Below, one piece after another: positions 1 through 64,000 of a stretch of DNA of 64,000 nucleotides. The stretch comes from Paraflavitalea soli. Lineage in GTDB: Bacteria > Bacteroidota > Bacteroidia > Chitinophagales > Chitinophagaceae. Numbering within the stretch: the stretch's first letter is position 1; the number at the start of each line of letters is the position of its first letter. The stretch covers positions 3,724,546-3,788,545 of the forward strand of contig NZ_CP032157.1 in NCBI RefSeq assembly GCF_003555545.1. The letters are read 5' to 3'. The notes under the pieces were generated by a model. It saw nothing but the letters and a program-made list of their open reading frames with translations. It did not search any database and was not told the origin of the DNA. The position numbers and the translations under genes are program-made.

Positions 1-2757
1 GAACAGACCTGCATAACCACCTGTACCAGATGACTGGCCGTATATACCTGCCGTACCAAAGTTGGCGAACATGGAATTTACCTCCCCTTTTACTGCCGGA
101 GAGGTACCTGTAGTACGATCTACCTTGAAATTACCGGCCGTACCATTACCTACTGTTTTCACGGTGATCACCTCGTTGGTATTGTTTTCATTGAAGATTT
201 CAAAGCGTCCGGCACGGCCGGTAGAGAAGGTGGGAACCCATGCATACAGCGCATTGCCTGCTCCATCAATATTGGTCTCTACACCATTTCCGTCTTTACC
301 GGCATTGGCGGTGATGGCATTACCGTTGCCATCTGTCAGGGCTATCAGTGAGGCACCATTACCGGCCGGGTTGGATGCATAGAAGAGACCTGCACGACCA
401 CCAGTTCCGGAAGAAATACCAAATACACCCGCAGCACCGAAGTTGCCGAAGATGGTATTTACCTCCGCTCTTACTGCAGCACCTACGCTGTTGGTATTGT
501 CGAGGAAGAAGGAGGAAGCATTACCGAGTGTATTGTCTGGGATGTTACCATTGCTGTTGGATGCTACCTCCAGGATATTGGCTTCGGTATTGGTCTGATT
601 GAAGTTTTCAAACCGGCCGGCACGTCCGGTGCTGTTATTGAGGCCAACCTGTCCGAGTACACCTATACCGGTATTACTGGTATTGGTGGCTATAAAACCT
701 CGTACACCATAACCGCCGCCATCATTGCGACCTACTACGGCGCCTGCTATATCACTGGTGGTACGGCCCACAACGGCTTCACCACCGCCGTTGTTGTCGC
801 CCACTACACCTGCCGAAGTTTGTTGACTTGAAATCCCATGCACGGCAAATCCTGCACCAGTGGAGCTTCTTACCCCTGCCCCATTGCCTGTTGTAGTTAC
901 ATTGATCACGGTACCATTACCCACCGTATTGGCAACCAGTACGCTATTGTTATTGGCATTATTGAAAATAGATATGTTGGCAGGAATGCCATTGTTGGAA
1001 GTAGCATTCAAACCAGTTCCGGTATTACTGTTGGCATATACCCCATAACCATTGGCCGTAGCATTTCCGTAAACACCCAAACCGTTAGGGGTAGTGCCAT
1101 ATACGCCCCAACCCGAACCGGCCTGCGATCCGTATACCCCTACACCCAGTCCACCGGTACCATTATTAATACCGCGTACGGCTGAAGAAAAGCCACCCGG
1201 AGAAGTAGAAGATACGATACCCCGTACAGCACTGATATTACTGGTAGTAGTATTGTTCACACCTTCTACAGATGTGCCGTCGCCATCGTTGGTGATGGAA
1301 AATAATGTAGCTGCACTGTTCTCTGTTGTAACATAGGGCAGGGTGAAGCCACCGCCGCCAATGGCAGCGGGAGCCCAGTTAACACCATCAAACTTTAAGA
1401 CCTGTCCGGCTGCCGGTACCGCAGCTGATACGGCTACATTCTGGAGCTTTGCCACGCCGGGATTGGGGTAATTGCCACTCAGGTCGCCACCCGCAGGACC
1501 ACTGGGCGGCAGGGTCACACCGGGAGCTATCTTAATTTGTGTTATAGAAGCATCTGCCAGTTTTGCTGTTGTAATGTTTGCATCTACTACTTTAGCCGTA
1601 GTCACTGCATCGTCTGCTAGTTTTGCAGTAGTAATATTCGCATCCACTACTTTGGCAGTGGTTACTGCATTGTCGGCGAGCTTCGGTGTAGTAACGGAAC
1701 CATCAGTCAGCTTGGCAGTAGTAATATTAGCATCCATTACCTTGGCAGTTGTTACTGCATTGTCAGCGATCTTAGGAGTCGTAACGGAGCCATCAGCCAG
1801 CTTGGCTGTGGTAATATTGGCATCCATTACCTTGGCAGTAGTCACTGCATTGTCGGCGATCTTTGGAGTTGTAACTGAGCCATCAGCCAGCTTGGCTGTG
1901 GTGATATTGGCGTCAACTACTTTAGCAGTAGTCACTGCATTGTCGGCGAGTTTGGAAGTAGTGACGGAGCCATCAGCCAGCTTGGCTGTAGTAATATTGG
2001 CATCCATTACTTTGGCGGTTGTTACTGCGTTGTTGGCAATTTTAGCTGTTACGACTGCATTGGCAGCGATGGTAGGATTGGGATAGGTACCTGTAAGATC
2101 GCCACCTGCCGGCCCACTGGGAGGCAGGGTTACACCGGGCCCTATTTTAATTTGGGTAACCGATCCATCAGCCAGTTTAGGGGTAGTCACAGCCCCATCG
2201 GCTAATTTAGCAGTCGTGATATTAGCATCGGCCACCTTGGTAGTGGTCACTGCATTATTGGCAATTTTAGCATTCCCTACCGCATTGGCAGCGATGGCCG
2301 GATTGGGATAAGTACCGCTAAGGTCGCCACCTGCAGGGCCTGTTGGCGCTCCGCCGGTAGCATACAAAGCGTAGGGTACTGACAACAACTGGGATGCACC
2401 AATGGAGGTAAATGCGGTCCCATTTGCCGGGTCTACTTCCACCTGCATAAATTTAGCGCCTCCTCCCCAGTTGACACCAACCACGGTGCCGGTTACGTTA
2501 CTGGCACCCGGGCTTCCCACCTGTACATTAAATAAACCAACGGCGTTGGTTGTCACTGATCTTGTTTCAGAATACACAATAGCGCCCTGTGCCGATCCTT
2601 CGCGGATACTCAAACGCAGTTTAATGGCTTTATTGGGTAAAACGTTACCAACGGAATTGCGGGCTACGCCCTGATAGTTTAGCATGCCAGGGGCCTGGCC
2701 TATAGTAATGATCGTTATCAACTGCAATACAAGGAGTATGCATAAAAATCGCTTCAT
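1..2757 (-). CDS. Large secreted repeat-rich tail-fibre-like surface protein (C-terminus outside window)
   Basis: The frame is open from an ATG at 2757 to the window edge, giving at least 919 residues. Residues 1-21 form a signal peptide ending near TIGQA. Next comes an N-terminal domain beginning LNYQGVARN, of the type seen at the start of many long Bacteroidota extracellular proteins. The middle is built of about 10-residue units such as NAVTTAKVMD, ANITTAKLAD and GSVTTPKIAD, interrupted three times by a GGDLSG/TxYPNP linker. The C-terminal half is rich in Gly, Asn and Thr with GVYG/GLFxAxN motifs, resembling phage tail-fibre or beta-helix stalks. It starts 36 bp after the upstream T9SS-domain gene, so the two are probably co-transcribed. 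The exact role is unknown; an adhesive or stalk protein is inferred. Confidence 0.8.
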   Translation of the reverse strand, partial: MKRFLCILLVLQLITIITIGQAPGMLNYQGVARNSVGNVLPNKAIKLRLSIREGSAQGAIVYSETRSVTTNAVGLFNVQVGSPGASNVTGTVVGVNWGGGAKFMQVEVDPANGTAFTSIGASQLLSVPYALYATGGAPTGPAGGDLSGTYPNPAIAANAVGNAKIANNAVTTTKVADANITTAKLADGAVTTPKLADGSVTQIKIGPGVTLPPSGPAGGDLTGTYPNPTIAANAVVTAKIANNAVTTAKVMDANITTAKLADGSVTTSKLADNAVTTAKVVDANITTAKLADGSVTTPKIADNAVTTAKVMDANITTAKLADGSVTTPKIADNAVTTAKVMDANITTAKLTDGSVTTPKLADNAVTTAKVVDANITTAKLADDAVTTAKVVDANITTAKLADASITQIKIAPGVTLPPSGPAGGDLSGNYPNPGVAKLQNVAVSAAVPAAGQVLKFDGVNWAPAAIGGGGFTLPYVTTENSAATLFSITNDGDGTSVEGVNNTTTSNISAVRGIVSSTSPGGFSSAVRGINNGTGGLGVGVYGSQAGSGWGVYGTTPNGLGVYGNATANGYGVYANSNTGTGLNATSNNGIPANISIFNNANNNSVLVANTVGNGTVINVTTTGNGAGVRSSTGAGFAVHGISSQQTSAGVVGDNNGGGEAVVGRTTSDIAGAVVGRNDGGGYGVRGFIATNTSNTGIGVLGQVGLNNSTGRAGRFENFNQTNTEANILEVASNSNGNIPDNTLGNASSFFLDNTNSVGAAVRAEVNTIFGNFGAAGVFGISSGTGGRAGLFYASNPAGNGASLIALTDGNGNAITANAGKDGNGVETNIDGAGNALYAWVPTFSTGRAGRFEIFNENNTNEVITVKTVGNGTAGNFKVDRTTGTSPAVKGEVNSMFANFGTAGIYGQSSGTGGYAGLF
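1560..2064 (-). repeat. Tandem 90-bp coding repeats inside the large surface protein
   Basis: The word ACTGCAT (ACTGCGT at the sixth) recurs on the plus strand at 1604, 1664, 1754, 1844, 1934, 2024 and 2054. The central copies are exactly 90 bp apart, with outer spacings of 60 and 30 bp. Each 90-bp unit encodes three 10-residue modules (NAVTTAKV.., ANITTAKL.., GSVTTPKI..). High DNA identity between copies suggests ongoing expansion and contraction, which keeps frame because every unit is a multiple of 30 bp. Confidence 0.85.
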
Positions 2758-2793
2758 AGTTTGATTTGTTTTGTGGTTAGAGAGATGCTGGTG

Positions 2794-3357
2794 CTATTTG
2801 TTGTCTATTTTAACAACCCTGAAGGCGCTGCGCCTGATAACGGATTGGTTGTCGCTGCGGGTTCTGTCGGGAGATAAGCGGGCCACCACATAATAGGTGC
2901 CGGCTGGATAGCGCGACAGGTCGAAGTAATGGATGCGGCAACAGTTGTTATAATCAACTTCGCGCCGCTCCAGGATAGCGCCGTTATTATCTGTTAATTG
3001 TATTTCCAAAAAGCCGCTTTCCCTTACGAAGAAGTCGAGTTCAAATTTTCCTGGTGTGGGATTGGGAAAGAGGCGGTATTCGCCGGAACCAAAAATGAGG
3101 GAGAGATTTGACTTGCCTACAATTTCTGTAAGTGGCTGCAACAGTCCATGGGTGAGGAGGATCATGCTGTCGGCAGGGGCCAGTGACTCGATCATTGTCA
3201 TTTCACCAATGCTCCATTCAAAGCGAAAATAGGAGGAAGGATCGTTGTAATAGCCACCGGCGACATTGAAGACAAAAGGCTTGATCGTCTGCGCTGTTAC
3301 CTGACTGGTGCTGCCAGCCAGCAATACCAGGAGGCAAACTTGGTAAAGTTTATTCAT
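2794..3357 (-). CDS. Small secreted protein with T9SS type A-like C-terminal sorting domain
   Basis: 187 residues. A signal peptide covers residues 1-22 (MNKLYQ... to TAQ). The middle contains FEWSIGEM and THGLLQPL, phrases typical of small Bacteroidota secreted proteins. From about residue 112 the sequence RLFPNPTPGKFELDF followed by beta-strands and FDLSRYPAGTYYVVA matches the T9SS type A sorting domain pattern (YPNP...G...L...G.Y). It is probably secreted by the PorSS/T9SS machinery and anchored at or released from the surface. It is the first gene of a likely two-gene unit with the tail-fibre-like gene downstream. The substrate is unknown. Confidence 0.75.
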   Translation of the reverse strand: MNKLYQVCLLVLLAGSTSQVTAQTIKPFVFNVAGGYYNDPSSYFRFEWSIGEMTMIESLAPADSMILLTHGLLQPLTEIVGKSNLSLIFGSGEYRLFPNPTPGKFELDFFVRESGFLEIQLTDNNGAILERREVDYNNCCRIHYFDLSRYPAGTYYVVARLSPDRTRSDNQSVIRRSAFRVVKIDNK

Positions 3358-3412
3358 AAGCAGGAAGATGTATTTTAAAGGTTATAGATAATACAAGAGA
3401 ATACAAGTCATC

Positions 3413-3432
3413 TCACTGCCATATGGCAGTGA
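3413..3432. promoter_or_regulatory. Perfect 20-bp palindrome, candidate operator
   Basis: TCACTGCCATATGGCAGTGA reads identically on both strands. It lies 56 bp upstream of the start codon of the T9SS-domain gene, in its presumed promoter or 5' leader. A perfect 10-bp half-site with no spacer could bind a dimeric regulator or form a hairpin in the RNA. The regulator is unknown. Confidence 0.45.
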
Positions 3433-3713
3433 CAGTATTACCAGCACAAAACAGTGCAGGTGCTAAAAGGTATAAGTGTCTACCGGGTATGCATGGCAGG
3501 TCATTATCCAATAGGATCCATTATCTGCGGAGAAAGGTGCAAACCGCAGGAAGATATCAATGCTACTACAGGCTGAGTGAATGCTGATCTATTCCATGCC
3601 AACGGACGCTACATTAAACATGGATGGGGTATACTACGGTTGGATCGATTCAGGGGGAATTATTTAATCCGGTATAAAAATAGAGACTTTTTCAAATAAA
3701 AAAAATTCCCTCT

Positions 3714-3735
3714 TTGTGGTATATTTTTATCACAA
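3714..3735. promoter_or_regulatory. CRP/FNR-like imperfect dyad
   Basis: TTGTG and CACAA flank an AT-rich centre of 12 bp containing TA steps on both sides. This resembles CRP/FNR-family half-sites (TGTGA/TCACA), but the spacing and the single mismatch make it weak. The nearest gene read leftwards is the T9SS-domain gene. Confidence 0.2.
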
Positions 3736-3845
3736 TGGCTGGTTCAGACTGGAATACTGACCTTTTTTCGCTCATCTGAGCTATCCCATCCTACCTATAA
3801 CCTCCTGACGAATAGAAAGATGCAAGCTACTAAAGCCTTAAATGA

Positions 3846-3876
3846 CACAAGCCCGCCAGGTAATCGGGGGCTTGTG
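3846..3876. terminator. 9-bp-stem hairpin, possible terminator
   Basis: CACAAGCCC at 3846-3854 pairs perfectly with GGGCTTGTG at 3868-3876 around a 13-nt loop. There is no strong U-tract on either side (minus-strand read: ATTTAA downstream), so terminator function is uncertain. Confidence 0.35.
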
Positions 3877-3980
3877 CATGATTAGTGCCTTTAAAGGAAC
3901 CGGTTTAACTTTCATAGGTCAATGGAACTGTTCAAAGGACTTGGTATATTTAATAGTCATTATAAAAAAGAGGTGGGACG

Positions 3981-4145
3981 ATGATGATGTCAATTCAGGT
4001 CCACATATCCGTCAAAGTCAACGCTAAAAAGCATTACGGAGAGCCCCACCAGCACAGAAAGAGCTATTTGCACGCAAATGTGCGTTGCAACAGATGTAAA
4101 CCTGTTACGGTTTCAGTAAAAGGTGCTTACGGAAATGGGAAATAG
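3981..4145 (+). CDS. Possible 54-residue basic small protein with a CxxC motif
   Basis: The ORF opens with three consecutive ATG codons at 3981, 3984 and 3987, preceded by a purine-rich GAGGTGGGA stretch, and ends with TAG at 4143-4145. The product is very basic, rich in His and Lys, and contains CNRCK near residue 36, followed by PVTVSVKGAYGNGK at the end. I recognise no family. The ribosome-binding-like sequence and the CxxC support it; the lack of a known relative and the non-coding surroundings count against it. Confidence 0.3.
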   Translation: MMMSIQVHISVKVNAKKHYGEPHQHRKSYLHANVRCNRCKPVTVSVKGAYGNGK

Positions 4146-4202
4146 CAGCCTCCTGTAGATCAGGGAGAGCCGCCCTTGGAGGGCGACCCACCCTTCAAGC
4201 GC

Positions 4203-4235
4203 CTTCGACAGCCCTTTGACAAGCTCAGGGTGACA
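4203..4235. repeat. Intergenic repeat of the CCCTGAGCTTGTC type
   Basis: On the minus strand this reads TGTCACCCTGAGCTTGTCAA followed by AGGGCTGTCGAAGG. The word recurs between genes in many bacterial genomes, and its translation yields spurious HPELVKG peptides. Here it lies just downstream of the GDPD-type gene, where it may act as an RNA hairpin. Only one copy is visible in this window. Confidence 0.5.
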
Positions 4236-4257
4236 TGGCTCAGGCTGACAGACAAGA

Positions 4258-5181
4258 CTACAACTGGCTGAAGAAATTGGGATAGTCGGTAATAATGCCA
4301 TCTACACCCATTTTTACAAGGGCTTTCATTTCTTCCACGGTGTTGACGGTCCAGGGCACCAGCTTCATCTTGTGCTGCCTGCAGGCGGTTACCATTTCAG
4401 GTGTTACCATTTTATAGTGCGGACTGTAAATGTTGGGGGTAAAACCCAGTTGGGACAGGTTGTTCTCCAGGGTAATGTTGGCTGAACCGGTGAGGAAACC
4501 AATGGTTACACCAGGATATTTTTTATGTACTTCCTGTAGCGGCCGTACATCGAATGACTGAATATAGAAACGATTACCAATGGATCTGCTCTTGACAACA
4601 TCCATTACCGATTTGATCATTTCTTCGGGCCCGGCATTGTAACCGAGGCTATCGTATTGTGGACTGGTTTTTACTTCTATATTGTAAATGGCAGGAGTTA
4701 GTTTGCGTGCGGCCGTGAATGCTTCTACAGAATCGATCAACTCGCCCAGCAACGGCATGTAGGTCTTTATTTTCTCCTGCCGGGGCCAGCCATTGTATGG
4801 TTTGGAACCTACATCAAATTTGCGGATATCGGCATAGTTCATCTGATGCCATATATACTTCTTGGCATCTGCTTTGGCTATCTCTTTACCATCTTCATAT
4901 AAAGAGTGGTTGATATTGACCATGGGGTCGTGGGCTATCAATACCTGCTTGTCTTTGGTAATGTAGATATCTACCTCAATAATATTGGCACCCACCTCCA
5001 GCCCTTTTTTCATTGCCGGGATGGTGTTTTCCGGCATCAGTCCCCTGGTGCCCCGGTGGCCTTCTTTATAGAATGCGGGAAACTGAGCAGAGGTAGTTAT
5101 TTTTTGCGCAGTTTTACAGGAAAACAGGAGAATAATTGCAACAACAGAAGCGATAGAAAGCAATGGCAGCGTATGTTTCAT
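4258..5181 (-). CDS. Glycerophosphodiester phosphodiesterase family lipoprotein
   Basis: 307 residues. The N-terminus MKHTLPLLSIASVVAIILLF ends in a lipobox (LLFSC, Cys at 22), so the protein is probably a periplasmic lipoprotein. HRGTRGLMPENTIPAM (from about residue 43), then EVDIYITKDKQVLIAHDP, are the GDPD signature: the catalytic His pair, Glu/Asp metal ligands and HD. IEVKTSP and the C-terminal VDGIITDYP complete the TIM barrel. The family hydrolyses glycerophosphodiesters to glycerol-3-phosphate and an alcohol. It is a single gene; the plus-strand ORFs opposite are shadows. Confidence 0.9.
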   Translation of the reverse strand: MKHTLPLLSIASVVAIILLFSCKTAQKITTSAQFPAFYKEGHRGTRGLMPENTIPAMKKGLEVGANIIEVDIYITKDKQVLIAHDPMVNINHSLYEDGKEIAKADAKKYIWHQMNYADIRKFDVGSKPYNGWPRQEKIKTYMPLLGELIDSVEAFTAARKLTPAIYNIEVKTSPQYDSLGYNAGPEEMIKSVMDVVKSRSIGNRFYIQSFDVRPLQEVHKKYPGVTIGFLTGSANITLENNLSQLGFTPNIYSPHYKMVTPEMVTACRQHKMKLVPWTVNTVEEMKALVKMGVDGIITDYPNFFSQL

Positions 5182-5237
5182 GGAGAACGTGGTTGTAGCT
5201 GTAAATATACAATGCGCTGGGTGAGGAACGCATTAAT

Positions 5238-5495
5238 TTATTTGTTTCTCCTGAAATCCCAGGAGTCATGATCCTCCTGCTCTTCATTGGTATCCCTGGG
5301 TTTGTTTACATCTGCAACGGTCCGGTGATCTTCTTCTGTTTTGTGCAATGGAGGCAGCTTTATTTCTTCCGGATCGGGTAATACAGCACCAGTGGAAGCT
5401 GCGTTGCCGGCATCATCCATATTGTTGTTGCTGGTTTTCCCTTCGTTGCGCGGCTTATCAGAATCAACACCTTTCTTTTTATCCGCCATGTCCAT
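5238..5495 (-). CDS. Small hydrophilic hypothetical protein
   Basis: 85 residues from the ATG at 5495; a second ATG at 5489 (MADKKKG) may be the true start. The protein is highly charged (Lys, Asp, Glu, Asn), with no signal peptide, no hydrophobic segment and a low-complexity, probably disordered chain ending WDFRRNK. No family is recognised. It sits between the TonB-dependent receptor and the GDPD-type gene on the same strand, 56 bp before the latter, so it could be co-transcribed with either. Confidence 0.55.
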   Translation of the reverse strand: MDMADKKKGVDSDKPRNEGKTSNNNMDDAGNAASTGAVLPDPEEIKLPPLHKTEEDHRTVADVNKPRDTNEEQEDHDSWDFRRNK

Positions 5496-5569
5496 CTGTT
5501 TTTAATAATTATACAAAAAACGTACCCTGGCTCATTAGGCAAGCAGGATATTGGATGGAGAGCGATGGT

Positions 5570-7699
5570 TTACCATTTTACCCGCAAGGTAAAACCCCAG
5601 GTTTCCGGATTACCCAGGTGTACAGCGCCAAAGTCATAGGCATAGCTGATGTATTTCCTGTTGCCGATATTACGCGCCCAGAAGAGCAGGTCCACATAGC
5701 GTGTAATGATGCCGGTGCGGGTATTGAGCAGGTTGTAAGGAGACTGCCTGATGTTATTGGCCAGGTCAAAATATTGTTCACCCAGGTATTGCCATTCACC
5801 GCGGGCCATGAGTTGAATATAGGGCTTGCGGGATACAGCAAACTGGTATTGCAGGGCCAGCATGGAAGTCATATCGGGCGTAAAGAGTTGCTTCTTGCCG
5901 GAAAGGTCGGCCTCTGCCCCATTCTGCGGTACTTTTAAGGTCTTATATTCTGCATCGGTGAACCCTGCCTGGTAGTTTATTTCCAACCCTCTTACGGGCA
6001 AGGCAGCCAGTTCTATCTCCGCTCCTTTGCTGGTGAGTTTACCGGCGTTCTTGGTAATGGTAATAGCAGCGGGCAATACAAGCGTAGGCACTTGTGCGTC
6101 AGTAATAGTAGCGTAAAACAAAGCCACATTTACCCGGAGCTTATTGTTGAAGAAGGTATTCTTGCTACCCAATTCAATATTGTTGCTGTACTCCGGCTTA
6201 TAAGCATACAATGGCGGGGTAGAAGGGTCAGCGGCCAATTGTGTTAAACCACCTGCCCGGTATCCGCGGCTATAGGTAACATACAGGTCGTTGTTGGCAG
6301 CAGCGTGATACAATAGTCCCACTTTGGGTGAGAATGCATTGAAGTGGGCGGTAGCTGAGGTATCGGGCTGAAAATCAAAGATAGGATCGGGTGAAGCATC
6401 GGGCTTGTATTCACCCCGTACCTGCTGTTTTTTGTGCTCATAATCATAACGTATACCCGCGATCAGTTCCCATTGTTTATTGAGGGCATAATTGACTTCT
6501 CCATACAAAGCGATGCCAAACCCTTTGCCTGTGGAAGTATTGATGAGGCCATAGTTCTTATCGGGTGATCCCACCAGTTCGGCATCCTCTCCAAAATGGG
6601 TAGTTTGCTTAACAGGGTTATTCTGTATGAACAGGTAAGTACCAGCTGTCCATTTAAGCGGTGATGCGGCAGCAGTGGGTGAGGTGAACCTGAATTCCTG
6701 TGTAAATACTTTTACTTTATTCCATTTGCTTCCATAATCATTGATGATGGTCACACCATCAATAGGCGAGAAATCACCGTCTATGGGATCTTTATAATAC
6801 CGGTGATTGGATTGCCAGGCGGTTTGAGAGCTGAAGTTAAAAGCATGGCCTGTATGATTCACCGATAAGGAAGTATTGAATGTATTATCCACCATTTCTG
6901 TCACAGCATTCTGATTCAGCTCAAAGGGATGTTCCAGCGCGTCCTCTACCCCATTCACCAATGGGAAAGTTCCATTATTGCGGTTGGCCAGGTGTTTCAG
7001 GTTGAAGGTCACCGACCAGCGTGGATTAACGATATACTTGAGGTAATAATTACCGGACAAACTATGTTGGCGGTCAAAATCTTTGTTGTTGTAGAGATTG
7101 GTATAAAAGCCTTCACGACGGTCGTAGATACCGGATACTCCCAGGTACAGTTTGTTTTTTATCAGCGGGGTGCGTATGCCGGCAGCATAACGTTGCTGCC
7201 CATAATTGCCGACATTGGCTTCCGCAAATCCGGTGATATGATTACCGGGTTGTTTGGTAATGATATTGATCACCCCGCCCATGGCATTACGGCCATACAA
7301 GGTGCCCTGGGGGCCGCGCAAAACTTCTATGCGCTCGATATCAGACAGCTGTGAGATATAGGTATCCAGGCCAAACTGGTTTACACCATCAATATAAGTA
7401 GCTACTGCGGGATCATAGGAAGTAGTGGTAATGCCGCGAATGGAAGTTACATTCCTGTTGTCGCCGGGATCGGCTGAATACAGGTTGGGCACGATGGCTG
7501 TAATTTCTTTGGTATTCCACAACCGGTAGTCGATCACCTGCCTGGATGTAATGGCAGAAACACTCACCGGTATCTTTTGTAATTTTTCCTCTTTCTTTTG
7601 TGCCGTTACCACAATGGCATCGAGGCTATCTATAGTTTGCGCATATGCGCCAGTGCATAATAAGGAGCCGACTAAAGCGTACATGAGTTTCATAAGCAT
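5570..7699 (-). CDS. TonB-dependent outer-membrane receptor
   Basis: 709 residues. A signal peptide (to AYAQ, about residue 21) is followed by a TonB-box-like segment DAIVVTAQ and a plug domain: KIPVSVSAIT, RGITTTSYDP, YIDGV, IERIEVLRGPQGTLYGRNAMGGVINIITKQP. A long 22-strand-type beta-barrel ends in an aromatic C-terminus (GFTLRVKW), as needed for BAM insertion. There is no N-terminal carboxypeptidase-like domain, and no SusD neighbour, so a siderophore, cofactor or vitamin substrate is more likely than a glycan; it cannot be named. A second ATG at 7693 could be the start. Confidence 0.92.
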   Translation of the reverse strand: MLMKLMYALVGSLLCTGAYAQTIDSLDAIVVTAQKKEEKLQKIPVSVSAITSRQVIDYRLWNTKEITAIVPNLYSADPGDNRNVTSIRGITTTSYDPAVATYIDGVNQFGLDTYISQLSDIERIEVLRGPQGTLYGRNAMGGVINIITKQPGNHITGFAEANVGNYGQQRYAAGIRTPLIKNKLYLGVSGIYDRREGFYTNLYNNKDFDRQHSLSGNYYLKYIVNPRWSVTFNLKHLANRNNGTFPLVNGVEDALEHPFELNQNAVTEMVDNTFNTSLSVNHTGHAFNFSSQTAWQSNHRYYKDPIDGDFSPIDGVTIINDYGSKWNKVKVFTQEFRFTSPTAAASPLKWTAGTYLFIQNNPVKQTTHFGEDAELVGSPDKNYGLINTSTGKGFGIALYGEVNYALNKQWELIAGIRYDYEHKKQQVRGEYKPDASPDPIFDFQPDTSATAHFNAFSPKVGLLYHAAANNDLYVTYSRGYRAGGLTQLAADPSTPPLYAYKPEYSNNIELGSKNTFFNNKLRVNVALFYATITDAQVPTLVLPAAITITKNAGKLTSKGAEIELAALPVRGLEINYQAGFTDAEYKTLKVPQNGAEADLSGKKQLFTPDMTSMLALQYQFAVSRKPYIQLMARGEWQYLGEQYFDLANNIRQSPYNLLNTRTGIITRYVDLLFWARNIGNRKYISYAYDFGAVHLGNPETWGFTLRVKW

Positions 7700-7821
7700 C
7701 GTTCAATATGAATGTCAATATTACGCATAAATCCTGCAATGCCAACCAGGTACTCCAATACAGGCTTCTTTATTGTGGCAATTGGGGCCGCTCCATCTTA
7801 TAAGGAGTTCCTATAATTGCG

Positions 7822-7866
7822 AAAAAGCGCAGAAGCGCCGGATCGATCACCCGGGCATTCCTGCGC
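7822..7866 (-). terminator. Rho-independent terminator after the DUF4920 gene
   Basis: On the minus strand GCGCAG pairs with CTGCGC, with inner pairing CCGG/CCGG around the loop, followed by a run of five T. It lies 28 bp downstream of the DUF4920 stop codon. Confidence 0.75.
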
Positions 7867-7893
7867 TGTATAATATATTAATACTATAGTTAC

Positions 7894-8370
7894 TTATTTC
7901 ATCACCAATATCCCATTGGCCAGGAGGCGGATCTCCTTTTTGGGTTGGGTAATGGCGTCTATTTCAGCCTGTGGTTTTTTGGCATCTTCAGCATAGTGCT
8001 TCAGCTCATCTACAGAAGTAGTTTTAAGTTTTGCTTCGGTATCGAGTACAACGGTCTTACCGATCATATCCATGGGTACGAAGAAACCATAGTCCTTCAT
8101 TTTTACAAAAGCGGTGGTGGAATCATTGACCTGCACTTTCATCCAGCAGCCTTTTTTGGGGCATACGTCCAATACTTTGGCGATAACCTTGGTTTGGCCA
8201 ATGCTGTCTTTCTTTTCCAGGGCGCCGGGCAGTTTAGCGATATCGACCGCTCCTTTGGAGGTTGTTTTGGCGCCGAATACGTCCCCGGGGTTGGCGGGGC
8301 CTTTGGGGGGCTGGGCTTTCGCCAGGGATAAGGTAGTGGCAGCTACCACTAATAATAAAAGCTTTTTCAT
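7894..8370 (-). CDS. DUF4920 family periplasmic protein
   Basis: 158 residues with a signal peptide (LSLAKAQ, about residue 19). The core GAKTTSKGAVDIAKL, VIAKVLDVCPKKGCWMKV and FVKMKDYGFFVPMDMIGKTV matches DUF4920, a small OB-fold-like domain; the Cys pair in CPKKGCW is typical. Function in the family is not established, and a periplasmic metal- or ligand-binding role is only a guess. It is monocistronic: a terminator follows and the divergent yceD-rpmF-plsX group lies upstream. Confidence 0.8.
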   Translation of the reverse strand: MKKLLLLVVAATTLSLAKAQPPKGPANPGDVFGAKTTSKGAVDIAKLPGALEKKDSIGQTKVIAKVLDVCPKKGCWMKVQVNDSTTAFVKMKDYGFFVPMDMIGKTVVLDTEAKLKTTSVDELKHYAEDAKKPQAEIDAITQPKKEIRLLANGILVMK

Positions 8371-8551
8371 ATTATAGCTCCTTGTTTAATTTTAGACTAC
8401 AAAGGTGCAGAAATAGGTCCAGATTCACTTACGAAAGCGGAAAAACTATTCCTGCCTGCCTGATTTACAAGCTGATAGACCCCAATTAACAATTGTGGGA
8501 ATATTTTATGCCTTTTTTGCTCTTAGGGCTTAATCATTAGTGGATTATCCC

Positions 8552-8559
8552 TACCTTTG
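8552..8559 (+). promoter_or_regulatory. Bacteroidota -7 promoter box for yceD-rpmF-plsX
   Basis: TACCTTTG fits the TAnnTTTG -7 consensus of the Bacteroidota primary sigma factor. It lies 17 bp before the first ATG of the operon. No good -33 TTTG is seen at about 19-bp spacing. Confidence 0.6.
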
Positions 8560-8576
8560 CAAACTCTTTAAAAGGG

Positions 8577-9137
8577 ATGCTCATGAGTAGCCGCAGGATT
8601 TTTGATATTGCATTCGTAGGGTTAAAGCCGGGGATCCATGAGTTTGAGTATGCTATCGACGATAAGTTCTTTGTAGATTACCAGGAGCAGGATTTCCGCC
8701 ACTGTATTGCACAGGTAAAGCTGACGCTTGATAAAAAGGTAGGCTTTATGTTGCTGAAGTTTGAAGTAGGCGGAAAACTGGAAGTTACCTGCGACCGTTG
8801 TGGTAATAACCTGCCTTTGGAACTCTGGGACGATTTCAACATCGTAGTAAAGATGGTGGAAGAACCGGATGTGATGAATGAGCAGGAAGAAGATCCGGAT
8901 GTATATTATATATCCAGGGGCGAAAGCCACTTACGCATATCAGACTGGATCTATGAGTTCATTAACCTCAGCATTCCCATGCAGCGTATGTGTACGGTAG
9001 AAGAGATGGGAGGCCCGCATTGTAACAAAGAAGTGCTGGCCATGCTGAAAAAACTGGACGCCGACGCCCAGCACGACGAACCCCAAAACTCTTTATGGAA
9101 AGGGTTGGAAAAGTTCAAAGACTTAGGAGACAATTGA
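8577..9137 (+). CDS. YceD/DUF177 family protein, linked to 23S rRNA and L32
   Basis: 186 residues; the start may be the ATG at 8583 (MSSRRIFDIAF). VTCDRCGNNLPLEL near residue 74 and the later C...HCNKEV give paired cysteines, as in the DUF177 family. DIAFVGLKPGIHEFEYAID is the usual N-terminus in Bacteroidota. YceD homologues are encoded next to rpmF and affect 23S rRNA accumulation. Here rpmF starts 28 bp downstream and plsX follows, the conserved order yceD-rpmF-plsX. Confidence 0.88.
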   Translation: MLMSSRRIFDIAFVGLKPGIHEFEYAIDDKFFVDYQEQDFRHCIAQVKLTLDKKVGFMLLKFEVGGKLEVTCDRCGNNLPLELWDDFNIVVKMVEEPDVMNEQEEDPDVYYISRGESHLRISDWIYEFINLSIPMQRMCTVEEMGGPHCNKEVLAMLKKLDADAQHDEPQNSLWKGLEKFKDLGDN

Positions 9138-9165
9138 TTTTTAGTAGTATATAAATTTTGAGGTT

Positions 9166-9357
9166 ATGCCTAATCCGAAACGCAGACACTCCCAACAACG
9201 GGGTGCGAAGAGAAGAACTCACTATAAAGCTGAGAAGGTTACATTGAGCAAGGACAGCACTACTGGTGAGATCCATGTACGTCACCGCGCTCACGTAAGC
9301 GAAGGTAAATTGTATTATAAAGGAAAAGTGGTGGTAGAAAAATCTCCCATTAAATAA
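9166..9357 (+). CDS. rpmF: 50S ribosomal protein L32
   Basis: 63 residues. MPNPKRRHSQQRGAKRRTHY is the L32 N-terminus (typically MAVPKRKxSxSRxxxRRxH). The family zinc-ribbon cysteines are absent, so this is a Cys-free (C-) L32 variant. It is a structural protein of the large subunit. It sits between yceD and plsX, 29 bp before the latter, in one transcript. Confidence 0.95.
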   Translation: MPNPKRRHSQQRGAKRRTHYKAEKVTLSKDSTTGEIHVRHRAHVSEGKLYYKGKVVVEKSPIK

Positions 9358-9386
9358 ATCCTTTACATACAAACCTTACCTGCCGG

Positions 9387-10328
9387 ATGATAATTGGTTT
9401 AGATATGATGGGTGGAGATTTTGCACCGCTGGAAGCGGTGAAAGGTATCCAGCTATATTTGTCGGAAACTGATAGTCCGGCAATATTGTTTCTAACCGGT
9501 GATGAAGCCCAGCTGAATCCCCTGCTGCAGGAATATAATATTCCGGCCGACCGGGTGAAAGTAGTGCATGCACCACAGGTTATTGACATGCATGAACATC
9601 CCACCAAAGCGCTGAAAGAAAAGCAACAATCTTCTATTGCCATCGGGTTTCACCTGCTGGCAACTGGCAAAACAGAAGCGTTTATCAGTGCCGGCAATAC
9701 CGGCGCTATGCTGGTAGGCGCCATGTACAGTATTAAAGCCATAGAAGGCGTTCAGCGCCCTACCATTTCCACCATTATTCCCAAAGAAAACGGTAAAACG
9801 GGTTTGTTACTGGATGTTGGTCTGAATGCCGACTGTAAACCAGAGCACCTGAACCAGTTTGCCATCCTGGGTTCCCTGTATGCACAGCATATATTGGGTA
9901 TTTCCAATCCCCGGGTAGCTTTGCTGAATATTGGAGAGGAAGAAGGTAAGGGCAATATCCTGGCGCAAAACACCTACCCCCTCCTGAAAGAAAACAGCCA
10001 GATCAACTTTACCGGCAATATAGAAGGCCGGGATGTACTGGAAGATAAAGCCGACGTGATGGTGTGCGAAGGCTTTACCGGTAATGTGATCCTGAAAATG
10101 GCTGAATCGATCTACGACATCACCCACCGCAAAGAGATCAGGCACGAATACTTCGATCGCTTCAACTTTGAGCTGTATGGCGGTACACCGGTACTGGGTG
10201 TAGCCAAGCCGGTGATCATTGGTCATGGTATATCCCATGCCAGGGCATTTTGCAATATGATCAAGGTGGCGCAGAAGATGATCGAGGCCGACCTGATGAA
10301 CAAGATGAAGGCCAGCTTCGAAGCCTGA
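9387..10328 (+). CDS. plsX: Phosphate acyltransferase PlsX
   Basis: 313 residues, slightly shorter than many PlsX. MIIGLDMMGGDFAPLEAVKG matches the family start (xxDxMGGDxxP). FISAGNTGAMLVGAM and GLLLDVGLNADCKPEHL are conserved core motifs, and EGRDVLEDKADVMVCEGFTGNVILK is the characteristic C-terminal half. The enzyme converts acyl-ACP and phosphate to acyl-phosphate for PlsY, the first step of phospholipid synthesis, at the membrane surface. It is third in the yceD-rpmF-plsX operon. Confidence 0.96.
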   Translation: MIIGLDMMGGDFAPLEAVKGIQLYLSETDSPAILFLTGDEAQLNPLLQEYNIPADRVKVVHAPQVIDMHEHPTKALKEKQQSSIAIGFHLLATGKTEAFISAGNTGAMLVGAMYSIKAIEGVQRPTISTIIPKENGKTGLLLDVGLNADCKPEHLNQFAILGSLYAQHILGISNPRVALLNIGEEEGKGNILAQNTYPLLKENSQINFTGNIEGRDVLEDKADVMVCEGFTGNVILKMAESIYDITHRKEIRHEYFDRFNFELYGGTPVLGVAKPVIIGHGISHARAFCNMIKVAQKMIEADLMNKMKASFEA

Positions 10329-10347
10329 TCTACCTCACTATTCTACA

Positions 10348-11259
10348 ATGAAACTTATTCTCGGTTATTTACGGGTATATGTTCGTGAGTTGAATATAAA
10401 AGCATGGTTGCTGGTAAGCCTGCTGATGGCGGTATTGATCTATTGCAATTACACCGCTGGCCTGGAGGCCACCATCATGGGCAAGGATACGCTGCCCCGG
10501 CTTGTTGGTTTCTTTTGCCTTTACCTCTTTGTTTTTGGCAGCGCCTGGCTATTGCAATGGCTGTTTAATAAAAAAGCAGGCCATCCTCCCCTCTTTTTCT
10601 ATGTGTTGCTGCTGGCAGGCCCCCTGATATTTGCGATCAAGGTATCTGCCGATGATATTGCGCGGGTAATGACCGCAGGTTTATCCATTCCCTGGAACGA
10701 ATATGGTTACCGGGCGCTTAACTGGCCTGTAAAATGCCTGCTGGTCTTGTTGCTGGTAACAGGGGTATGGCGCGCCGGCAAGTATGAATGGCCGGTAGCG
10801 GGTATGCAGCTGAAAGGATTTGATCTGAGACCTTACTTTTTATTATTGTTTTTTATGGTGCCCCTGATCGCCCTGGCAGGCACACAAGCCGATTTCCAGC
10901 ATACCTATCCCAAAGTGCAGCGCATTGCTTTTATCGATGACTATGTAACTGCCTCCTGGCCCTGGAAGCTATTGTATGAGCTTTCCTATGGTATCGACTT
11001 TGTTACGATCGAATTCTTTTTCCGCGGATTTTTAGTGCTGGCATTTGCACGTTATGCCGGCAAAGAGGCCATATTGCCCATGGCGGCATTCTATTGCTGT
11101 ATCCATTTCGGGAAGCCGCTGTTTGAATGTATCACTTCTTATTTTGGTGGACTTATATTGGGTGTGGTGGTGTACCATACCCGGAGTATCTGGGGTGGAC
11201 TCGTCGTGCACCTGGGTATCGCCTGGCTGATGGAGCTGGCGGGCTATGTTTTAAAATAA
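10348..11259 (+). CDS. CPBP-family integral membrane protein, first catalytic Glu apparently missing
   Basis: 303 residues with about eight hydrophobic segments. Near the C-terminus are the three CPBP/Rce1-like motifs: TIEFFFRGFL (motif 1, normally EExxxR), CIHFGKP (motif 2, FxxxH-like) and VVHLGIAW (motif 3, HxxxN/B-like). In motif 1 the first of the two Glu residues is Ile, while the second Glu and the Arg are kept. In Rce1-type enzymes the Glu pair is part of the active site, so proteolytic activity is doubtful. It starts 19 bp after plsX and probably shares its transcript. Confidence 0.8.
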   Translation: MKLILGYLRVYVRELNIKAWLLVSLLMAVLIYCNYTAGLEATIMGKDTLPRLVGFFCLYLFVFGSAWLLQWLFNKKAGHPPLFFYVLLLAGPLIFAIKVSADDIARVMTAGLSIPWNEYGYRALNWPVKCLLVLLLVTGVWRAGKYEWPVAGMQLKGFDLRPYFLLLFFMVPLIALAGTQADFQHTYPKVQRIAFIDDYVTASWPWKLLYELSYGIDFVTIEFFFRGFLVLAFARYAGKEAILPMAAFYCCIHFGKPLFECITSYFGGLILGVVVYHTRSIWGGLVVHLGIAWLMELAGYVLK

Positions 11260-11260
11260 C

Positions 11261-11675
11261 TACAAACCTGTAAGCCGGATTCTGTTACCCGCCCCGGTTT
11301 TCACCGCAACGGATATGGTTATCATTTATCTGGGCCTGGCATTACTGACAGGCTCTTGCTGCCTACCCACCCAACGTTCCCGGCTGTTAGACCAGGATTG
11401 GACGAGCAGCCCTCGACCGTTGGTATACATGGCATTTCAGCATATAAGGTTTACCCCTGCTGTACATTACTGTACAACACCGTAGGCTCTTACCCTACGT
11501 TTTCACCTTTACCGCACCGGAGTGCGGCAGTTATTTTCTGTGGCACTATCTGTTTCGCCATGATAGATGTTGCCACCCACCATTTCGAACCCGGCTCTTC
11601 ACCGGTACATTGCTCTGCGCTGTCCGGACTTTCCTCCTCCCGTCCAAAGGTCGGGAAGCGATAACCCGGTTTGTA
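11261..11675 (-). ncRNA. rnpB: RNase P RNA, bacterial type A
   Basis: Read on the minus strand, the RNA starts near ACAAACCGGGTTATCGCTTC. It contains GGAGGAAAGTCCGGACA (P4 5' half and CR-I), GAGGGCTGCTCGTCC, and the distal pieces ACAGAATCCGGCTTACAGG near its 3' end (P4 3' half), with AGAAAATAACTGCCGC-type internal regions. The 5' and 3' ends pair through ACAAACC...GGTTTGT, the P1 helix. About 415 nt. It is the ribozyme that processes tRNA 5' ends. It lies tail to tail with the CPBP gene, only 1-2 bp from its stop codon. Confidence 0.95.
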
Positions 11676-11729
11676 GTTGCTGCAAAAATACGCTTTTATG
11701 CCCTTTTTAGAGGTGACACCTTTTTCCCA

Positions 11730-11918
11730 TTAGTGCCTGCTGGCAGGAATGGGGTAAGGAGAACCGGGAACCTTTAATATGGTTTTGCGCTTTATAAATG
11801 AATCGGGAGACGTAGAACGGGAGACGTGTCTCAAAGCCGGCTTTTCTTTCGGCTCCTTCCAGGTAAATAAAGCCAGTATCCCAAGAAAGGTCAACATCAC
11901 CAACACGACAAATTTCAT
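11730..11918 (-). CDS. Small single-pass membrane protein, hypothetical
   Basis: 62 residues. MKFVVLVMLTFLGILALFTW is a clear hydrophobic N-terminal helix (membrane anchor or uncleaved signal), followed by a basic, Pro- and Ser-rich tail ending in IPASRH. No family is recognised. It lies upstream of rnpB on the same strand, 55 bp before it, and could drive rnpB transcription or be independent. A longer upstream frame (to 11991) overlaps it but has no membrane segment. Confidence 0.45.
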   Translation of the reverse strand: MKFVVLVMLTFLGILALFTWKEPKEKPALRHVSRSTSPDSFIKRKTILKVPGSPYPIPASRH

Positions 11919-12070
11919 AGCGTATACTTTTCGGGGAGATCAGTTGATTCCTACGCATGAAATTAGGCACACCAGGTGCATTTAGCAACATTTAAGGCGG
12001 ATAATATGGCAGTTCGTCGGGCTTTTAACGCGATCGTATGGGAATGCTTTTACTTTTATCGAAAATAGAT

Positions 12071-12883
12071 ATGAGAAAACTACTGTTGGTAATGATGGCA
12101 TTTATCGTGACGCAAAGCAGCTACAGCCAGGCTGACCAGGATGTGGTGGCTGCGGAGCGGGCCTTTGCCCGATACGCCATTACACACAGTATGCGCCAGG
12201 CCTTCCTGCAATACCTCGATAGCCAGGGGGTTGTATTTGCCCGGAGAGGGGCTATCAGGAACGGGATAGAGCAATGGACGGCAACGCCGGAATCCTCCAT
12301 GAAGTTGCTATGGCAGCCCGCTTTCGCGGCCATGGCTGCTTCCGGTGATATGGGCTTTACCACAGGGCCGTATGAACTACGCCAGACCATGGAAGATACG
12401 GCTTTGGACGCCGGGCAGTACACTACCATCTGGGTAAAGAATAAGGCCGGAGAATGGAAATTCCTGGTAGACTTGGGTACGCACTACAAGCAATCGCTGT
12501 ATGATAAGCAATCCCTGCAACAGGCGCCCGCTTTCACGTCCGCTCCGGTGGAAGAAACAAGCATCCTGCTTACTGAAAAGAAGTTCGTAATAGATTATGC
12601 AGCCCGGGGAACGATGGCCTTCCGGGAAGTGATCATGCCAGGGTCCTGGTTTAATATGGACCGTGAGCACCCCCACCATACTTTACCTGCTATAGAACAG
12701 GCTTTGTTGAAAGTTCCCGCTGATCTGGTATTTACACCGGTAGCCAGTGGCATGGCCAGGAGCCGAGACCTCGCCTATGTATACGGTATGGTGACGAATA
12801 AGGAGAGAACAGACAATTACTTACGCATCTGGGCCCATACTTCCACAGGATGGAAACTGCTGGTACAGGTGCTCAAATGGTAA
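12071..12883 (+). CDS. Secreted protein with two NTF2/DUF4440-like halves
   Basis: Start chosen at 12071 (MRKLLLVMMAFIVTQ...), because it begins a signal peptide; the longer frame from 12038 would prefix it with 11 residues. 270 residues. The first half (AERAFARYAITHSMRQAFLQYL ... EWKFLVDLGTHY) and the second half (ending YLRIWAHTSTGWKLLVQVL) share the pattern of SnoaL-like proteins: helix, RRGAIR-type loop, and a terminal strand with WK. Family members are ligand-binding or enzymatic; the function here is unknown. It ends 3 bp before the convergent LytTR gene. Confidence 0.7.
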   Translation: MRKLLLVMMAFIVTQSSYSQADQDVVAAERAFARYAITHSMRQAFLQYLDSQGVVFARRGAIRNGIEQWTATPESSMKLLWQPAFAAMAASGDMGFTTGPYELRQTMEDTALDAGQYTTIWVKNKAGEWKFLVDLGTHYKQSLYDKQSLQQAPAFTSAPVEETSILLTEKKFVIDYAARGTMAFREVIMPGSWFNMDREHPHHTLPAIEQALLKVPADLVFTPVASGMARSRDLAYVYGMVTNKERTDNYLRIWAHTSTGWKLLVQVLKW

Positions 12884-12886
12884 TAA

Positions 12887-13657
12887 TCAGTCGCCCAGCC
12901 ACTTCTTGAAATCATTAGCCTTCAAACGGCCTACAATGATCTCTTCATAAGAAAGGGGCTTTACCTGTACTTTCAATTTGCCGCTGAACCAGGTATGCAC
13001 TTTCTCTATGTTCTCATAGTTGATGATGAACTGGCGGTTGGCCCTGAAGAATACCTGCGCATCTATCTCTGTTTCTATTTCATCCAGCCGTTTGTCTATC
13101 ACATAATCATCGTTCCCTTTTGTCTTGATGTATTGCAACCTGTCTTTGGTATAAAAATAAGCGATGTCCTGCTGGGCAATGGAGATCAACCGGGTGCCGT
13201 TTTTGGCGAGGTACCTGGTCTTGAATATGCCTTCCCTGGCTTCGGCCTTGCCTTTACTGATGGAGGACAGATCGTACTCATGGAATGGCTGTTTTGGACG
13301 GGCATGTATTTTCTTATACTTCAGGATAGCCGAAGTAAGCTCCTCCTTATTGACCGGCTTGAGCAGGTAATCGATGCTATTGAGTTTAAAGGCCTTCAAT
13401 ACATGCTCCTGGTAAGCAGTAGTAAATATGATGGGCGCTTCAACATTTACTTTGGTAAAAATATCAAAGCTTTGTCCGTCGCCCAGTTCAATATCCACCA
13501 GCACAAGATCCAACAAGGATGCTTTGCTAAAGAAATGAATGCTGGATTCAATACTGTCCAGCGCAGCAACGATCTCAATATCGGGATCGATCTCCTTGAG
13601 CATTGTTTTCAGGTGCCGGGTAGCAATTTCTTCATCTTCAATGATCACTACTTTCAT
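12887..13657 (-). CDS. LytTR-family response regulator
   Basis: 256 residues. Receiver domain 1-120: acidic triad EDE at 7-9, phospho-acceptor Asp55 in LVLVDIELGDG, conserved TAY and Lys in LLKPV. The C-terminal LytTR DNA-binding domain (about 150-256) has the typical AYFYTKDRLQYIKT and FFRANRQFIINYENIEKV motifs. It overlaps the sensor kinase gene upstream by 20 bp, so the pair is translated together. Its target genes are not evident; the porin-like gene just upstream of the kinase is one possibility. Confidence 0.93.
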   Translation of the reverse strand: MKVVIIEDEEIATRHLKTMLKEIDPDIEIVAALDSIESSIHFFSKASLLDLVLVDIELGDGQSFDIFTKVNVEAPIIFTTAYQEHVLKAFKLNSIDYLLKPVNKEELTSAILKYKKIHARPKQPFHEYDLSSISKGKAEAREGIFKTRYLAKNGTRLISIAQQDIAYFYTKDRLQYIKTKGNDDYVIDKRLDEIETEIDAQVFFRANRQFIINYENIEKVHTWFSGKLKVQVKPLSYEEIIVGRLKANDFKKWLGD

Positions 13658-14690
13658 ATTCGTTTGATTTAATAAAAGGAACGGTTACCATGAACAGGTT
13701 TTTGCTTTCATTGATAACGATATCAGGCAACCCAAGCAGTCGCAGTTTTTTCCGCATGTGAACGAGCCCCTTGCCCGACCTGATATCATTCTTTTTGCGC
13801 TGCAGGTTATTACTTACGGTCATTTGCTGGTGATCGTGTTCAAACTTAATGTCGATGTATAGGGGCTTTGACTGGGTTACAATATTGTGCTTGACCGCAT
13901 TTTCAAGGAGCAGCTGCAGGCTGAGGGGCGGTACGAGGTATAGATGCATGTTTTCCTCTCCCATCACCTGCAGGTGAAGCCCTTCGGCATACCTTGTCTT
14001 CAGCAGGAAGAAATAGGCTTTCACAAACCGGAGCTCTTCTTCGAGGCTGATGAGCTCCTGTTCATTGGCTTGCAGAAAATAACGGTATATATAAGCCAGC
14101 TCTTCGGTAAACAGACGGGCCCGGTAGGTGTCCATTTCCATCAACCCTATAAGGGTATTAAGGGAGTTAAAAAGAAAATGAGGCTGTACCTGTACCTTTA
14201 GGGAGTCAAATTGTATCTGGAAGTTCAGGCGTTTCAGCTCCTCTGCTTCGGTTTTTGTTTTGTCCCATTCCGAAAAGAAATAAATGCTTTCATAGACGGC
14301 TACCTGCAGAAAAACAAAAAGCATGGTAATGCCTATAATGTTGGAATAAACGGAGATGTGCGCTACGCGGATGCCCCACATGTTTGTATAATCTTCCAGG
14401 TATACCCTGCCAAAGCCCACCAGGAAAGCATAGGGCAACAAGATAGCAGCAGCCAGCACTACCCTTCGTTTTACCCAGGCAATGCCCTGCCATTTTTTTC
14501 TTAGTTGAAGGATGATGAACCGGGTAGGTTCCCAGATGGCCAATGTATACAGTACAGTAAGGGTAGCCGTTTTGAGGAGGATGTTTTCGTCCTTCCACCA
14601 AAAGAACATTTCCAGCATAAAGAAAATGAAGAACATACCGGTCATCACCAGGTAGCCAACCACCCGCAGTTTTTTCTCATTTACTTTCAC
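13638..14690 (-). CDS. LytS-type sensor histidine kinase (His_kinase family)
   Basis: 350 residues. Four hydrophobic segments fill residues 9-140, then a coiled linker (KTKTEAEELKRLN). The His_kinase motif KVQVQPHFLFNSLNTL has the phospho-acceptor His at 171. The ATP-binding part shows LSLQLLLENAVKHNI (N box) and GKGLVHMRKKL (G box). There is no large extracytoplasmic domain, so the signal is probably sensed in or near the membrane. The stop codon overlaps the LytTR regulator. 23 bp separate it from the porin-like gene. Confidence 0.93.
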   Translation of the reverse strand: MKVNEKKLRVVGYLVMTGMFFIFFMLEMFFWWKDENILLKTATLTVLYTLAIWEPTRFIILQLRKKWQGIAWVKRRVVLAAAILLPYAFLVGFGRVYLEDYTNMWGIRVAHISVYSNIIGITMLFVFLQVAVYESIYFFSEWDKTKTEAEELKRLNFQIQFDSLKVQVQPHFLFNSLNTLIGLMEMDTYRARLFTEELAYIYRYFLQANEQELISLEEELRFVKAYFFLLKTRYAEGLHLQVMGEENMHLYLVPPLSLQLLLENAVKHNIVTQSKPLYIDIKFEHDHQQMTVSNNLQRKKNDIRSGKGLVHMRKKLRLLGLPDIVINESKNLFMVTVPFIKSNEYESSDH

Positions 14691-14713
14691 CGGAGCTGAT
14701 TTTACAAACCGGA

Positions 14714-15349
14714 TTAGAATTTATACCCGACAAATAATTGCAGTACATTATTCTTCACATCGACCTTGGGAATAAAATTGGGATTGGGCGTACCGGCGTC
14801 GCTCTTGTACAGGTTGCCCAGGCTGATATTGTACCGGGCGCCGATCAGTAATCCTGCAAAGGGATAGACCTCAATGCCACCCGCAGCGCCATAATCGACC
14901 TTGTTATAATAATCCATCATCTTCTTTTGAAAGGCGGGAATTGACGAAGGGCTTGGGACACTATCGATCTTACCACCCACCAGGAACGCCAGTTGACCTC
15001 CTGCCTGCAATTGCACATACTTTGTAATATTGATACACATCAGTTGTGGCAACAGGATGTAGTTGAGATCGACAGAACCACTGGTCCGACCTGTTTTGTA
15101 GTCATACCCTTGTTTAGAGAAGATAATTTCTGAACGATAGCCTATAATGCCCCGCGACGGGGCAGCTATAAAAGCTCCCGCCATAAAGCCGCTGCGGCTT
15201 TGCGCATTGATGGAGGAAGCCTTTGTAATATTGGAAAAGTTGAGACCGGCTTTGATGCCGATCTTCATTTTTGTGGTCTTGGCTTCTGGCGTCTGGCCAA
15301 TCACTACACCTGGCAACAGCAGGATCATCACAGCTAATAGCTTATTCAT
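14714..15349 (-). CDS. Outer-membrane beta-barrel protein, porin family/PorT-like
   Basis: 211 residues. Signal peptide to about residue 18 (GVVIGQ), then alternating beta-strands starting KIGIKAGLNFSNI and ending in the aromatic strand NNVLQLFVGYKF, as in eight-stranded Bacteroidota outer-membrane barrels. GYRSEIIFSKQGYDY is the typical second strand. The function is probably structural or T9SS-associated by family resemblance, but it is not specific. It is first of a likely transcript with the LytS/LytT-like pair. Confidence 0.8.
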   Translation of the reverse strand: MNKLLAVMILLLPGVVIGQTPEAKTTKMKIGIKAGLNFSNITKASSINAQSRSGFMAGAFIAAPSRGIIGYRSEIIFSKQGYDYKTGRTSGSVDLNYILLPQLMCINITKYVQLQAGGQLAFLVGGKIDSVPSPSSIPAFQKKMMDYYNKVDYGAAGGIEVYPFAGLLIGARYNISLGNLYKSDAGTPNPNFIPKVDVKNNVLQLFVGYKF

Positions 15350-15475
15350 AACAGGTTTTTAGGATAGTAAAAATATCCTATACCTGTTGGGACATGCTGC
15401 AGGTTCCGCTGGAATGCCGTTTTTTAGCGTTGAAATGACTAAATCAGCCACCAATGAACATCAACCCTACAAACC

Positions 15476-16504
15476 TTAGTATTGGAAATAGATTTCGGTG
15501 GCGCCATAGCCGTAGGCGGGATGGTATTTGTTGAAAAAGCTTTTAACCTCTTTCCGCAAGCGGAGTATCTCATGGATCTCATCCCGCAGTTTGCCGCTGC
15601 CTACTCCGTGAATAGCGATGAAGGCGGGCTTGTGGTGCAGGATGGCCAGATCGAGGTATTTTTCGAAGGTCCTTAACTGCAGGTCCAGCTTTTCGAGGTT
15701 GTCCAGCGCATCGGGATCGGGTGTAAGCTTTTCGATGTGCAGGTCTATTTCGTTTTTGGCGGGCTCCAGGTGCTGCCTTGTTTGAGAAGCTTCATACACT
15801 TTGTAGCCTTTGGAAGTGAGCACGCTCATGTCCATACCCGGGTCTTCCACCCGTGGCGGATAGGTATCAAACAATTTATAGGAAAAAGTAGCTTCACCTT
15901 TTTTCTTCAGTTCTTCGATGCGGGCAAATACCTGCTTTGGTTTCAGCTTGAGGGAAGCTTCATAATATTCCGCTTTGTTCTTATCGGGCGTGACCAGGGA
16001 AAACTCAAAAGAGAAATTAGGGCTGTCATTGAGGTTTTCAAAAGGCACATCGTGCAGGTAAAAGTCCTCAAAGGGATGTATCTGGTTGATGAGGTCGAAG
16101 GAAGAATCCCCAAAATAGTTGAGCTTATAGGTGAATTTATAACCCGTTTGTGTTCTGTTGATCAGGTGCACTTTTAGTTCTTCCACTACGTCATCGCCAA
16201 ACTCGTCGGGCACCATGATGGGAATAAAAGTGAGCCATACGCCATCTACTACTTTGTCTTTGATCACCTTCTTTTCACGGGGCAGGTCGTCAATGAATTT
16301 CTTCTCCTTCTTTTCCTTCTTATCGGGGAACAGTTTTTTCTCTGTAAACCTTTTGAAATAAGGAAAATCCAATTGATCGGTATAGGCCGGGAATTTCACG
16401 CCCCGCACATCTACCATCACCATTTTCTCGTTGATAATATCTACTACTTCCCCATCGTCGTTGGAATGCAACACCACTACTTTATCGCCAATCTGAAATT
16501 TCAT
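15476..16504 (-). CDS. DUF2027 and Smr-domain protein
   Basis: 342 residues. Residues 1-75 are a KOW/SH3-like beta domain (MKFQIGDKVVVLHSNDDGEV), followed by a charged linker rich in KEKK and the DUF2027 region (about 90-235). The C-terminal Smr domain has IDLHIEKL, FIAIHGVGSGKLRDEI (HGxGxGxLR) and YGYGATEIYF. Smr domains are nucleases or nucleic-acid binders found with MutS2. The function in Bacteroidota is unproven. It is monocistronic, with a -7 box immediately before the start codon. Confidence 0.9.
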   Translation of the reverse strand: MKFQIGDKVVVLHSNDDGEVVDIINEKMVMVDVRGVKFPAYTDQLDFPYFKRFTEKKLFPDKKEKKEKKFIDDLPREKKVIKDKVVDGVWLTFIPIMVPDEFGDDVVEELKVHLINRTQTGYKFTYKLNYFGDSSFDLINQIHPFEDFYLHDVPFENLNDSPNFSFEFSLVTPDKNKAEYYEASLKLKPKQVFARIEELKKKGEATFSYKLFDTYPPRVEDPGMDMSVLTSKGYKVYEASQTRQHLEPAKNEIDLHIEKLTPDPDALDNLEKLDLQLRTFEKYLDLAILHHKPAFIAIHGVGSGKLRDEIHEILRLRKEVKSFFNKYHPAYGYGATEIYFQY

Positions 16505-16508
16505 GGGG

Positions 16509-16516
16509 CAAAATTA
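16509..16516 (-). promoter_or_regulatory. -7 box directly before the DUF2027/Smr start codon
   Basis: TAATTTTG on the minus strand fits TAnnTTTG. Its last base is only 4 nt from the ATG at 16504, so the transcript would have little or no leader if this box is used. Confidence 0.4.
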
Positions 16517-16585
16517 TTGCAATTCGCTGATATCTGGCAAGGGCGGGTTGGACGGAGAATGCTTTTGCCAGGTACCAAGGTGGGC

Positions 16586-16621
16586 CGCTCTGCAGCGCTG
16601 CATACGCCGGGCGGCAGAGCG
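16586..16621 (-). terminator. Inverted repeat downstream of the HD hydrolase gene
   Basis: CGCTCTGC (16586-16593) and GCAGAGCG (16614-16621) form an 8-bp perfect stem around a 20-nt GC-rich loop. It lies 67 bp after the HD gene's stop codon, on the side where its transcript ends. There is no strong T-run, so termination is only possible. Confidence 0.35.
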
Positions 16622-16687
16622 ACTCACCTTAAAAGGGCGGCTGGCTTAATGGCATTGCCCATATGGCGTAGGAAAACAGGGCACCGG

Positions 16688-17326
16688 CTAAGCGTATAAT
16701 TGCAGTTCCCTTTCCATATTGGCCCTGGCTTTCGCTTCGTATTGGCCCCTGAAAGGGGGCGTGTGAAAGATATAGGCCGTTTGCAGGGTTTTGACCAGGA
16801 AGGCCTTCCTGCCGGGCTTAAAGAGGATATCGGGGTACACCCGGTGCTCCTTACGCACCTGGCGGGTATAGGCCTCATATTGCTCCCAGGGAGCGCCCAG
16901 GATGGCCATATCGAAGTCGAGGAAGAAAGCGAGGTCTGATCTGTTGGGAGCAGTATCCCGAATGGTATGGGTTTGGGTAGCTTCGATGAAAAACTTTACC
17001 GCTTCCCGCTTTTCTACGGGCACGCCCAGTAACCTGAGCCGTTTTTCTGCCAGTACAGCGCTGCGGGGCTCATTGTCTTTCCGCAATACATTATAAATAA
17101 TGTCGTGGTAAAAGATAGCAAAGGACACCAGGTCTTTATCCTCCAGGAATTGCCCGTACTGCCCTGATAGCTGCAGCAACTCAGTGAGATGTTGAAGGCC
17201 GTGGTAATGGCGGGCAGTGCCGGTATACTTTTTATACAACTCTTCGTACAGGCCTTCTTGCAGGGTCAGGTCTTTGGAATAGCGGGCGCATAATGCCAGC
17301 CATACGTGCTTCAGCTCATCCGGCAT
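16688..17326 (-). CDS. Predicted HD-superfamily metal-dependent phosphohydrolase
   Basis: 212 residues, the usual length for this small family. RHYHGLQHLTELL (His ligands), FAIFYHDIIYN (HD motif) and FIEATQTHT form the HD metal site, and FLDFDMAILGA adds a conserved Asp. Members are assumed to hydrolyse nucleotides or other phosphate esters; the substrate is unknown. It starts 3 bp after the permease stop codon, so the two are translationally linked. Confidence 0.85.
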   Translation of the reverse strand: MPDELKHVWLALCARYSKDLTLQEGLYEELYKKYTGTARHYHGLQHLTELLQLSGQYGQFLEDKDLVSFAIFYHDIIYNVLRKDNEPRSAVLAEKRLRLLGVPVEKREAVKFFIEATQTHTIRDTAPNRSDLAFFLDFDMAILGAPWEQYEAYTRQVRKEHRVYPDILFKPGRKAFLVKTLQTAYIFHTPPFRGQYEAKARANMERELQLYA

Positions 17327-17329
17327 AAC

Positions 17330-19201
17330 TTAGTTTTTGGCCAATTTGCTTTTCTTATAACCATAGGTAAAATAGATAACAAGGCCCAATGCCAGCCAGC
17401 CGAGGAACCATGCCCAGTTGCTTTTGGTCATGCCGGTAAGGAGGTACAGACAAGTGGTAACACCCATCAGGGGGATCAAAGAGTATTTTTTGAAGGCGGT
17501 GATTACGCTCAGAACCAGGCAGGTGAGCCAAAAAATGATCAACGATATTTTGGGAATAGCCAGGTCCATAAATGACATCTCATGATTTATATAGGCAGGA
17601 TCATAAGAAAAATCAAAATTAAATAAAGAATTAAAATAACTCCATGCAAATGAATATGCAATGCCAAGTACAATAAATGTTGCTATAGGATAAAACCATT
17701 TCCTCAAAGAGCCTATTAACGCAGGCAATGCAATATAAATCGCCACTAATATAGCGGGGATCAAACCTTTGATTAGCCAATTTCCGCTATCAGTTCCAAT
17801 TCCTATAAAAGTCACCGCTGCTGTTATTATTACAGGATAAATAAACTGGCCATTGATAAAGGGCATATTGAAACGGCCGGGGGTCTTTTCCCTGCGTGGC
17901 AATAACAATACCCCACCACATACCAGTACAAAAGCAAATAAGGTGGCAATGCTGGTAAAGTCCAGTACAAAAGATTTATCTGTAAACAGTATGGGTATAC
18001 CTACTACCAGGCCGGTAAGGATGGTAGCGAAAGAAGGCGTTTTGAACTTGTGGTGAATGCGTTGAAATACGGGGGGCAGCAATCCATCGCGGCTCATACT
18101 CATCCATATACGGGGCTGGCCCATCTGGAATACCAGCAATACGCTGGTCATGGCTATGACGGCACAAATGGCCACCAGGAATTGCATCCAGGCCACTCCT
18201 TTTACTTCAAATATTTTCGCCAGGGGATCACCTACGCCTTCAAACTGGCGGTAGTTCAGCACACCGGTCAATACCAATGCCAGCAGGATGTATACACCGG
18301 TACAGATGATCAATGACCAGGACATGCCCCTTGGCAGGTCGCGCTGGGGGTTCTTACTTTCTTCGGCCAGTACACTTACGGCATCAAAACCAATATAAGC
18401 GAAGAATACACCTGATACAGCAGCCATCACCCCGCCAAATCCATTGGGCATAAAAGATTGCACACCGGCATCATTGGCCGGGAACCAGTTGTCGGTATTG
18501 ATATAGGCAGCACCCACAATGATCACCAGGGCCACCACAGCCAGTTTCAGGATCACCATGGCATTGCTGAAATTGCGCGATTCTTTGATGCCAATATAAA
18601 CGAGAATAGTAATAAATATATTAATAATAAGCGCGGGCAGGTCAAGGATGATACGCAGACTCCCGATCATGGGGGCAGTATTCCAGGCGCCGATCAATTC
18701 GGCATTGGAAGAACCGTTGAGGACTGCTTTTTTGGCTTCGAGGTAGCTGCAGGCAAGATAATCGGGTATATGAATATGCAGCCTGTGCATGAGGGAAGTA
18801 AAATAATCACTCCAGGAAAATGCCACATAGATATTGCCGATCGAATATTCCATCACCAGGGCCCAGCCAATGATCCAGGCAAAGAGCTCCCCAAAAGAAG
18901 CATAAGCATAGGTATAAGCACTACCCGCCACCGGAATGCGGCTGGCAAATTCAGAATAACAAAAAGCGGTAAATCCGCAGGCAATACCGCAGATGATAAA
19001 CAATATCACTACACCGGGACCTCCTTTAAAGCAGGCTTCGCCCAAACTACTGAAGCTGCCGGCACCGATAATGGCGGCTATACCAAAGAAAGTAAGGTCT
19101 TTTACAGTCAATACCCGCTTTAATCCTGATGCATGCTCTCCGTCCCCTCCTTCTGCCAGAATAGAATCGACTTTCTTAGTACGGAACAATGAATTGGCCA
19201 T
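17330..19201 (-). CDS. APC-family amino acid permease (cationic amino acid transporter type)
   Basis: 623 residues with about 14 membrane segments. The first segments carry the APC signature: LTVKDLTFFGIAAIIGAGSFSSLGEA, then FTAFCYSEFASRIPVAGSAYTYAYASFGELFAW. FAYIGFDAVSVLAEESKNPQRDLPRGM is the conserved loop before TM7, typical of CAT-like exchangers. The C-terminus adds two extra segments and a basic tail. The likely role is inner-membrane uptake of amino acids. It is upstream of, and almost touching, the HD hydrolase. Confidence 0.92.
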   Translation of the reverse strand: MANSLFRTKKVDSILAEGGDGEHASGLKRVLTVKDLTFFGIAAIIGAGSFSSLGEACFKGGPGVVILFIICGIACGFTAFCYSEFASRIPVAGSAYTYAYASFGELFAWIIGWALVMEYSIGNIYVAFSWSDYFTSLMHRLHIHIPDYLACSYLEAKKAVLNGSSNAELIGAWNTAPMIGSLRIILDLPALIINIFITILVYIGIKESRNFSNAMVILKLAVVALVIIVGAAYINTDNWFPANDAGVQSFMPNGFGGVMAAVSGVFFAYIGFDAVSVLAEESKNPQRDLPRGMSWSLIICTGVYILLALVLTGVLNYRQFEGVGDPLAKIFEVKGVAWMQFLVAICAVIAMTSVLLVFQMGQPRIWMSMSRDGLLPPVFQRIHHKFKTPSFATILTGLVVGIPILFTDKSFVLDFTSIATLFAFVLVCGGVLLLPRREKTPGRFNMPFINGQFIYPVIITAAVTFIGIGTDSGNWLIKGLIPAILVAIYIALPALIGSLRKWFYPIATFIVLGIAYSFAWSYFNSLFNFDFSYDPAYINHEMSFMDLAIPKISLIIFWLTCLVLSVITAFKKYSLIPLMGVTTCLYLLTGMTKSNWAWFLGWLALGLVIYFTYGYKKSKLAKN

Positions 19202-19263
19202 GCTGGTGTTGGGTTTAAGGGGTGGAAATTAGGGAAAAAACAGGAAATGAGGCAGGTCTAACA

Positions 19264-20229
19264 TCAATAGTCACGTTGCACCAGAAAATGGGCCAGTTTG
19301 GTTAGAGGTTCCTTGCGACCGGAAAGTACAGCAATATTATCGAGGTGCTGAAAGGCGCTGGTGATGTATTGTTCTTTGAGATCGAATGCCCATTTGTCCA
19401 CCCCACCCTCCTGGAAAATGGCCAGTACGCGCGCCACTTTATCGGACGGGTTTTCCTGCATCAGGCGTTTCAACTCTTTTACCTGGGCGGGCGTACCTGA
19501 TTCCAGGGTTTTGATGACGAGGAAGGTCTTTTTGTTGGCGAGGATATCGCCGCCCACCTGTTTACCAAATTTGGCCGGATCACCAAAACAATCGAGGTAA
19601 TCATCCTGCACCTGGAAGGCGATGCCCAGCTCGCGCCCAAAAGCATACAGGTCGTCCTGGTTGCCCCTGGAGGCGCCGCCGAGGATGGCGCCCATCTGGA
19701 GGCTGGCAGCCAGTAAAACGGAGGTCTTCAGCTCTATCATGCGGAGGTACTCATCGAGGTGCACGGTTTCCTGTTTCTCAAAATCCATGTCGATCTGCTG
19801 ACCTTCACATACCTCTCTCGCTGTTCTATTGAAAAGACTGATGATCTTTCGCTGTTGTTCTGACTTCACTTTGTTGAGGTAGTCATAAGCGGCTACCAAC
19901 ATTACATCACCAGCCAGCAAAGCGGTTGAGTCGCCATATTTCTCATGCACGGTGGGCATATTCCTACGCAGGGGCGCTTTGTCCATGATATCATCATGGA
20001 TGAGGGTAAAGTTGTGAAAGAGTTCGATGGCAGTAGCTATATGCCAGGCATCGGGTACAATTTCATCGAAGAGTTCATTACCCATGAGGCAGAGGATGGG
20101 CCGCACCCTTTTACCGCCCAGGCTCAGGAAATACTCATTGGGATCATACAACGAAGCAGGCTGCTCGGGAAAATGCCGGACGCTGAACTTTTGTGCAAAC
20201 TCTTTGGACAACTCTTCAAATGCATGCAT
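19264..20229 (-). CDS. Polyprenyl (geranylgeranyl/farnesyl-type) diphosphate synthase
   Basis: Start set at 20229 (MHAFEELSKEFAQKF); the frame extends upstream to 20289 but those residues look non-coding. 322 residues. GGKRVRP (substrate binding), first Asp-rich motif DDIMDKAPLRR (about 78-82) and second motif DDYLD (about 206-210) are all present. LAGDVMLVAAYDYL and GQQIDMDFE are typical. It elongates allylic diphosphates with IPP; the chain length cannot be read with confidence, though geranylgeranyl-type is likely. Confidence 0.9.
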   Translation of the reverse strand: MHAFEELSKEFAQKFSVRHFPEQPASLYDPNEYFLSLGGKRVRPILCLMGNELFDEIVPDAWHIATAIELFHNFTLIHDDIMDKAPLRRNMPTVHEKYGDSTALLAGDVMLVAAYDYLNKVKSEQQRKIISLFNRTAREVCEGQQIDMDFEKQETVHLDEYLRMIELKTSVLLAASLQMGAILGGASRGNQDDLYAFGRELGIAFQVQDDYLDCFGDPAKFGKQVGGDILANKKTFLVIKTLESGTPAQVKELKRLMQENPSDKVARVLAIFQEGGVDKWAFDLKEQYITSAFQHLDNIAVLSGRKEPLTKLAHFLVQRDY

Positions 20230-20326
20230 GGTGGTGAAGTAAGGAATGCAAGATAGGCTGAAAAGTTGAGAGGGGAAAGCGTTCAACAATTGAAAAACTG
20301 ACGGGTCCGGGAGAGCGATTCTCCAG

Positions 20327-22006
20327 CTATTGTTGATCCTTATTAATAATAGCGGGTAAAATATATTCGGCCATCATTTTATCTACCTGGGGATGTGCAT
20401 AGGGTTGGCCATAGGCACTGGCTGTGATGACGATGACCCAAGGCTGATCCTTAAAAACGAATATTTTATTTCCGCCATTCCCCGTGCAATAAAAAGCCTC
20501 ATAGCTTTTGCCTCCCACCGTATACTTTTTATTCCAGAACAGGTAGCCATAATATTCATCGCTGGCATTGGGAAGTACCCTTTGTTTGGTGAATGACTTA
20601 TGTACCCATTCCCGGGGGATGATCTGCTTTCCCTGCCACTTCCCTTCATTTTTGTACAGCTGGCCATATTTGGCAAAATCCAATGCACACAACTGTATGC
20701 CGCCAGCCGTGTTGGCAACATGCTGAGGAGTGTATTGCCACTGATAATGGGTAATATGCAAAGGCTTAAAAAGCTTTTCATCAGCATATTTTTCAAGCCC
20801 GCCGGGAACAGTTTTGTGCAAAATATCTCCCAGCAACATCACACCCGCCGTAAAATAATGCCATTGCTCTTTAGGTCTTTCCAGGTTTACCGGCAGGTCC
20901 AGGGTAAATTTTACCCAATTATCAGTAGGATACATATTTTCTTCGTTTCCGGGAGAGTCGGTATTGTCATCACCATCGAAAACAGAACTCATGGTAAGCA
21001 GGTCTTTTATGGCAACTTCTTCCTTTTGAATGGCATAGTTGGCGAATGACCGGAGGTTGTAAAACTCTTTGAGCTGCTGCTGCTCATTTTTCAGGTAACC
21101 TTCTTCTATAGCAATACCGGTGATGGTAGAAGCAAAAGTTTTCCCTACCGACCGGGGATCGTGCAGGTTACTCCGGTCCTCGCCGTTGAAATATTCTTCG
21201 ATAAGTAATTTACCTTTATCGATCACCACGATGCCGTTGATGCCTTTAAACACGCCTTCATTGATATTCCCGATCAGTGTTTTTATCTTATTGCTGTCAA
21301 TCTTTTCTTTCGACACATCAAACCCATCATAAGGCCTGATCTTATTCAAGCGAATGCGGGTAATATCTATCCGGGGTTTTCTGTATACCTGCATGGGTAA
21401 TGTTCCTGCAGCAATGATATCGCCTACCACTGTCTTGCCGGCCAATTGCACATAGGGCCTGATCTCCATACTCAATACATGTTTTCCTTCCGTCAGGGCG
21501 CTGTCTCCCCCATTGCGCATAAAACGCCCCCAATAGGATTGACTCCAGAGTGATCCCTTGTCATTGATGAGGGGCTTGCAAAATGCGGTTACCGTATCTT
21601 GTATTTGGGCATAAGGAGCACCAGGCATTAAATTACTCCGGTACACCAGGTTATTGTCAACCAATAAAGCGAACTGGTAATTGCCCACCTTTACCAGGCT
21701 GTCGGCAGTTAGTGCAGGCGCCAGCTGATGCATGTAATTCGTGAGCGAATGAGGCATAAAGACGGTGATGAACAGGTTGCTTTTATTGGTCAATTGATAG
21801 TTGCTCAGGAAATCCTTTTCTGTCAGCTCTGTCAAAGCAATATCCCTGGAAGTAAAAATGATCTTACCCATATTGTCCTGGTGAACACGGGAGGTGATAC
21901 CCTGGTCTTTAACAAAAAGACTTTGTTGGGCATCCAGTTTCAAAACGGTGAGTTGCAGTAATAAAAAAACAAATACTTGCAGGCGCATAAGGAGGTGTTT
22001 ATTCAT
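20327..22006 (-). CDS. Secreted serine hydrolase, class C beta-lactamase family
   Basis: Start set at the ATG at 22006 (MNKHLLMRLQVFVFLLLQ), 559 residues; the longer frame uses a TTG. Signal peptide, then an N-terminal beta-rich region of about 240 residues with no clear family. The catalytic domain has DPRSVGKTFASTITG (Ser-Val-Gly-Lys, the SxxK motif), WHYFTAGVMLLGDIL (the YxN-like position) and YCTGNGGNKIFVF near the end (the K/HxG-like position). Members are beta-lactamases, esterases or D-amino peptidases; the activity cannot be chosen from sequence. Confidence 0.85.
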   Translation of the reverse strand: MNKHLLMRLQVFVFLLLQLTVLKLDAQQSLFVKDQGITSRVHQDNMGKIIFTSRDIALTELTEKDFLSNYQLTNKSNLFITVFMPHSLTNYMHQLAPALTADSLVKVGNYQFALLVDNNLVYRSNLMPGAPYAQIQDTVTAFCKPLINDKGSLWSQSYWGRFMRNGGDSALTEGKHVLSMEIRPYVQLAGKTVVGDIIAAGTLPMQVYRKPRIDITRIRLNKIRPYDGFDVSKEKIDSNKIKTLIGNINEGVFKGINGIVVIDKGKLLIEEYFNGEDRSNLHDPRSVGKTFASTITGIAIEEGYLKNEQQQLKEFYNLRSFANYAIQKEEVAIKDLLTMSSVFDGDDNTDSPGNEENMYPTDNWVKFTLDLPVNLERPKEQWHYFTAGVMLLGDILHKTVPGGLEKYADEKLFKPLHITHYQWQYTPQHVANTAGGIQLCALDFAKYGQLYKNEGKWQGKQIIPREWVHKSFTKQRVLPNASDEYYGYLFWNKKYTVGGKSYEAFYCTGNGGNKIFVFKDQPWVIVITASAYGQPYAHPQVDKMMAEYILPAIINKDQQ

Positions 22007-22054
22007 GGCTGGGCACAAAACTACTATCCGTACATGGCGAAAAATAGAACGTTC

Positions 22055-22873
22055 TTAACGTGGCTCTTTTTTTAACAATAGTTTCCGGTAGCGTAATGGA
22101 GTAAGTTGCTGGGAGGCTTTGAAAGACCTGATAAAATGGCTTTGATCGGCAAAGTCACATTCAATGGCAATATCTGTGAGGGAAAGGTCTTTGTTGGGAA
22201 GCAATGAAAGCGCCCGCTGAATTTTAATGGATCGTATATAATCGCCCAGGGTAGCATGAAAGTATTTTGGGAAATCCCTCGACAGGTGAACAGGATGGAT
22301 ATTCCCCAGCCTGGCCAGGTCGATCAATTGCCAGCTATCCGGCGCCGCATGTAAAGCATCTTTGACCTTATTCACCCATTGCGGTTTTCTTTTACCGGCA
22401 TCTTTTGTGGCCTTTGATAGCAATCCAAAGATTTCGATCAGTAAAGCATCAATGGCCAATTGCCCTGCTTTACCGGCCAGTTTGGTTTCTTTAAAAATGC
22501 TGTACATTAATATTTTCACGGCCGGATCGGCAATATTGAGGCTACCCTCGGTAACTGTAGCCGGGATATCGAAAGCAGCAAACCAGGAGGGCTTTATTTC
22601 CACATGAAAACCACGGGTAAATTCTTTCGATCCGACATTATAGTGTGCATCCTGCCAATGGTGAAAGAGCAGGCTGCCGGCAGTACATTCATTAATGGCT
22701 TTTTTATTGCCTTCCAGCACACTCCCTTGCAGGATAAAAGTAAAGTAAGCGTTCTCATGGTAATGCCAGTCTACCCTGTCGTGCAGGTAATCTGCATCGT
22801 TCAAAATGAGTCCGTCGAGGAAAACCGTTTCATTGGTTTTACCATAAAATTGGCCCGCTTTTGAACATTTCAT
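22055..22873 (-). CDS. AraC-family transcriptional regulator
   Basis: 272 residues. The N-terminal half is a cupin-like sensor (VDWHYHENAYFTFILQGSV, then AGSLLFHHWQDAHYN). The C-terminal 100 residues are the double HTH: LIDLARLGNIHPVHLSRDFPKYFHATLGDYIRSIKIQRAL, then LTDIAIECDFADQSHFIRSFKASQQLTPLRYR. It is single, divergent from the M23 peptidase gene 78 bp away, and upstream of the serine hydrolase (48 bp gap), both of which are plausible targets. Confidence 0.93.
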   Translation of the reverse strand: MKCSKAGQFYGKTNETVFLDGLILNDADYLHDRVDWHYHENAYFTFILQGSVLEGNKKAINECTAGSLLFHHWQDAHYNVGSKEFTRGFHVEIKPSWFAAFDIPATVTEGSLNIADPAVKILMYSIFKETKLAGKAGQLAIDALLIEIFGLLSKATKDAGKRKPQWVNKVKDALHAAPDSWQLIDLARLGNIHPVHLSRDFPKYFHATLGDYIRSIKIQRALSLLPNKDLSLTDIAIECDFADQSHFIRSFKASQQLTPLRYRKLLLKKEPR

Positions 22874-22950
22874 AAATTGAAAATATTATTTGGTCTGTGG
22901 TCATTTGTTCCGGGAACAATATTAACCATTTACTGCGCAAAACCCCAAAC

Positions 22951-23535
22951 ATGAAGTTGCTCACCTCCTGTATATTCCTGCTTTTGTTCTACACCGGCCT
23001 GGCCCAGTTATCGGACCGGGAAATCATGGACCTGAAAACGGGGCGCAGGAAAGAGGACACCAGTTATATTTACTGGCTACCTTATGCTGAGAAAAAGAGC
23101 TTCCTGCTGATCCAGGCATCGAATAGCCAGATAAGCCATAAAGAGGAATTATCATTGGACTTTAAAATGAAGAAAGGTAGTAAGATCTGTGCCGCCCGTG
23201 GCGGCATCGTTACTTCGGCCCGTGGCGACAGTGATAAAGGCGGTCTCAAAGAAGAGAACCTGCATGATGGCAATTATATTATCGTCCAACATACCGATGG
23301 CAGCATTGCCAAGTACTGGCACCTGGAAAAAGATGGTGTATTTGTTAAGGTGGGTGATACGGTACAACAAGGACAAGTGATCGGCGCCTCCGGCAATACC
23401 GGTTATACAGCTTTCCCGCATTTACATTTCCAGATCAATGATGCCACAGGCCGGCAGATACTCACCCGGTTTTATACCCGCAGGGGCATTAAATACCTGC
23501 GCCCGGGCAACTGGTATAAGTGTGTGCACCCTTAA
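22951..23535 (+). CDS. Secreted M23-family peptidase
   Basis: Start set at 22951 (MKLLTSCIFLLLFYTGLAQ), which begins a signal peptide; 194 residues. SHKEELSLDFKMKKGSKICAARGG is the metal-binding motif 1 (His and Asp split by an insertion, as in many Bacteroidota relatives). QHTDGSIAKYWHL and FPHLHFQI (HxH) complete the zinc site. Members cut peptidoglycan crosslinks or act as regulators of amidases in the periplasm. A hairpin follows the stop. Confidence 0.88.
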   Translation: MKLLTSCIFLLLFYTGLAQLSDREIMDLKTGRRKEDTSYIYWLPYAEKKSFLLIQASNSQISHKEELSLDFKMKKGSKICAARGGIVTSARGDSDKGGLKEENLHDGNYIIVQHTDGSIAKYWHLEKDGVFVKVGDTVQQGQVIGASGNTGYTAFPHLHFQINDATGRQILTRFYTRRGIKYLRPGNWYKCVHP

Positions 23536-23548
23536 GCTTAAAAACAGG

Positions 23549-23586
23549 CAACGCTGTACGGATCTGTTTCAAACCATACAGCGTTG
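23549..23586. terminator. Bidirectional hairpin terminator between convergent genes
   Basis: CAACGCTGTA (23549-23558) and TACAGCGTTG (23577-23586) form a 10-bp perfect stem. It sits between the M23 peptidase (plus) and the receiver protein (minus), which run toward each other. A-rich and T-containing flanks allow use by either strand. Confidence 0.6.
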
Positions 23587-23619
23587 AACTTTAGTTATCG
23601 ATTAATAAAACAGGGAATA

Positions 23620-24003
23620 CTAGTTGAGCAGTTCGTTGACGGACTCATAAAGCTGGGCCCTGGTGAAAGGCTTTTCCAGGAAGATATCTGCTCCGTTTTC
23701 CAGCGCTACATCTTTGGCAGAAGCATCTATTCCGGATATCATAATAATCTTTGATGCAGGCGATCTTTCTTTAAAAAGACTGATGAAATCAATGCCGAAA
23801 CCATCGGGCAGACGATTGTCCAATAAAATGATCGCTGGTTTTTCCTGTAGAAGATATTCCTCAGCTGCTGAAAGGCTTTGTACATGATCCACTTCCATTC
23901 CCTTTCCATCCAGCAGGATGTTGAGCAACAGGCACATATCGCCTTCATCTTCAATGATTAGCGCTTTCTTCACTTTGTTGTCTTGAGTTGTATTAGCAGT
24001 CAT
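23620..24003 (-). CDS. Stand-alone response regulator receiver protein
   Basis: 127 residues, one receiver domain and no output domain. Acidic pair EDE at 18-20, phospho-acceptor Asp62 (ILLDNRLPDG), Thr/Ser position in MISGID, and Lys in LEKPF. Such proteins pass signals to partners by contact, as CheY or Spo0F do. No kinase is adjacent, so its partner is elsewhere. A 9-residue Thr/Asn-rich head precedes the domain. Confidence 0.9.
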   Translation of the reverse strand: MTANTTQDNKVKKALIIEDEGDMCLLLNILLDGKGMEVDHVQSLSAAEEYLLQEKPAIILLDNRLPDGFGIDFISLFKERSPASKIIMISGIDASAKDVALENGADIFLEKPFTRAQLYESVNELLN

Positions 24004-24306
24004 AACAAATGGGGTTTGGTTTGAGTACCGGAGTATATGAAAAAATCATACCGGGCGCTTGCCACCACAAATAAGTAAATTCACACCACAGGATGGTCAT
24101 TACTGATCTGCCAAACCGAATTACAGCCTCATTACGCCCCGATCTCGCTCCCGCCACACAAACCCTTGCATCGCCCCTAGCTGCTCTTAAAACGCCTCCT
24201 GGCTACCTCTAACGCGAAAGCGCCATTTCTTTCGTCTTGGTTCTATTAAATTCCATGCCGGAAGGGGGAGCCTGGTGAAGTTGCCTGAACATGGCCTGCA
24301 TATTTT

Positions 24307-24371
24307 CTCCGTATTGCCTACGCCCCTTAGAACAATGGCCCCTTTTCATTGAGCGGTCAGGCAATACGGAG
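24307..24371. repeat. 13-bp perfect inverted repeat with 39-bp centre
   Basis: CTCCGTATTGCCT at 24307-24319 and AGGCAATACGGAG at 24359-24371 are exact reverse complements. The element could be a degraded miniature mobile element or a structured RNA. No flanking target-site duplication is obvious. Confidence 0.5.
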
Positions 24372-24505
24372 GCAAGCCGTAGACCATGCGTAGGCCATGC
24401 GCAGGCCAATGGGGGGCCTTTAACTACCGTGGGAGGCCATTCGCCTGTCGCATTTGCCCCTTAAGAAAGGCATTCCAACACCTCCTGGATACTGTTTCAA
24501 GGGGG

Positions 24506-24513
24506 TAAGTTTG
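24506..24513 (+). promoter_or_regulatory. -7 box for the VOC/PhnB-like gene
   Basis: TAAGTTTG fits TAnnTTTG and lies 26 bp before the start codon at 24540. No clear -33 partner is seen. Confidence 0.4.
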
Positions 24514-24539
24514 TGTTACAAAACAAAAAACGAATAGCT

Positions 24540-25028
24540 ATGAATCAAAACGAACAAAAACTGGCCACCTGCCTGTGGTTTGACAACAACGCCGAAGAAG
24601 CGGTTCAATTCTATGCGTCTATTTTTAAGGATAACCTGCAACAGGGTGACATAATGCGCTGGCCAGAGGAAAAACCGGGTCATAAAGGCGCCGTATTGAC
24701 CTCCACCTTTTACCTATACGGGCAGGAATTTGTTGCCCTGAATGGTGGTCCGGAATTCAAATTCACAGAAGCTGTTTCCATCATGGTGAATGCGAATACA
24801 CAGGAAGAAATAGATGATTTGTGGGAAAAGCTATCCAAAGGCGGAGAAAAGAGTATGTGCGGCTGGCTGAAAGACAAGTTTGGCTTGTCCTGGCAAATTA
24901 CACCACGTCTCTTACCGAAGCTATTAATGGATAAGGATCAAAAGAAAGCCAACAGTGTGATGAAGGTGATGATGGGAATGAGTAAGATCGTTATTAAAGA
25001 CCTGCAAGCTGCCTACGATAATGCCTAA
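24540..25028 (+). CDS. VOC-fold PhnB-like protein
   Basis: Start set at 24540 (MNQNEQKLATCLWFDNNAEEAVQFYASIF); 162 residues. The sequence follows the 3-demethylubiquinone-9 3-methyltransferase-like/PhnB family: CLWFDNNAEEAVQFY, FYLYGQEFVALNGGP, FTEAVSIMVNANTQEEIDDLWEKL and CGWLKDKFGLSWQITP. Despite the family name, these small glyoxalase-fold proteins have no proven methyltransferase activity. It is probably a single-gene unit. Confidence 0.88.
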   Translation: MNQNEQKLATCLWFDNNAEEAVQFYASIFKDNLQQGDIMRWPEEKPGHKGAVLTSTFYLYGQEFVALNGGPEFKFTEAVSIMVNANTQEEIDDLWEKLSKGGEKSMCGWLKDKFGLSWQITPRLLPKLLMDKDQKKANSVMKVMMGMSKIVIKDLQAAYDNA

Positions 25029-25123
25029 CACCCTGTGCGGATAACCCGGACAGGCTGTGTTTTTTTAATGGTTACGGCGCATGGTGATAAATACACTAAT
25101 TTAGTAAGCAATCAACCCACCAT

Positions 25124-26188
25124 ATGCCCCTAAAATGCTTGCTATTTGTTCTTGCTTCGCTGATCGTAACCCATTGTTATAGCCAGGATAATAATACGGA
25201 GATAAGAAAGTCAGTCGCCTCTTTTGTGGATGGCCTTACCGTTCTACAAAAGAAAAGGGCGCTGGTTGATTTTGCTGATACCATGCGTACTGAATGGAAT
25301 AACCTGCCGGTGGGCCTGCGGCCCCGGGTAGGTATCAATATCGGCAGTCTCACTGATGTACAGCGAAAATCATTACACCGTATCCTTTCTGCTGCCTTAA
25401 GTTCACAAGGATACCTGAAAGCTACAGGTGTAATGCATATGGACAACCTGCTGAATATGTATTATGATACTTTGTTACAGCGGAAAGAGATCAACGAAGA
25501 CCTGCACAGCAGGATGCGGGCGCTGCAATGGAGCCACCAGCAATTTTACCTGGCAGTGTTCAATCATCCTTCAGACAGCACCTGGGGTTTTAAACTGGAA
25601 GGCCATCACCTTTCGCTGAACTTTACCTTCCACCAACAGCAGTTGGCAGTTACCCCATTTTTCATTGGCAGCGATCCGGCTGAATATAGTATTTCAGATT
25701 ATGCCGGCTGGCGTATATTGGGACAGGAAGAGGACCTGGGCGTTAAACTGATCTATTTATTGTCGCCGGCGCAGCAGCAAAAAGCTACCCTGAGCCAGGC
25801 GGTGCCGGGCGATATCATCACCTCCGCCGAGAGTGGCAAACGGCTGATCGATTATTGGGGTCTTCCAGGCAGCGCCCTGAATAAGCAACAACTGGAAGTA
25901 TTGAAGCAGATCATCCGGGAATTTGTATTCAACATGGAATATGAAAAAGCGATGGTGGAATATGATAAGATCATCAAAGCCGGCATTGATAAAGTTTATT
26001 TTGGCTGGATCGGCCCTTATGATGAACACAAGGCGCATTACTTTGTACTCAATGGCCCTACTTTCCTGATAGAGTTTGACAACAGCGGATTCAATCACGA
26101 AGGCAATCATATTCATGCGATCTGGCGGGAAAAGAACAACGAATTTGGCGGGGATGTGCTGAAGAAGCATTACCAGGCTTCGCACTAG
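25124..26188 (+). CDS. DUF3500 domain secreted protein
   Basis: 354 residues with a signal peptide (to HCYSQ, about 21). The conserved region includes FADTMRTEWNNLPVGLRPRVG, GHHLSLNFT, and the C-terminal FGWIGPYDEHKAHYFVLNGPTFLIEFDN with DHEGNHIH-type FNHEGNHIHAIWR. DUF3500 proteins are of unknown function; the His-rich C-terminal motifs suggest a metal site. It has no partner gene close by. Confidence 0.85.
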   Translation: MPLKCLLFVLASLIVTHCYSQDNNTEIRKSVASFVDGLTVLQKKRALVDFADTMRTEWNNLPVGLRPRVGINIGSLTDVQRKSLHRILSAALSSQGYLKATGVMHMDNLLNMYYDTLLQRKEINEDLHSRMRALQWSHQQFYLAVFNHPSDSTWGFKLEGHHLSLNFTFHQQQLAVTPFFIGSDPAEYSISDYAGWRILGQEEDLGVKLIYLLSPAQQQKATLSQAVPGDIITSAESGKRLIDYWGLPGSALNKQQLEVLKQIIREFVFNMEYEKAMVEYDKIIKAGIDKVYFGWIGPYDEHKAHYFVLNGPTFLIEFDNSGFNHEGNHIHAIWREKNNEFGGDVLKKHYQASH

Positions 26189-26327
26189 CCCAAGGCGGCT
26201 CGCGCCCTATTACTACTCAGCATGGAAAACAGGCAATTCATCTGCTTTTACGGCATTTAGGCGCTTCTTAACAGATCGCTGTTTACAATCACGCTTATTA
26301 TTGCTGCTGAAATTGTAAACCCCACCC

Positions 26328-26933
26328 ATGCGATCAAAATTATCCTTCACGATCCTGCTCTTGCTGAGCAGCCTGTTGTGTTTTTCACAGGATGCGGAAG
26401 TTACCGACATCACCAACATTACAAAAGTCACTATCCTAAGCCCTGGTATCGGCTATGAAAAGCGGATAGCCAAATACCAATCGCTCTACCTCCAGGGATT
26501 TTTAGATATATCCGGAGGGGTGGGTTATTCTTCCTCCCTGGGTTTTCTTTCTTTCCTTTATCTCGACCCCACCTTTTCGCTGGAATACCGGTATTACTAC
26601 AATTTCCGCAGGCGGCAGGAACGCGGCAAGCGGGTGGCGATGAATAGCCTGAATTATATAGCGCCTTTTTTCAGGAGTAGTTTCCCCAGGAGAAATTATA
26701 TCAACAGTTCCGGAGAGTTTGAGCGGAAGCGAAGAGCCATCTATGCCACCGGTGCTACCTTCGGCCTGCAACGTAATTTCAGGAGCCGCTTCAGTTTAGA
26801 CATGAACATAGGTTTGGGTTATATGATCGAAGGCAGGTATACTGATGATGAAGGAATAGCGAGCTATAACAACAATCAATTTTATTTTCCCGGGCGTATC
26901 AGTTTTGGTATCTGGCTCAACAAAAGAAAATAA
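26328..26933 (+). CDS. Hypothetical outer-membrane beta-barrel-like protein
   Basis: 201 residues. Signal peptide (SLLCFSQ, about 20), then alternating strands: ILSPGIGYEKRIAKYQSLYLQGFLDI, FSLEYRYYYNFRRRQERGKR, TGATFGLQRNFRSRFSLDMNIGLGY, ending GRISFGIWLNKRK. The pattern fits a small outer-membrane barrel, but no named family is recognised. Confidence 0.6.
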   Translation: MRSKLSFTILLLLSSLLCFSQDAEVTDITNITKVTILSPGIGYEKRIAKYQSLYLQGFLDISGGVGYSSSLGFLSFLYLDPTFSLEYRYYYNFRRRQERGKRVAMNSLNYIAPFFRSSFPRRNYINSSGEFERKRRAIYATGATFGLQRNFRSRFSLDMNIGLGYMIEGRYTDDEGIASYNNNQFYFPGRISFGIWLNKRK

Positions 26934-27029
26934 GGGAAGGGAGAAGGGAGCCAATCCGGCGCAACCGGTTGCACGGTGGCCGGTAGCTGGCAATGATAAA
27001 AAATGAATATCATTGTCTAAATTACCGGG

Positions 27030-27131
27030 ATGAAAAAAACAGGCTTGCTCCTATTCTTTATTGGTGCGCTGGCGCAGTGTAGTACTGCCCAACAAAAGCC
27101 CAATGTGATCTATATTAAAATGAAGCAGTGA
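27030..27131 (+). pseudogene. Probable 5' remnant of a sulfatase gene
   Basis: An ATG opens a 33-codon frame: a signal peptide (MKKTGLLLFFIGALAQC) followed by STAQQKPNVIYI, then KMKQ and TGA. KPNVIxI right after the signal peptide is the usual start of S1-type sulfatases, where two Asp metal ligands (DDxG) follow within four residues. Here the frame instead runs into a hairpin and stops. No further sulfatase sequence lies before rnr at 27186. I infer that the rest was deleted; a genuine tiny lipopeptide is the alternative. Confidence 0.5.
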
Positions 27132-27149
27132 CCTGGAGGCCACTGCTTC
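27111..27149 (-). terminator. Rho-independent terminator after rnr
   Basis: GAAGCAGTG (27122-27130) and CACTGCTTC (27141-27149) form a 9-bp perfect stem with a short loop. On the minus strand it is followed by ATTTTAATATA. It lies 37 bp after the rnr stop codon, and its DNA encodes the last codons of the sulfatase remnant on the other strand. Confidence 0.65.
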
Positions 27150-27185
27150 GGTATTAGCTGATCACATGGAAGGAAGTCCCTTCTG

Positions 27186-29249
27186 TTATGATTTTTTGCG
27201 TTTGCCGCCCTTGCCCCTTTTGGGTATCGGATAGGATGGCTTTTGCAGACCCGCCTCTACTTTATCATCACCGGCGGTGGCGGTGATCACCCACTCGTAA
27301 TCCAGCTGGCGTTTGGTGAGGTTGGCTGCGATCACTTTGATCCGCACTTTATCGCCCATCCTGAACTTACGGCCACTGCGCATACCAGCCAGGCTGTAAT
27401 CGCCTTCTATAAGACGGAAATCATCGTATTCCAGCAGGCTGTTGATGCTTACCAGCCCTTCGCATTTGTGTTCGATGGTCTCTACCCAGAATCCAAAGGC
27501 AGCTACGCCACTGATGACGCCTTCAAACTCATCGCCCAGGAAATTCTGAATGTACTCTACCTGCTTGTATTTATTGGCTGCCCTTTCAGATTCCATGGCA
27601 CTGCGTTCTTTTTCGCTGCAGTGTTTGCATTTCTGCTCCATCTTCTTATCGGGCTCAATCTTTTCATTGAGGATATCAAACAACACACGGTGCACCATTA
27701 CGTCGGGGTACCGGCGTATGGGTGAAGTGAAGTGGCAGTATTGTTTAAAGCCCAGGCCATAGTGACCGATATTTTCTGCTGTATAGATAGCTTTGGCCAT
27801 GGTGCGGATGCCCAGTTGTTCCAACACATGCTGCTCCGGCTTGCCCTGTACATCTTTCAGCATCTGGTTGAAAGACCTGGCAATGCCTTCGGGTGATTTG
27901 GTATCAAACTCGTGGCCGTATTTACGGGCAAAAGCGGCAAAGGGCTCCAGCTTCTTTTCATCGGGAGTATCGTGCACCCGGTATGGGAAGGGAATCTCTT
28001 TTTTATTGAACTTGATCCTGGCAACGCTCTCTGCAACGGTTCGGTTGGCCAGCAGCATGAATTCCTCCACCAATTGATGGGCCTCTTTGCTTTCTTTGAT
28101 CATGATGCCAATGGGCTTCCCTTTCTCATCCAGTTTGAAACGCACTTCCTGGGAAGAGAAATTAATAGCGCCTTTCCTGAACCGTGCTTTGCGAAACTTC
28201 TGCGCCAGGGTATTGAGAATAAGTACTTCATCTTTGTACAAACCTTCTTCTTTCTCAATGATCTCCTGCACCTGCTCGTAGGTAAAGCGATGATCGGAGT
28301 GAATGATCGTTTTGCCCAGCCAGTGTTGTTTTACATCGCCTTTGTCGGTGATCTGGAAGATGGCTGAAAAGGTGAGCTTGTCTTCTTTGGGACGCAGGGA
28401 GCACAATTCGTTGGATATCCTTTCGGGCAGCATGGGCAGTACCCTGTCTGGCAGGTACACGGAGGTAGCTCTTTCGTAGGCTTCCTTGTCCAGTGCGGTA
28501 TCCGGTTCTACGTAATGGCTTACATCGGCAATGTGCACGCCGATCTCATAGTTACCATTCTTGAGTATGCGGAAGGAGATAGCATCGTCAAAATCCTTGG
28601 CATCTACGGGATCGATGGTGAAGGTGAGTGTTTCCCGCACATCCTTGCGGTTCTTGATCTCCGCCTGGGGAATGATATCGGGTATACGGGCTGTTTCTTC
28701 CAGTACATCATCGGAAAAGGCCAAGGGAAACCCGTTCTGCATGAGGATCTCCTTCATGGCAATGTCATTGTCATCGCCTGGCTGCATCACCTGCACCACT
28801 TCGCCTACAGGCTTTTTGTTGGGCTGCCATTCCACAATCCGTACGATCACCCGGTCCTTGTCTTTCGCCTCGTGGAGGCTGGTGAGGGGCACAAATATAT
28901 CGGGCATGGGCTTGTCTACATCAGCAATGAAAAACGCAAAGGTCTTTCCCACTTCTATCCTGCCCATGAACTGGGTTTGCTTACGCTGTACTACTTCCAC
29001 GATCTTGCCCTGCTGACGGCTGCTTTGCCGGCCACCGGTATTGACCACTCTTACACGCACGGTATCGCCATGGAGGGCTGTATTAAAATCGCCGGGGCGC
29101 ACCAGTATATCACCGGCATTGTTGGGTATGACCACGTATCCTACTCCGGAACGGGTGATATCCAATACCCCTTTCAGGGAATCCTGATCAGTAAACCCTT
29201 TTTTCTTCTTAGGCTTGTTCTTACTCTTCTTTGATTGTTTCTTACTCAT
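27186..29249 (-). CDS. rnr: Ribonuclease R
   Basis: 687 residues. A Lys-rich N-terminus (KKQSKKSKNKPKKKKG) precedes cold-shock-like domains. The RNB catalytic core carries the acidic cluster in TIDPVDAKDFDDAISF and YRVHDTPDEKKL, and HFTSPIRRYPDVMVHR. A C-terminal S1 domain begins near LGDEFEGVISGVAAFGFWVE, followed by a basic tail ending GKRKKS. It is the 3'-5' exoribonuclease for structured RNA, rRNA and mRNA decay. Its start is 9 bp after lpxK's 3' end, so it closes a transcript with lpxK, the cyclo-ligase and bioD. Confidence 0.97.
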   Translation of the reverse strand: MSKKQSKKSKNKPKKKKGFTDQDSLKGVLDITRSGVGYVVIPNNAGDILVRPGDFNTALHGDTVRVRVVNTGGRQSSRQQGKIVEVVQRKQTQFMGRIEVGKTFAFFIADVDKPMPDIFVPLTSLHEAKDKDRVIVRIVEWQPNKKPVGEVVQVMQPGDDNDIAMKEILMQNGFPLAFSDDVLEETARIPDIIPQAEIKNRKDVRETLTFTIDPVDAKDFDDAISFRILKNGNYEIGVHIADVSHYVEPDTALDKEAYERATSVYLPDRVLPMLPERISNELCSLRPKEDKLTFSAIFQITDKGDVKQHWLGKTIIHSDHRFTYEQVQEIIEKEEGLYKDEVLILNTLAQKFRKARFRKGAINFSSQEVRFKLDEKGKPIGIMIKESKEAHQLVEEFMLLANRTVAESVARIKFNKKEIPFPYRVHDTPDEKKLEPFAAFARKYGHEFDTKSPEGIARSFNQMLKDVQGKPEQHVLEQLGIRTMAKAIYTAENIGHYGLGFKQYCHFTSPIRRYPDVMVHRVLFDILNEKIEPDKKMEQKCKHCSEKERSAMESERAANKYKQVEYIQNFLGDEFEGVISGVAAFGFWVETIEHKCEGLVSINSLLEYDDFRLIEGDYSLAGMRSGRKFRMGDKVRIKVIAANLTKRQLDYEWVITATAGDDKVEAGLQKPSYPIPKRGKGGKRKKS

Positions 29250-29258
29250 CGCAAGTGT

Positions 29259-30335
29259 TTAAGGCCTGAATGTAAATTCCTTAATGAATGTAGTGATTAA
29301 ATCACTAAATACCTGTTCTTCGTTGAACAGGAACTGCACTTCTATCGGAATTACATACACAGGCAATTCTTTTAATTGTTGTTCAAATTTTACCAACCGT
29401 ACAGCATCTTTTTCGGTGGTGAGAATGATCTTGTTGGTGGTTTGCATGTTGTCAAACCGTTTTACGATCTCTTTCAGATCATCAATGGAGAAGATGTGAT
29501 GATCGCTGTACGGGATCTCATAGTAGGTTTTAGATACTTCCTGCAGGTACCTTTTGAGGGGGGCAGGATTGGCAATGCCACTTACCAGCAATACTTCCAT
29601 GGAATCGTTCACCGGCAGCTCATTGCGGTGAAGGATATGGTAAGGTAGGCCATACCGTATGGCAGAAAAAAATACGTGCTGGTGTGGCAGGGGGCGTATT
29701 TCTTCCAGGATGGCCTTTCTTTCTTCCGGCGAAAGATCGGGCCGGCATTTGGTAACGACCAGTATATCGGCTCTTTTATAGCTGTTCTTCTCATCGCGCA
29801 GGTCACCGGTAGGCAGAAACCAGTCGCGGGTAAACAGGTTGCTATAATCCGTCAATACGATATTAAGACCTGCCTTCACAGTACGGTGCTGGAAAGCATC
29901 ATCCAGCACGATCACCTGGGTACCGGGCTTATCATGGAGCAGCTGGGGAATGGCCACTACGCGCTCCTCTCCCACGGCAATACTCACTTCCGGGAATTTG
30001 AGGTGGAATTGCATAGGTTCGTCCCCTATTTCCAGGGCAGTGGTACCTGCACCGGCCAGGGCATACCCCCTGGTCTTGCGTTTATATCCCCTGCTTAATA
30101 CGGCTACTTCCATATGGCTATGGAGGATCTTCAGCAAAAACTCTACCATGGGTGATTTACCGGTACCTCCGGCAGACAGGTTGCCTACGCAAATAACTGG
30201 CAGGTTGAAGGAAGATGATTTAAGAATATTCTTATCAAACATCCTGTTGCGCAACCATATTACAGCGCCGTAAACCAATGAAAAAGGGAATAATAATATT
30301 CGTATGGGCCGTAGCAGTGGAGCGTTAAAATTCAT
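29259..30335 (-). CDS. lpxK: Tetraacyldisaccharide 4'-kinase
   Basis: 358 residues. A membrane-anchoring N-terminus (LLRPIRILLFPFSLVYGAVIWLRN) is followed by the P-loop VGNLSAGGTGKSPMVEFLL, the family hallmark. LDDAFQHR is the conserved metal/catalytic motif. The enzyme phosphorylates lipid IVA precursor at the inner membrane, the sixth step of lipid A synthesis. It overlaps the cyclo-ligase gene upstream by 11 bp and is followed by rnr. Confidence 0.96.
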   Translation of the reverse strand: MNFNAPLLRPIRILLFPFSLVYGAVIWLRNRMFDKNILKSSSFNLPVICVGNLSAGGTGKSPMVEFLLKILHSHMEVAVLSRGYKRKTRGYALAGAGTTALEIGDEPMQFHLKFPEVSIAVGEERVVAIPQLLHDKPGTQVIVLDDAFQHRTVKAGLNIVLTDYSNLFTRDWFLPTGDLRDEKNSYKRADILVVTKCRPDLSPEERKAILEEIRPLPHQHVFFSAIRYGLPYHILHRNELPVNDSMEVLLVSGIANPAPLKRYLQEVSKTYYEIPYSDHHIFSIDDLKEIVKRFDNMQTTNKIILTTEKDAVRLVKFEQQLKELPVYVIPIEVQFLFNEEQVFSDLITTFIKEFTFRP

Positions 30336-30894
30336 AATTACGATACGGTGTGATACAAAAGTTTAAAGGTACATCAAATTGGTTGATGTCCTCAATGCCC
30401 CGTACGGCTTCGAAAAAGGAGAATCCAACGCGTATGATATCATGGCGGCAACGGGCCAGGTAACGGTCATAATACCCTTTGCCATAGCCTATGCGGTAGC
30501 CTTTTTCATCAAATGCCACCAGGGGTACAAATATCATATCCAGCATTTCGGGCTCTATGATATGGCCGCTGATGGGCTCCAGTACATTGAACCTGTTCTT
30601 GATAAAAAGGCCTCCTCTTTGCACCAGGGAAGCTTCCATTTCGGAAGAATGTTCTTCAATGCGGGGCCAGGCAGTTTGCATGGAAGGATTTTGCTGTTTG
30701 AGCATATCCTCACAAACAGACACATCGAATTCACGCCTTGCCAGGAGGGGTGAAAAAGACATCAGGAACTTAACGGGTGGGAAGGATAACTTCTTAAAGT
30801 TAAACGCCATAAGGGCAGTTTGTTGCTGGAGATCTTCTTCGGGAATGTCCATCCTGCGTTGCAGGTATTCCTTTCGAACGGTTCTTTTTATCAT
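30325..30894 (-). CDS. 5-formyltetrahydrofolate cyclo-ligase
   Basis: 189 residues. The conserved C-terminal motif GYGKGYYDRYLAR is present, with MIFVPLVAFDEKGYRIG just before it; the N-terminal KEYLQRRMDIP is the ATP-binding region seen in the family. It converts 5-formyl-THF to 5,10-methenyl-THF using ATP. It overlaps bioD by 4 bp and lpxK by 11 bp, indicating translational coupling. Confidence 0.93.
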   Translation of the reverse strand: MIKRTVRKEYLQRRMDIPEEDLQQQTALMAFNFKKLSFPPVKFLMSFSPLLARREFDVSVCEDMLKQQNPSMQTAWPRIEEHSSEMEASLVQRGGLFIKNRFNVLEPISGHIIEPEMLDMIFVPLVAFDEKGYRIGYGKGYYDRYLARCRHDIIRVGFSFFEAVRGIEDINQFDVPLNFCITPYRNYEF

Positions 30895-31520
30895 AGAAAT
30901 CCTTTCAGTCGCTTTTGAAGGGTGGCCGCTTGCGCCTCGATAAATTTTCCGTCTGCTGCTTTCGTATAAGGTACAGATGCTATCAGTGGGTAGTTGCTCC
31001 AGTGTACGATCTCTTCTTCGTAGTGAAGATACTGGTCATTGAATATCCATCCCAATACCGGCAAATTCATCTCCCTGCACACACGGGCGGTTAATAATGA
31101 ATGGTTAATACTCCCCAGGTAATTGCGACTTACCAAAATAACGCCAGCTCCCAGGGCCTTTACAAGGTCTGCCACAAATTCCGATCCGTTCAACGGGACC
31201 AATAATCCTCCGGCGCCTTCGATGATCAAATTACGACTAATTGGTGGAACCTGCTCACAAATTTTTTGAATAGAAATGGTAATACCTTCCTCCCTGGCGG
31301 CAATATGCGGGGATGCGGGCATCTTCAGTTTGTATACTTCGGGATGTATAACCGATGTAGTATCCGTTAGCGCATGGCGCACATATTCGCTGTCGGTGCC
31401 TTCCTCGTAACCAGCCTGAATGGGCTTCCAGTAATCCGCCTCCAGGGCTTTGGTCACTATGGCTGAGATGAGGGTCTTACCTACGCCGGTGCCGATACCG
31501 GTAATGAATATCTTGTTCAT
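30891..31520 (-). CDS. bioD: Dethiobiotin synthase
   Basis: 209 residues. The P-loop ITGIGTGVGKTLISAIVTKAL opens the protein. YWKPIQAG (DAPA/ATP binding) and IEGAGGLLVPLN (the conserved GAGG) follow. It closes the ureido ring of dethiobiotin from DAPA, CO2 and ATP. It starts the visible bioD-cyclo-ligase-lpxK-rnr run, and the other biotin genes are not here. Confidence 0.95.
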   Translation of the reverse strand: MNKIFITGIGTGVGKTLISAIVTKALEADYWKPIQAGYEEGTDSEYVRHALTDTTSVIHPEVYKLKMPASPHIAAREEGITISIQKICEQVPPISRNLIIEGAGGLLVPLNGSEFVADLVKALGAGVILVSRNYLGSINHSLLTARVCREMNLPVLGWIFNDQYLHYEEEIVHWSNYPLIASVPYTKAADGKFIEAQAATLQKRLKGFL

Positions 31521-31536
31521 AGCTGCGGTTGTTCAG

Positions 31537-31618
31537 CCACGAGCCACGAGCTGCGAGCTGCGAGCAAATACAGCAACATGTGCCTAAAAGCTCGTAGCTC
31601 GAAGCTCAAAGCCCGAAG
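31537..31618. repeat. Heptad inverted-repeat element A
   Basis: Left arm: two copies of CCACGAG then two of CTGCGAG (31537-31564), in exact 7-bp register. Spacer 31565-31590. Right arm: CTCGTAG, CTCGAAG, CTCAAAG and CCCGAAG (31591-31618), whose reverse complements follow the same CTNCGAG word. Four heptads face four heptads. It fills the gap between the rsmD stop codon and the bioD start. Confidence 0.85.
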
Positions 31619-31625
31619 CTATTCT

Positions 31626-32165
31626 TTACTTATTTACAAAAATGCTGAAAATAGTGGTTCCGTAGTTGCGGGCAGTAACAAAGAGGGGATAGTTCTCGTA
31701 CTTATTGCGGGGTGTATGTTCCAGTACAAACCAGCCACCAGGCTTCAGCAATTGCCTTTCCACCACTTTTTTGGGCAGCTCATCAATAGTGGTGAGGGCA
31801 TAGGGCGGACCGGCAAATATAAAATCAAACTGTTCGGTGCACTGGTCCAGGAATTTAAACACTTCCATTTTGATGACCTTGAAATTGGTGAGCTTCAGGT
31901 CCTGGGCTGTTTTCTTAATGAACTCATACATCACGGGATCTTTCTCTACGATGGTACAATCTTCGGCGCCGCGGGAAGCCAGTTCATAACTGATGCTGCC
32001 GGTGCCGCCGAATATGTCGAGTGTTTTGAGGGCCTCAAAATCCAGGTTATTCTGCAGGATATTAAAAAGACCTCCTTTGGCAATATCGGTCGTAGGACGT
32101 GTATGCGGCATATTAGCCGGTGGATTGATACGTCGTCCTCCCAATTCGCCACTGATTATACGCAT
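31626..32165 (-). CDS. rsmD: RsmD-type 16S rRNA (guanine-N2) methyltransferase, altered motif IV
   Basis: 179 residues. MRIISGELGGRRINPPANMPHTRPTTDIAKGGLFNIL is the RsmD start. DIFGGTGSISYELASRG binds SAM. Motif IV, normally DPPY or NPPY, reads FAGPPYAL: the Asp/Asn is Gly (codon GGT). This residue normally contacts the target guanine, so activity or specificity may differ. The family methylates G966 of 16S rRNA. It overlaps the DUF3822 gene upstream by 10 bp; the pair is one transcript. Confidence 0.9.
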   Translation of the reverse strand: MRIISGELGGRRINPPANMPHTRPTTDIAKGGLFNILQNNLDFEALKTLDIFGGTGSISYELASRGAEDCTIVEKDPVMYEFIKKTAQDLKLTNFKVIKMEVFKFLDQCTEQFDFIFAGPPYALTTIDELPKKVVERQLLKPGGWFVLEHTPRNKYENYPLFVTARNYGTTIFSIFVNK

Positions 32166-33004
32166 AAGGCCATGTTCAGCAAGGGTGAAAAATAGTGCGC
32201 CGGATAGGACTCAAATGCTTCATGCAGGCGTGAGCTTTCAGTGATTTCCTCCCATTCAAGGTGGAGGAAATACTTGAACAACTCCTGGTACAGGATGGAT
32301 TGCTCATCCAGTAAGCCTGATATTTTCAGTATGACCTGTTCATTGTCAAGATCAAACCTGTTGCACAAGGCCAGCAAATGATAAGATACGTCATCGGGGG
32401 TATCGTACTGGTAGGTTTGTATCAGTTGCAGGGCATGCTTCTTAAACACAGCTACAATGATCCTGTCGGAAGCTACTATCACTTTCAATACGCCATCGCC
32501 GGATGATTCTTTTTCAATACCGGAAAGCATGATGGTATAGTAGTGCCAGTATTTGCCGGCGGCAAATTTGTGCTGCATCAGGGCATGGGCTTCCCGGGGA
32601 ATGCGGTAAATATTATAGACGTTCCAGCCGGGTATCTTTTCGCTCAGCAGCAATCCTTTGTGGGCATTGCCAAAAACCAGTTCGGTCACCGGTTTATTCA
32701 GTTCAATATGAAAGAGTTTTTCCGGCAACAGGTTGCTATCAGTATAATGATAAATAACGAATGCCTCGCGGTAGGAAAGCTGCAACAATTCATCACCGGC
32801 GAGTATCTCCTGCAATGCTTCCATCACCGGCTTGCCAGGCATAAAATCGAGGTTGTATTGACGCAGGCCCATAAAACGCTGCTCCTGCTTGTTGTACAAC
32901 ACATAACTAAAAACCTTTTCACCCACTTCCATGAGTAACAGGCTGTTCTGCATTTCTTCCTGCCGGGCATTTTCCGGAATAATATCAAATGTTGCTTTCA
33001 GCAT
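32156..33004 (-). CDS. DUF3822 family protein
   Basis: Start set at 33004 (MLKATFDIIPENARQEEMQN); the frame extends further upstream, but the added 90 residues are Cys-rich and unlike any protein. 282 residues. It matches the Bacteroidota DUF3822 layout (actin/HSP70-like fold, FHIELNKPVTELVFGNAHKGLLLSEKIPGW...), and DUF3822 is usually next to rsmD. The role is unknown; the linkage suggests rRNA or ribosome work. Confidence 0.85.
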   Translation of the reverse strand: MLKATFDIIPENARQEEMQNSLLLMEVGEKVFSYVLYNKQEQRFMGLRQYNLDFMPGKPVMEALQEILAGDELLQLSYREAFVIYHYTDSNLLPEKLFHIELNKPVTELVFGNAHKGLLLSEKIPGWNVYNIYRIPREAHALMQHKFAAGKYWHYYTIMLSGIEKESSGDGVLKVIVASDRIIVAVFKKHALQLIQTYQYDTPDDVSYHLLALCNRFDLDNEQVILKISGLLDEQSILYQELFKYFLHLEWEEITESSRLHEAFESYPAHYFSPLLNMALCV

Positions 33005-33096
33005 ATTATTTAGAGGTGCAATAATACACGAATTATACCAATTACACGCATGACGGCCTCCTGCAATGTGGGGAGGGCCATTTGCCGGTAATGAAT

Positions 33097-33104
33097 TAAA
33101 TTTG
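33097..33104 (+). promoter_or_regulatory. -7 box upstream of the MATE gene
   Basis: TAAATTTG fits TAnnTTTG, followed by CAGG. It lies 48 bp before the chosen MATE start at 33153. A TTTG at 33081 is closer than the usual -33 spacing. Confidence 0.35.
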
Positions 33105-33152
33105 CAGGTTCTACAACAGCACCATGAGGATTGGGGGGTAGTTAATAAAGTT

Positions 33153-34526
33153 ATGGCCACAGTTATACCGAATGATTTAAGGGTAGAAGTTTCCAACCGA
33201 CAGATACTGAAGATCGCCTTGCCGATCAGCTTTGCATTGCTAGTACCGCAGATCAATTTCATCACCAACAACATTTTCCTGGGGGGCCTGGGGGAACAGG
33301 AACTGGGTACAGCCGGCCTTACGGGGGTATATTACCTCATTTTCGCAGCGATTGGTTTTGGCCTGAACAATGGGTTACAGGCATTGATCGCCCGCCGGGC
33401 AGGGGAAAACCGCGTGGATGAGATCGGAAAGCTGTTTTCGCAAGGAGTACGGATCGCGCTCATCATTGCTGCCATTGGCATTGCGCTTACCTTTTTGGTG
33501 GCGCCCACTATATTGAAGTATTCGCTGCACGATCAAAAGGTATTGCAGCAATCTGTGCACTTCCTGTACATCCGCATCTGGGGCCTGCCCTTCCTGTACA
33601 TCTACCAAATGCGCAATGCCCTGCTGGTAGGCACTAACCAAAGTAAATACCTGGTGATCGGCACGCTGGCGGAAACAATAGCCAATATATTCTTTGATTA
33701 TACATTGATCTATGGCAAACTGGGGTTCCCGGCAATGGGTTTTAACGGGGCAGCTATCGCCTCGGTCATCGCAGAGGCCACGGGCATGCTGGTGGTATTT
33801 GCGGTGATCCATCGCAAAGGGATCAGCAAACGTTTTTCGCTGTACAAGCATTTTGGTTACCAAAAGGATATCTCCAAACTAATACTGGTACAATCTTCTC
33901 CGCTTATTTTCCAACATGCCATCAGTGTGATCAGTTGGATATTCTTCTACATATTGGTAGAGCGACATGGCTATTCACAAGGACATAGTAACCGCGACCT
34001 GGCGATCTCCAATACGATGCGTAACCTCTTCGGCTTTTTTGGGGTATTCACCTGGTCATTTGCGGCTACTACCAATACGATGGTCAGCAATGTGATTGGT
34101 CAGGGCAGGAAGGACCTGGTGATATCACTGGTTCAGAAAATTGTACGCATCAGCTTCTGCATAGCCCTTGTCATCGCCCTATTGCTGAATTTCTTTCCGC
34201 ATGTACTGCTCTCCGTTTATGGACAGGATGCCTCCTTTGTAACAGATGCCATTCCCGTGGTACGGGTGGTTTCGAGCGCCCTGGTGTTGATGTCATTTTC
34301 TACGGTATGGCTGAATGCAGTAACCGGCACAGGCAACTCTACGGTAAACCTGGCCATTGAAGCAGCAGCCATTACGCTCTATTGCTGCTACATTTACCTG
34401 GTACTGGAAGTATTCAAATGGTCCATCACCTGGGGCTGGATGTCGGAATGGCTGTACTGGACTACCTTGTTCTCACTTTCCTACTGGTATATCCGGAGCG
34501 GGAAGTGGAAGAAAAAGGAAATTTAA
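33153..34526 (+). CDS. MATE-family efflux transporter
   Basis: Start set at 33153 (MATVIPNDLRVEVSNRQ); the frame extends upstream to 33066 but those residues are atypical. 457 residues and about 12 membrane segments. ALPISFALLVPQINFITNNIFLGGLGEQ opens the first bundle, and NNGLQALIARRAGENR and WSFAATTNTMVSNVIGQG are the family motifs of each half. It probably exports drugs or metabolites using Na+ or H+. Its 3' end overlaps folB by 4 bp, tail to tail. Confidence 0.9.
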   Translation: MATVIPNDLRVEVSNRQILKIALPISFALLVPQINFITNNIFLGGLGEQELGTAGLTGVYYLIFAAIGFGLNNGLQALIARRAGENRVDEIGKLFSQGVRIALIIAAIGIALTFLVAPTILKYSLHDQKVLQQSVHFLYIRIWGLPFLYIYQMRNALLVGTNQSKYLVIGTLAETIANIFFDYTLIYGKLGFPAMGFNGAAIASVIAEATGMLVVFAVIHRKGISKRFSLYKHFGYQKDISKLILVQSSPLIFQHAISVISWIFFYILVERHGYSQGHSNRDLAISNTMRNLFGFFGVFTWSFAATTNTMVSNVIGQGRKDLVISLVQKIVRISFCIALVIALLLNFFPHVLLSVYGQDASFVTDAIPVVRVVSSALVLMSFSTVWLNAVTGTGNSTVNLAIEAAAITLYCCYIYLVLEVFKWSITWGWMSEWLYWTTLFSLSYWYIRSGKWKKKEI

Positions 34527-34882
34527 ACATCATACTTCTTGTGCATGGTAATGCCCAGCTTGCCCTGGATGTTCTCGATGGGAGGTTCCAACTTGTAGAT
34601 GGAGATGATGATCTCGGTGGAGAAGGGATATTGATGTTTGAGTTTGCGGATAATGCCTTCGGCTACTTTCTCGAGCAAGGGAGTTGCTACCTTCATCCGT
34701 TGTTTTACGATGTCAAATACATCCACATAATTGATGGTATTCTTCAGGTCGTCGAACTTAACGTGGCCCTCATCATACGTTATTTTCAGGCTCACTTCGT
34801 AAAGGCTTCCTGTTTTTTGTTCTCCTTCATAAAGACCGTGATACGCCTGTAACCGAATGTTGTGTAACTCAATCGTAACCAT
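34523..34882 (-). CDS. folB: Dihydroneopterin aldolase
   Basis: Start set at 34882 (MVTIELHNIRLQAYHGLYEGEQ), 119 residues, the standard FolB length. AYHGLYEGE carries the conserved Tyr and Glu; NYVDVFDIVKQRM and VAEGIIRKLKHQYP follow, and KLEPPIENIQGKLG ends the domain with the catalytic Lys region. It cleaves 7,8-dihydroneopterin in folate synthesis. A strong hairpin lies just upstream of the start. Confidence 0.93.
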   Translation of the reverse strand: MVTIELHNIRLQAYHGLYEGEQKTGSLYEVSLKITYDEGHVKFDDLKNTINYVDVFDIVKQRMKVATPLLEKVAEGIIRKLKHQYPFSTEIIISIYKLEPPIENIQGKLGITMHKKYDV

Positions 34883-34890
34883 AAGTGAAA

Positions 34891-34922
34891 TTTGGACCCC
34901 GTCTTTTCGGGACGGGGCCAAA
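34891..34922. terminator. Strong hairpin 9 bp upstream of folB
   Basis: CCCCGTC and GACGGGG (34897-34903, 34911-34917) pair perfectly; TTTGG and CCAAA extend the stem across a one-base bulge. On the minus strand it lies after trxB and directly before folB, followed by ATTTC rather than a clean T-run. It may end the trxB transcript, or fold in the folB leader and limit ribosome access. Confidence 0.45.
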
Positions 34923-34999
34923 TTAGAAAGAAGTAAGGAATTGTAATATTATTTTTTCGGTATCACAGAAAGCATTGTTACCCAAGCGGCCAGGGAGGA

Positions 35000-35938
35000 T
35001 CAGACCAGTCCTTTGGCCGATAAATAACGTTCTGCATCCAGGGCAGCCATACAGCCGCTACCGGCAGCCGTTACAGCCTGGCGGTATATCTTATCCTGCA
35101 CATCACCGGCTGCAAAAACACCTTCTATATTCGTTTTGGAGGTACCGGGAATGGTTTTGATATAACCGGCTTCATCCATATCGATCACTCCTTTAAAGAT
35201 GGTGGAATTGGGCTCATGGCCGATGGCTACAAAGAAACCACTGATGGCAATGGTTTGCTTTTCGCCGGTCTTGATATTCTTAATGCGAACAGCATCTACT
35301 TTGTTCTCGCCCAGCACTTCATCTGTTTCGGTATTCCAATATACTTTGATATTGGGGGTAGCCAGCACCCTGTCCTGCATTACTTTAGAGGCACGCATGG
35401 AATCACGACGCACAAACATATGCACGGTAGAAGCCAGCTTGGACAGGTAAAGGGCTTCCTCGGCAGCTGTATCGCCAGCGCCCACAATGGCTACTTCCTT
35501 GGTGCGGAAGAAAAAGCCATCACATACAGCACAAGCGCTCACCCCAAAACCATTGAGGCGCTCTTCACTTTCCAGGCCCAGCCATTTGGCGGAGGCGCCG
35601 GTAGCAATGATCACGGCATCTGCTTCTACCAGCTTTTCATCATCGATCCACACTTTATAGGGCTGTTGAGAAAAATCAACCTTTGTAGCCAGTCCAAAGC
35701 GAATATCAGCGCCCATGCGGGTAGCCTGCTTTTCGAAATGGATCATCATTTCAGGGCCTTGAACACCATCGGCATAACCCGGATAGTTTTCCACCTCGGT
35801 AGTAATGGTTAATTGACCGCCGGGCTGAATACCCTGGTACAATACGGGCTTCATATTAGCCCGTGCTGCATAGATAGCGGCTGTATATCCTGCCGGTCCG
35901 GATCCTATAATCAAACAATGTACTTTTTCGCTTTCCAT
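35000..35938 (-). CDS. trxB: Thioredoxin-disulfide reductase
   Basis: 312 residues. FAD-binding GSGPAGYTAAIYAARA near the N-terminus, NADPH-binding VGAGDTAAEEALYLSKL, the redox CAVCDG (Cys136 and Cys139) and the C-terminal FAD motif GVFAAGDVQD are all intact. It reduces thioredoxin with NADPH in the cytosol. The C-terminus ends YLSAKGLV. A repeat element (E) occupies its upstream side. Confidence 0.97.
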   Translation of the reverse strand: MESEKVHCLIIGSGPAGYTAAIYAARANMKPVLYQGIQPGGQLTITTEVENYPGYADGVQGPEMMIHFEKQATRMGADIRFGLATKVDFSQQPYKVWIDDEKLVEADAVIIATGASAKWLGLESEERLNGFGVSACAVCDGFFFRTKEVAIVGAGDTAAEEALYLSKLASTVHMFVRRDSMRASKVMQDRVLATPNIKVYWNTETDEVLGENKVDAVRIKNIKTGEKQTIAISGFFVAIGHEPNSTIFKGVIDMDEAGYIKTIPGTSKTNIEGVFAAGDVQDKIYRQAVTAAGSGCMAALDAERYLSAKGLV

Positions 35939-36046
35939 AAATCTGTATTCTTAAAGAAAATTTGACAAAATAACGCCAAAACTGTTAACAATGCGTCAAG
36001 TCAGTTAAGACCTTAATTCACTGTGTATAACCTTGCGTATAGTAAA

Positions 36047-36121
36047 ACAGTTAATCAGTTGAAAAGTTGACAGGGGGTGAGACCACCTTTCAACCCTTTA
36101 ACTTGTCAACCTGTAAACCTA
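36047..36121. repeat. Octad inverted-repeat element E
   Basis: Left arm words ACAGTTAA, TCAGTTGA and AAAGTTGA run in 8-bp register (36047-36070). After a spacer of about 15 bp the right arm has CCTTTCAA, CCCTTTAA, CTTGTCAA and CCTGTAAA (36086-36117). Their reverse complements carry TTGA/TTAA cores like the left arm. It ends at the stop codon of the DUF4249 gene, and it is the only member with an 8-bp word. Confidence 0.7.
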
Positions 36122-37009
36122 TCACCGGGGGATCACCAGGGTAGAATACTGCACGGCGTAGCCGCCAAAATAGCCCAACCCGCCTCCTTGTATATTGCTG
36201 AGCACTTTAACGGGAGAAGAAAAGGGATTGCCAATACTGGTGTAATTGTACTCCATGGTGCGCCAGAAATCGAAGGTTGCTTTGTCAATATTACACAACT
36301 TCACACTCACCACATCGCCCCGGTTGAAGAAGGCATAGTCTTCCAGGTCGATGGACTCATTCCTGTCTACACCATGCTCCACCTGTACCTCATAGGTTTT
36401 CCCATCTACGATCTGGTCATCAAACACGGAATTGAGCCCTGGCAGGAAAGGGTCTCCATTGGACTGGGTAAAATACCGGATATAATTACCAAAACCGGGG
36501 GGATCGGTGGTGCGCCCCATGATAATGACCTTGCCGGTATCGGGATTACTGGGTGCAGGCAGCCACCAAAGAGAATCAAAGGTTTTGGTAAGGTTGGGAA
36601 TGGTAGTTACGGCGGTATATTCTTTCCCACCGGTTTTTACCTGCAGGGAATAGCTTTTGTTGAATTCTCCGGGGAAAGCGGTGGCCAGGTTGGCGGAGTC
36701 GATGGAATAGTAATAGACGGTATAGCCATTATTGGCTGGTAAAGCATATTCTTTGAGGCGGTGGGTCTTGCTGCCATTTGAAATATTGATCTCGGCCTGG
36801 TGAATAAAGGAGGCGGCCAATGAATCGGGTGATATTTTGCTAAAATAATGGAGGCTATGGGAAAGAATGACGATGGGCGGCTGCCCGTTCTCAATAGTGG
36901 CTTCTATCACCACAGCCGGCTCTGCATTGCGGGGTGTAAAAGAAATAGCCTTTTCGCAGGACACCAAGGTTCCTACCAGGAGTATTACCAGTACCAGGCG
37001 CTTGAGCAT
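36122..37009 (-). CDS. DUF4249 family lipoprotein
   Basis: 295 residues. MLKRLVLVILLVGTLVSCEK is a lipoprotein signal with Cys at 18. PRNAEPAVVIEATIENGQPPIVILSHS opens the domain, and beta-rich repeats including YDYAFFN-type EDYAFFNRGDVVSVKL complete it. DUF4249 genes usually stand beside a TonB-dependent receptor; none is adjacent here. It is a cell-surface lipoprotein of unknown ligand. The 3' end abuts repeat element E. Confidence 0.85.
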   Translation of the reverse strand: MLKRLVLVILLVGTLVSCEKAISFTPRNAEPAVVIEATIENGQPPIVILSHSLHYFSKISPDSLAASFIHQAEINISNGSKTHRLKEYALPANNGYTVYYYSIDSANLATAFPGEFNKSYSLQVKTGGKEYTAVTTIPNLTKTFDSLWWLPAPSNPDTGKVIIMGRTTDPPGFGNYIRYFTQSNGDPFLPGLNSVFDDQIVDGKTYEVQVEHGVDRNESIDLEDYAFFNRGDVVSVKLCNIDKATFDFWRTMEYNYTSIGNPFSSPVKVLSNIQGGGLGYFGGYAVQYSTLVIPR

Positions 37010-37040
37010 ACCTTATAAAGATAGAATAGAATGGCAACAA

Positions 37041-37070
37041 AAAACCCGGCTGGCTTTCACCATACCGGGC
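37041..37070 (-). terminator. Terminator after the primary sigma factor gene
   Basis: CCCGG (37045-37049) and CCGGG (37065-37069) pair, with flanking complementary bases (AGC/GCT-type). On the minus strand a T-run of six (TTTTTTG) follows. It lies 25 bp past the sigma factor stop codon and before the DUF4249 start. Confidence 0.7.
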
Positions 37071-37094
37071 TTTTATGTTGATTAACGTACTATA

Positions 37095-37952
37095 CTAACC
37101 TAAATATGCTTTGAGCGCGTTGCTGTAACGGGCTTTCTGTAAACGTTTGATCGCTCTTTCCTTGATCTGACGGATACGTTCTTTGGTAAGATCGTATTTC
37201 TGACCGATCTGCTCAATGGTAACACCATTTTCGCCATCCAGGCCAAAATAAGCGTTTACGATCTCTGCTTCACGGGGGCTGAGGGACTTCAGTACCCGGC
37301 GGATCTCATTGCGCAGGGAGTCTTTCATCACATCATCATCGGTATCATCGCCACCTTCGAGGAGGTCGCCCATGGCCACATCTTCTGCTTCATGCACAGG
37401 GGCATCGAGGGAAGTGTGACGGGTATTGCTCTGGAAAATATTGTTGATCTCGGTTTCGCTCATTTCAAGTAACTCGGCCAGTTCTTCGGTGCTGGGCTCG
37501 CGCTCATGCTCCTGTTCGAAAGCCATATAAGCTTTGTTGGCCTTATTATAAGTTCCGATCTTATTTTGAGGAAGGCGTACGAGACGACCCTGTTCGGCCA
37601 AAGCCTGCAGGATAGACTGACGGATCCACCAAACGGCGTAAGAGATGAATTTAAAACCTTTGGTTTCATCGAAACGCTGAGCAGCTTTGATCAGACCGAG
37701 GTTACCCTCGTTGATCAGATCACTGAGGGATAAGCCCTGGTGTTGATACTGCTTAGCCACGGATACCACGAAACGTAGGTTAGCCTGTACTAACTTATCC
37801 AATGCTTTCTGATCGCCCATCTTGATCCGTTGGGCGAGTACAGTTTCCTCTTCAGGAGTGATCATTGGAATTTTAGAGATTTCCTGCAGATATTTCTCTA
37901 CTGCCTGCGAGTCGCGATTAGTTATCTGGGTAGCAATTTTGAGCTGTCTCAT
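37095..37952 (-). CDS. rpoD: Primary RNA polymerase sigma factor (sigma-70 family)
   Basis: 285 residues: the short Bacteroidota form lacking region 1.1. Region 1.2 (KYLQEISKIPMITPEEE), region 2 (ANLRFVVSVAKQYQHQGLSLSDLINEGNLGLIKAAQRFD, then FKFISYAVWWIRQSILQALAEQ), region 3 and region 4 (LSPREAEIVNAYFGLDG; TIEQIGQKYDLTKERIRQIKERAIKRL) are all present. It directs polymerase to TAnnTTTG/TTTG promoters. A 410-bp spacer with its own -7 box lies upstream. Confidence 0.97.
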   Translation of the reverse strand: MRQLKIATQITNRDSQAVEKYLQEISKIPMITPEEETVLAQRIKMGDQKALDKLVQANLRFVVSVAKQYQHQGLSLSDLINEGNLGLIKAAQRFDETKGFKFISYAVWWIRQSILQALAEQGRLVRLPQNKIGTYNKANKAYMAFEQEHEREPSTEELAELLEMSETEINNIFQSNTRHTSLDAPVHEAEDVAMGDLLEGGDDTDDDVMKDSLRNEIRRVLKSLSPREAEIVNAYFGLDGENGVTIEQIGQKYDLTKERIRQIKERAIKRLQKARYSNALKAYLG

Positions 37953-38310
37953 ATCAAATTTCTAAGTAATAAAATAACTGTTTCAGGGCAGGGTACAGTA
38001 TCAACAATAAATAGACTGAGAAAGTTCAGGGCAGGTTGCAAATCAACTGCAAATGAGCTGTTAATGTGTCCGATCCGTCCAGAACCGTCTGCAAAAATAA
38101 CACGCAATCCCGAAATCTCATAGCTTTTGTGGATAAAAACAAAGCTGTGGAGGGTATACTTCGGATTGAATGTCAGCACAAACGATTGTCCATAGGGGGT
38201 GATAGTAAGCTGTAATCTGCGCCAACACTACTATAGACGCCGTAACTATTCAATTCCTGTGCGCAATAAAAAAAGCTCAAATTAATTGTGGATAACCCTT
38301 AAAAAAAGAT
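37953..38310. other. Upstream region of the sigma factor gene
   Basis: About 360 bp between divergent genes. It contains a -7 box at 38092-38099 for the sigma gene and no convincing reading frame; the rest shows nothing recognisable. Confidence 0.5.
38092..38099 (-). promoter_or_regulatory. -7 box for the primary sigma factor
   Basis: TATTTTTG on the minus strand fits TAnnTTTG, 140 bp before the start codon, giving a leader of roughly 130 nt. A matching -33 TTTG is not evident. Confidence 0.4.
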
Positions 38311-38362
38311 TTTGTAACTAAGAAAATAGTTATAGATTTGGGGTACAACTAAATTCTTAGTT
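38311..38362 (+). promoter_or_regulatory. blaI-like promoter with two repressor dyads
   Basis: TTTG at 38311 and TAGATTTG at 38333-38340 are separated by 18 bp, a good fit to the Bacteroidota -33/-7 arrangement. Dyad 1, TAACTA-6 bp-TAGTTA (38315-38332), fills the spacer; dyad 2, AACTAA-4 bp-TTAGTT (38347-38362), covers the presumed start site and ends at the ATG. The layout suggests autorepression by the encoded BlaI-like protein. Confidence 0.7.
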
Positions 38363-38731
38363 ATGAAACCACTCACCAAAGCAGAAGAACAGGTTATGCT
38401 GGTCGTATGGGACCTGGGCCAGGGCTTTTTAAAGGACATTATGGAGCATATCCCGGAACCAAAGCCCCATTCCAATACGGTGGCTACGCTGTTAAAAATC
38501 CTGATAGAGAAAGAGTTTGTGGAATATGAGGTGCAGGGCCGTAATAACCTGTACAAACCCAGGGTGAGTAAGGCGGCTTATGGCCAGAAAAGTGTTAACC
38601 AGCTGGTGAAGGGATATTTTGAAGGTTCTCCCGCAAAGCTCGTGTCGCAATTTGTGAGTGACAACAAACTGAGCCAGGAAGAGCTGCAAAAACTGCTGGA
38701 ACAGATCAAAAACGCCCAAAACAACCAATAA
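38363..38731 (+). CDS. BlaI/MecI-family transcriptional repressor
   Basis: 122 residues. A winged helix (LTKAEEQVMLVVWDLGQGFLKDIMEHI ... HSNTVATLLKILIEKEFVEYE) matches BlaI/MecI/CopY. The C-terminal part (SVNQLVKGYFEGSPAKLVSQFV) is the dimerisation region. It likely binds the two dyads just upstream and represses itself and the downstream M56 genes. In known systems an M56 sensor peptidase triggers cleavage of the repressor. Confidence 0.92.
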   Translation: MKPLTKAEEQVMLVVWDLGQGFLKDIMEHIPEPKPHSNTVATLLKILIEKEFVEYEVQGRNNLYKPRVSKAAYGQKSVNQLVKGYFEGSPAKLVSQFVSDNKLSQEELQKLLEQIKNAQNNQ

Positions 38732-38747
38732 CCCCAAAACAACCAAT

Positions 38748-40115
38748 ATGCTCATTTTATCCTACCTGGGGAAGATGGTGCTTTGCTCCGGCATCCTGCT
38801 GGGCTATTACTGGCTTTTCCTGCGCAACAGGCGTTTTCACCACTACAACCGGTTTTACCTGCTGGCTACCCTCCTGCTTTCTTTTGTGTTGCCTTTGTTC
38901 AAGATACCGGTGTTTAATGAAGCTACCGACACCCTGAACCAGGTGGCCTACCAAACGGCCAGGGCGGTTACCTTGCAGCCATTCGTACAGCAGGTAGCTA
39001 TACCGGTACAGGAAACTTCCTCCTTTTTTACGCTTACGAACTTACTATGGGTATTGTATGGCACCGGCGTACTGGTATTGCTGGTCATACTGGGGCGTTC
39101 TATATGGCATATCCGCAAAATAGCGAAACGCTACCCCTATGAAGTGGTGGAGAGAATAAAGTTTTACCAGACTCATGAACCGGGTACTCCTTTTTCCTTT
39201 TTCCGGTCTATTTTCTGGAATAAGGAATTGAACCTCACCAGCCCGCAGGAACAACAGGTATTCCGCCATGAGTTATTCCATGTACAGGAAAAGCACAGCG
39301 CCGATATAATGCTGGCCGAATTGATCACAGCCGCAGCCTGGTTTAACCCCTTCTTTTATCTCATCAAAAAAGAATTGAAGGTCATTCATGAATTCCTGGC
39401 CGATCAATTTGCAGCTTCTGAGAGCAATCACTATCAATATGCCGAACTGCTGGTACAGCAGGTAATGACCAGCCGCAAACTGTCTGTCTCCCATCACTTT
39501 TTCCAAAACCAGCTGAAAAGACGGATTGCCATGATCACGCAACTCAATCAATCAAAATATGGCTATTGGAGCCGGGTAATGGTATTGCCCATCCTGGTGG
39601 TGCTCTTCTTATCGGTGAGCCTGCACGCCCAGGAACGGAAACGGGATAAGGGCAATACTGAACGGACAACAGCCAATGTAAAGGGGGAAGAGCCGGTGGT
39701 TCCCCATGAAGTTTACGAAGAAATTAAGAAGCAGGGCCAGGTGGTGGTAGGTGAAGTACTGAGATTACCTGTTGCTCAATTCAGGGAACGCATCCATAAT
39801 GAAGGCAGCGAGCTCGATGTATCGCTGGTTACTAACTGGTGGGTAATAGAGATAGAGAAAAGAGATAAAAAATACAAGAGCTATGCAAAAATCCCAGATG
39901 TACAGAAAGGATTTGAACGGGCACTTGTCGAAAATATAGCCGAACAAAAGTATCTGCTGATCAAGAAGATGAACAAGATGCAAAGTACTGGCTATAAAAG
40001 CAGGTTGCCCCGGGAATTAGAGTTGCAGCTCCTGGACGAATATGTGAAGGGATTGGAAGAGGAGGGCCTAAGCCTGTTACAACAGCTCAATGAGATTAAA
40101 AACAACCAGCCATGA
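38748..40115 (+). CDS. M56-family membrane metallopeptidase, BlaR1-like (first copy)
   Basis: 455 residues. Four membrane segments (LSYLGKMVLCSGILLGYYWLF first; LPILVVLFLSVSLHAQ last). HELFH at 174-178 is the zinc HExxH, with the third ligand expected in HEFLADQFA. A periplasmic C-terminal tail of about 150 residues is highly charged and has no penicillin-binding sensor domain. It begins 16 bp after blaI and overlaps the second copy by 4 bp. Confidence 0.9.
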   Translation: MLILSYLGKMVLCSGILLGYYWLFLRNRRFHHYNRFYLLATLLLSFVLPLFKIPVFNEATDTLNQVAYQTARAVTLQPFVQQVAIPVQETSSFFTLTNLLWVLYGTGVLVLLVILGRSIWHIRKIAKRYPYEVVERIKFYQTHEPGTPFSFFRSIFWNKELNLTSPQEQQVFRHELFHVQEKHSADIMLAELITAAAWFNPFFYLIKKELKVIHEFLADQFAASESNHYQYAELLVQQVMTSRKLSVSHHFFQNQLKRRIAMITQLNQSKYGYWSRVMVLPILVVLFLSVSLHAQERKRDKGNTERTTANVKGEEPVVPHEVYEEIKKQGQVVVGEVLRLPVAQFRERIHNEGSELDVSLVTNWWVIEIEKRDKKYKSYAKIPDVQKGFERALVENIAEQKYLLIKKMNKMQSTGYKSRLPRELELQLLDEYVKGLEEEGLSLLQQLNEIKNNQP

Positions 40116-42133
40116 TACTTATAACGTACCTGGGAAAAATGGTGCTTTGCTCCGGCATCCTGTTGGGTTATTATTGGCTTTTCCTGCGCAACAGGCGCTT
40201 CCACCATTACAACCGGTTTTACCTGCTGGCTACGCTGGTATTGTCCATTGTATTGCCATTTATCAGGATACCGGTATTCGAAGACCCCGGCATGCTGAAC
40301 CAGGTAGCTTATAATACAGCCAGGATTGTGACACTGCCACCGGTAGCGCAACCGGAGGGTAAACCTCTGGAGGAACTGCAGTCTTCCACTTTGTTTACAC
40401 TCTCCAACCTGTTGTGGCTGCTGTACAGTATTGGTCTGGTATTTCTATTATATACCCTTGTACGCGGCCTGTGGTATATCCGGAAAATATCGAGACGTTA
40501 TTCCTTTGAAGTAGTGGAAAAATTAAAGTTCTACCAAACCCGGGAACCGGGAACGCCTTTTTCGTTTTTCCGCTCCATCTTCTGGAATGATCAGCTGAAT
40601 TTCAACAGTGCACAAGGTCAACAGATCTTCCGCCATGAATTGTTTCATGTGCAGCAGCAGCATACGGCTGATATATTACTGGCAGAGGCAATCACGATGC
40701 TTGGATGGTTCAACCCCTTTTTCTACCTCATTAAAAAGGAACTGAAAGCCATTCATGAATTCCTGGCGGATCAATATGCAGCCTCGGGCAGCAACCAGTA
40801 CCAATATGCAGAACTACTGGTGCAGCAGGTGCTGACCTATCGTCAGCAATCGTTGCCGCATCACTTTTTTCAAAATCAATTAAAAAGACGCATTGCTATG
40901 ATCACTCAACTCAACCAATCCAAATACGGATACTGGAGCCGGGTAATGGTATTACCTGTGTCGCTCCTCTTGTTCTTTTCGGTAACCTTATATGCCGGGC
41001 AGCAAAAAGAAAAGCAAGCCGGATCTCCTGATAACACTACTGTTGTGAACCAGGAAAATGACGTTTACCGTACGGACACCACACCCACCCTTAAGCTGAA
41101 AGCAGCCAAAGAGGCCCTAATGGAACAGAACCGCAACCAACAGCTCTTGTTCGAAAAAATACAGCAAGACAACATGGAGAAAAAATTGCAGGAATTAAAA
41201 TACGAGGCGGAACTGAGAGAAAGAATTAAGGATTCTGTAATGTATTATAACGATAATAAAGAGCAAGCGTACCACAACAAAGAAAAAATGTTCTATGAAG
41301 AAAAGGTAAAAGGAACGGAGCTCGAAAAGATCCGTGCCAGGCAGGAAGTGCTGACACAAATTTTAAAGAAGAAAGAGACACAGGCAGATAAAAACATAAA
41401 TACCCTCTTGCAAAAGGAACTGCAGGAATTGAAGGTCCAGGAAAAGGTATTGCAGGAAAAGGACTATACAGAGAAGGCCGCCAAAGACCACGTGTATGAC
41501 CAGGCATTAAAGACGGAAGGAGATATAGCCCTCGTACTGCAAAAGAAAGCAGCGGAGCAGCTTGAGACGCATGTGGCTAAAGAGACCAAGATGCAATATG
41601 AAAGAGCGGAGCTCCAGCAAAAGCAAAAAGTAGATGCGCTTAAGTTGCAGCTCGAAAAGGAACAAGCCTTACTGGAAGCAGCCCAAGCGCGGAAGAAAGA
41701 AAGACTGGAGTTTGACCAAATAGAGCTGGCCAAAAACCCCAGGATGCTGTATGCTGAAGACACGGTACAAAAAACAATTATCCGCTTTTTCAATAAGAAC
41801 TTCCGGTATCCGGTGGAAATGCTGGATCATGGCGGAGAAGGATCGATCTGGTATGCTGTTTCACTGGATGAAACAGGTAAACTGAAGGATTATGAAATAT
41901 ACCCATCGGCGCCGGCTGCTGCGCAAGGCCATGTGCAGCCTATTGTGATCGTAGGATTTGTTCATAAAGACAAGGTGCCGGGTTCTCCATTAAGCGAAGA
42001 AAGGATCAGGGAGTTGATGAATGCGGAAGTAAAGAACCTGTCAGCAAAAAACGCTTCTATCTTTGGTCCTCATACAGTAACCCCCGGCCGTTATTTTTAT
42101 AAAGCGACTTTCAGGCTTGAAAAAGGGAAATAA
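40112..42133 (+). CDS. M56-family membrane metallopeptidase with coiled coil and TonB_C-like end (second copy)
   Basis: 673 residues. The first 290 residues are a near copy of the preceding gene (four TM, HELFH at 175-179, HEFLADQYA). After the last TM (VSLLLFFSVTLYAG) a very charged Glu/Lys/Gln helical stretch of about 220 residues follows, probably a coiled coil. The last 110 residues (FFNKNFRYPVEML.., GSIWYAVSLDETGKLKDYEIYP) resemble a TonB C-terminal domain. It could cross the periplasm and contact another protein. Confidence 0.88.
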   Translation: MILITYLGKMVLCSGILLGYYWLFLRNRRFHHYNRFYLLATLVLSIVLPFIRIPVFEDPGMLNQVAYNTARIVTLPPVAQPEGKPLEELQSSTLFTLSNLLWLLYSIGLVFLLYTLVRGLWYIRKISRRYSFEVVEKLKFYQTREPGTPFSFFRSIFWNDQLNFNSAQGQQIFRHELFHVQQQHTADILLAEAITMLGWFNPFFYLIKKELKAIHEFLADQYAASGSNQYQYAELLVQQVLTYRQQSLPHHFFQNQLKRRIAMITQLNQSKYGYWSRVMVLPVSLLLFFSVTLYAGQQKEKQAGSPDNTTVVNQENDVYRTDTTPTLKLKAAKEALMEQNRNQQLLFEKIQQDNMEKKLQELKYEAELRERIKDSVMYYNDNKEQAYHNKEKMFYEEKVKGTELEKIRARQEVLTQILKKKETQADKNINTLLQKELQELKVQEKVLQEKDYTEKAAKDHVYDQALKTEGDIALVLQKKAAEQLETHVAKETKMQYERAELQQKQKVDALKLQLEKEQALLEAAQARKKERLEFDQIELAKNPRMLYAEDTVQKTIIRFFNKNFRYPVEMLDHGGEGSIWYAVSLDETGKLKDYEIYPSAPAAAQGHVQPIVIVGFVHKDKVPGSPLSEERIRELMNAEVKNLSAKNASIFGPHTVTPGRYFYKATFRLEKGK

Positions 42134-42487
42134 TATCCCAACTATTCATGACGCGTAATAACGAACTTACCTTGTCGAGAATGATGCGTCCGGAAATGCG
42201 CACACGCTGTATCAAAACCGATCACTTATCCAGTAATTATTATTGTCATAACTACTGGTTTTCAGTGATTAGCAAAGTGGCACACCGCTTGACTCGAAAT
42301 GAATGGCATATACCACTATCTACTTCAAAACATTACTTTTTTTCTATACGCAAGTTAACCTTCGTTAACTACGGGGCGGGTTTCCACCTGCCCCTCCTTA
42401 TTTATTCAATTTACTGAAAAAAAAGGACGTTTCTGTTCTTATTGTATAAGCTGCCATTAACAACTCCCACACATAAACTAATTAAGT
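42134..42487. other. Spacer between the M56 pair and the TlpA-like gene
   Basis: 354 bp without a supported gene. A 89-residue frame (42148-42417) has no family features. A hairpin lies at 42373-42394, and AT-rich sequence follows it up to the next start codon. Confidence 0.5.
42373..42394 (+). terminator. Terminator-like hairpin after the blaI-M56 group
   Basis: GGGGCGGG pairs with CCTGCCCC (one mismatch) around a 6-nt loop, followed by TCCTTATTTATTC, a moderate T-rich stretch. Confidence 0.5.
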
Positions 42488-43585
42488 ATGAAATACCTGT
42501 TTCTAATGATATGCTCATTGAGCATGTTAATGGTCCGTGCGCAACAACAAGTGACCATCAATGCCAGGGTCACGGGCCTGAAAGAAGGCGATAAGGTCTT
42601 CCTGATCTCCAATCATCAGGACTGGCGCGATTCAGCATTGGTAAAAGATGACCGGTTTCAGTTCAAGCTGTCCGTACCGGAAGGCAGCGCCTATACCATG
42701 CAGCTTACGCGCGCCTATCTTGACGGCCAATTCCGGGAGTTCTACCTGGAAGAAGGTACACTCAACCTGGAGATCAAACAGGGGGTATTTTACAACTGTC
42801 GTATTTCAGGAGGTTCTTTTGCAAAAGATCAACAGGATTTTTATACGCGCATAGACCAGCTCAATTTTCACCAAAAGATAGCAGTCAATGGTAAAAAATT
42901 ACAGGAAGCTCAAAAAAATAAGGATACAGCTACCCAAACTGTACTCGAAAAGGAGTGTAAACAACTCCTTGCCTTGCGGAATTCGGCCGCCCAACAATGG
43001 GCCGTTCAACACAGCAGCTCTCCCGTGAGCAGCTTTGCCCTGTATAGCCTTGGTATGCCCAACAATATGCAGCAAATGGAAGAATTGCTGAACAAGCTAT
43101 CCACTGCTGCCAGGAATAATGCACCGGGCAAGTACTTCCAGCAAAAAGTAGAAGCATGGAAAGCTACCGCGATCGGGAAAATAGCCCCGGACTTTGTACA
43201 AAATGATACAGCCGACAAGCCGGTGACCCTACAGGATTTTCGCGGTAAATACGTATTGATCGATTTTTGGGCAAGCTGGTGTGCTCCCTGCCGCGCAGAG
43301 AATCCCACTCTCATAGCGGCCTGGCAGAAATACAAAGACAAGAACTTTACGATACTCAGTGTTTCCCTGGACGATAAAAAGGAGCCTTGGTTAAAAGCTA
43401 TTCAAAAGGATCAGCTTCCCTGGACGCATATCTCCGATCTCAGATCCTGGGATAATGCAATTGCCCGGCAATATGGTATTGGGTCTGTACCCGCCAATTT
43501 ATTGCTAGATCCGGAAGGCAGGATCATAGCCAAAAACCTCCGGGGAGAAGGGCTGGAAAAACAACTGGCAGCCACACTCCATTGA
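42488..43585 (+). CDS. DUF4369 and TlpA-like thioredoxin-fold lipoprotein/secreted protein
   Basis: 365 residues. Signal peptide (MLMVRAQ, about 18). An N-terminal DUF4369 domain (about 22-105), a helical linker rich in Gln and Lys, then a thioredoxin domain from about 235: FRGKYVLIDFWASWCAPCRAENP with the CAPC active site, and VSLDDKKEPWLKAI. Such Bacteroidota proteins reduce or handle disulfides in the periplasm, probably for cytochrome or envelope-protein maturation. It may be controlled separately from the M56 genes because of the terminator-like hairpin before it. Confidence 0.88.
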   Translation: MKYLFLMICSLSMLMVRAQQQVTINARVTGLKEGDKVFLISNHQDWRDSALVKDDRFQFKLSVPEGSAYTMQLTRAYLDGQFREFYLEEGTLNLEIKQGVFYNCRISGGSFAKDQQDFYTRIDQLNFHQKIAVNGKKLQEAQKNKDTATQTVLEKECKQLLALRNSAAQQWAVQHSSSPVSSFALYSLGMPNNMQQMEELLNKLSTAARNNAPGKYFQQKVEAWKATAIGKIAPDFVQNDTADKPVTLQDFRGKYVLIDFWASWCAPCRAENPTLIAAWQKYKDKNFTILSVSLDDKKEPWLKAIQKDQLPWTHISDLRSWDNAIARQYGIGSVPANLLLDPEGRIIAKNLRGEGLEKQLAATLH

Positions 43586-43643
43586 TGGGTTATCATCGTA
43601 TGGTGTGCAACTGCCAGACTGTATTAACAGATGAGTTGTTTAA

Positions 43644-44873
43644 CTAAAATATGATCTCTTCACCGGCGGTCCTGAGTACCAGTTCTTTTTTGGTACCGGC
43701 CTCTACCCTACCCACGATCTTTGCTTCAATGCCCAGGGCTTCTGCCGCTTGTATTATCGCGGCGGCAGATGCTTCTGGCGTAAATACTTCGAGGCGGTGG
43801 CCCATATTGAATACCTGGTACATTTCGCGCAGGTCGCTGCCGGAAGCTTTTTGAATGATCTTGAATATCACCGGTGGTTCAAACAAGTTGTCCTTTACAA
43901 TGCGGAAATCACCGGGCAGGTATTTCATGCATTTGGTTTGCCCGCCGCCACTGCAATGGATCAACCCATGAATGGCATCAAAATGCTTGTTGAACAATTC
44001 TTTTAGCAAAGGAGCATAAGTACGGGTGGGACTTAACAAGAGCTGGCCAATCGTAAGCTGCGAGCTCCCGCTATGGCGGGACAAGTTGTGAGTTGTGAGC
44101 TGCGAGCCAGCCTCCAGGTCGTAACCTGCATCTTTTAAAGAATCGGTCATTTTGTGTGGCCCGATATAGACCACCTCATCACTCAATGAGTTTTCGTATG
44201 ATTCCTTGAATTGCTGTGCATAGAATTTGCCGAGCACATCGTGCCGGGCGCTGGTAAGGCCATTACTGCCAATACCGCTGTTGTAAGTGGTTTCATAAAC
44301 GGCTTGTCCATAGCTGGCAAAACCTACAATCACATCACCAGGCTGGATCTTTTCGTTGGTCACCAGTTGTTGTTTGGGCCAGCGGGCAGTCATGGTTCCA
44401 TTTACTGCAATGGTGCGCACCACGTCGCCTACATCGGCAGTCTCTCCGCCCAGGAAATGGATATTGACACCGTATTGTTTTAATTCATCAAAGAATTCCT
44501 GTGTGCCATTGATGATCACTTCCAGCACTTCACCTGGTACGCGCGATTTATTGCGGTCGATGGTAGAGGAGAAAAGCAGGTTATCGTGAATACCTACACA
44601 AAGCAGGTCATCGAGGTTCATTACAATGGCATCCTGGGCAATGCCTTTCCAAACGGAAATATCGCCCGTTTCCTTCCAGTAGAGATAAGCCAGGATACTT
44701 TTGGTACCGGCGCCATCGGCGTGCATCAGGTTGACTGCATTGTTATCGCCCGTGAGGTAATCGGGGTATATTTTGCAAAAAGCGTAGGGATATAAACCCT
44801 TATCCAGTTTCTCGGTAGCCTTGTGAACTTCTTCTTTCTGAGCAGACACGCCCCGCTGTGAATATAAACTCAT
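43644..44873 (-). CDS. purM: Phosphoribosylformylglycinamidine cyclo-ligase (AIR synthetase) with an in-frame insertion
   Basis: 409 residues. LYPYAFCKIYPDYLTGDNNAVNLMHADGAGTKSILAYLYW, FLGGETADVGD and YGQAVYETTYNSGIGSNGLTSARHDVLG are AIRS motifs, and HCSGGGQTKCMKYL lies in the C-terminal ATP-grasp-like half. The enzyme makes AIR from FGAM in purine synthesis. Residues about 256-275, SQLTTHNLSRHSGSSQLTI, are encoded by a heptad repeat element (B) and split an otherwise continuous YDLEAG...GQLLLSPTRTYAP block. The enzyme probably tolerates it, but that is unproven. Confidence 0.93.
   Translation of the reverse strand: MSLYSQRGVSAQKEEVHKATEKLDKGLYPYAFCKIYPDYLTGDNNAVNLMHADGAGTKSILAYLYWKETGDISVWKGIAQDAIVMNLDDLLCVGIHDNLLFSSTIDRNKSRVPGEVLEVIINGTQEFFDELKQYGVNIHFLGGETADVGDVVRTIAVNGTMTARWPKQQLVTNEKIQPGDVIVGFASYGQAVYETTYNSGIGSNGLTSARHDVLGKFYAQQFKESYENSLSDEVVYIGPHKMTDSLKDAGYDLEAGSQLTTHNLSRHSGSSQLTIGQLLLSPTRTYAPLLKELFNKHFDAIHGLIHCSGGGQTKCMKYLPGDFRIVKDNLFEPPVIFKIIQKASGSDLREMYQVFNMGHRLEVFTPEASAAAIIQAAEALGIEAKIVGRVEAGTKKELVLRTAGEEIIF
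44051..44107. repeat. Heptad repeat element B inside purM
   Basis: Plus-strand words TCGTAAG, CTGCGAG (44051-44064), a hairpin core TCCCGC-TATG-GCGGGA (44066-44081), then two TTGTGAG and one CTGCGAG (44086-44106), all in 7-bp register on each side. The CTGCGAG word is also the word of element A. Confidence 0.8.
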
Positions 44874-44878
44874 GGGGG

Positions 44879-44886
44879 CAAAACTA
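44879..44886 (-). promoter_or_regulatory. -7 box directly before the purM start codon
   Basis: TAGTTTTG on the minus strand fits TAnnTTTG. Its last base is 6 nt from the ATG at 44873, so transcription from it would give a leaderless or almost leaderless mRNA. It borders heptad element D. Confidence 0.4.
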
Positions 44887-44892
44887 AGAAAG

Positions 44893-45013
44893 AAGTCCGG
44901 AAGTTGGAAAAGTCCGAGAGTCGGAAAGCTGAAAATACAGGCCTGGAAAGCGTGAAAAGTCCGGGCTTACGGCCTTTCAGACTATGGAATTTCCGGACTT
45001 TCAGAGTATTTTC
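44893..45013. repeat. Degenerate heptad inverted-repeat element D
   Basis: Words such as AAGTCCG, AAGTTGG, GAGAGTC and GGAAAGC run along 44893-44936 with slips in register. The right side carries inverse words (CCTTTCA, TTTCCGGACTTTCAG) at 44973-45006, and GTGAAAAGTCC sits between. It fills the whole gap between divergent purM and ribF. Confidence 0.55.
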
Positions 45014-45024
45014 GCACCGCATTT

Positions 45025-46020
45025 ATGAAAGTTTACCATTCTACAGACAATATACCTGCCTTTAACCGGGCGGTGCTCACCATAGGTACATTCGACGGGG
45101 TACACCTGGGGCATTGGCAAATACTGGAGCAATTACAGGAAGAAGCCCGGCGGATAGGCGGAGAAACGGTCATTATCACGTTCCATCCGCACCCCCGCAA
45201 AGTGGTTTCGGCTGAACAGCCTGCTTTTCACCTGCTCAATACGATTGAGGAAAGGATTGAATTGCTGGAAAAATGTGGTATTGATCACCTGGTGATCGTA
45301 CCCTTTACCGCTGATTTTGCGCAGCAGACGCCGGAGGCCTATATAGAGCATTTTTTGATAGAAAAGTTCCATCCGCATACGATCATCATCGGATACGACC
45401 ACCGCTTTGGACAGGGCCGTACAGGCAATTATAAACTATTGGAAGTCTATAGCGCGCGTTCAGGCTTCCGGCTAATGGAGATACCGCCGCATGTCATTGA
45501 CGAGAATACAGTGAGCTCTACACGCATCAGGCAGGCCATCCTGGAAAGCCGGATCGAACAGGCCAATAGCTTACTGGGCTATGATTTCTTTTTCGAAGGC
45601 ACGGTAGTGGAAGGTAATAAACTGGGCAGGGTGTTGGGCTATCCCACCGCCAACCTGCGCATGGAAAACGAGGAAAAACTGGTACCGGGCAATGGCATCT
45701 ATGTGGTGGAAGCGGAGATCATGGATCGTGAATCGGCAATCGGCAATCGGCAATCTTTTGATTCGCCGATCGCTCTCCCGGGAACCATCAAAGGCATGAT
45801 GAGCATCGGCATACGACCTACTATCACGGATAACAGGCGAACCATCGAGGTAAACCTGTTTGACTTCAATACCAACATCTATGGACGTACGCTTCGGGTA
45901 TACGTAAAGAAATACCTGCGGGCGGAAGAAAAGTTTGATGGCCTGGAAGCACTGAAGGAGCAACTGGCCAAAGACAAGGAAGACACGCTTCATTATTTTG
46001 GCCTTAATTCATCATCTTAG
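45025..46020 (+). CDS. ribF: Bifunctional riboflavin kinase/FMN adenylyltransferase with a repeat-derived insertion
   Basis: 331 residues. LTIGTFDGVHLGHWQIL holds the nucleotidyltransferase HxGH motif; IIGYDHRFGQGRTGN and STRIRQAIL follow. The flavokinase half has GRVLGYPTANLRMENE and RPTITDNRRTIEVNLFDFN. It makes FMN and FAD. Residues about 234-250 (DRESAIGNRQSFDSPIA) come from heptad element C and lie between two conserved strands. The 3' end overlaps holA by 17 bp, tail to tail. Confidence 0.96.
   Translation: MKVYHSTDNIPAFNRAVLTIGTFDGVHLGHWQILEQLQEEARRIGGETVIITFHPHPRKVVSAEQPAFHLLNTIEERIELLEKCGIDHLVIVPFTADFAQQTPEAYIEHFLIEKFHPHTIIIGYDHRFGQGRTGNYKLLEVYSARSGFRLMEIPPHVIDENTVSSTRIRQAILESRIEQANSLLGYDFFFEGTVVEGNKLGRVLGYPTANLRMENEEKLVPGNGIYVVEAEIMDRESAIGNRQSFDSPIALPGTIKGMMSIGIRPTITDNRRTIEVNLFDFNTNIYGRTLRVYVKKYLRAEEKFDGLEALKEQLAKDKEDTLHYFGLNSSS
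45724..45772. repeat. Heptad inverted-repeat element C inside ribF
   Basis: AATCGGC is repeated three times in exact 7-bp register (45731-45751), preceded by GATCGTG and followed by AATCTTT. The nearby GATTCGCCGATCG (45760-45772) is its imperfect reverse complement (GCCGATT core). Confidence 0.75.
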
Positions 46021-47002
46021 CCACCATCTCTTTCAACAGGGAAGCGTCTGATGTACCCACATCATTCACACCAATGCTTTTGAGGTTGTATTGATGTAAT
46101 AATAGCAAGGCGCTTTCAGTACCCCCGTACCCGTAATTTTTTGCGGTAAGCAGGTAGTCTTTCACAAACCAGGCATTAACACCGATATTCAGCGCAATTG
46201 TTTTATCATCTTTGGCAGTCTGCCCAAAGATCATATAGGTTTTACTGAACAGGTTGTACAGGGCGGGCAATACCAGCTGGATAGGCGCTGCTTTGGGATT
46301 AGCCTCAAAATACTGGATGATGCGCATGGCTTTGGCAAGGTCCCTGGAAGCAACGGCGCTTTGCAGTTCAAATGGGTTGTATTCCTTGCTTACACCTACA
46401 TATTTTTCAATATCATCTTCGGTAATATTCTTGCGCTCGCCCAGGTTCACCAGCATCTTATCGATCTCATTGTTGATGCGGCTAAGGTCATTCCCAATAT
46501 GGTCCACCAGGAGCAACAAAGCTTTCTGAGACATGGAATAACCTTTTGACTGCACCAGTTCGTTGGTCCAGTCGGGCAGCTGGTTATCATACATCTTTTT
46601 GGTTGTAAGCATCTCCCCTTTTTCTTTGAGGGTCTTTGCCAGCTTGCTACGGCCATCTACTTTTTTTTCTTTATATGATACAACGAAGATGGTAGACTTT
46701 AAAGGATTCTCTATATAAGGTTCCAATTTGTCAATATCCCGCATTTGCTGGGCTTCTTTTAACAATACGACCTGCTTGTCTGAAAACATGGGATACCGGC
46801 GGCATGCATTGATGATATCAGGCCAGCTGGCGTCCTTACCATAAAATACAGTGAGGTTAAAACCAGCCTCCGCCTCACTCAGGATATGGTGCTCGGCATA
46901 GTTAACAACCTTATCAATAAAGAAATCTTCCTCTCCTTCCAGCCAATAGATAGGTTTAAATTGCTTTTTCTTCCAATCAGATAGTATTTTTTCAGCAGAC
47001 AT
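46004..47002 (-). CDS. holA: DNA polymerase III delta subunit
   Basis: Start set at 47002 (MSAEKILSDWKKKQFKPIYWLEGEEDFFIDKVV); 332 residues. YWLEGEEDFFIDK is the delta N-terminal motif, with YPMFSDKQVVLLKEAQ and the C-terminal helical bundle (ALLLLVDHIGNDLSRINNEIDKMLVNL) that contacts the clamp-loader ring. It opens the beta clamp during replication. A longer frame to 47074 adds residues with no similarity. Confidence 0.92.
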   Translation of the reverse strand: MSAEKILSDWKKKQFKPIYWLEGEEDFFIDKVVNYAEHHILSEAEAGFNLTVFYGKDASWPDIINACRRYPMFSDKQVVLLKEAQQMRDIDKLEPYIENPLKSTIFVVSYKEKKVDGRSKLAKTLKEKGEMLTTKKMYDNQLPDWTNELVQSKGYSMSQKALLLLVDHIGNDLSRINNEIDKMLVNLGERKNITEDDIEKYVGVSKEYNPFELQSAVASRDLAKAMRIIQYFEANPKAAPIQLVLPALYNLFSKTYMIFGQTAKDDKTIALNIGVNAWFVKDYLLTAKNYGYGGTESALLLLHQYNLKSIGVNDVGTSDASLLKEMVAKMMN

Positions 47003-47232
47003 GGGGACGTAGAATATTTGAAATTGGTGCAATATTACACCAAAAAAGGTCTTGTTTGGGGAGTAAATATACACAGCTATAACACAATACTATACTACAT
47101 TTCAGCGTTTTTCACCCCGCCATTCCACCTCCCTTTGGGAAATTCTGGCATGGTTTTGGACTAACCCATTATCGTAAACCTAATAAAGGGGTTAGAACCC
47201 AAATTTTAAACTTTTGAAAACACATATTAACT

Positions 47233-48210
47233 ATGAGCACAACCAATTATCCATCAGCTAGTCCTCAAAATCAGCCTCCTAAAAAGGATTCTAAAAATCT
47301 GATCATCGGTCTGTTGGCCGTTGGTATCCTTGGTACATGGGGTTATTTTCTGTGGGACAAAAACAAATCTGACCAACAGATCACTTCTCTGCAAACTCAA
47401 TATGTTGCAGTAGATTCTTCCAAGAATGAATTGCAAAAGAGCTTTGATGCAGCGGTTATCCGCCTGGATTCACTGACCGGTTATAACAATGAACTGGAAG
47501 GTAAATTAAGCGAGCGTAACAGCGAGATCCAGAAGATGAAAAATAACATCGCTGCCAAACTGAAAAAAGAAAGGCTGACCGAAAGAGAGAAAAAAGAACT
47601 TGCTGCACAGATCACTGACCTGAATAGCAAGATCAATAACCTGGAGCAGGAAGTTGCCCGTCTGACCCAAGAGAATCAGGTGCTGACTACTGAGAAGACT
47701 CAGTTAACAGCTGACAAAGAAAAGCTCTCTACTGACCTCGCAACCACCAATACTGCCAAGCAGGAATTGGAGAAGAAAGTAGACGTAGCTTCTACCCTGA
47801 ATGCTTCCAGCATCGCTATCACACCGATCGACGAAAGAAGCGGTGGCAAAGAAAAAGTAACTACTACTGCAAAACGCGTAGACAAACTGGTTATCTCTTT
47901 CGATGTTGACAATCGTATTGCTGCCGGCGGTGCAACCGACGTATATGTAGCAGTAACTGATCCGGAAGGAAAGCCTGTAACTGTTGAAGCACTGGGTTCC
48001 GGTACTTTCACTACCCGTGAAGAAGGCGACAAGTTCTACACTTTCAAAATGCCTGTTACTATCGAAACTGGTAAGAAAGTACACGTAGAATATCCCTGGA
48101 AACAAAACAGCGGTTTCAAGAGAGGTAACTACAAGATTGAGGTTTACCACAATGGCTTCAAGATCGGAGAAGGTGTACGTGAGCTGAAAAAAGGTGGCAT
48201 CTTCGGATAA
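47233..48210 (+). CDS. Single-pass membrane protein with long coiled coil and C-terminal beta domain
   Basis: 325 residues. Pro/Ser/Gln-rich head, one TM (NLIIGLLAVGILGTWGYFLW, about 22-41), a coiled coil from about 45 to 180 (heptads with Leu, Lys, Glu, Gln), then a beta domain (VDKLVISFDVDNRIAAGGATDVYVAVTDPEGKPV) ending GGIFG. Codon choice (CGT, AAC, ACC, GAA) is more biased than in neighbours, as in highly expressed genes, and a strong terminator follows. No family name can be given. Confidence 0.75.
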   Translation: MSTTNYPSASPQNQPPKKDSKNLIIGLLAVGILGTWGYFLWDKNKSDQQITSLQTQYVAVDSSKNELQKSFDAAVIRLDSLTGYNNELEGKLSERNSEIQKMKNNIAAKLKKERLTEREKKELAAQITDLNSKINNLEQEVARLTQENQVLTTEKTQLTADKEKLSTDLATTNTAKQELEKKVDVASTLNASSIAITPIDERSGGKEKVTTTAKRVDKLVISFDVDNRIAAGGATDVYVAVTDPEGKPVTVEALGSGTFTTREEGDKFYTFKMPVTIETGKKVHVEYPWKQNSGFKRGNYKIEVYHNGFKIGEGVRELKKGGIFG

Positions 48211-48240
48211 TCACTAACAGATATTTAAGAAATAAAAAGG

Positions 48241-48271
48241 ACCGTTCCGGCTATACCGGAGCGGTTTTTTT
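48241..48271 (+). terminator. Strong terminator after the coiled-coil gene
   Basis: ACCGTTCCGG pairs with CCGGAGCGGT (one G:T pair) around a CTATA loop, followed by seven T. It sits between the convergent coiled-coil and large outer-membrane genes. Confidence 0.8.
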
Positions 48272-48276
48272 ATGCC

Positions 48277-51200
48277 TTATAGCAATGCCCTGATGGCTGC
48301 TCTTCCAATATGTACTACCCTTGAAGTGCCTGGTTTACGGCCCTCGTATTGGATATTTATTTCCAGGCTGTTGGACAGGCGCTTGGTAAGGTCCAGGTTC
48401 CAGAGGAAGTTCTTACCAGGCAACAACCCATCGAGTATGATATAGGCAGAAGGTGAATTGGTATTGGGGACAGCATCGAGGGAACTAAAAGTAATATTGT
48501 TGTAAGTAAATCGTGTTTGTATAGACGTGCTCTGCAGGATGTTGTATTTAATTTCCGAGGTCAGTGCATTGGACATTGATTTTTCCTGGCTTCCCGTTTG
48601 GTTTTCCTTCTCTGTAAATTTATATCCTACCATGGCGCGGAAACCGGCCCCTTTTGTAAACGTAAGCCTGGGCTCTACTGCATACTGATCGATCTTGAAA
48701 TTGCGGTTGCTGAATTTAACATTGGAATTGGTGAGTTGATTGATGCCTGTCTTGCCACTCACTTCCAACATGAACAGACGGGTAATATTCCATCGGCCGC
48801 GCAGGTTCCATTCATCCAGTTTACGGCTTTCATAACCATAAGTGAGTAATGATTTACTGCTATTGCGGGAATTGTTGACATCAAACCCCCATTTGGGGCT
48901 GAACCGGTTATAAGAAAACGTATTGATAAAAATAGAGTTCAGCGTGATGAGGGAGGTATCGCTTAAAGGCGCTTTAAAGGGATTGAACTGTACAATGCCC
49001 CTGGCTATTTCTTTTTTGTTGAGCTGCAGGGAAGATTGAAGGTTTACATTGGCCAATAGCTTCATGAAACGCTTAGCATCGGTCAGGTTAATGATAGACC
49101 TGGGATTGAGCCCTACGGTGTAATTGAAGGTATTGTAATTGGCTTTCACAAATTGATTGGTAGGGATAAAAATGCGGATGTACTTGGCCTGGTCCTGGAA
49201 TAAGGCAACCTCAAACTCGTTGAGCTGCTGGATGCCATCGTTATTGTAATCGATCCAGGTATATTCACCCTGTCCTGCGGGCACTTCCAGGTAAGCATAA
49301 TCACGCTTCTGCTCCTGCCCTGCTCCTACTTCATACAATACATTGCCGGTTACCAATCCTCCCCATTCATTCACCAGGTATTCGGCCCTTCCCAACAGGC
49401 TATTATCGGCCTTCTGGGTAGTTACCTTATCATTGAGGATAGTAAGTGTACGGTAAGTACCATTGAAACGGAACTGGTGCCTTTCATTTTTGAGGAGCTC
49501 AGCAAATACATTCACATTATGGCTGCGATCGGAGGTAGCCAGCTCTTTCCCTAATGGATAGGCGTTGGTACGGGTAAAGTAAATAACACCCCAGCGATTG
49601 GGTTTGGTCACATCTGATTTAACGGAGACCTGGAAATTCTCAAAGGAGAAGCTTTGCGCCTGTACAGAATCGGATATCTTATTGTGGATCTCATTATGCT
49701 CAATGGAATAATTAAGGCCCAGGGTATAGTTCTTCAACGCCGGGAAAGCGCGGGACACGTCGATGGTAGGGCGTAGAAAGTATCCTTTATCCGTGATGCT
49801 GTTCACGTTGGAATACATAAATACATTGTTCAGCTTCCAGCCTTTGATGGTATGGTAATGACTGATGGTATTACGAATACCGGTAAAACCGGTACCGCGG
49901 TTATAGTGGGTAAACTGGTACTTGAGGGAGTTGCCTTTTGCATCTGCCAGTTGAGCCGCACCGGTGGCGATGGCCTCATTTTCGGGTGTTACCTGCAGGG
50001 GCAATCCCCAGTCGCGGGTAAACTCTACATTCCTTAAACGCTCCAAGGGTTTAAATTTAGCCTCCACATATTCAAATCCACCTTCTGTCACCAATTGAAG
50101 GCCTACTTTGGATGCCTTAAAGGGTATGGTATTTTTCAACTGCACTTTACCGGCATATCCTTTATCATTACCCTTATCTTTCGACGAGAAAGTATTGACA
50201 TCATAATTACTCATGGCCACCTCGGTATTCAGCACGGTGTTTTTGGTGATGTTGTAATCAATGCCTACACTAATGAGCTGCTGTTTTTTAGGCGTTACCA
50301 GCAATACCGCCGGCTCATACTGTCCCTGCTTTTTCCCGTCTACCGGTTCCACCCAGCGGTACACTTTTCCATTGGCCCCATTGAGGTCGGGAATGTAATC
50401 ACCATTACCCACCCCCACATCGATAAAGGAGAGGCTGTAGCGGGCGCTGTCGGGACTGGTGGTGTATACATAGATTGAGTCGCGGGCAGGGGCGCCAATC
50501 CAGGTGGTATCGATCTTCTTGTACAATATCTTTCCGGCAGCAAAGGTATCGAGGGTAGCAGTGGGATAAAAAGCCCTTGATATGCTATCGCCAATGGTAT
50601 TGAGGAATAGCTTTTGTTTGGGATCCAATGACTGGTTGATGGGCGAGCTTTTGGCGTCGGCATTGTTGAAGAAACCGATGCGCAGTTTTAACTTCTCCCC
50701 CATTTTCACCTCATCGGCCAGGTAGATGTTTGAGTTCAGGTAGTTCCGGTCGGCATATTCAAACTCTACCTGTATCCGCCTGTCCTTGGTGATCATTCGT
50801 TTGGGTGTAAAGGCAATTTCAGCAGTATTGTAATTGATCACATAATCCTGGTCTTCCCCGCGCTGCAACAGTTCGCCATCGATGTATACCCGTTCTGTAT
50901 TGGCCAGCACGACAAAGAAAAATTCATTGTTGGCGCCCTGCAGGCGGTAAGGACCCTGGTTGCCTTCCTGGCCATTGAATACATTGCGGGTAAACTTGCC
51001 TTTGGCAATAGAGCCGCTCACCAGCAGGTTGTTGCTGATAGAAGGGGTAATGGCGGTATTGGTCTCAAAGGAGATTCCTTGCAGGCGTTTATAGAAATTA
51101 AGAAAATAGCTCTGCTGCTGACGAATATCTATATCCCCCAGGCTTAATGACCAGTTCTTTTTCCTGAACTGGAGGAAGATGCGGTCAAACTCATTCAACT

Positions 51201-51783
51201 CCTGGGTGGTGCCATCGGGCTGGATGGGAATATTATTGTCGGTGATGGCGGCTACGATCTCAATGCTATCGGCCAGGTAGCCGTTCAGCTGCAGGTTGAG
51301 GTTGGAGGTGACCACGGCATCCTGGCTGTTGCCAAAAGAGATAGCCCGGCCAAAACTACCATTGTAATTGATATTACCGAAGTTGAAGAACCCTTCGGCT
51401 TGCGATACACCGGCATAATTGGGTGCAAAAGGCTGCCCGATAAAGTTGTTCATGATGCTGTCGTAGGCCATCCTGTTGACCACAGCATTGAGTTTGGCAG
51501 GGAATACGCGGTAGTAGATGACCAGGGTGTCCAGTGGCGGCCTTGTTTTCCAGGTGAGCAGGGCATTCACATAATCGATGGTATAGAGGCTGTCCGGGGC
51601 ACCCAATACAAATACCGTTTTGGGGACGATGCTTACCGAATCCAATTGGGTGATGGGCTGACTGGCCAGAATGGTCTTTTTGCGAAGGTTGGACAAGGGC
51701 TTCTCCGTCCGCGGAGCCTGGGCAAAAGCCGGCTGCAGTAAGGGTAGACTCAATAAAGCGAGTATCAGGATCCTCCCGATCAA
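48277..51783 (-). CDS. Very large outer-membrane protein, function unknown
   Basis: 1168 residues. Signal peptide (LLQPAFAQ, about 22). Residues 30-330 are beta-rich with FDRIFLQFRKKNWSLSLGDIDIRQ and similar strands; from about 340 the pattern of alternating hydrophobic/aromatic strands suggests a large barrel. Near residue 843 lies DYNNDGIQQLNE, a perfect EF-hand-type calcium loop (DxNxDGxxxxxE). The end IGRAAIRALL lacks the usual terminal Phe/Trp. No family is named; SprA-like or other gliding/T9SS barrels are a possibility I could not confirm. Confidence 0.75.
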   Translation of the reverse strand: MIGRILILALLSLPLLQPAFAQAPRTEKPLSNLRKKTILASQPITQLDSVSIVPKTVFVLGAPDSLYTIDYVNALLTWKTRPPLDTLVIYYRVFPAKLNAVVNRMAYDSIMNNFIGQPFAPNYAGVSQAEGFFNFGNINYNGSFGRAISFGNSQDAVVTSNLNLQLNGYLADSIEIVAAITDNNIPIQPDGTTQELNEFDRIFLQFRKKNWSLSLGDIDIRQQQSYFLNFYKRLQGISFETNTAITPSISNNLLVSGSIAKGKFTRNVFNGQEGNQGPYRLQGANNEFFFVVLANTERVYIDGELLQRGEDQDYVINYNTAEIAFTPKRMITKDRRIQVEFEYADRNYLNSNIYLADEVKMGEKLKLRIGFFNNADAKSSPINQSLDPKQKLFLNTIGDSISRAFYPTATLDTFAAGKILYKKIDTTWIGAPARDSIYVYTTSPDSARYSLSFIDVGVGNGDYIPDLNGANGKVYRWVEPVDGKKQGQYEPAVLLVTPKKQQLISVGIDYNITKNTVLNTEVAMSNYDVNTFSSKDKGNDKGYAGKVQLKNTIPFKASKVGLQLVTEGGFEYVEAKFKPLERLRNVEFTRDWGLPLQVTPENEAIATGAAQLADAKGNSLKYQFTHYNRGTGFTGIRNTISHYHTIKGWKLNNVFMYSNVNSITDKGYFLRPTIDVSRAFPALKNYTLGLNYSIEHNEIHNKISDSVQAQSFSFENFQVSVKSDVTKPNRWGVIYFTRTNAYPLGKELATSDRSHNVNVFAELLKNERHQFRFNGTYRTLTILNDKVTTQKADNSLLGRAEYLVNEWGGLVTGNVLYEVGAGQEQKRDYAYLEVPAGQGEYTWIDYNNDGIQQLNEFEVALFQDQAKYIRIFIPTNQFVKANYNTFNYTVGLNPRSIINLTDAKRFMKLLANVNLQSSLQLNKKEIARGIVQFNPFKAPLSDTSLITLNSIFINTFSYNRFSPKWGFDVNNSRNSSKSLLTYGYESRKLDEWNLRGRWNITRLFMLEVSGKTGINQLTNSNVKFSNRNFKIDQYAVEPRLTFTKGAGFRAMVGYKFTEKENQTGSQEKSMSNALTSEIKYNILQSTSIQTRFTYNNITFSSLDAVPNTNSPSAYIILDGLLPGKNFLWNLDLTKRLSNSLEINIQYEGRKPGTSRVVHIGRAAIRALL

Positions 51784-51930
51784 CAGGTGAAATTTCTTGT
51801 AGGTTATAGCGCTTAAAATTAGTATTTTATTGCCTCAACACAGGCTTTTATGCTGTTTATCAATAGCCGCCGTGGGCATGCAACGCAAAAGCCGCCTATT
51901 CTGTCAACCCTTAACCATACACCCTATAAC

Positions 51931-52785
51931 ATGAGGAAAATTTTACCCTTTACCCTGTTCATACTATTGCTTACCAGTTGTACGCGATACGCTATATACC
52001 AAAGCCCGTTACACATCAACACCAACCAATACAGGCCCACTCCCATGCACCAGGAAGGCACTCCTGCGGCCACCTATGCCGGCTTCCACTTTGCGGCTGG
52101 CGGCGCCAACCACCGTTGGCATGATCCCACGTACAGTTTTGCCGGCACTTTACACCGGAGTCATAATTTCGGCAATTTCCAGGCATCTTATGGCACCAAC
52201 CTGATACTGGGGAACTATTCTGTAAGGGGCTTTAACATTATGGACTCTATTCCTTTCTCCGATCGCGCCGCATTTGATATAGCAGGTATCAACAGCCGTG
52301 CTGGCAACAAATTTTTCGGCGCCTGGGGATTTACCGGCAGCATCAATGTACGGACAGATGTGGGCAAAGGCGAATGGAGGGTGCTGGGAACTGAATTGAC
52401 CTGGAACAACGAATTTGGCGAGTATCAGTCCTATCGCCGTAAGCTGCCCCCGGGTATGGCCACGATGGTAGACCGGCACCGCAACTATTTCACCTATGGC
52501 TTTTTTACCGAGATACTGGGGCCTGTCGGAGCCGGCCAAACGCTCGGCTATAAGGTTGCCTGGATAGCGGCAGCCCACCAGGTCCATGACGAAAGAGGGA
52601 TCGGTCAGGACTTTGGACGCGAAAACTACCACCCTGGTTATCTTTCACAAACCCTGCATTTTACATTTGGCACTACCACGCTCTATGGCGCATTCAGCCT
52701 GGGCTCCTATGCATTCGATTGTAAAGTGGGCGCCAGTCTGCGGCTTTCCAACATGAAAAAGGCCGGCAATCATGCCAGCCTATAG
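51931..52785 (+). CDS. Hypothetical lipoprotein, possible barrel
   Basis: Start set at 51931 (MRKILPFTLFILLLTSC), a lipoprotein signal with Cys at 17; 284 residues. The body is rich in Gly, His and Tyr with alternating strands (FHFAAGGANHRWHDPTYSFAGTL; TLGYKVAWIAAAHQ; FTFGTTTLYGAFSLGSYAFD). No family is recognised. It is divergent from the large outer-membrane gene and might be regulated with it. Confidence 0.6.
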   Translation: MRKILPFTLFILLLTSCTRYAIYQSPLHINTNQYRPTPMHQEGTPAATYAGFHFAAGGANHRWHDPTYSFAGTLHRSHNFGNFQASYGTNLILGNYSVRGFNIMDSIPFSDRAAFDIAGINSRAGNKFFGAWGFTGSINVRTDVGKGEWRVLGTELTWNNEFGEYQSYRRKLPPGMATMVDRHRNYFTYGFFTEILGPVGAGQTLGYKVAWIAAAHQVHDERGIGQDFGRENYHPGYLSQTLHFTFGTTTLYGAFSLGSYAFDCKVGASLRLSNMKKAGNHASL

Positions 52786-52827
52786 AATATATTTAACGAA
52801 TAAGTATTAAGCATTCCTCCTCACCAC

Positions 52828-54447
<1,620 letters not shown>

Positions 54448-54468
54448 TTACAACTAAATTTCAGGGCG

Positions 54469-54476
54469 CAAAGGTA
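54469..54476 (-). promoter_or_regulatory. -7 box for the ABC-F gene
   Basis: TACCTTTG on the minus strand fits TAnnTTTG, 25 bp before the ATG, and has the same TACCTTTGC context as the box before yceD. Confidence 0.55.
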
Positions 54477-54734
54477 CGATAAAATAGCTTGTGTAGCTAG
54501 CATACAGGATTAAGAATCTGTGCTTTCCCGACAGCTGCCCAACCCGTTGCGTGCCATTGATAATCAATCATCTATAAAGCAAACAAGCCAGTTTTAGATA
54601 ACCAGCCTCCACGCCACTGGTCTTCAGCCTCCTTTTCGGGCATTTCAGGCGGGTTTTAGGACTACCCATACAGTACACTGTTTCACACTGGCAGCGGCCT
54701 GATTAAGTTTACCCTTTTATTCAACCAGCCAGTC

Positions 54735-56003
54735 ATGAAAATCTTGTGTAAAGAACTATCTATCGCCTGTACTATGGCTGTCCTCGTGGCCCTGGGCAGC
54801 TGTAAGAAACCTATCGACGATAACGGCAATCCCGGGACTGATGAGCCCTATATCCCTATGACCTACCCCGCCGGTACCCCGGAAGGAGCGGTGGTCCAAA
54901 AAAGTATTGGGCCGGCAGGCGGGACGATCACCAGCGCAGATGGGAAGATCAGCCTTTCGATCCCTGCTGGTGCGGTAGCAGCGCCCACTAATTTTTCTAT
55001 ACAACCGATCAGCAATACAGTACCCTTGGGTGCAGGTCCATCTTTCCGGTTGCTGCCGGACAACGTAGCATTCAGCAAACCTGCTACAATCACCCTCACC
55101 TACAACGATGCTATACTGGACGGAAGGGAAGAAGAAGCGCTGGATATTGCCTACCAGGACAATAGAGGTACCTGGAGAGCACTCAACAAGACCGTACAGG
55201 ATACAACAGCACATACGCTAACTGTACAGACCACTGGCCTGCATGATTACAGCATTACAGGGTATTTCCTGTTGAGGCCACTGCAGTCCACTTTAATGGC
55301 GGGTGAATCTACCAGGATACTGGTGGAAAGAGTATCTGTACCCACTACGGAAGAGCAGGGAGACGAAACACCGCTGGGCCATGCCAACCAATATACCAAT
55401 GAGGCCGGATTTGAAAAGTGGGAGATCACCGGGCCTGGAAATATTGATGATTTTCTGAAAGTGGTAGTTGATTATACTGCTCCTTCCACCATAACGGAGG
55501 CATCAGAAACAGAGATACGGGTAACCTTAAAAAATATGCGCCGGCCTTCGCGTTTAGTCAATAAAAAAATATTGCTGCGGAGAAAGATCCACATCGTAAA
55601 AGAGAACTACATGGCCGGTACCTACGATGGGCAACCATTTAGCTGCGTAGGCGTGAGCGTTCTTATATCGGGGGCCAATATTATGATCCAGGGTGTTACT
55701 GCGCAAGGTAAAAGTGTATTGCTACTTATTAATGGAAGCGATGTAGGCAGCTTCCCCTATGGCAATCCCACGCAAAGCGGTAAATCGGAGATCAGGTGTA
55801 ATATTTCGGGAGATGTATATGAAACGGTCTATACGGAATGCGGGCCGCCTTCCATCACTAAATATGCCAGTGGAAGTTTAAGCCTTGGGCGTTTTCAAAG
55901 TGGTGGAATTATCGGTGGAGATTTTCAGGCTACTCTTTATGATGATTCGGGTTGCGCCATCAAGACAAAAGAGATCAGCGGATCATTCAGCGCCCGGAAA
56001 TAG
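54735..56003 (+). CDS. ZU5-like domain lipoprotein
   Basis: 422 residues. Lipoprotein signal (LVALGSC, Cys about 23). Residues 55-120 read KSIGPAGGTITSADGKISLSIPAGAVAAPTNFSIQPI, a ZU5-type beta domain, followed by VAFSKPATITLTYNDAIL. The remaining 250 residues are beta-rich with no named domain. It is probably surface exposed. A strong terminator follows. Confidence 0.75.
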   Translation: MKILCKELSIACTMAVLVALGSCKKPIDDNGNPGTDEPYIPMTYPAGTPEGAVVQKSIGPAGGTITSADGKISLSIPAGAVAAPTNFSIQPISNTVPLGAGPSFRLLPDNVAFSKPATITLTYNDAILDGREEEALDIAYQDNRGTWRALNKTVQDTTAHTLTVQTTGLHDYSITGYFLLRPLQSTLMAGESTRILVERVSVPTTEEQGDETPLGHANQYTNEAGFEKWEITGPGNIDDFLKVVVDYTAPSTITEASETEIRVTLKNMRRPSRLVNKKILLRRKIHIVKENYMAGTYDGQPFSCVGVSVLISGANIMIQGVTAQGKSVLLLINGSDVGSFPYGNPTQSGKSEIRCNISGDVYETVYTECGPPSITKYASGSLSLGRFQSGGIIGGDFQATLYDDSGCAIKTKEISGSFSARK

Positions 56004-56039
56004 TTGAACTGTTGAATAAGCAATAGCTTCCAAAACGAA

Positions 56040-56075
56040 GGGGCTGTATCAAATGATCGATACAGCCCCTTTTTA
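56040..56075 (+). terminator. Rho-independent terminator after the ZU5-like gene
   Basis: GGGGCTGTATC (56040-56050) pairs with GATACAGCCCC (56059-56069), an 11-bp perfect stem, followed by six T. A run of A on the other side lets it serve the convergent peptidase gene too. Confidence 0.85.
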
Positions 56076-56106
56076 TTCAGTTAAACCTTGATTGATCTTT
56101 TCCGAC

Positions 56107-58248
56107 CTATTCCGTTTTCCCTTCCAGTGCCAGGAAGAAGGCATACCGCAAAGCCACATCTTTCAGGTAATCAAAACGGCCTGAAGCGCCGCCATGTCCT
56201 GCCTCCATATTGATCTTGAACAGCACTACATTGTTGTCTGTTTTCAACTCCCGGAGTTTGGCGACCCATTTGGCCGGCTCAAAGTATTGCACCTGTGAGT
56301 CGTGCAGGCCCGTAGTGACCAACAGGTTGGGGTAGGCTTTCTTCTCCACATTATCGTAGGGAGAATAGGACTTCATGTAGAAATACTCTGCACTGTCGGC
56401 AGGATTGCCCCATTCTTCGTATTCACCCGTGGTAAGGGGAATGCTTGGATCGGACATGGTGGTGATCACATCCACAAACGGCACATCGGCTACTACCCCA
56501 TGCCAGAGATCGGGGCGAATATTGGTAATTGCACCCATCAACAGGCCACCGGCACTGCCTCCATTGGCATACAGGTGCTCTTTGGTAGTGTATTTTTCTT
56601 TGATGAGGAATTCGCCTACATCAATGAAGTCATAAAAAGTATTCTTCTTTTTGAACAGGTGTCCGTCATCATACCATTGCCGGCCCATTTCCTGTCCGCC
56701 CCGCACATGGGCGATGGCATACACAAATCCCCTATCAAGCAGGCTGATCACATTACCATTAAAACCCGGGGCCATGCTGGAGCCATAAGAGCCATAGGCA
56801 TACAGCAAGAGCGGATTGCTGCCATCTTTCTTTATCCCTTTCTTGTATACCAACGATACAGGTACCTTGGCGCCATCACAGGCAGTAGCCCATAAACGCT
56901 CGGAGGTATATTCGTCTTTCTTAAAGCCACCTAATACCTCGGTCTGCTTCTTCAGCTCACGCTGCTGGCTATCCATATTGTAGTCATAGATAGAATTGGG
57001 CGTAGTCATGGAGGCATAGGAAAACCGTAATATATTGGTATTGTAATCGGGATTTACATTGACGAAAGAGGTATATACTGCTTCATCAAATGTTATGTAA
57101 TAATCCTTTTTGTCGGTTTGGTTGATGACCCTGAGTTGATTGAGGGCATCTTTTACTTCTCCCAACACCAGGTGATTCTTAAAAACGGTGAGGGTGGACA
57201 GATAAACATCTTTGCGATGAGCAATTACTTCCTTCCAGTTCTCTTTGCTGGTCTTTCCTTCCGGTGTTTCCATCAGTCTGAAATTGGGCGCTTCCCAATC
57301 TGTGAGTATATAGAACTTGTCATTGAAATGCTCAAGTGTATATTGGAAATTATCCTGCCTAGGTTGGAAAACAGTGAAGGAACCTGTGGGATTGGCCGCT
57401 TCCAGGAGGCGGTATTCTGTAGACACCTGGTTCATATCGGCTACAATGCCTACATATTTTTTTGATTTGCTGCGGAATACATTAATGTAAAAGCGGTTGT
57501 CCTTTTCTTCATATACCAGTACATCCTGTTTGGGATCGGTGCCCAGCACATGGCGCCACACCTGGTAACCCAATAAGGTGGTGATGTCTTTTTTGATGTA
57601 GAAGAAGGTCTTGTTGTCTGCTGCCCATGCCAGGTCGTTGCCTTCTACGTTGGCAATTGTCTCGGGATAGATCTCACCTGTTTTGAGGTTTTTGAACCGC
57701 AACCCATACAAGCGACGGCTTACAGAATCAACAGTATAGGCCAGCAGTTCATTGTTATCGCTGACCGACCTTCCACCGATGGAGTAATACTTAAATCCTT
57801 CGGCCATTTGATTCTGGTCGAGCATGATCTCTTCCGGCGCTTCGAGTGTTTCTTTCTTGCGGCAGAAAATAGGATATTGCTTCCCTTCTTCAAACCGGGA
57901 GTAATACCAATAACCATTGCTCTTGAAAGGCAATGATTCATCTTTCTCTTTGATGCGGCCTTTCATTTCGGCAAAGAGTTTTTCCTGGAAGGCTTTGGTG
58001 CCGGCCATCATGGTGTCGAGGTAGGCATTCTCTGCTTTCAGGTAATCTATTACCTTGGCATTGTCGCGCTGGTTGAGCCAGTAATATTCATCTGTACGCA
58101 CATCTCCATGTGCTTTAAATTCTTTAGGCTCTTTTGCCACAACAGGGGTCTTAATATCTTTGGGCCATTGATACGATTGCATAGTAGTAGAACTTTGATT
58201 ACAGGCTGTGATCCATACAGCCATCAGCAATAAGCATATAATTTTCAT
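56107..58248 (-). CDS. S9-family oligopeptidase (protease II/prolyl oligopeptidase type), lipoprotein
   Basis: 713 residues. Lipoprotein signal (AVWITAC, Cys at 16). The propeller domain fills about 45-430; the catalytic domain has the nucleophile elbow GGSAGGLLMG, Asp in TTGLHDSQVQYFEPAKW and His in MEAGHGGASGRFD. Length and EYEEWGNPADSAEYFYMKSYSPYDN are typical of protease II (oligopeptidase B) relatives. It hydrolyses short peptides, probably in the periplasm. Confidence 0.93.
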   Translation of the reverse strand: MKIICLLLMAVWITACNQSSTTMQSYQWPKDIKTPVVAKEPKEFKAHGDVRTDEYYWLNQRDNAKVIDYLKAENAYLDTMMAGTKAFQEKLFAEMKGRIKEKDESLPFKSNGYWYYSRFEEGKQYPIFCRKKETLEAPEEIMLDQNQMAEGFKYYSIGGRSVSDNNELLAYTVDSVSRRLYGLRFKNLKTGEIYPETIANVEGNDLAWAADNKTFFYIKKDITTLLGYQVWRHVLGTDPKQDVLVYEEKDNRFYINVFRSKSKKYVGIVADMNQVSTEYRLLEAANPTGSFTVFQPRQDNFQYTLEHFNDKFYILTDWEAPNFRLMETPEGKTSKENWKEVIAHRKDVYLSTLTVFKNHLVLGEVKDALNQLRVINQTDKKDYYITFDEAVYTSFVNVNPDYNTNILRFSYASMTTPNSIYDYNMDSQQRELKKQTEVLGGFKKDEYTSERLWATACDGAKVPVSLVYKKGIKKDGSNPLLLYAYGSYGSSMAPGFNGNVISLLDRGFVYAIAHVRGGQEMGRQWYDDGHLFKKKNTFYDFIDVGEFLIKEKYTTKEHLYANGGSAGGLLMGAITNIRPDLWHGVVADVPFVDVITTMSDPSIPLTTGEYEEWGNPADSAEYFYMKSYSPYDNVEKKAYPNLLVTTGLHDSQVQYFEPAKWVAKLRELKTDNNVVLFKINMEAGHGGASGRFDYLKDVALRYAFFLALEGKTE

Positions 58249-58323
58249 GCAGCAGATGTTTAGTTGTGCTGAAAATACTCATTCTGAGGCGATTGGTACA
58301 ACCATTGGTGTAAAGGGTGAAAA

Positions 58324-58809
58324 TTATTCTGCTTCGGCCAGGAGGCCTTGCACATCGAGGTGCTCTGTCACCATCTGCAGCTCGCCGGCAGCATCCAACG
58401 GCCATAGCTCTTTTGGTTTATCCCAATAGAGCTCTACCCCATTGCCATCAGGATCATCGAGGTAAATGGCTTCTGAGACGCCGTGGTCCGACATACCGGT
58501 CAATGGATATTGTGCCCCTATAAGCCTTTTAAGGATAATAGCCAGGTCCTTACGGGTCGGATACAGGATCGCCGTATGAAACAGGCCCGGCGCTTTTTGA
58601 GGCGCCGGAGGCGCATTGCGACTGTACCAGGTATTGAGGCCAATATGGTGGTGGTAACCGCCGGCAGAGATAAAAACTGCCTGGGAACCATAGCGTTGCA
58701 TTACTTCAAAGCCCAGCAGGTCGCGGTAAAAGGCCAGCGACTTGTCCAGGTCCGACACCTTGAGGTGTACATGCCCGATGCGGGTTTGAGAAGGTACTTT
58801 ATATTCCAT
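58324..58809 (-). CDS. VOC-family (glyoxalase/dioxygenase superfamily) protein
   Basis: Start set at 58809 (MEYKVPSQTRIGHVHLKVSDLDKSLAFYRDLLGF); 161 residues. Metal-ligand positions show in HVHLKV, HHIGLNTW (His), LFHTAIL and GVELYWDKP (Glu). The chain resembles catechol-2,3-dioxygenase-like or glyoxalase-fold proteins. It lies 75 bp downstream of the S9 gene's start on the same strand. Confidence 0.85.
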   Translation of the reverse strand: MEYKVPSQTRIGHVHLKVSDLDKSLAFYRDLLGFEVMQRYGSQAVFISAGGYHHHIGLNTWYSRNAPPAPQKAPGLFHTAILYPTRKDLAIILKRLIGAQYPLTGMSDHGVSEAIYLDDPDGNGVELYWDKPKELWPLDAAGELQMVTEHLDVQGLLAEAE

Positions 58810-58851
58810 CAGGTAAATTAACAACAATTGAGGAGCAAAGGTTGAAAAGAG

Positions 58852-58886
58852 GTGTTAGCTGTTAGGGGTAAGGTATTAGCTTTTAG
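58852..58886. repeat. Heptad repeat element G, one arm, next to a tRNA fragment
   Basis: Five words in exact 7-bp register: GTGTTAG, CTGTTAG, GGGTAAG, GTATTAG and CTTTTAG, consensus NTNTTAG. No inverted arm is seen. It ends 10 bp before the tRNA-Lys 3' fragment, in the space where the tRNA's 5' half would be. Confidence 0.7.
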
Positions 58887-58896
58887 CAAGGGGCGC

Positions 58897-58944
58897 CCTG
58901 ACTCTTAATCAGTAGGTACTGGATTCGAGTCCCAGGGGGCACCA
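58897..58944 (+). pseudogene. 3' half of a tRNA-Lys (CTT) gene, 5' half missing
   Basis: The anticodon arm CCTGA-CTCTTAA-TCAGT (anticodon CTT at 58904-58906), variable loop AGGTA and T arm CTGGA-TTCGAGT-CCCAG (one A:C mismatch at the loop end) are readable, followed by GGGGC and ACCA. The acceptor 5' strand and D arm are absent upstream. It looks like a truncated tRNA or the residue of an integration site at a tRNA 3' end. Confidence 0.6.
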
Positions 58945-58961
58945 ACTCAGAACATAGAACA

Positions 58962-58989
58962 CAAAAAAAACCGGCCATTCAGCCGGTTT
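58962..58989 (-). terminator. Rho-independent terminator after sdhB
   Basis: AACCGGC pairs with GCCGGTT around a 6-nt loop. On the minus strand it is followed by a run of eight T, 26 bp after the sdhB stop. Confidence 0.85.
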
Positions 58990-59014
58990 AAAATGATCTA
59001 TAAGCCAATGAAAC

Positions 59015-59779
59015 TTACTTATCGATGGTGAGGCCAGCCCGCAGGTATTCGCTGTTGAGGCGGGCGATATTGCTGATGGATATCTCTTTGGGACATACGG
59101 CTTCGCAGGCGCCGGTATTGGTACAACCACCAAATCCTTCTTTGTCCATTTGAGCGATCATGTTCAACGCACGGTCCTTACGTTCAGGATCACCTTGGGG
59201 CAGTAAAGCCAGGTGACTTACTTTGGCTGATAAGAATAAGCTGGCAGAGCTGTTCTTACAAGCTGCTACGCAGGCGCCGCAACCGATACAGGCTGCATTG
59301 GCAAATGCCAGATCGGCCTTGTCTTTTTCAATGGGAATGGCATTGGCATCCACTGGGTTACCGGTATTTACGGAGATATAACCACCCGCCTGGATGATGC
59401 GGTCAAAAGCGGTACGGTCTACCATCAGGTCTTTGATCACGGGGAAGGCTTTTGCCCTCCAGGGTTCTACCACGATGGTATCGCCATCTTTATAGGCCCG
59501 CATGTGCAGCTGGCAGGTAGTGTTGGCTTGCCAGGGACCATGTGGACGACCATCAATATACATAGAGCAGGCGCCGCAAATCCCTTCCCGGCAATCATGG
59601 TCAAAAGTGATGGGATCTTTCCCTTCCCGAATAAGTTCTTCGTTGAGGACGTCGAACATCTCCAGAAAGGACATTTCCGACGAAACATTTTTCACCTGGT
59701 AGGTTTCAAATTGTCCCCTGTCATCCTTATTCTTTTGTCTCCAGACCTTGAGGGTCAGATTCATGTTATAATGCTCCAT
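59015..59779 (-). CDS. sdhB: Succinate dehydrogenase/fumarate reductase iron-sulfur subunit
   Basis: 254 residues. The [2Fe-2S] ligands lie in [19 protein letters not shown]...C, the [4Fe-4S] motif is [17 protein letters not shown], and the [3Fe-4S] motif is [15 protein letters not shown]. It passes electrons from SdhA to the membrane subunit. A second ATG at 59764 (MNLTLKVW) could be the start. It closes the sdhC-A-B operon, 40 bp after sdhA. Confidence 0.97.
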
Positions 59780-59819
59780 AGTATATTATTAAGTACCGGG
59801 TATAATTGTCTTTGCTTGA

Positions 59820-61793
59820 TTATTTATAAGAACGTTGAGTTGGCTTGGCCACTTCAAATTCCAAATTCTCTTTGTGCAACTCCCACTGGCTATCGGCTTT
59901 GTATTCCCAGGCAGCCACGTACTGGAAGTTGTTGTCATCGCGCAGTGCTTCCCCTTCGTCGGTTTGTGATTCTTCGCGGAAGTGACCACCACAGCTTTCT
60001 CTGCGGTTGAGTGCATCTTTACACATCAGCTCACCTAGTTCAATAAAGTCAGCTACGCGGTTGGCTTTATCCAGCTCGGGATTCATTTCATTGATGATAC
60101 CGGGGATGCGTACATCGCTCCAGAACTCTTTCTTGAGTTGTTGTATTTCTACAATGGCTTCCTGGAGACCTTTTTCATTGCGGGCCATGCCACACTTCTC
60201 CCACATGATCTTACCGAGGCGTTTATGGAAACTTTCCACGGTTTGCTTTCCTTTAATGCCCATCAGTTTTTCAATGCGGGCCTTCACTGCATTTTCTGTT
60301 TCTACAAAAGCAGCATCAGTAGTGGGAATCGCTTTGGTGCGGATCTCATCGGCCAGGTAGTTACCAATGGTATAAGGAATTACAAAATATCCATCAGCCA
60401 ATCCCTGCATCAGGGCAGAAGCGCCCAGGCGGTTCGCACCGTGGTCGCTGAAGTTAGCCTCACCCAGGCAATATAAACCAGGTACAGTGGTCATCAGTTC
60501 ATAATCCACCCACAAGCCACCCATGGTATAGTGCACGGCAGGATAAATACGCATGGGTATTTGGTAGGGATTCTCACCGGTGATCTTTTCGTACATATCG
60601 AAGAGATTACCATATTTCTCTTTCACCACGGCAACACCATGCTTACGTACGGTTGCTGCATCGGGATTGTTGATACCCAGTTTGCGGCATTCTATCTTTC
60701 CATAACGTTCAATAGCATCTGCATAATCGAGGTATACGGCCTGCTTGGAAGTTCCTACGCCATATCCTGCATCACAACGTTCTTTGGCGGCCCGGGAAGC
60801 TACGTCACGGGGTACCAGGTTACCGAAGGCCGGGTATCTTCTTTCGAGGTAGTAATCTCTTTCTTCTTCCGGAATTTCATCGGCCCGGCGGCTATCGCCT
60901 TTTTGTTTGGGCACCCAGATACGACCGTCATTACGCAAGCTTTCGGACATGAGGGTCAGCTTGGACTGGTGATCACCACTTACAGGTATGCAGGTGGGGT
61001 GGATCTGTGTATAGCAGGGGTTACCAAAAAATGCGCCTTTCACGTGGGCTTTCCAGGCAGCGGTTACATTGCTGCCCATGGCATTGGTAGAGAGGTAGAA
61101 AACGTTGCCATAACCACCGGTACACAGTAATACGGCATGACCAAAATGGCGCTGCAGCTCACCGGTGATGAGGTCGCGGGCAATGATGCCTCTGGCCTTG
61201 CCGTCGATCTTTACAATATCCAGCATTTCATGGCGGGAGTATTGTATTACGTTGCCCAACGCTACCTGACGCTCCAAAGCCTGGTAAGCGCCTATGAGTA
61301 ATTGCTGACCGGTTTGACCGGCAGCATAAAAAGTTCTTTGTACCTGTGTACCGCCGAATGAACGGTTGCTGAGCAAACCACCATATTCGCGGGCAAAGGG
61401 AACCCCCTGGGCCACGCATTGATCAATAATATTGGCGCTCACTTCGGCCAGGCGATGCACATTCCCTTCACGGGCGCGGTAGTCACCACCTTTTACGGTA
61501 TCATAAAACAAACGGAAAACGGAGTCGCCATCATTCTGATAGTTCTTGGCTGCATTGATACCGCCTTGTGCAGCAATGGAGTGCGCCCTGCGGGGAGAAT
61601 CCTGGAAGCAAAAGGTTTTTACTTTATAACCCAGCTCACCGAGTGCTGCCGCTGCCGAAGCTCCGGCCAATCCAGTACCTATAATAATGATCTCCAGATT
61701 ACGCTTATTGGCTGGATTTACCAGCTTGCAATGACCTTTATAATCTGTCCACTTGGTTTCTAAAGGACCGGCAGGAATTTTTGAATTCAACAT
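59820..61793 (-). CDS. sdhA: Succinate dehydrogenase/fumarate reductase flavoprotein subunit
   Basis: 657 residues. FAD-binding [19 protein letters not shown], then [17 protein letters not shown] with the His that carries FAD covalently. The catalytic region [30 protein letters not shown] and [17 protein letters not shown] are conserved. It oxidises succinate to fumarate, or the reverse, at the cytoplasmic face. It is second in sdhC-A-B. Confidence 0.97.
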
Positions 61794-61854
61794 ATAACCA
61801 GTTTATGGTTTTTAATTTATCCGGAGCAGGTCTCCGGAATAACTTTTTGTTTGC

Positions 61855-62559
61855 TTAGTTCTGTAAACCTACCCACTGAAAATGCATGCTGATGGGCATC
61901 AGGGCGAAGATCAATGGGATCAGGATAGAAAATCCAAGACCTAAGCCATTGATGAGGGCCAGGTAACGCTTGTTGTATACGCCCAGGGTCCTGAAAGCAC
62001 TCTGGAAACCATGTGCCAGGTGATAAGCCAGGGAAATACATCCCAGTATATACAGGATCACAATGAAAGGGTTCTCAAATACCAGGGCCATTTTACCAAA
62101 CAGGTCATGGTGCTCAGGATTATAAGAAGCTTCGGGCAAACCCGTAATGCGGGAAGGTACCCAGAAATGGGAAATGTGCATGATCAGGAACAACAACAAC
62201 AAGGTGCCCAGCAAGCCCATGGAGCGGCTGTACCATTTGCTGCCTTTGTTGCCCATAGTCTTTTGGTATCCTACGCCACGGCGGCTGCGATTCTGGAATT
62301 CCACCATAAATCCCTGTACCACGTGCAGGATGATAAACGCAAACAGGCCAATTTCTGCGGCACGGATCACCCAGCTTGATCCCATAAAATGAGCTGCCCG
62401 GTTAAACATTTCACCATCATCGGTGGGATCAAACAGGTCGGCAAAAATGCAGGCATTGATCCCCGCATGGACCACCAGGAAGGTGATCAGAAAAATACCT
62501 GTTAAACTCATTACCAGTTTTTTGCCGATCGAGGACGTAAAGAAGGCAGACCATTTCAT
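61855..62559 (-). CDS. sdhC: Succinate dehydrogenase cytochrome b subunit, single-subunit type
   Basis: 234 residues with five membrane segments (KLVMSLTGIFLITFLVVHAGIN first). Conserved His residues in VHAGIN, HVVQGF, HISHFW, HHDLFG and HLAHGF are suited to two haems, as in type B complexes that use menaquinone. No sdhD is present, as expected for this type. It is first in the operon, with a -7 box upstream. Confidence 0.95.
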   Translation of the reverse strand: MKWSAFFTSSIGKKLVMSLTGIFLITFLVVHAGINACIFADLFDPTDDGEMFNRAAHFMGSSWVIRAAEIGLFAFIILHVVQGFMVEFQNRSRRGVGYQKTMGNKGSKWYSRSMGLLGTLLLLFLIMHISHFWVPSRITGLPEASYNPEHHDLFGKMALVFENPFIVILYILGCISLAYHLAHGFQSAFRTLGVYNKRYLALINGLGLGFSILIPLIFALMPISMHFQWVGLQN

Positions 62560-62904
62560 TGGTTAGTATTTATGATTCTTGGCAAGTCTCAGGATGAGCT
62601 AAAGTCTTCATCGTGAGGTAAATTGATCTATTCGACTGATTTCGACGCAAAAATAACGCAGCAATGTGAAATATCATATTTCGGTAAAAAATTTCCTGAT
62701 ATATATACATTTCTTTGCAACATTTCGTTACACCATGTGGCGATTACACAATTGTTGGTTGGAGGTAATATATAACACTGCTATTATGGCACATCAACCA
62801 GCCGCCATTTACCTCATTTATCCCATCCATTCAGAACGCACTTTAGATTGTACTTCTTGCACTTATTGTAAAATACCTATCTTAGCCCCCTTAAAATCGA
62901 CCTA
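62560..62904. other. Divergent promoter region between sdhC and accD
   Basis: 345 bp. The sdh side carries a TATTTTTG box (62648-62655). The accD side is AT-rich with a loose TATCTTAG box near 62876-62883. A 79-residue frame at 62666-62905 has no family features. Confidence 0.5.
62648..62655 (-). promoter_or_regulatory. -7 box for the sdhCAB operon
   Basis: TATTTTTG on the minus strand fits TAnnTTTG and gives a leader of about 80 nt before sdhC. No clear -33 partner. Confidence 0.4.
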
Positions 62905-63816
62905 ATGAAGCAAGAAGAGGATTTTGAGGCCAATCTGGCAGGAGAAGAAGGACAAAGTGAAGAGACAAAAAGCAGTTGGTTCAAAAGGATCAAGAAGGGG
63001 ATTCTCACCAGTACCGCCGAAAAAAAAGAAACACCTGAAGGACTCTGGAGCAAATGCCCGGAATGCGGTTATATATGTACAGTAACGGAGCTCCGGGAGA
63101 ATATTTTTGTTTGTCCCAAATGCAATTACCATCACCGTATTGGCAGTTCAGAGTATTTCGACATCATTTTTGATGAAGACCAGTACGAAATTCTCTATGA
63201 GAACATCCGTTCCAAAGATTTCCTGCACTTTACGGACCTGAAATCATACGACAAACGCCTGCAGGAAACCTGGGCCAAAACGGATATTACAGACTCTATC
63301 CGCGTAGCCAGGGGCACGGTGAAGTCATTGGACATGGTGATCGGCTGTATGGATTTTGAATTCATTGGCGGTTCGCTGGGCAGTGTAATGGGTGAACGTA
63401 TCTCCCGGGCTGCCGACTTGTGCCTGGAGCATCGCATCCCGCTGATGATCATTTGTAAATCGGGTGGCGCGCGGATGATGGAAAGCGCTTTTTCGTTGAT
63501 GCAACTGGCCAAGGTATCGGGTAAGCTATCGCAACTTACCGATGCCGGTATTCCTTATATCTCTTTACTGACGGACCCCTCCTTCGGAGGTATTTCAGCT
63601 TCCTTTGGTATGCTGGGCGATCTGAATATCGCAGAACCAGGGGCCCTCATAGGTTTTGCCGGTCCCCGGGTAATCAAGGAAACGATCAAAAAAGACCTGC
63701 CGGAAGGTTTCCAACGCAGTGAATTCCTGCTGGAACATGGTTTCCTCGATTTCATTGTGCACCGCAAAGAGTTAAAAGATAAACTGGCTACTGTACTTTC
63801 ATTGTTTAAAAACTAA
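62905..63816 (+). CDS. accD: Acetyl-CoA carboxylase carboxyltransferase subunit beta
   Basis: 303 residues. After a charged head, the zinc ribbon CPECGYICTVTELRENIFVCPKC carries four Cys. The crotonase-fold core has GSLGSVMGERI, CKSGGARMMESAFSLMQLAK and ISLLTDPSFGGISASFGMLGD. With AccA it transfers CO2 from carboxybiotin to acetyl-CoA. The stop codon is followed at once by repeat element F. Confidence 0.97.
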   Translation: MKQEEDFEANLAGEEGQSEETKSSWFKRIKKGILTSTAEKKETPEGLWSKCPECGYICTVTELRENIFVCPKCNYHHRIGSSEYFDIIFDEDQYEILYENIRSKDFLHFTDLKSYDKRLQETWAKTDITDSIRVARGTVKSLDMVIGCMDFEFIGGSLGSVMGERISRAADLCLEHRIPLMIICKSGGARMMESAFSLMQLAKVSGKLSQLTDAGIPYISLLTDPSFGGISASFGMLGDLNIAEPGALIGFAGPRVIKETIKKDLPEGFQRSEFLLEHGFLDFIVHRKELKDKLATVLSLFKN

Positions 63817-63823
63817 AAGAATA

Positions 63824-63908
63824 TTAGAATATAGAATTTAGTATATAGAATTCAGAAGGGCGCCCCGTGCTGGTACCCGGATTCTATATACAGAATTCTG
63901 ACTTCTGG
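63824..63908. repeat. Heptad inverted-repeat element F
   Basis: Left arm: TTAGAAT, ATAGAAT, TTAGTAT, ATAGAAT and TCAGAAG in exact 7-bp register (63824-63858). Spacer 63859-63880 is GC-rich. Right arm: ATTCTAT, ATACAGA, ATTCTGA and CTTCTGG (63881-63908), the inverse words. It fills the gap between accD and smpB. Confidence 0.85.
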
Positions 63909-63923
63909 ATCCTTGTATTTCCC

Positions 63924-64000
63924 ATGTCAATCAGCAACAAATCGGCCTATCATGAGTTTTTCATCGAAGACAAATACGATGCAGGACTTGTATTGATGGG
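63924..64000 (+). CDS. smpB: SsrA-binding protein SmpB (5' part)
   Basis: The last 77 bases open with ATG and read MSISNKSAYHEFFIEDKYDAGLVLMG. NKxAYxxxxIEDKYxAGLVLxG is the start of SmpB, which guides tmRNA to stalled ribosomes. The rest is outside the window. Element F lies directly upstream, so any promoter would have to be in or before it. Confidence 0.85.
   Translation, partial: MSISNKSAYHEFFIEDKYDAGLVLM

Follow-up and report, generated by a model that had tools for sequence, protein, structure and literature searches.

Dispersed heptamer repeat arrays in Paraflavitalea soli share a small vocabulary of words and an orientation that tracks local GC skew

We analyze seven short-period repeat loci in a 64,000-nucleotide stretch of the Paraflavitalea soli genome (hereafter, the window) and find that they are members of a class of dispersed heptameric, sometimes octameric, tandem-repeat arrays, of the same broad kind as the repeats of Xanthomonas, Nostoc, Geobacter and Beggiatoaceae. 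The arrays share a vocabulary of few words, which is largely lineage-specific, and their orientation agrees within a region even between unrelated words, tracking local GC skew and not gene direction. The best explanation, to which we give about an even chance, is that slippage coupled to replication acts together with a strand-dependent copying of dispersed heptamers. Repeats of this unit length rank with the most frequent in bacteria and with those least explained, and a multi-word system with strand-biased orientation and word change at kept sites makes their origin testable.

Background

Rehm et al. 2015 (PMC4692102) described GGGAATC heptamer repeats in Xanthomonas and GGGGA(C/T)T repeats in Nostoc. 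The Xanthomonas repeats are mostly intergenic, sit closer to the ORF before them (28 nt on average) and form 70 and 75 facing inverted pairs in two genomes, with no leading/lagging preference reported. For Geobacter metallireducens, a 2009 study (PMC2700814) listed paired tandem 7/8-mer “global regulator binding sites” (classes 1–3) and GGACCGG elements, predicted to be protein-binding sites or RNA elements, with insertion sequences near some class 1 sites. MacGregor 2015 (PMC4679880) reported TAACTGA direct repeats from Beggiatoaceae, Cyanobacteria and some Bacteroidetes; in the Guaymas genome there are 169 sets of direct repeats against a single indirect one, and most stand immediately ahead of a start codon. 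The original prediction for the window could name no described element of this form, but the paired-array architecture is already published for both Xanthomonas and Geobacter (PMC4692102, PMC2700814).

The arrays resemble the Xanthomonas repeats in their seven-base unit, some positions of which vary, and in having only a few such units in each array, intergenic placement, facing pairs and often occupied orthologous sites. They resemble the Geobacter sites in having several words per genome, units of 7 or 8, and opposite-strand pairs at variable distance, and the GGACCGG elements in lying both inside and between genes. With the TAACTGA repeats they share intergenic heptamer arrays, a patchy phylogeny and absence from some close relatives; unlike that single, nearly always direct, pre-start word, several words occur here.

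Results

Seven loci in the window

The features, given without strand, are as follows.

31,533–31,624 (locus 31537): inverted AGCTCG-family pair, left arm CACGAGC/CTGCGAG, right arm AGCTCGN, in the gap between two ORFs; passes the period-7 cut; strong fold-back (z −5.84)
36,047–36,124 (locus 36047): octamer-period pair GTTAATCAGTTGAAAAGTTGAC ... TCAACCCTTTAACTTGTCAACC; period 8 in both arms (18/24 and 17/24); weak fold-back (z −2.24)
44,049–44,141 (locus 44051): AGCTCG-family array material with inner hairpin CCCGCTATGGCGGGACAAG, in frame in a PurM-like gene; fold-back not significant (z −0.67)
44,893–45,010 (locus 44893): AAGTCCG-type repeats and an inverse arm, in the gap that separates the divergent PurM-like and ribF genes; TRF row of period 17; strong fold-back (z −3.87)
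45,727–45,775 (locus 45724): AATCGGC array and partial inverse GATTCGCCGATCGC, in frame in ribF; weak fold-back (z −2.20)
58,846–58,963 (locus 58852): net 113 bp insertion, a TTAGCTN-type array and a tRNA-Lys 3'-half-like fragment; best period-7 score 14/21; fold-back not significant (z −1.17)
63,818–63,912 (locus 63824): inverted AGAATAT / ATTCTGT arrays flanking a GGGCGCCCC spacer; strong fold-back (z −4.39)

The original prediction of one repeat family at these loci holds in part: short-period repetition is present at all seven, with unequal quality, but only four (31537, 44051, 45724 and 63824) pass the window cut of 15/21 matches at period 7, and locus 44893 fails both the period-7 and period-8 cuts, the TRF row being its only signal. 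At the Rfam gathering score, positions 31,000–64,000 gave 0 matches, and a structured RNA family was rejected.

The fragment at locus 58852 appears to end in CCA, whereas the tRNA-Lys gene found lacks it. This ending, along with two RVT_1 ORFs encoded in the genome, favors RNA-templated or reverse-transcribed word addition, the guide imagined in the original prediction. However, the fragment differs from the gene at no fewer than two bases and has a shorter acceptor arm, no template was found, and no evidence for a reverse-transcribed guide emerged, so we regard this route as extremely improbable. A retro-copied tRNA was likewise dropped as a candidate: the possible CCA would allow it, yet the sequence has diverged.

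Period-7 arrays across the genome

Among short tandem repeats in the first-sampled 1.6 Mb, period 7 leads, with 75 arrays at a strict cut of 17/21 matches and 128 at the looser genome cut of 16/21, versus 1 and 2 in one order-4 Markov control. The corresponding counts are 0 and 0 for period 5, 2 and 16 for period 6, and 15 and 26 for period 8 (0 and 1 in the control). In the window, 3 period-7 arrays pass the strict cut, and five order-2 Markov sequences contain 0. The excess over composition-matched sequence on which the original prediction depended is therefore present, and across 2.0 Mb sampled the density is about 1 array per 13 kb.

By home-made gene calls, 90 of 108 elements are intergenic (about 15 expected) and 18 lie inside called genes. 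In co-directional gaps (n = 58), the median distance is 24.5 bp from the upstream stop to the element, comparable to the 28 nt mean in Xanthomonas, and 66.5 bp from the element to the next start. Divergent gaps are under-used, with 15 elements versus 26.1 expected. This placement close behind stops, and the stable folds at three of the seven loci, would suit selected regulatory sites, such as 3'-end hairpins (terminators, mRNA stabilizers) or regulator binding arrays of the kind proposed for Geobacter, in which the hairpin is kept while the word drifts. On the other hand, divergent gaps do hold those 15 elements and called genes the 18, two window loci lie inside enzymes, and 91 of the 129 arrays classified by word have no second classified array within 300 bp. 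The last figure also makes “mostly inverted”, as the loci were first described, too strong genome-wide. With the orientation and orthology results below, we consider regulatory selection unlikely.

Word families and an inner module

Seven word families (including TGCCGAY, ATTCTGT, AGCTCGN and AGCTAAN) account for 129 of 150 arrays in the 2.0 Mb, and loci 31537 and 44051 both belong to the AGCTCG family, contrary to the expectation of a different word at each locus. Three tandem copies of TGCCGAY match 99 times genome-wide, and the reversed control 0 times. Of the 129 arrays, 29 have a module, CGAAGCAAA, in the 80 bp next to their inner side, and none has it on the outer side; this confinement to inner flanks favors copying over independent birth.

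Independent birth would have each array arise where it stands, through slippage of the local sequence and without any copy passing from one locus to another. In its favor, heptamers are reported to outnumber other long simple repeats in many genomes (Mrazek 2007, cited in PMC4679880), and similar arrays occur at loci of many phyla. A period-7 excess is seen over a set of at least 117 such loci (80 among the matches listed); as these loci were picked by their TGCCGAY array, the excess is not a survey of phyla. The common inner module and the concentration of arrays in seven families weaken this account, which we consider quite improbable. Words show no clustering along the genome, and local spread was rejected on that ground.

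Neighboring pairs have a consistent polarity, the G-richer arm being on the left in 29 of 35 untied pairs and in 14 of 15 inverse pairs of this genome; the G-rich arms of Xanthomonas inverted pairs converge likewise. The arms are not base-for-base mirrors, for which we looked. Over 15 pairs, an arm matches its own partner at 0.73, little above its match to similar-word arms elsewhere (0.67), so that a mirror copy made separately at each locus, as first envisaged, is not supported.

A triple G occurs in just one of the seven consensus words, AAACCCG, when it is read as CGGGTTT. Judged from the words, which lack a G tract, a G-quadruplex nature seems unlikely, and the arrays differ in this from the single G-quadruplex-type words of Xanthomonas and Nostoc, there being several words here, mostly without GGG. 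A common A-Y-T word grammar, judged by eye, was dropped because two families, AGCTCG and AGCTAA, fall outside it. Inside arrays, unit likeness falls with distance (5.43, 5.20, 4.91 and 4.68 of 7); degenerate array edges could produce the higher likeness of neighboring units. Adjacent C/T choices in word A agree at 0.43, below the 0.505 expected by chance.

Orientation and strand

Arrays of different families within 20 kb agree in orientation in 37 of 40 pairs. Family labels and the “+” orientation were set after viewing the 6.0–6.4 and 7.6–8.0 Mb blocks, and outside these blocks 24 of 27 pairs agree; binomial values are rough for such counts, as pairs within one distance are not independent. 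Where GC skew is ≤ 0 there are 77 plus and 14 minus arrays, and where it is > 0 there are 11 and 27 (p = 1.7e-9). The association is also seen when just the single arrays are counted (56/8 and 7/20) and in held-out blocks (21/11 versus 9/27, p = 0.0013), and a label-free test gives an odds ratio of 6.75 versus 1.84 for random windows. When skew is taken 60–190 kb away within the block, single-array agreement is 46–73% (mean 60%) versus 84% observed; because shifted positions still agree at that mean, the signal is regional. Local gene direction in four blocks was not significantly associated with array orientation (p = 0.14 and 0.098), and this independence again argues against regulatory sites.

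A replichore rule based on word A, with orientation flipping at about 3.87 Mb and near 0, was rejected: word A is skewed between halves (p = 3e-5) whereas words B and D are not (p = 1), and we therefore describe the pattern by regional coherence and GC skew. Word D alone shows no association with GC skew (p = 0.62). The origin is placed weakly, from block skews, dnaA at 7.47 Mb and 16S genes on the minus strand at 4.95 Mb. The Xanthomonas account, with no strand preference reported, differs from the coherent, skew-following orientation here.

A strand bias would also be expected if the arrays were REP/BIME-type non-autonomous elements moved by a Y1 (RAYT-like) transposase, since that enzyme acts on single-stranded DNA. 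The genome has two Y1_Tnp ORFs, both near array-like sequence and the first near a CGAAGCAAA module. However, Y1_Tnp is found in nine of ten genomes, including three (G001, G003 and G006) with 0 arrays in 360 kb sampled, and is missing from another (G028) with 6 arrays in 40 kb; no constant element was found beyond the partial inner module. Across these ten genomes and the sequence sampled from them, Y1_Tnp presence does not go with arrays; a RAYT was set aside as the mover, and we hold this account very improbable.

A replication-linked origin fits the strand result. In the replication-coupled explanation that we prefer, slippage in 7-base steps would lengthen, shorten and homogenize arrays, and an array with an inner module such as CGAAGCAAA would be copied into other places by a process tied to replication, for which template switching at microhomologies and insertion of a single strand at the fork are candidates. 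Because copying would be coupled to replication, the strand would fix orientation, and a second copy in the opposite orientation would give a facing pair. Arrays would survive in places that can accommodate a hairpin or a change of length, namely behind genes and within the loops of proteins, with no need to assume a sequence-specific function. Neither a donor nor an enzyme was identified, nor any target duplication. From writing coupled to replication one can predict how arrays are oriented, the size of their steps and which words they share, and its fast turnover should leave relatives with arrays gained, lost or carrying a different word at corresponding sites.

Turnover at orthologous sites

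Orthology was tried for 10 elements of this genome and 8 of the congener G004, of which 6 and 5 were mapped; the 6 include a stretch of low complexity, AAAGAGA, that was left out of the count. The comparison of orthologous gaps that the original prediction called for revealed gain, loss and word change between the two. At two orthologous sites the congener has another array word, with both arms changed at one: locus 31537 reads GGCTAGT...CTTGCCA in G004 and CACGAGC...GCTCGAA in the window, and is a short gap with no array in G006. The G004 gap orthologous to locus 36047 has no array, locus 44051 measures 93 bp in the window versus 21 bp in G004, and the G004 ortholog of locus 44893 has period 7. 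The 58852 insertion is missing from G004 and G001. At locus 63824, G004 keeps the word family with a different spacer, and G001 and G003 carry other hairpins, which would suit regulatory sites; a word that differs between genomes at one site speaks against them.

Arrays inside protein genes

Two window loci lie in frame within enzyme genes.

45,025–46,020, plus strand: ribF (FAD synthetase / riboflavin kinase), in-frame array near residues 231–254
43,644–44,873, minus strand: PurM-like AIR synthase with an in-frame insertion, residues 247–272 opposite 4 residues of chain 3kiz

For RibF, 57 of 59 genomes gave a match; of 30 loci cut out, 19 fitted the search expression and their loop was read by eye, and 6 of these 19 genomes have arrays with differing words in this same loop. 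Together with G004 at locus 31537, this agrees with the original claim that a locus can change its word and still preserve period and layout. In a further reading, which we hold improbable, a trans-acting, strand-specific process at the fork would add a 7-base word from a lineage vocabulary, with lineages writing different words at the same permissive sites, including the RibF loop. If so, the way an array points would tell in which direction forks once moved, and this trace would outlast inversions.

In the available portions of the published heptamer-array accounts we found no counterpart to the skew-tracking orientation, the G-rich left arm or the inner CGAAGCAAA, nor to word change at orthologous sites or in-frame arrays in RibF and a PurM-like enzyme. 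With in-frame copies in FAD and purine enzymes, the arrays also add protein sequence. Rickettsia palindromic elements are homologous palindrome-like inserts of about 100–150 bp that lie in frame in protein genes. In-frame insertion is seen in two genes here, but only the heptad plan is common to the arrays, with no shared long homology seen.

Period-7 arrays in the window and genome

The Paraflavitalea soli genome is one contig of 8,443,189 bp, with the window at 3,724,546-3,788,545. The original prediction named seven loci with short-period repetition. All are real but their quality is uneven: by a simple period score, 31537, 44051, 45724 and 63824 pass the period-7 cut, 58852 falls slightly under it and 36047 has period 8, while 44893 holds only a 17-base row. 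The excess over composition implied by that prediction is borne out, as 1.6 Mb contained 128 period-7 arrays versus 2 in one Markov control (16/21 matches), and 26 period-8 arrays versus 1. A coding-length stretch carries 60- and 90-base tandem repeats at window 1553-2037. Period-11 arrays (GTAAACTTGAA, CCGTAGATCAG, CTCTATAAGAG and others; e.g., at 6,231,188 and 7,785,409) form a separate class in this genome, with 21 at a strict cut in 1.6 Mb.

A lineage-specific vocabulary

The idea that every locus has its own word is contradicted: seven word families hold 129 of the 150 arrays in 2.0 Mb (21 are unclassified), each with several near-fixed positions and one or two variable ones. Word A (TGCCGAY), taken three times in tandem, has 99 matches genome-wide versus 0 for its reversed control. 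Across 117 genomes of the family, own genome included, it was found in 4 of the 116 others (12, 3, 1 and 1 matches), with 0 matches in the sole other congener of that sample. Because word A is also present in the RibF loop of congener G002, in those few family genomes and, among the matches listed, sparsely across many phyla, the vocabulary is lineage-specific, not strictly private. Four loci of a multi-phylum set chosen by TGCCGAY arrays (L203, L207, L232, L260; Bacteroidetes, Planctomycetota, Desulfococcaceae and Chloroflexi-type records) carry heptamer arrays of other words, some facing inverse arrays.

Earlier reports already describe inverted heptamer pairs in Xanthomonas (PMC4692102), paired 7/8-mer arrays in Geobacter (PMC2700814) and TAACTGA arrays (PMC4679880). 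The openly accessible literature that was searched contained no report of arrays whose orientation follows skew, nor of a site at which the word changes; absence is unproven for both.

Paired arms and inner modules

Of 36 neighbouring pairs (≤200 bp), inverse words occur in 15 (null 11%) and direct ones in 8. The G-richer arm lies left in 29, right in 6 and is tied in 1; for inverse pairs it is left in 14/15. The left-versus-right count is 10 versus 1 in relatives and 77 versus 33 at the multi-phylum loci, where inverse pairs alone give just 23 versus 12. Orientation is mixed in 12 of 22 family-labelled pairs, always minus then plus. Within 80 bp of 129 arrays, CGAAGCAAA occurs on the inner side of 29 and CTTGTCCCGC on that of 6, each on the outer side of 0. 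Arms are only slightly more similar to their partners (0.73) than to other loci (0.67), and therefore a mirror copy made at each locus, as first proposed, is not required.

Spacers at window 58888 and 63856, two unrelated loci, share the start GGGCGCCC. Another dispersed repeat, TTTCGAACGCAGCGCAGCGNAGTGAGAAATCTGCTATCGAAGCAAA, frequently adjoins arrays (e.g., near genome positions 92,692 and 7,932,694).

Orientation and strand bias

Where the surrounding 40 kb has zero or negative GC skew, 77 arrays are plus and 14 minus; where it is positive, 11 and 27. The link persists over scales from 5 to 40 kb and in single arrays taken alone, and blocks unused for label setting give 21/11 and 9/27 (p=0.0013). 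A label-free test yields an odds ratio of 6.75 versus 1.84 in random windows. By family, it is significant in A, B and C, not in D; chromosome halves are obeyed by word A, not by B and D. Different words agree in orientation in 37/40 pairs within 20 kb, 66/77 within 50 kb and 103/139 within 100 kb (24/27 within 20 kb in label-independent blocks). Orientation was not significantly associated with local gene direction (p=0.14, 0.098).

The G-rich strand is generally the leading one, which would link orientation to replication; the origin itself was not located.

Position relative to genes

Ninety of 108 elements are intergenic versus about 15 expected, and called genes hold 18. In co-directional gaps (n=58) the median distance behind the upstream stop is 24.5 bp. 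Of 19 loci inspected, 6 have arrays in the RibF loop ahead of GMM.IG, and the period score also recovers 5 of these:

Own genome and G002: GGCAATC
G004 (congener): GGAAGTC, then CAGACCT
G028 (relative): GGGAGTC, then CATTCAA
G031 (relative): GGGAATT, then ATTCACC
G017 (relative): GTTTCCA

Loops are likewise long in a solved RibF structure, and this loop therefore tolerates length. The PurM-like enzyme has 26 residues opposite 4 in chain 3kiz.

Turnover and proposed origin

Arrays at 3,722,078 and 3,768,625 (window 44051) are missing in G004, whose array at 530,792 has no counterpart in the own genome. Both arms of 31537 and the ribF array carry different words there, 44893 has period 7 versus near period 8 in the own genome, and 63824 keeps its word family. 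Sampled loads were 6 arrays per 140 kb in G004, 7/100 kb in G031, 6/40 kb in G028, 3/60 kb in G017 and 8/100 kb in G008, with none in sampled G001 (140 kb), G003 (120 kb) and G006 (100 kb).

We favour a model built on the observed period, common words and module, orientation and turnover, in which arrays would change by slippage in 7-base steps and, with their inner modules, would be copied strand-dependently at the replication fork; slippage, copying and the fork link are what we infer. Unit similarity drops with distance within arrays, which edge effects could explain, and simple neighbour duplication does not account for the C/T pattern of word A.

The 58852 insertion is absent in G004 and G001. 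Within this recent insertion, window 58891-58943 resembles a tRNA-Lys(CTT) 3' half ending in CCA; the only related tRNA-Lys gene identified, at about 3,811,896 on the minus strand, has no encoded CCA and differs at further bases.
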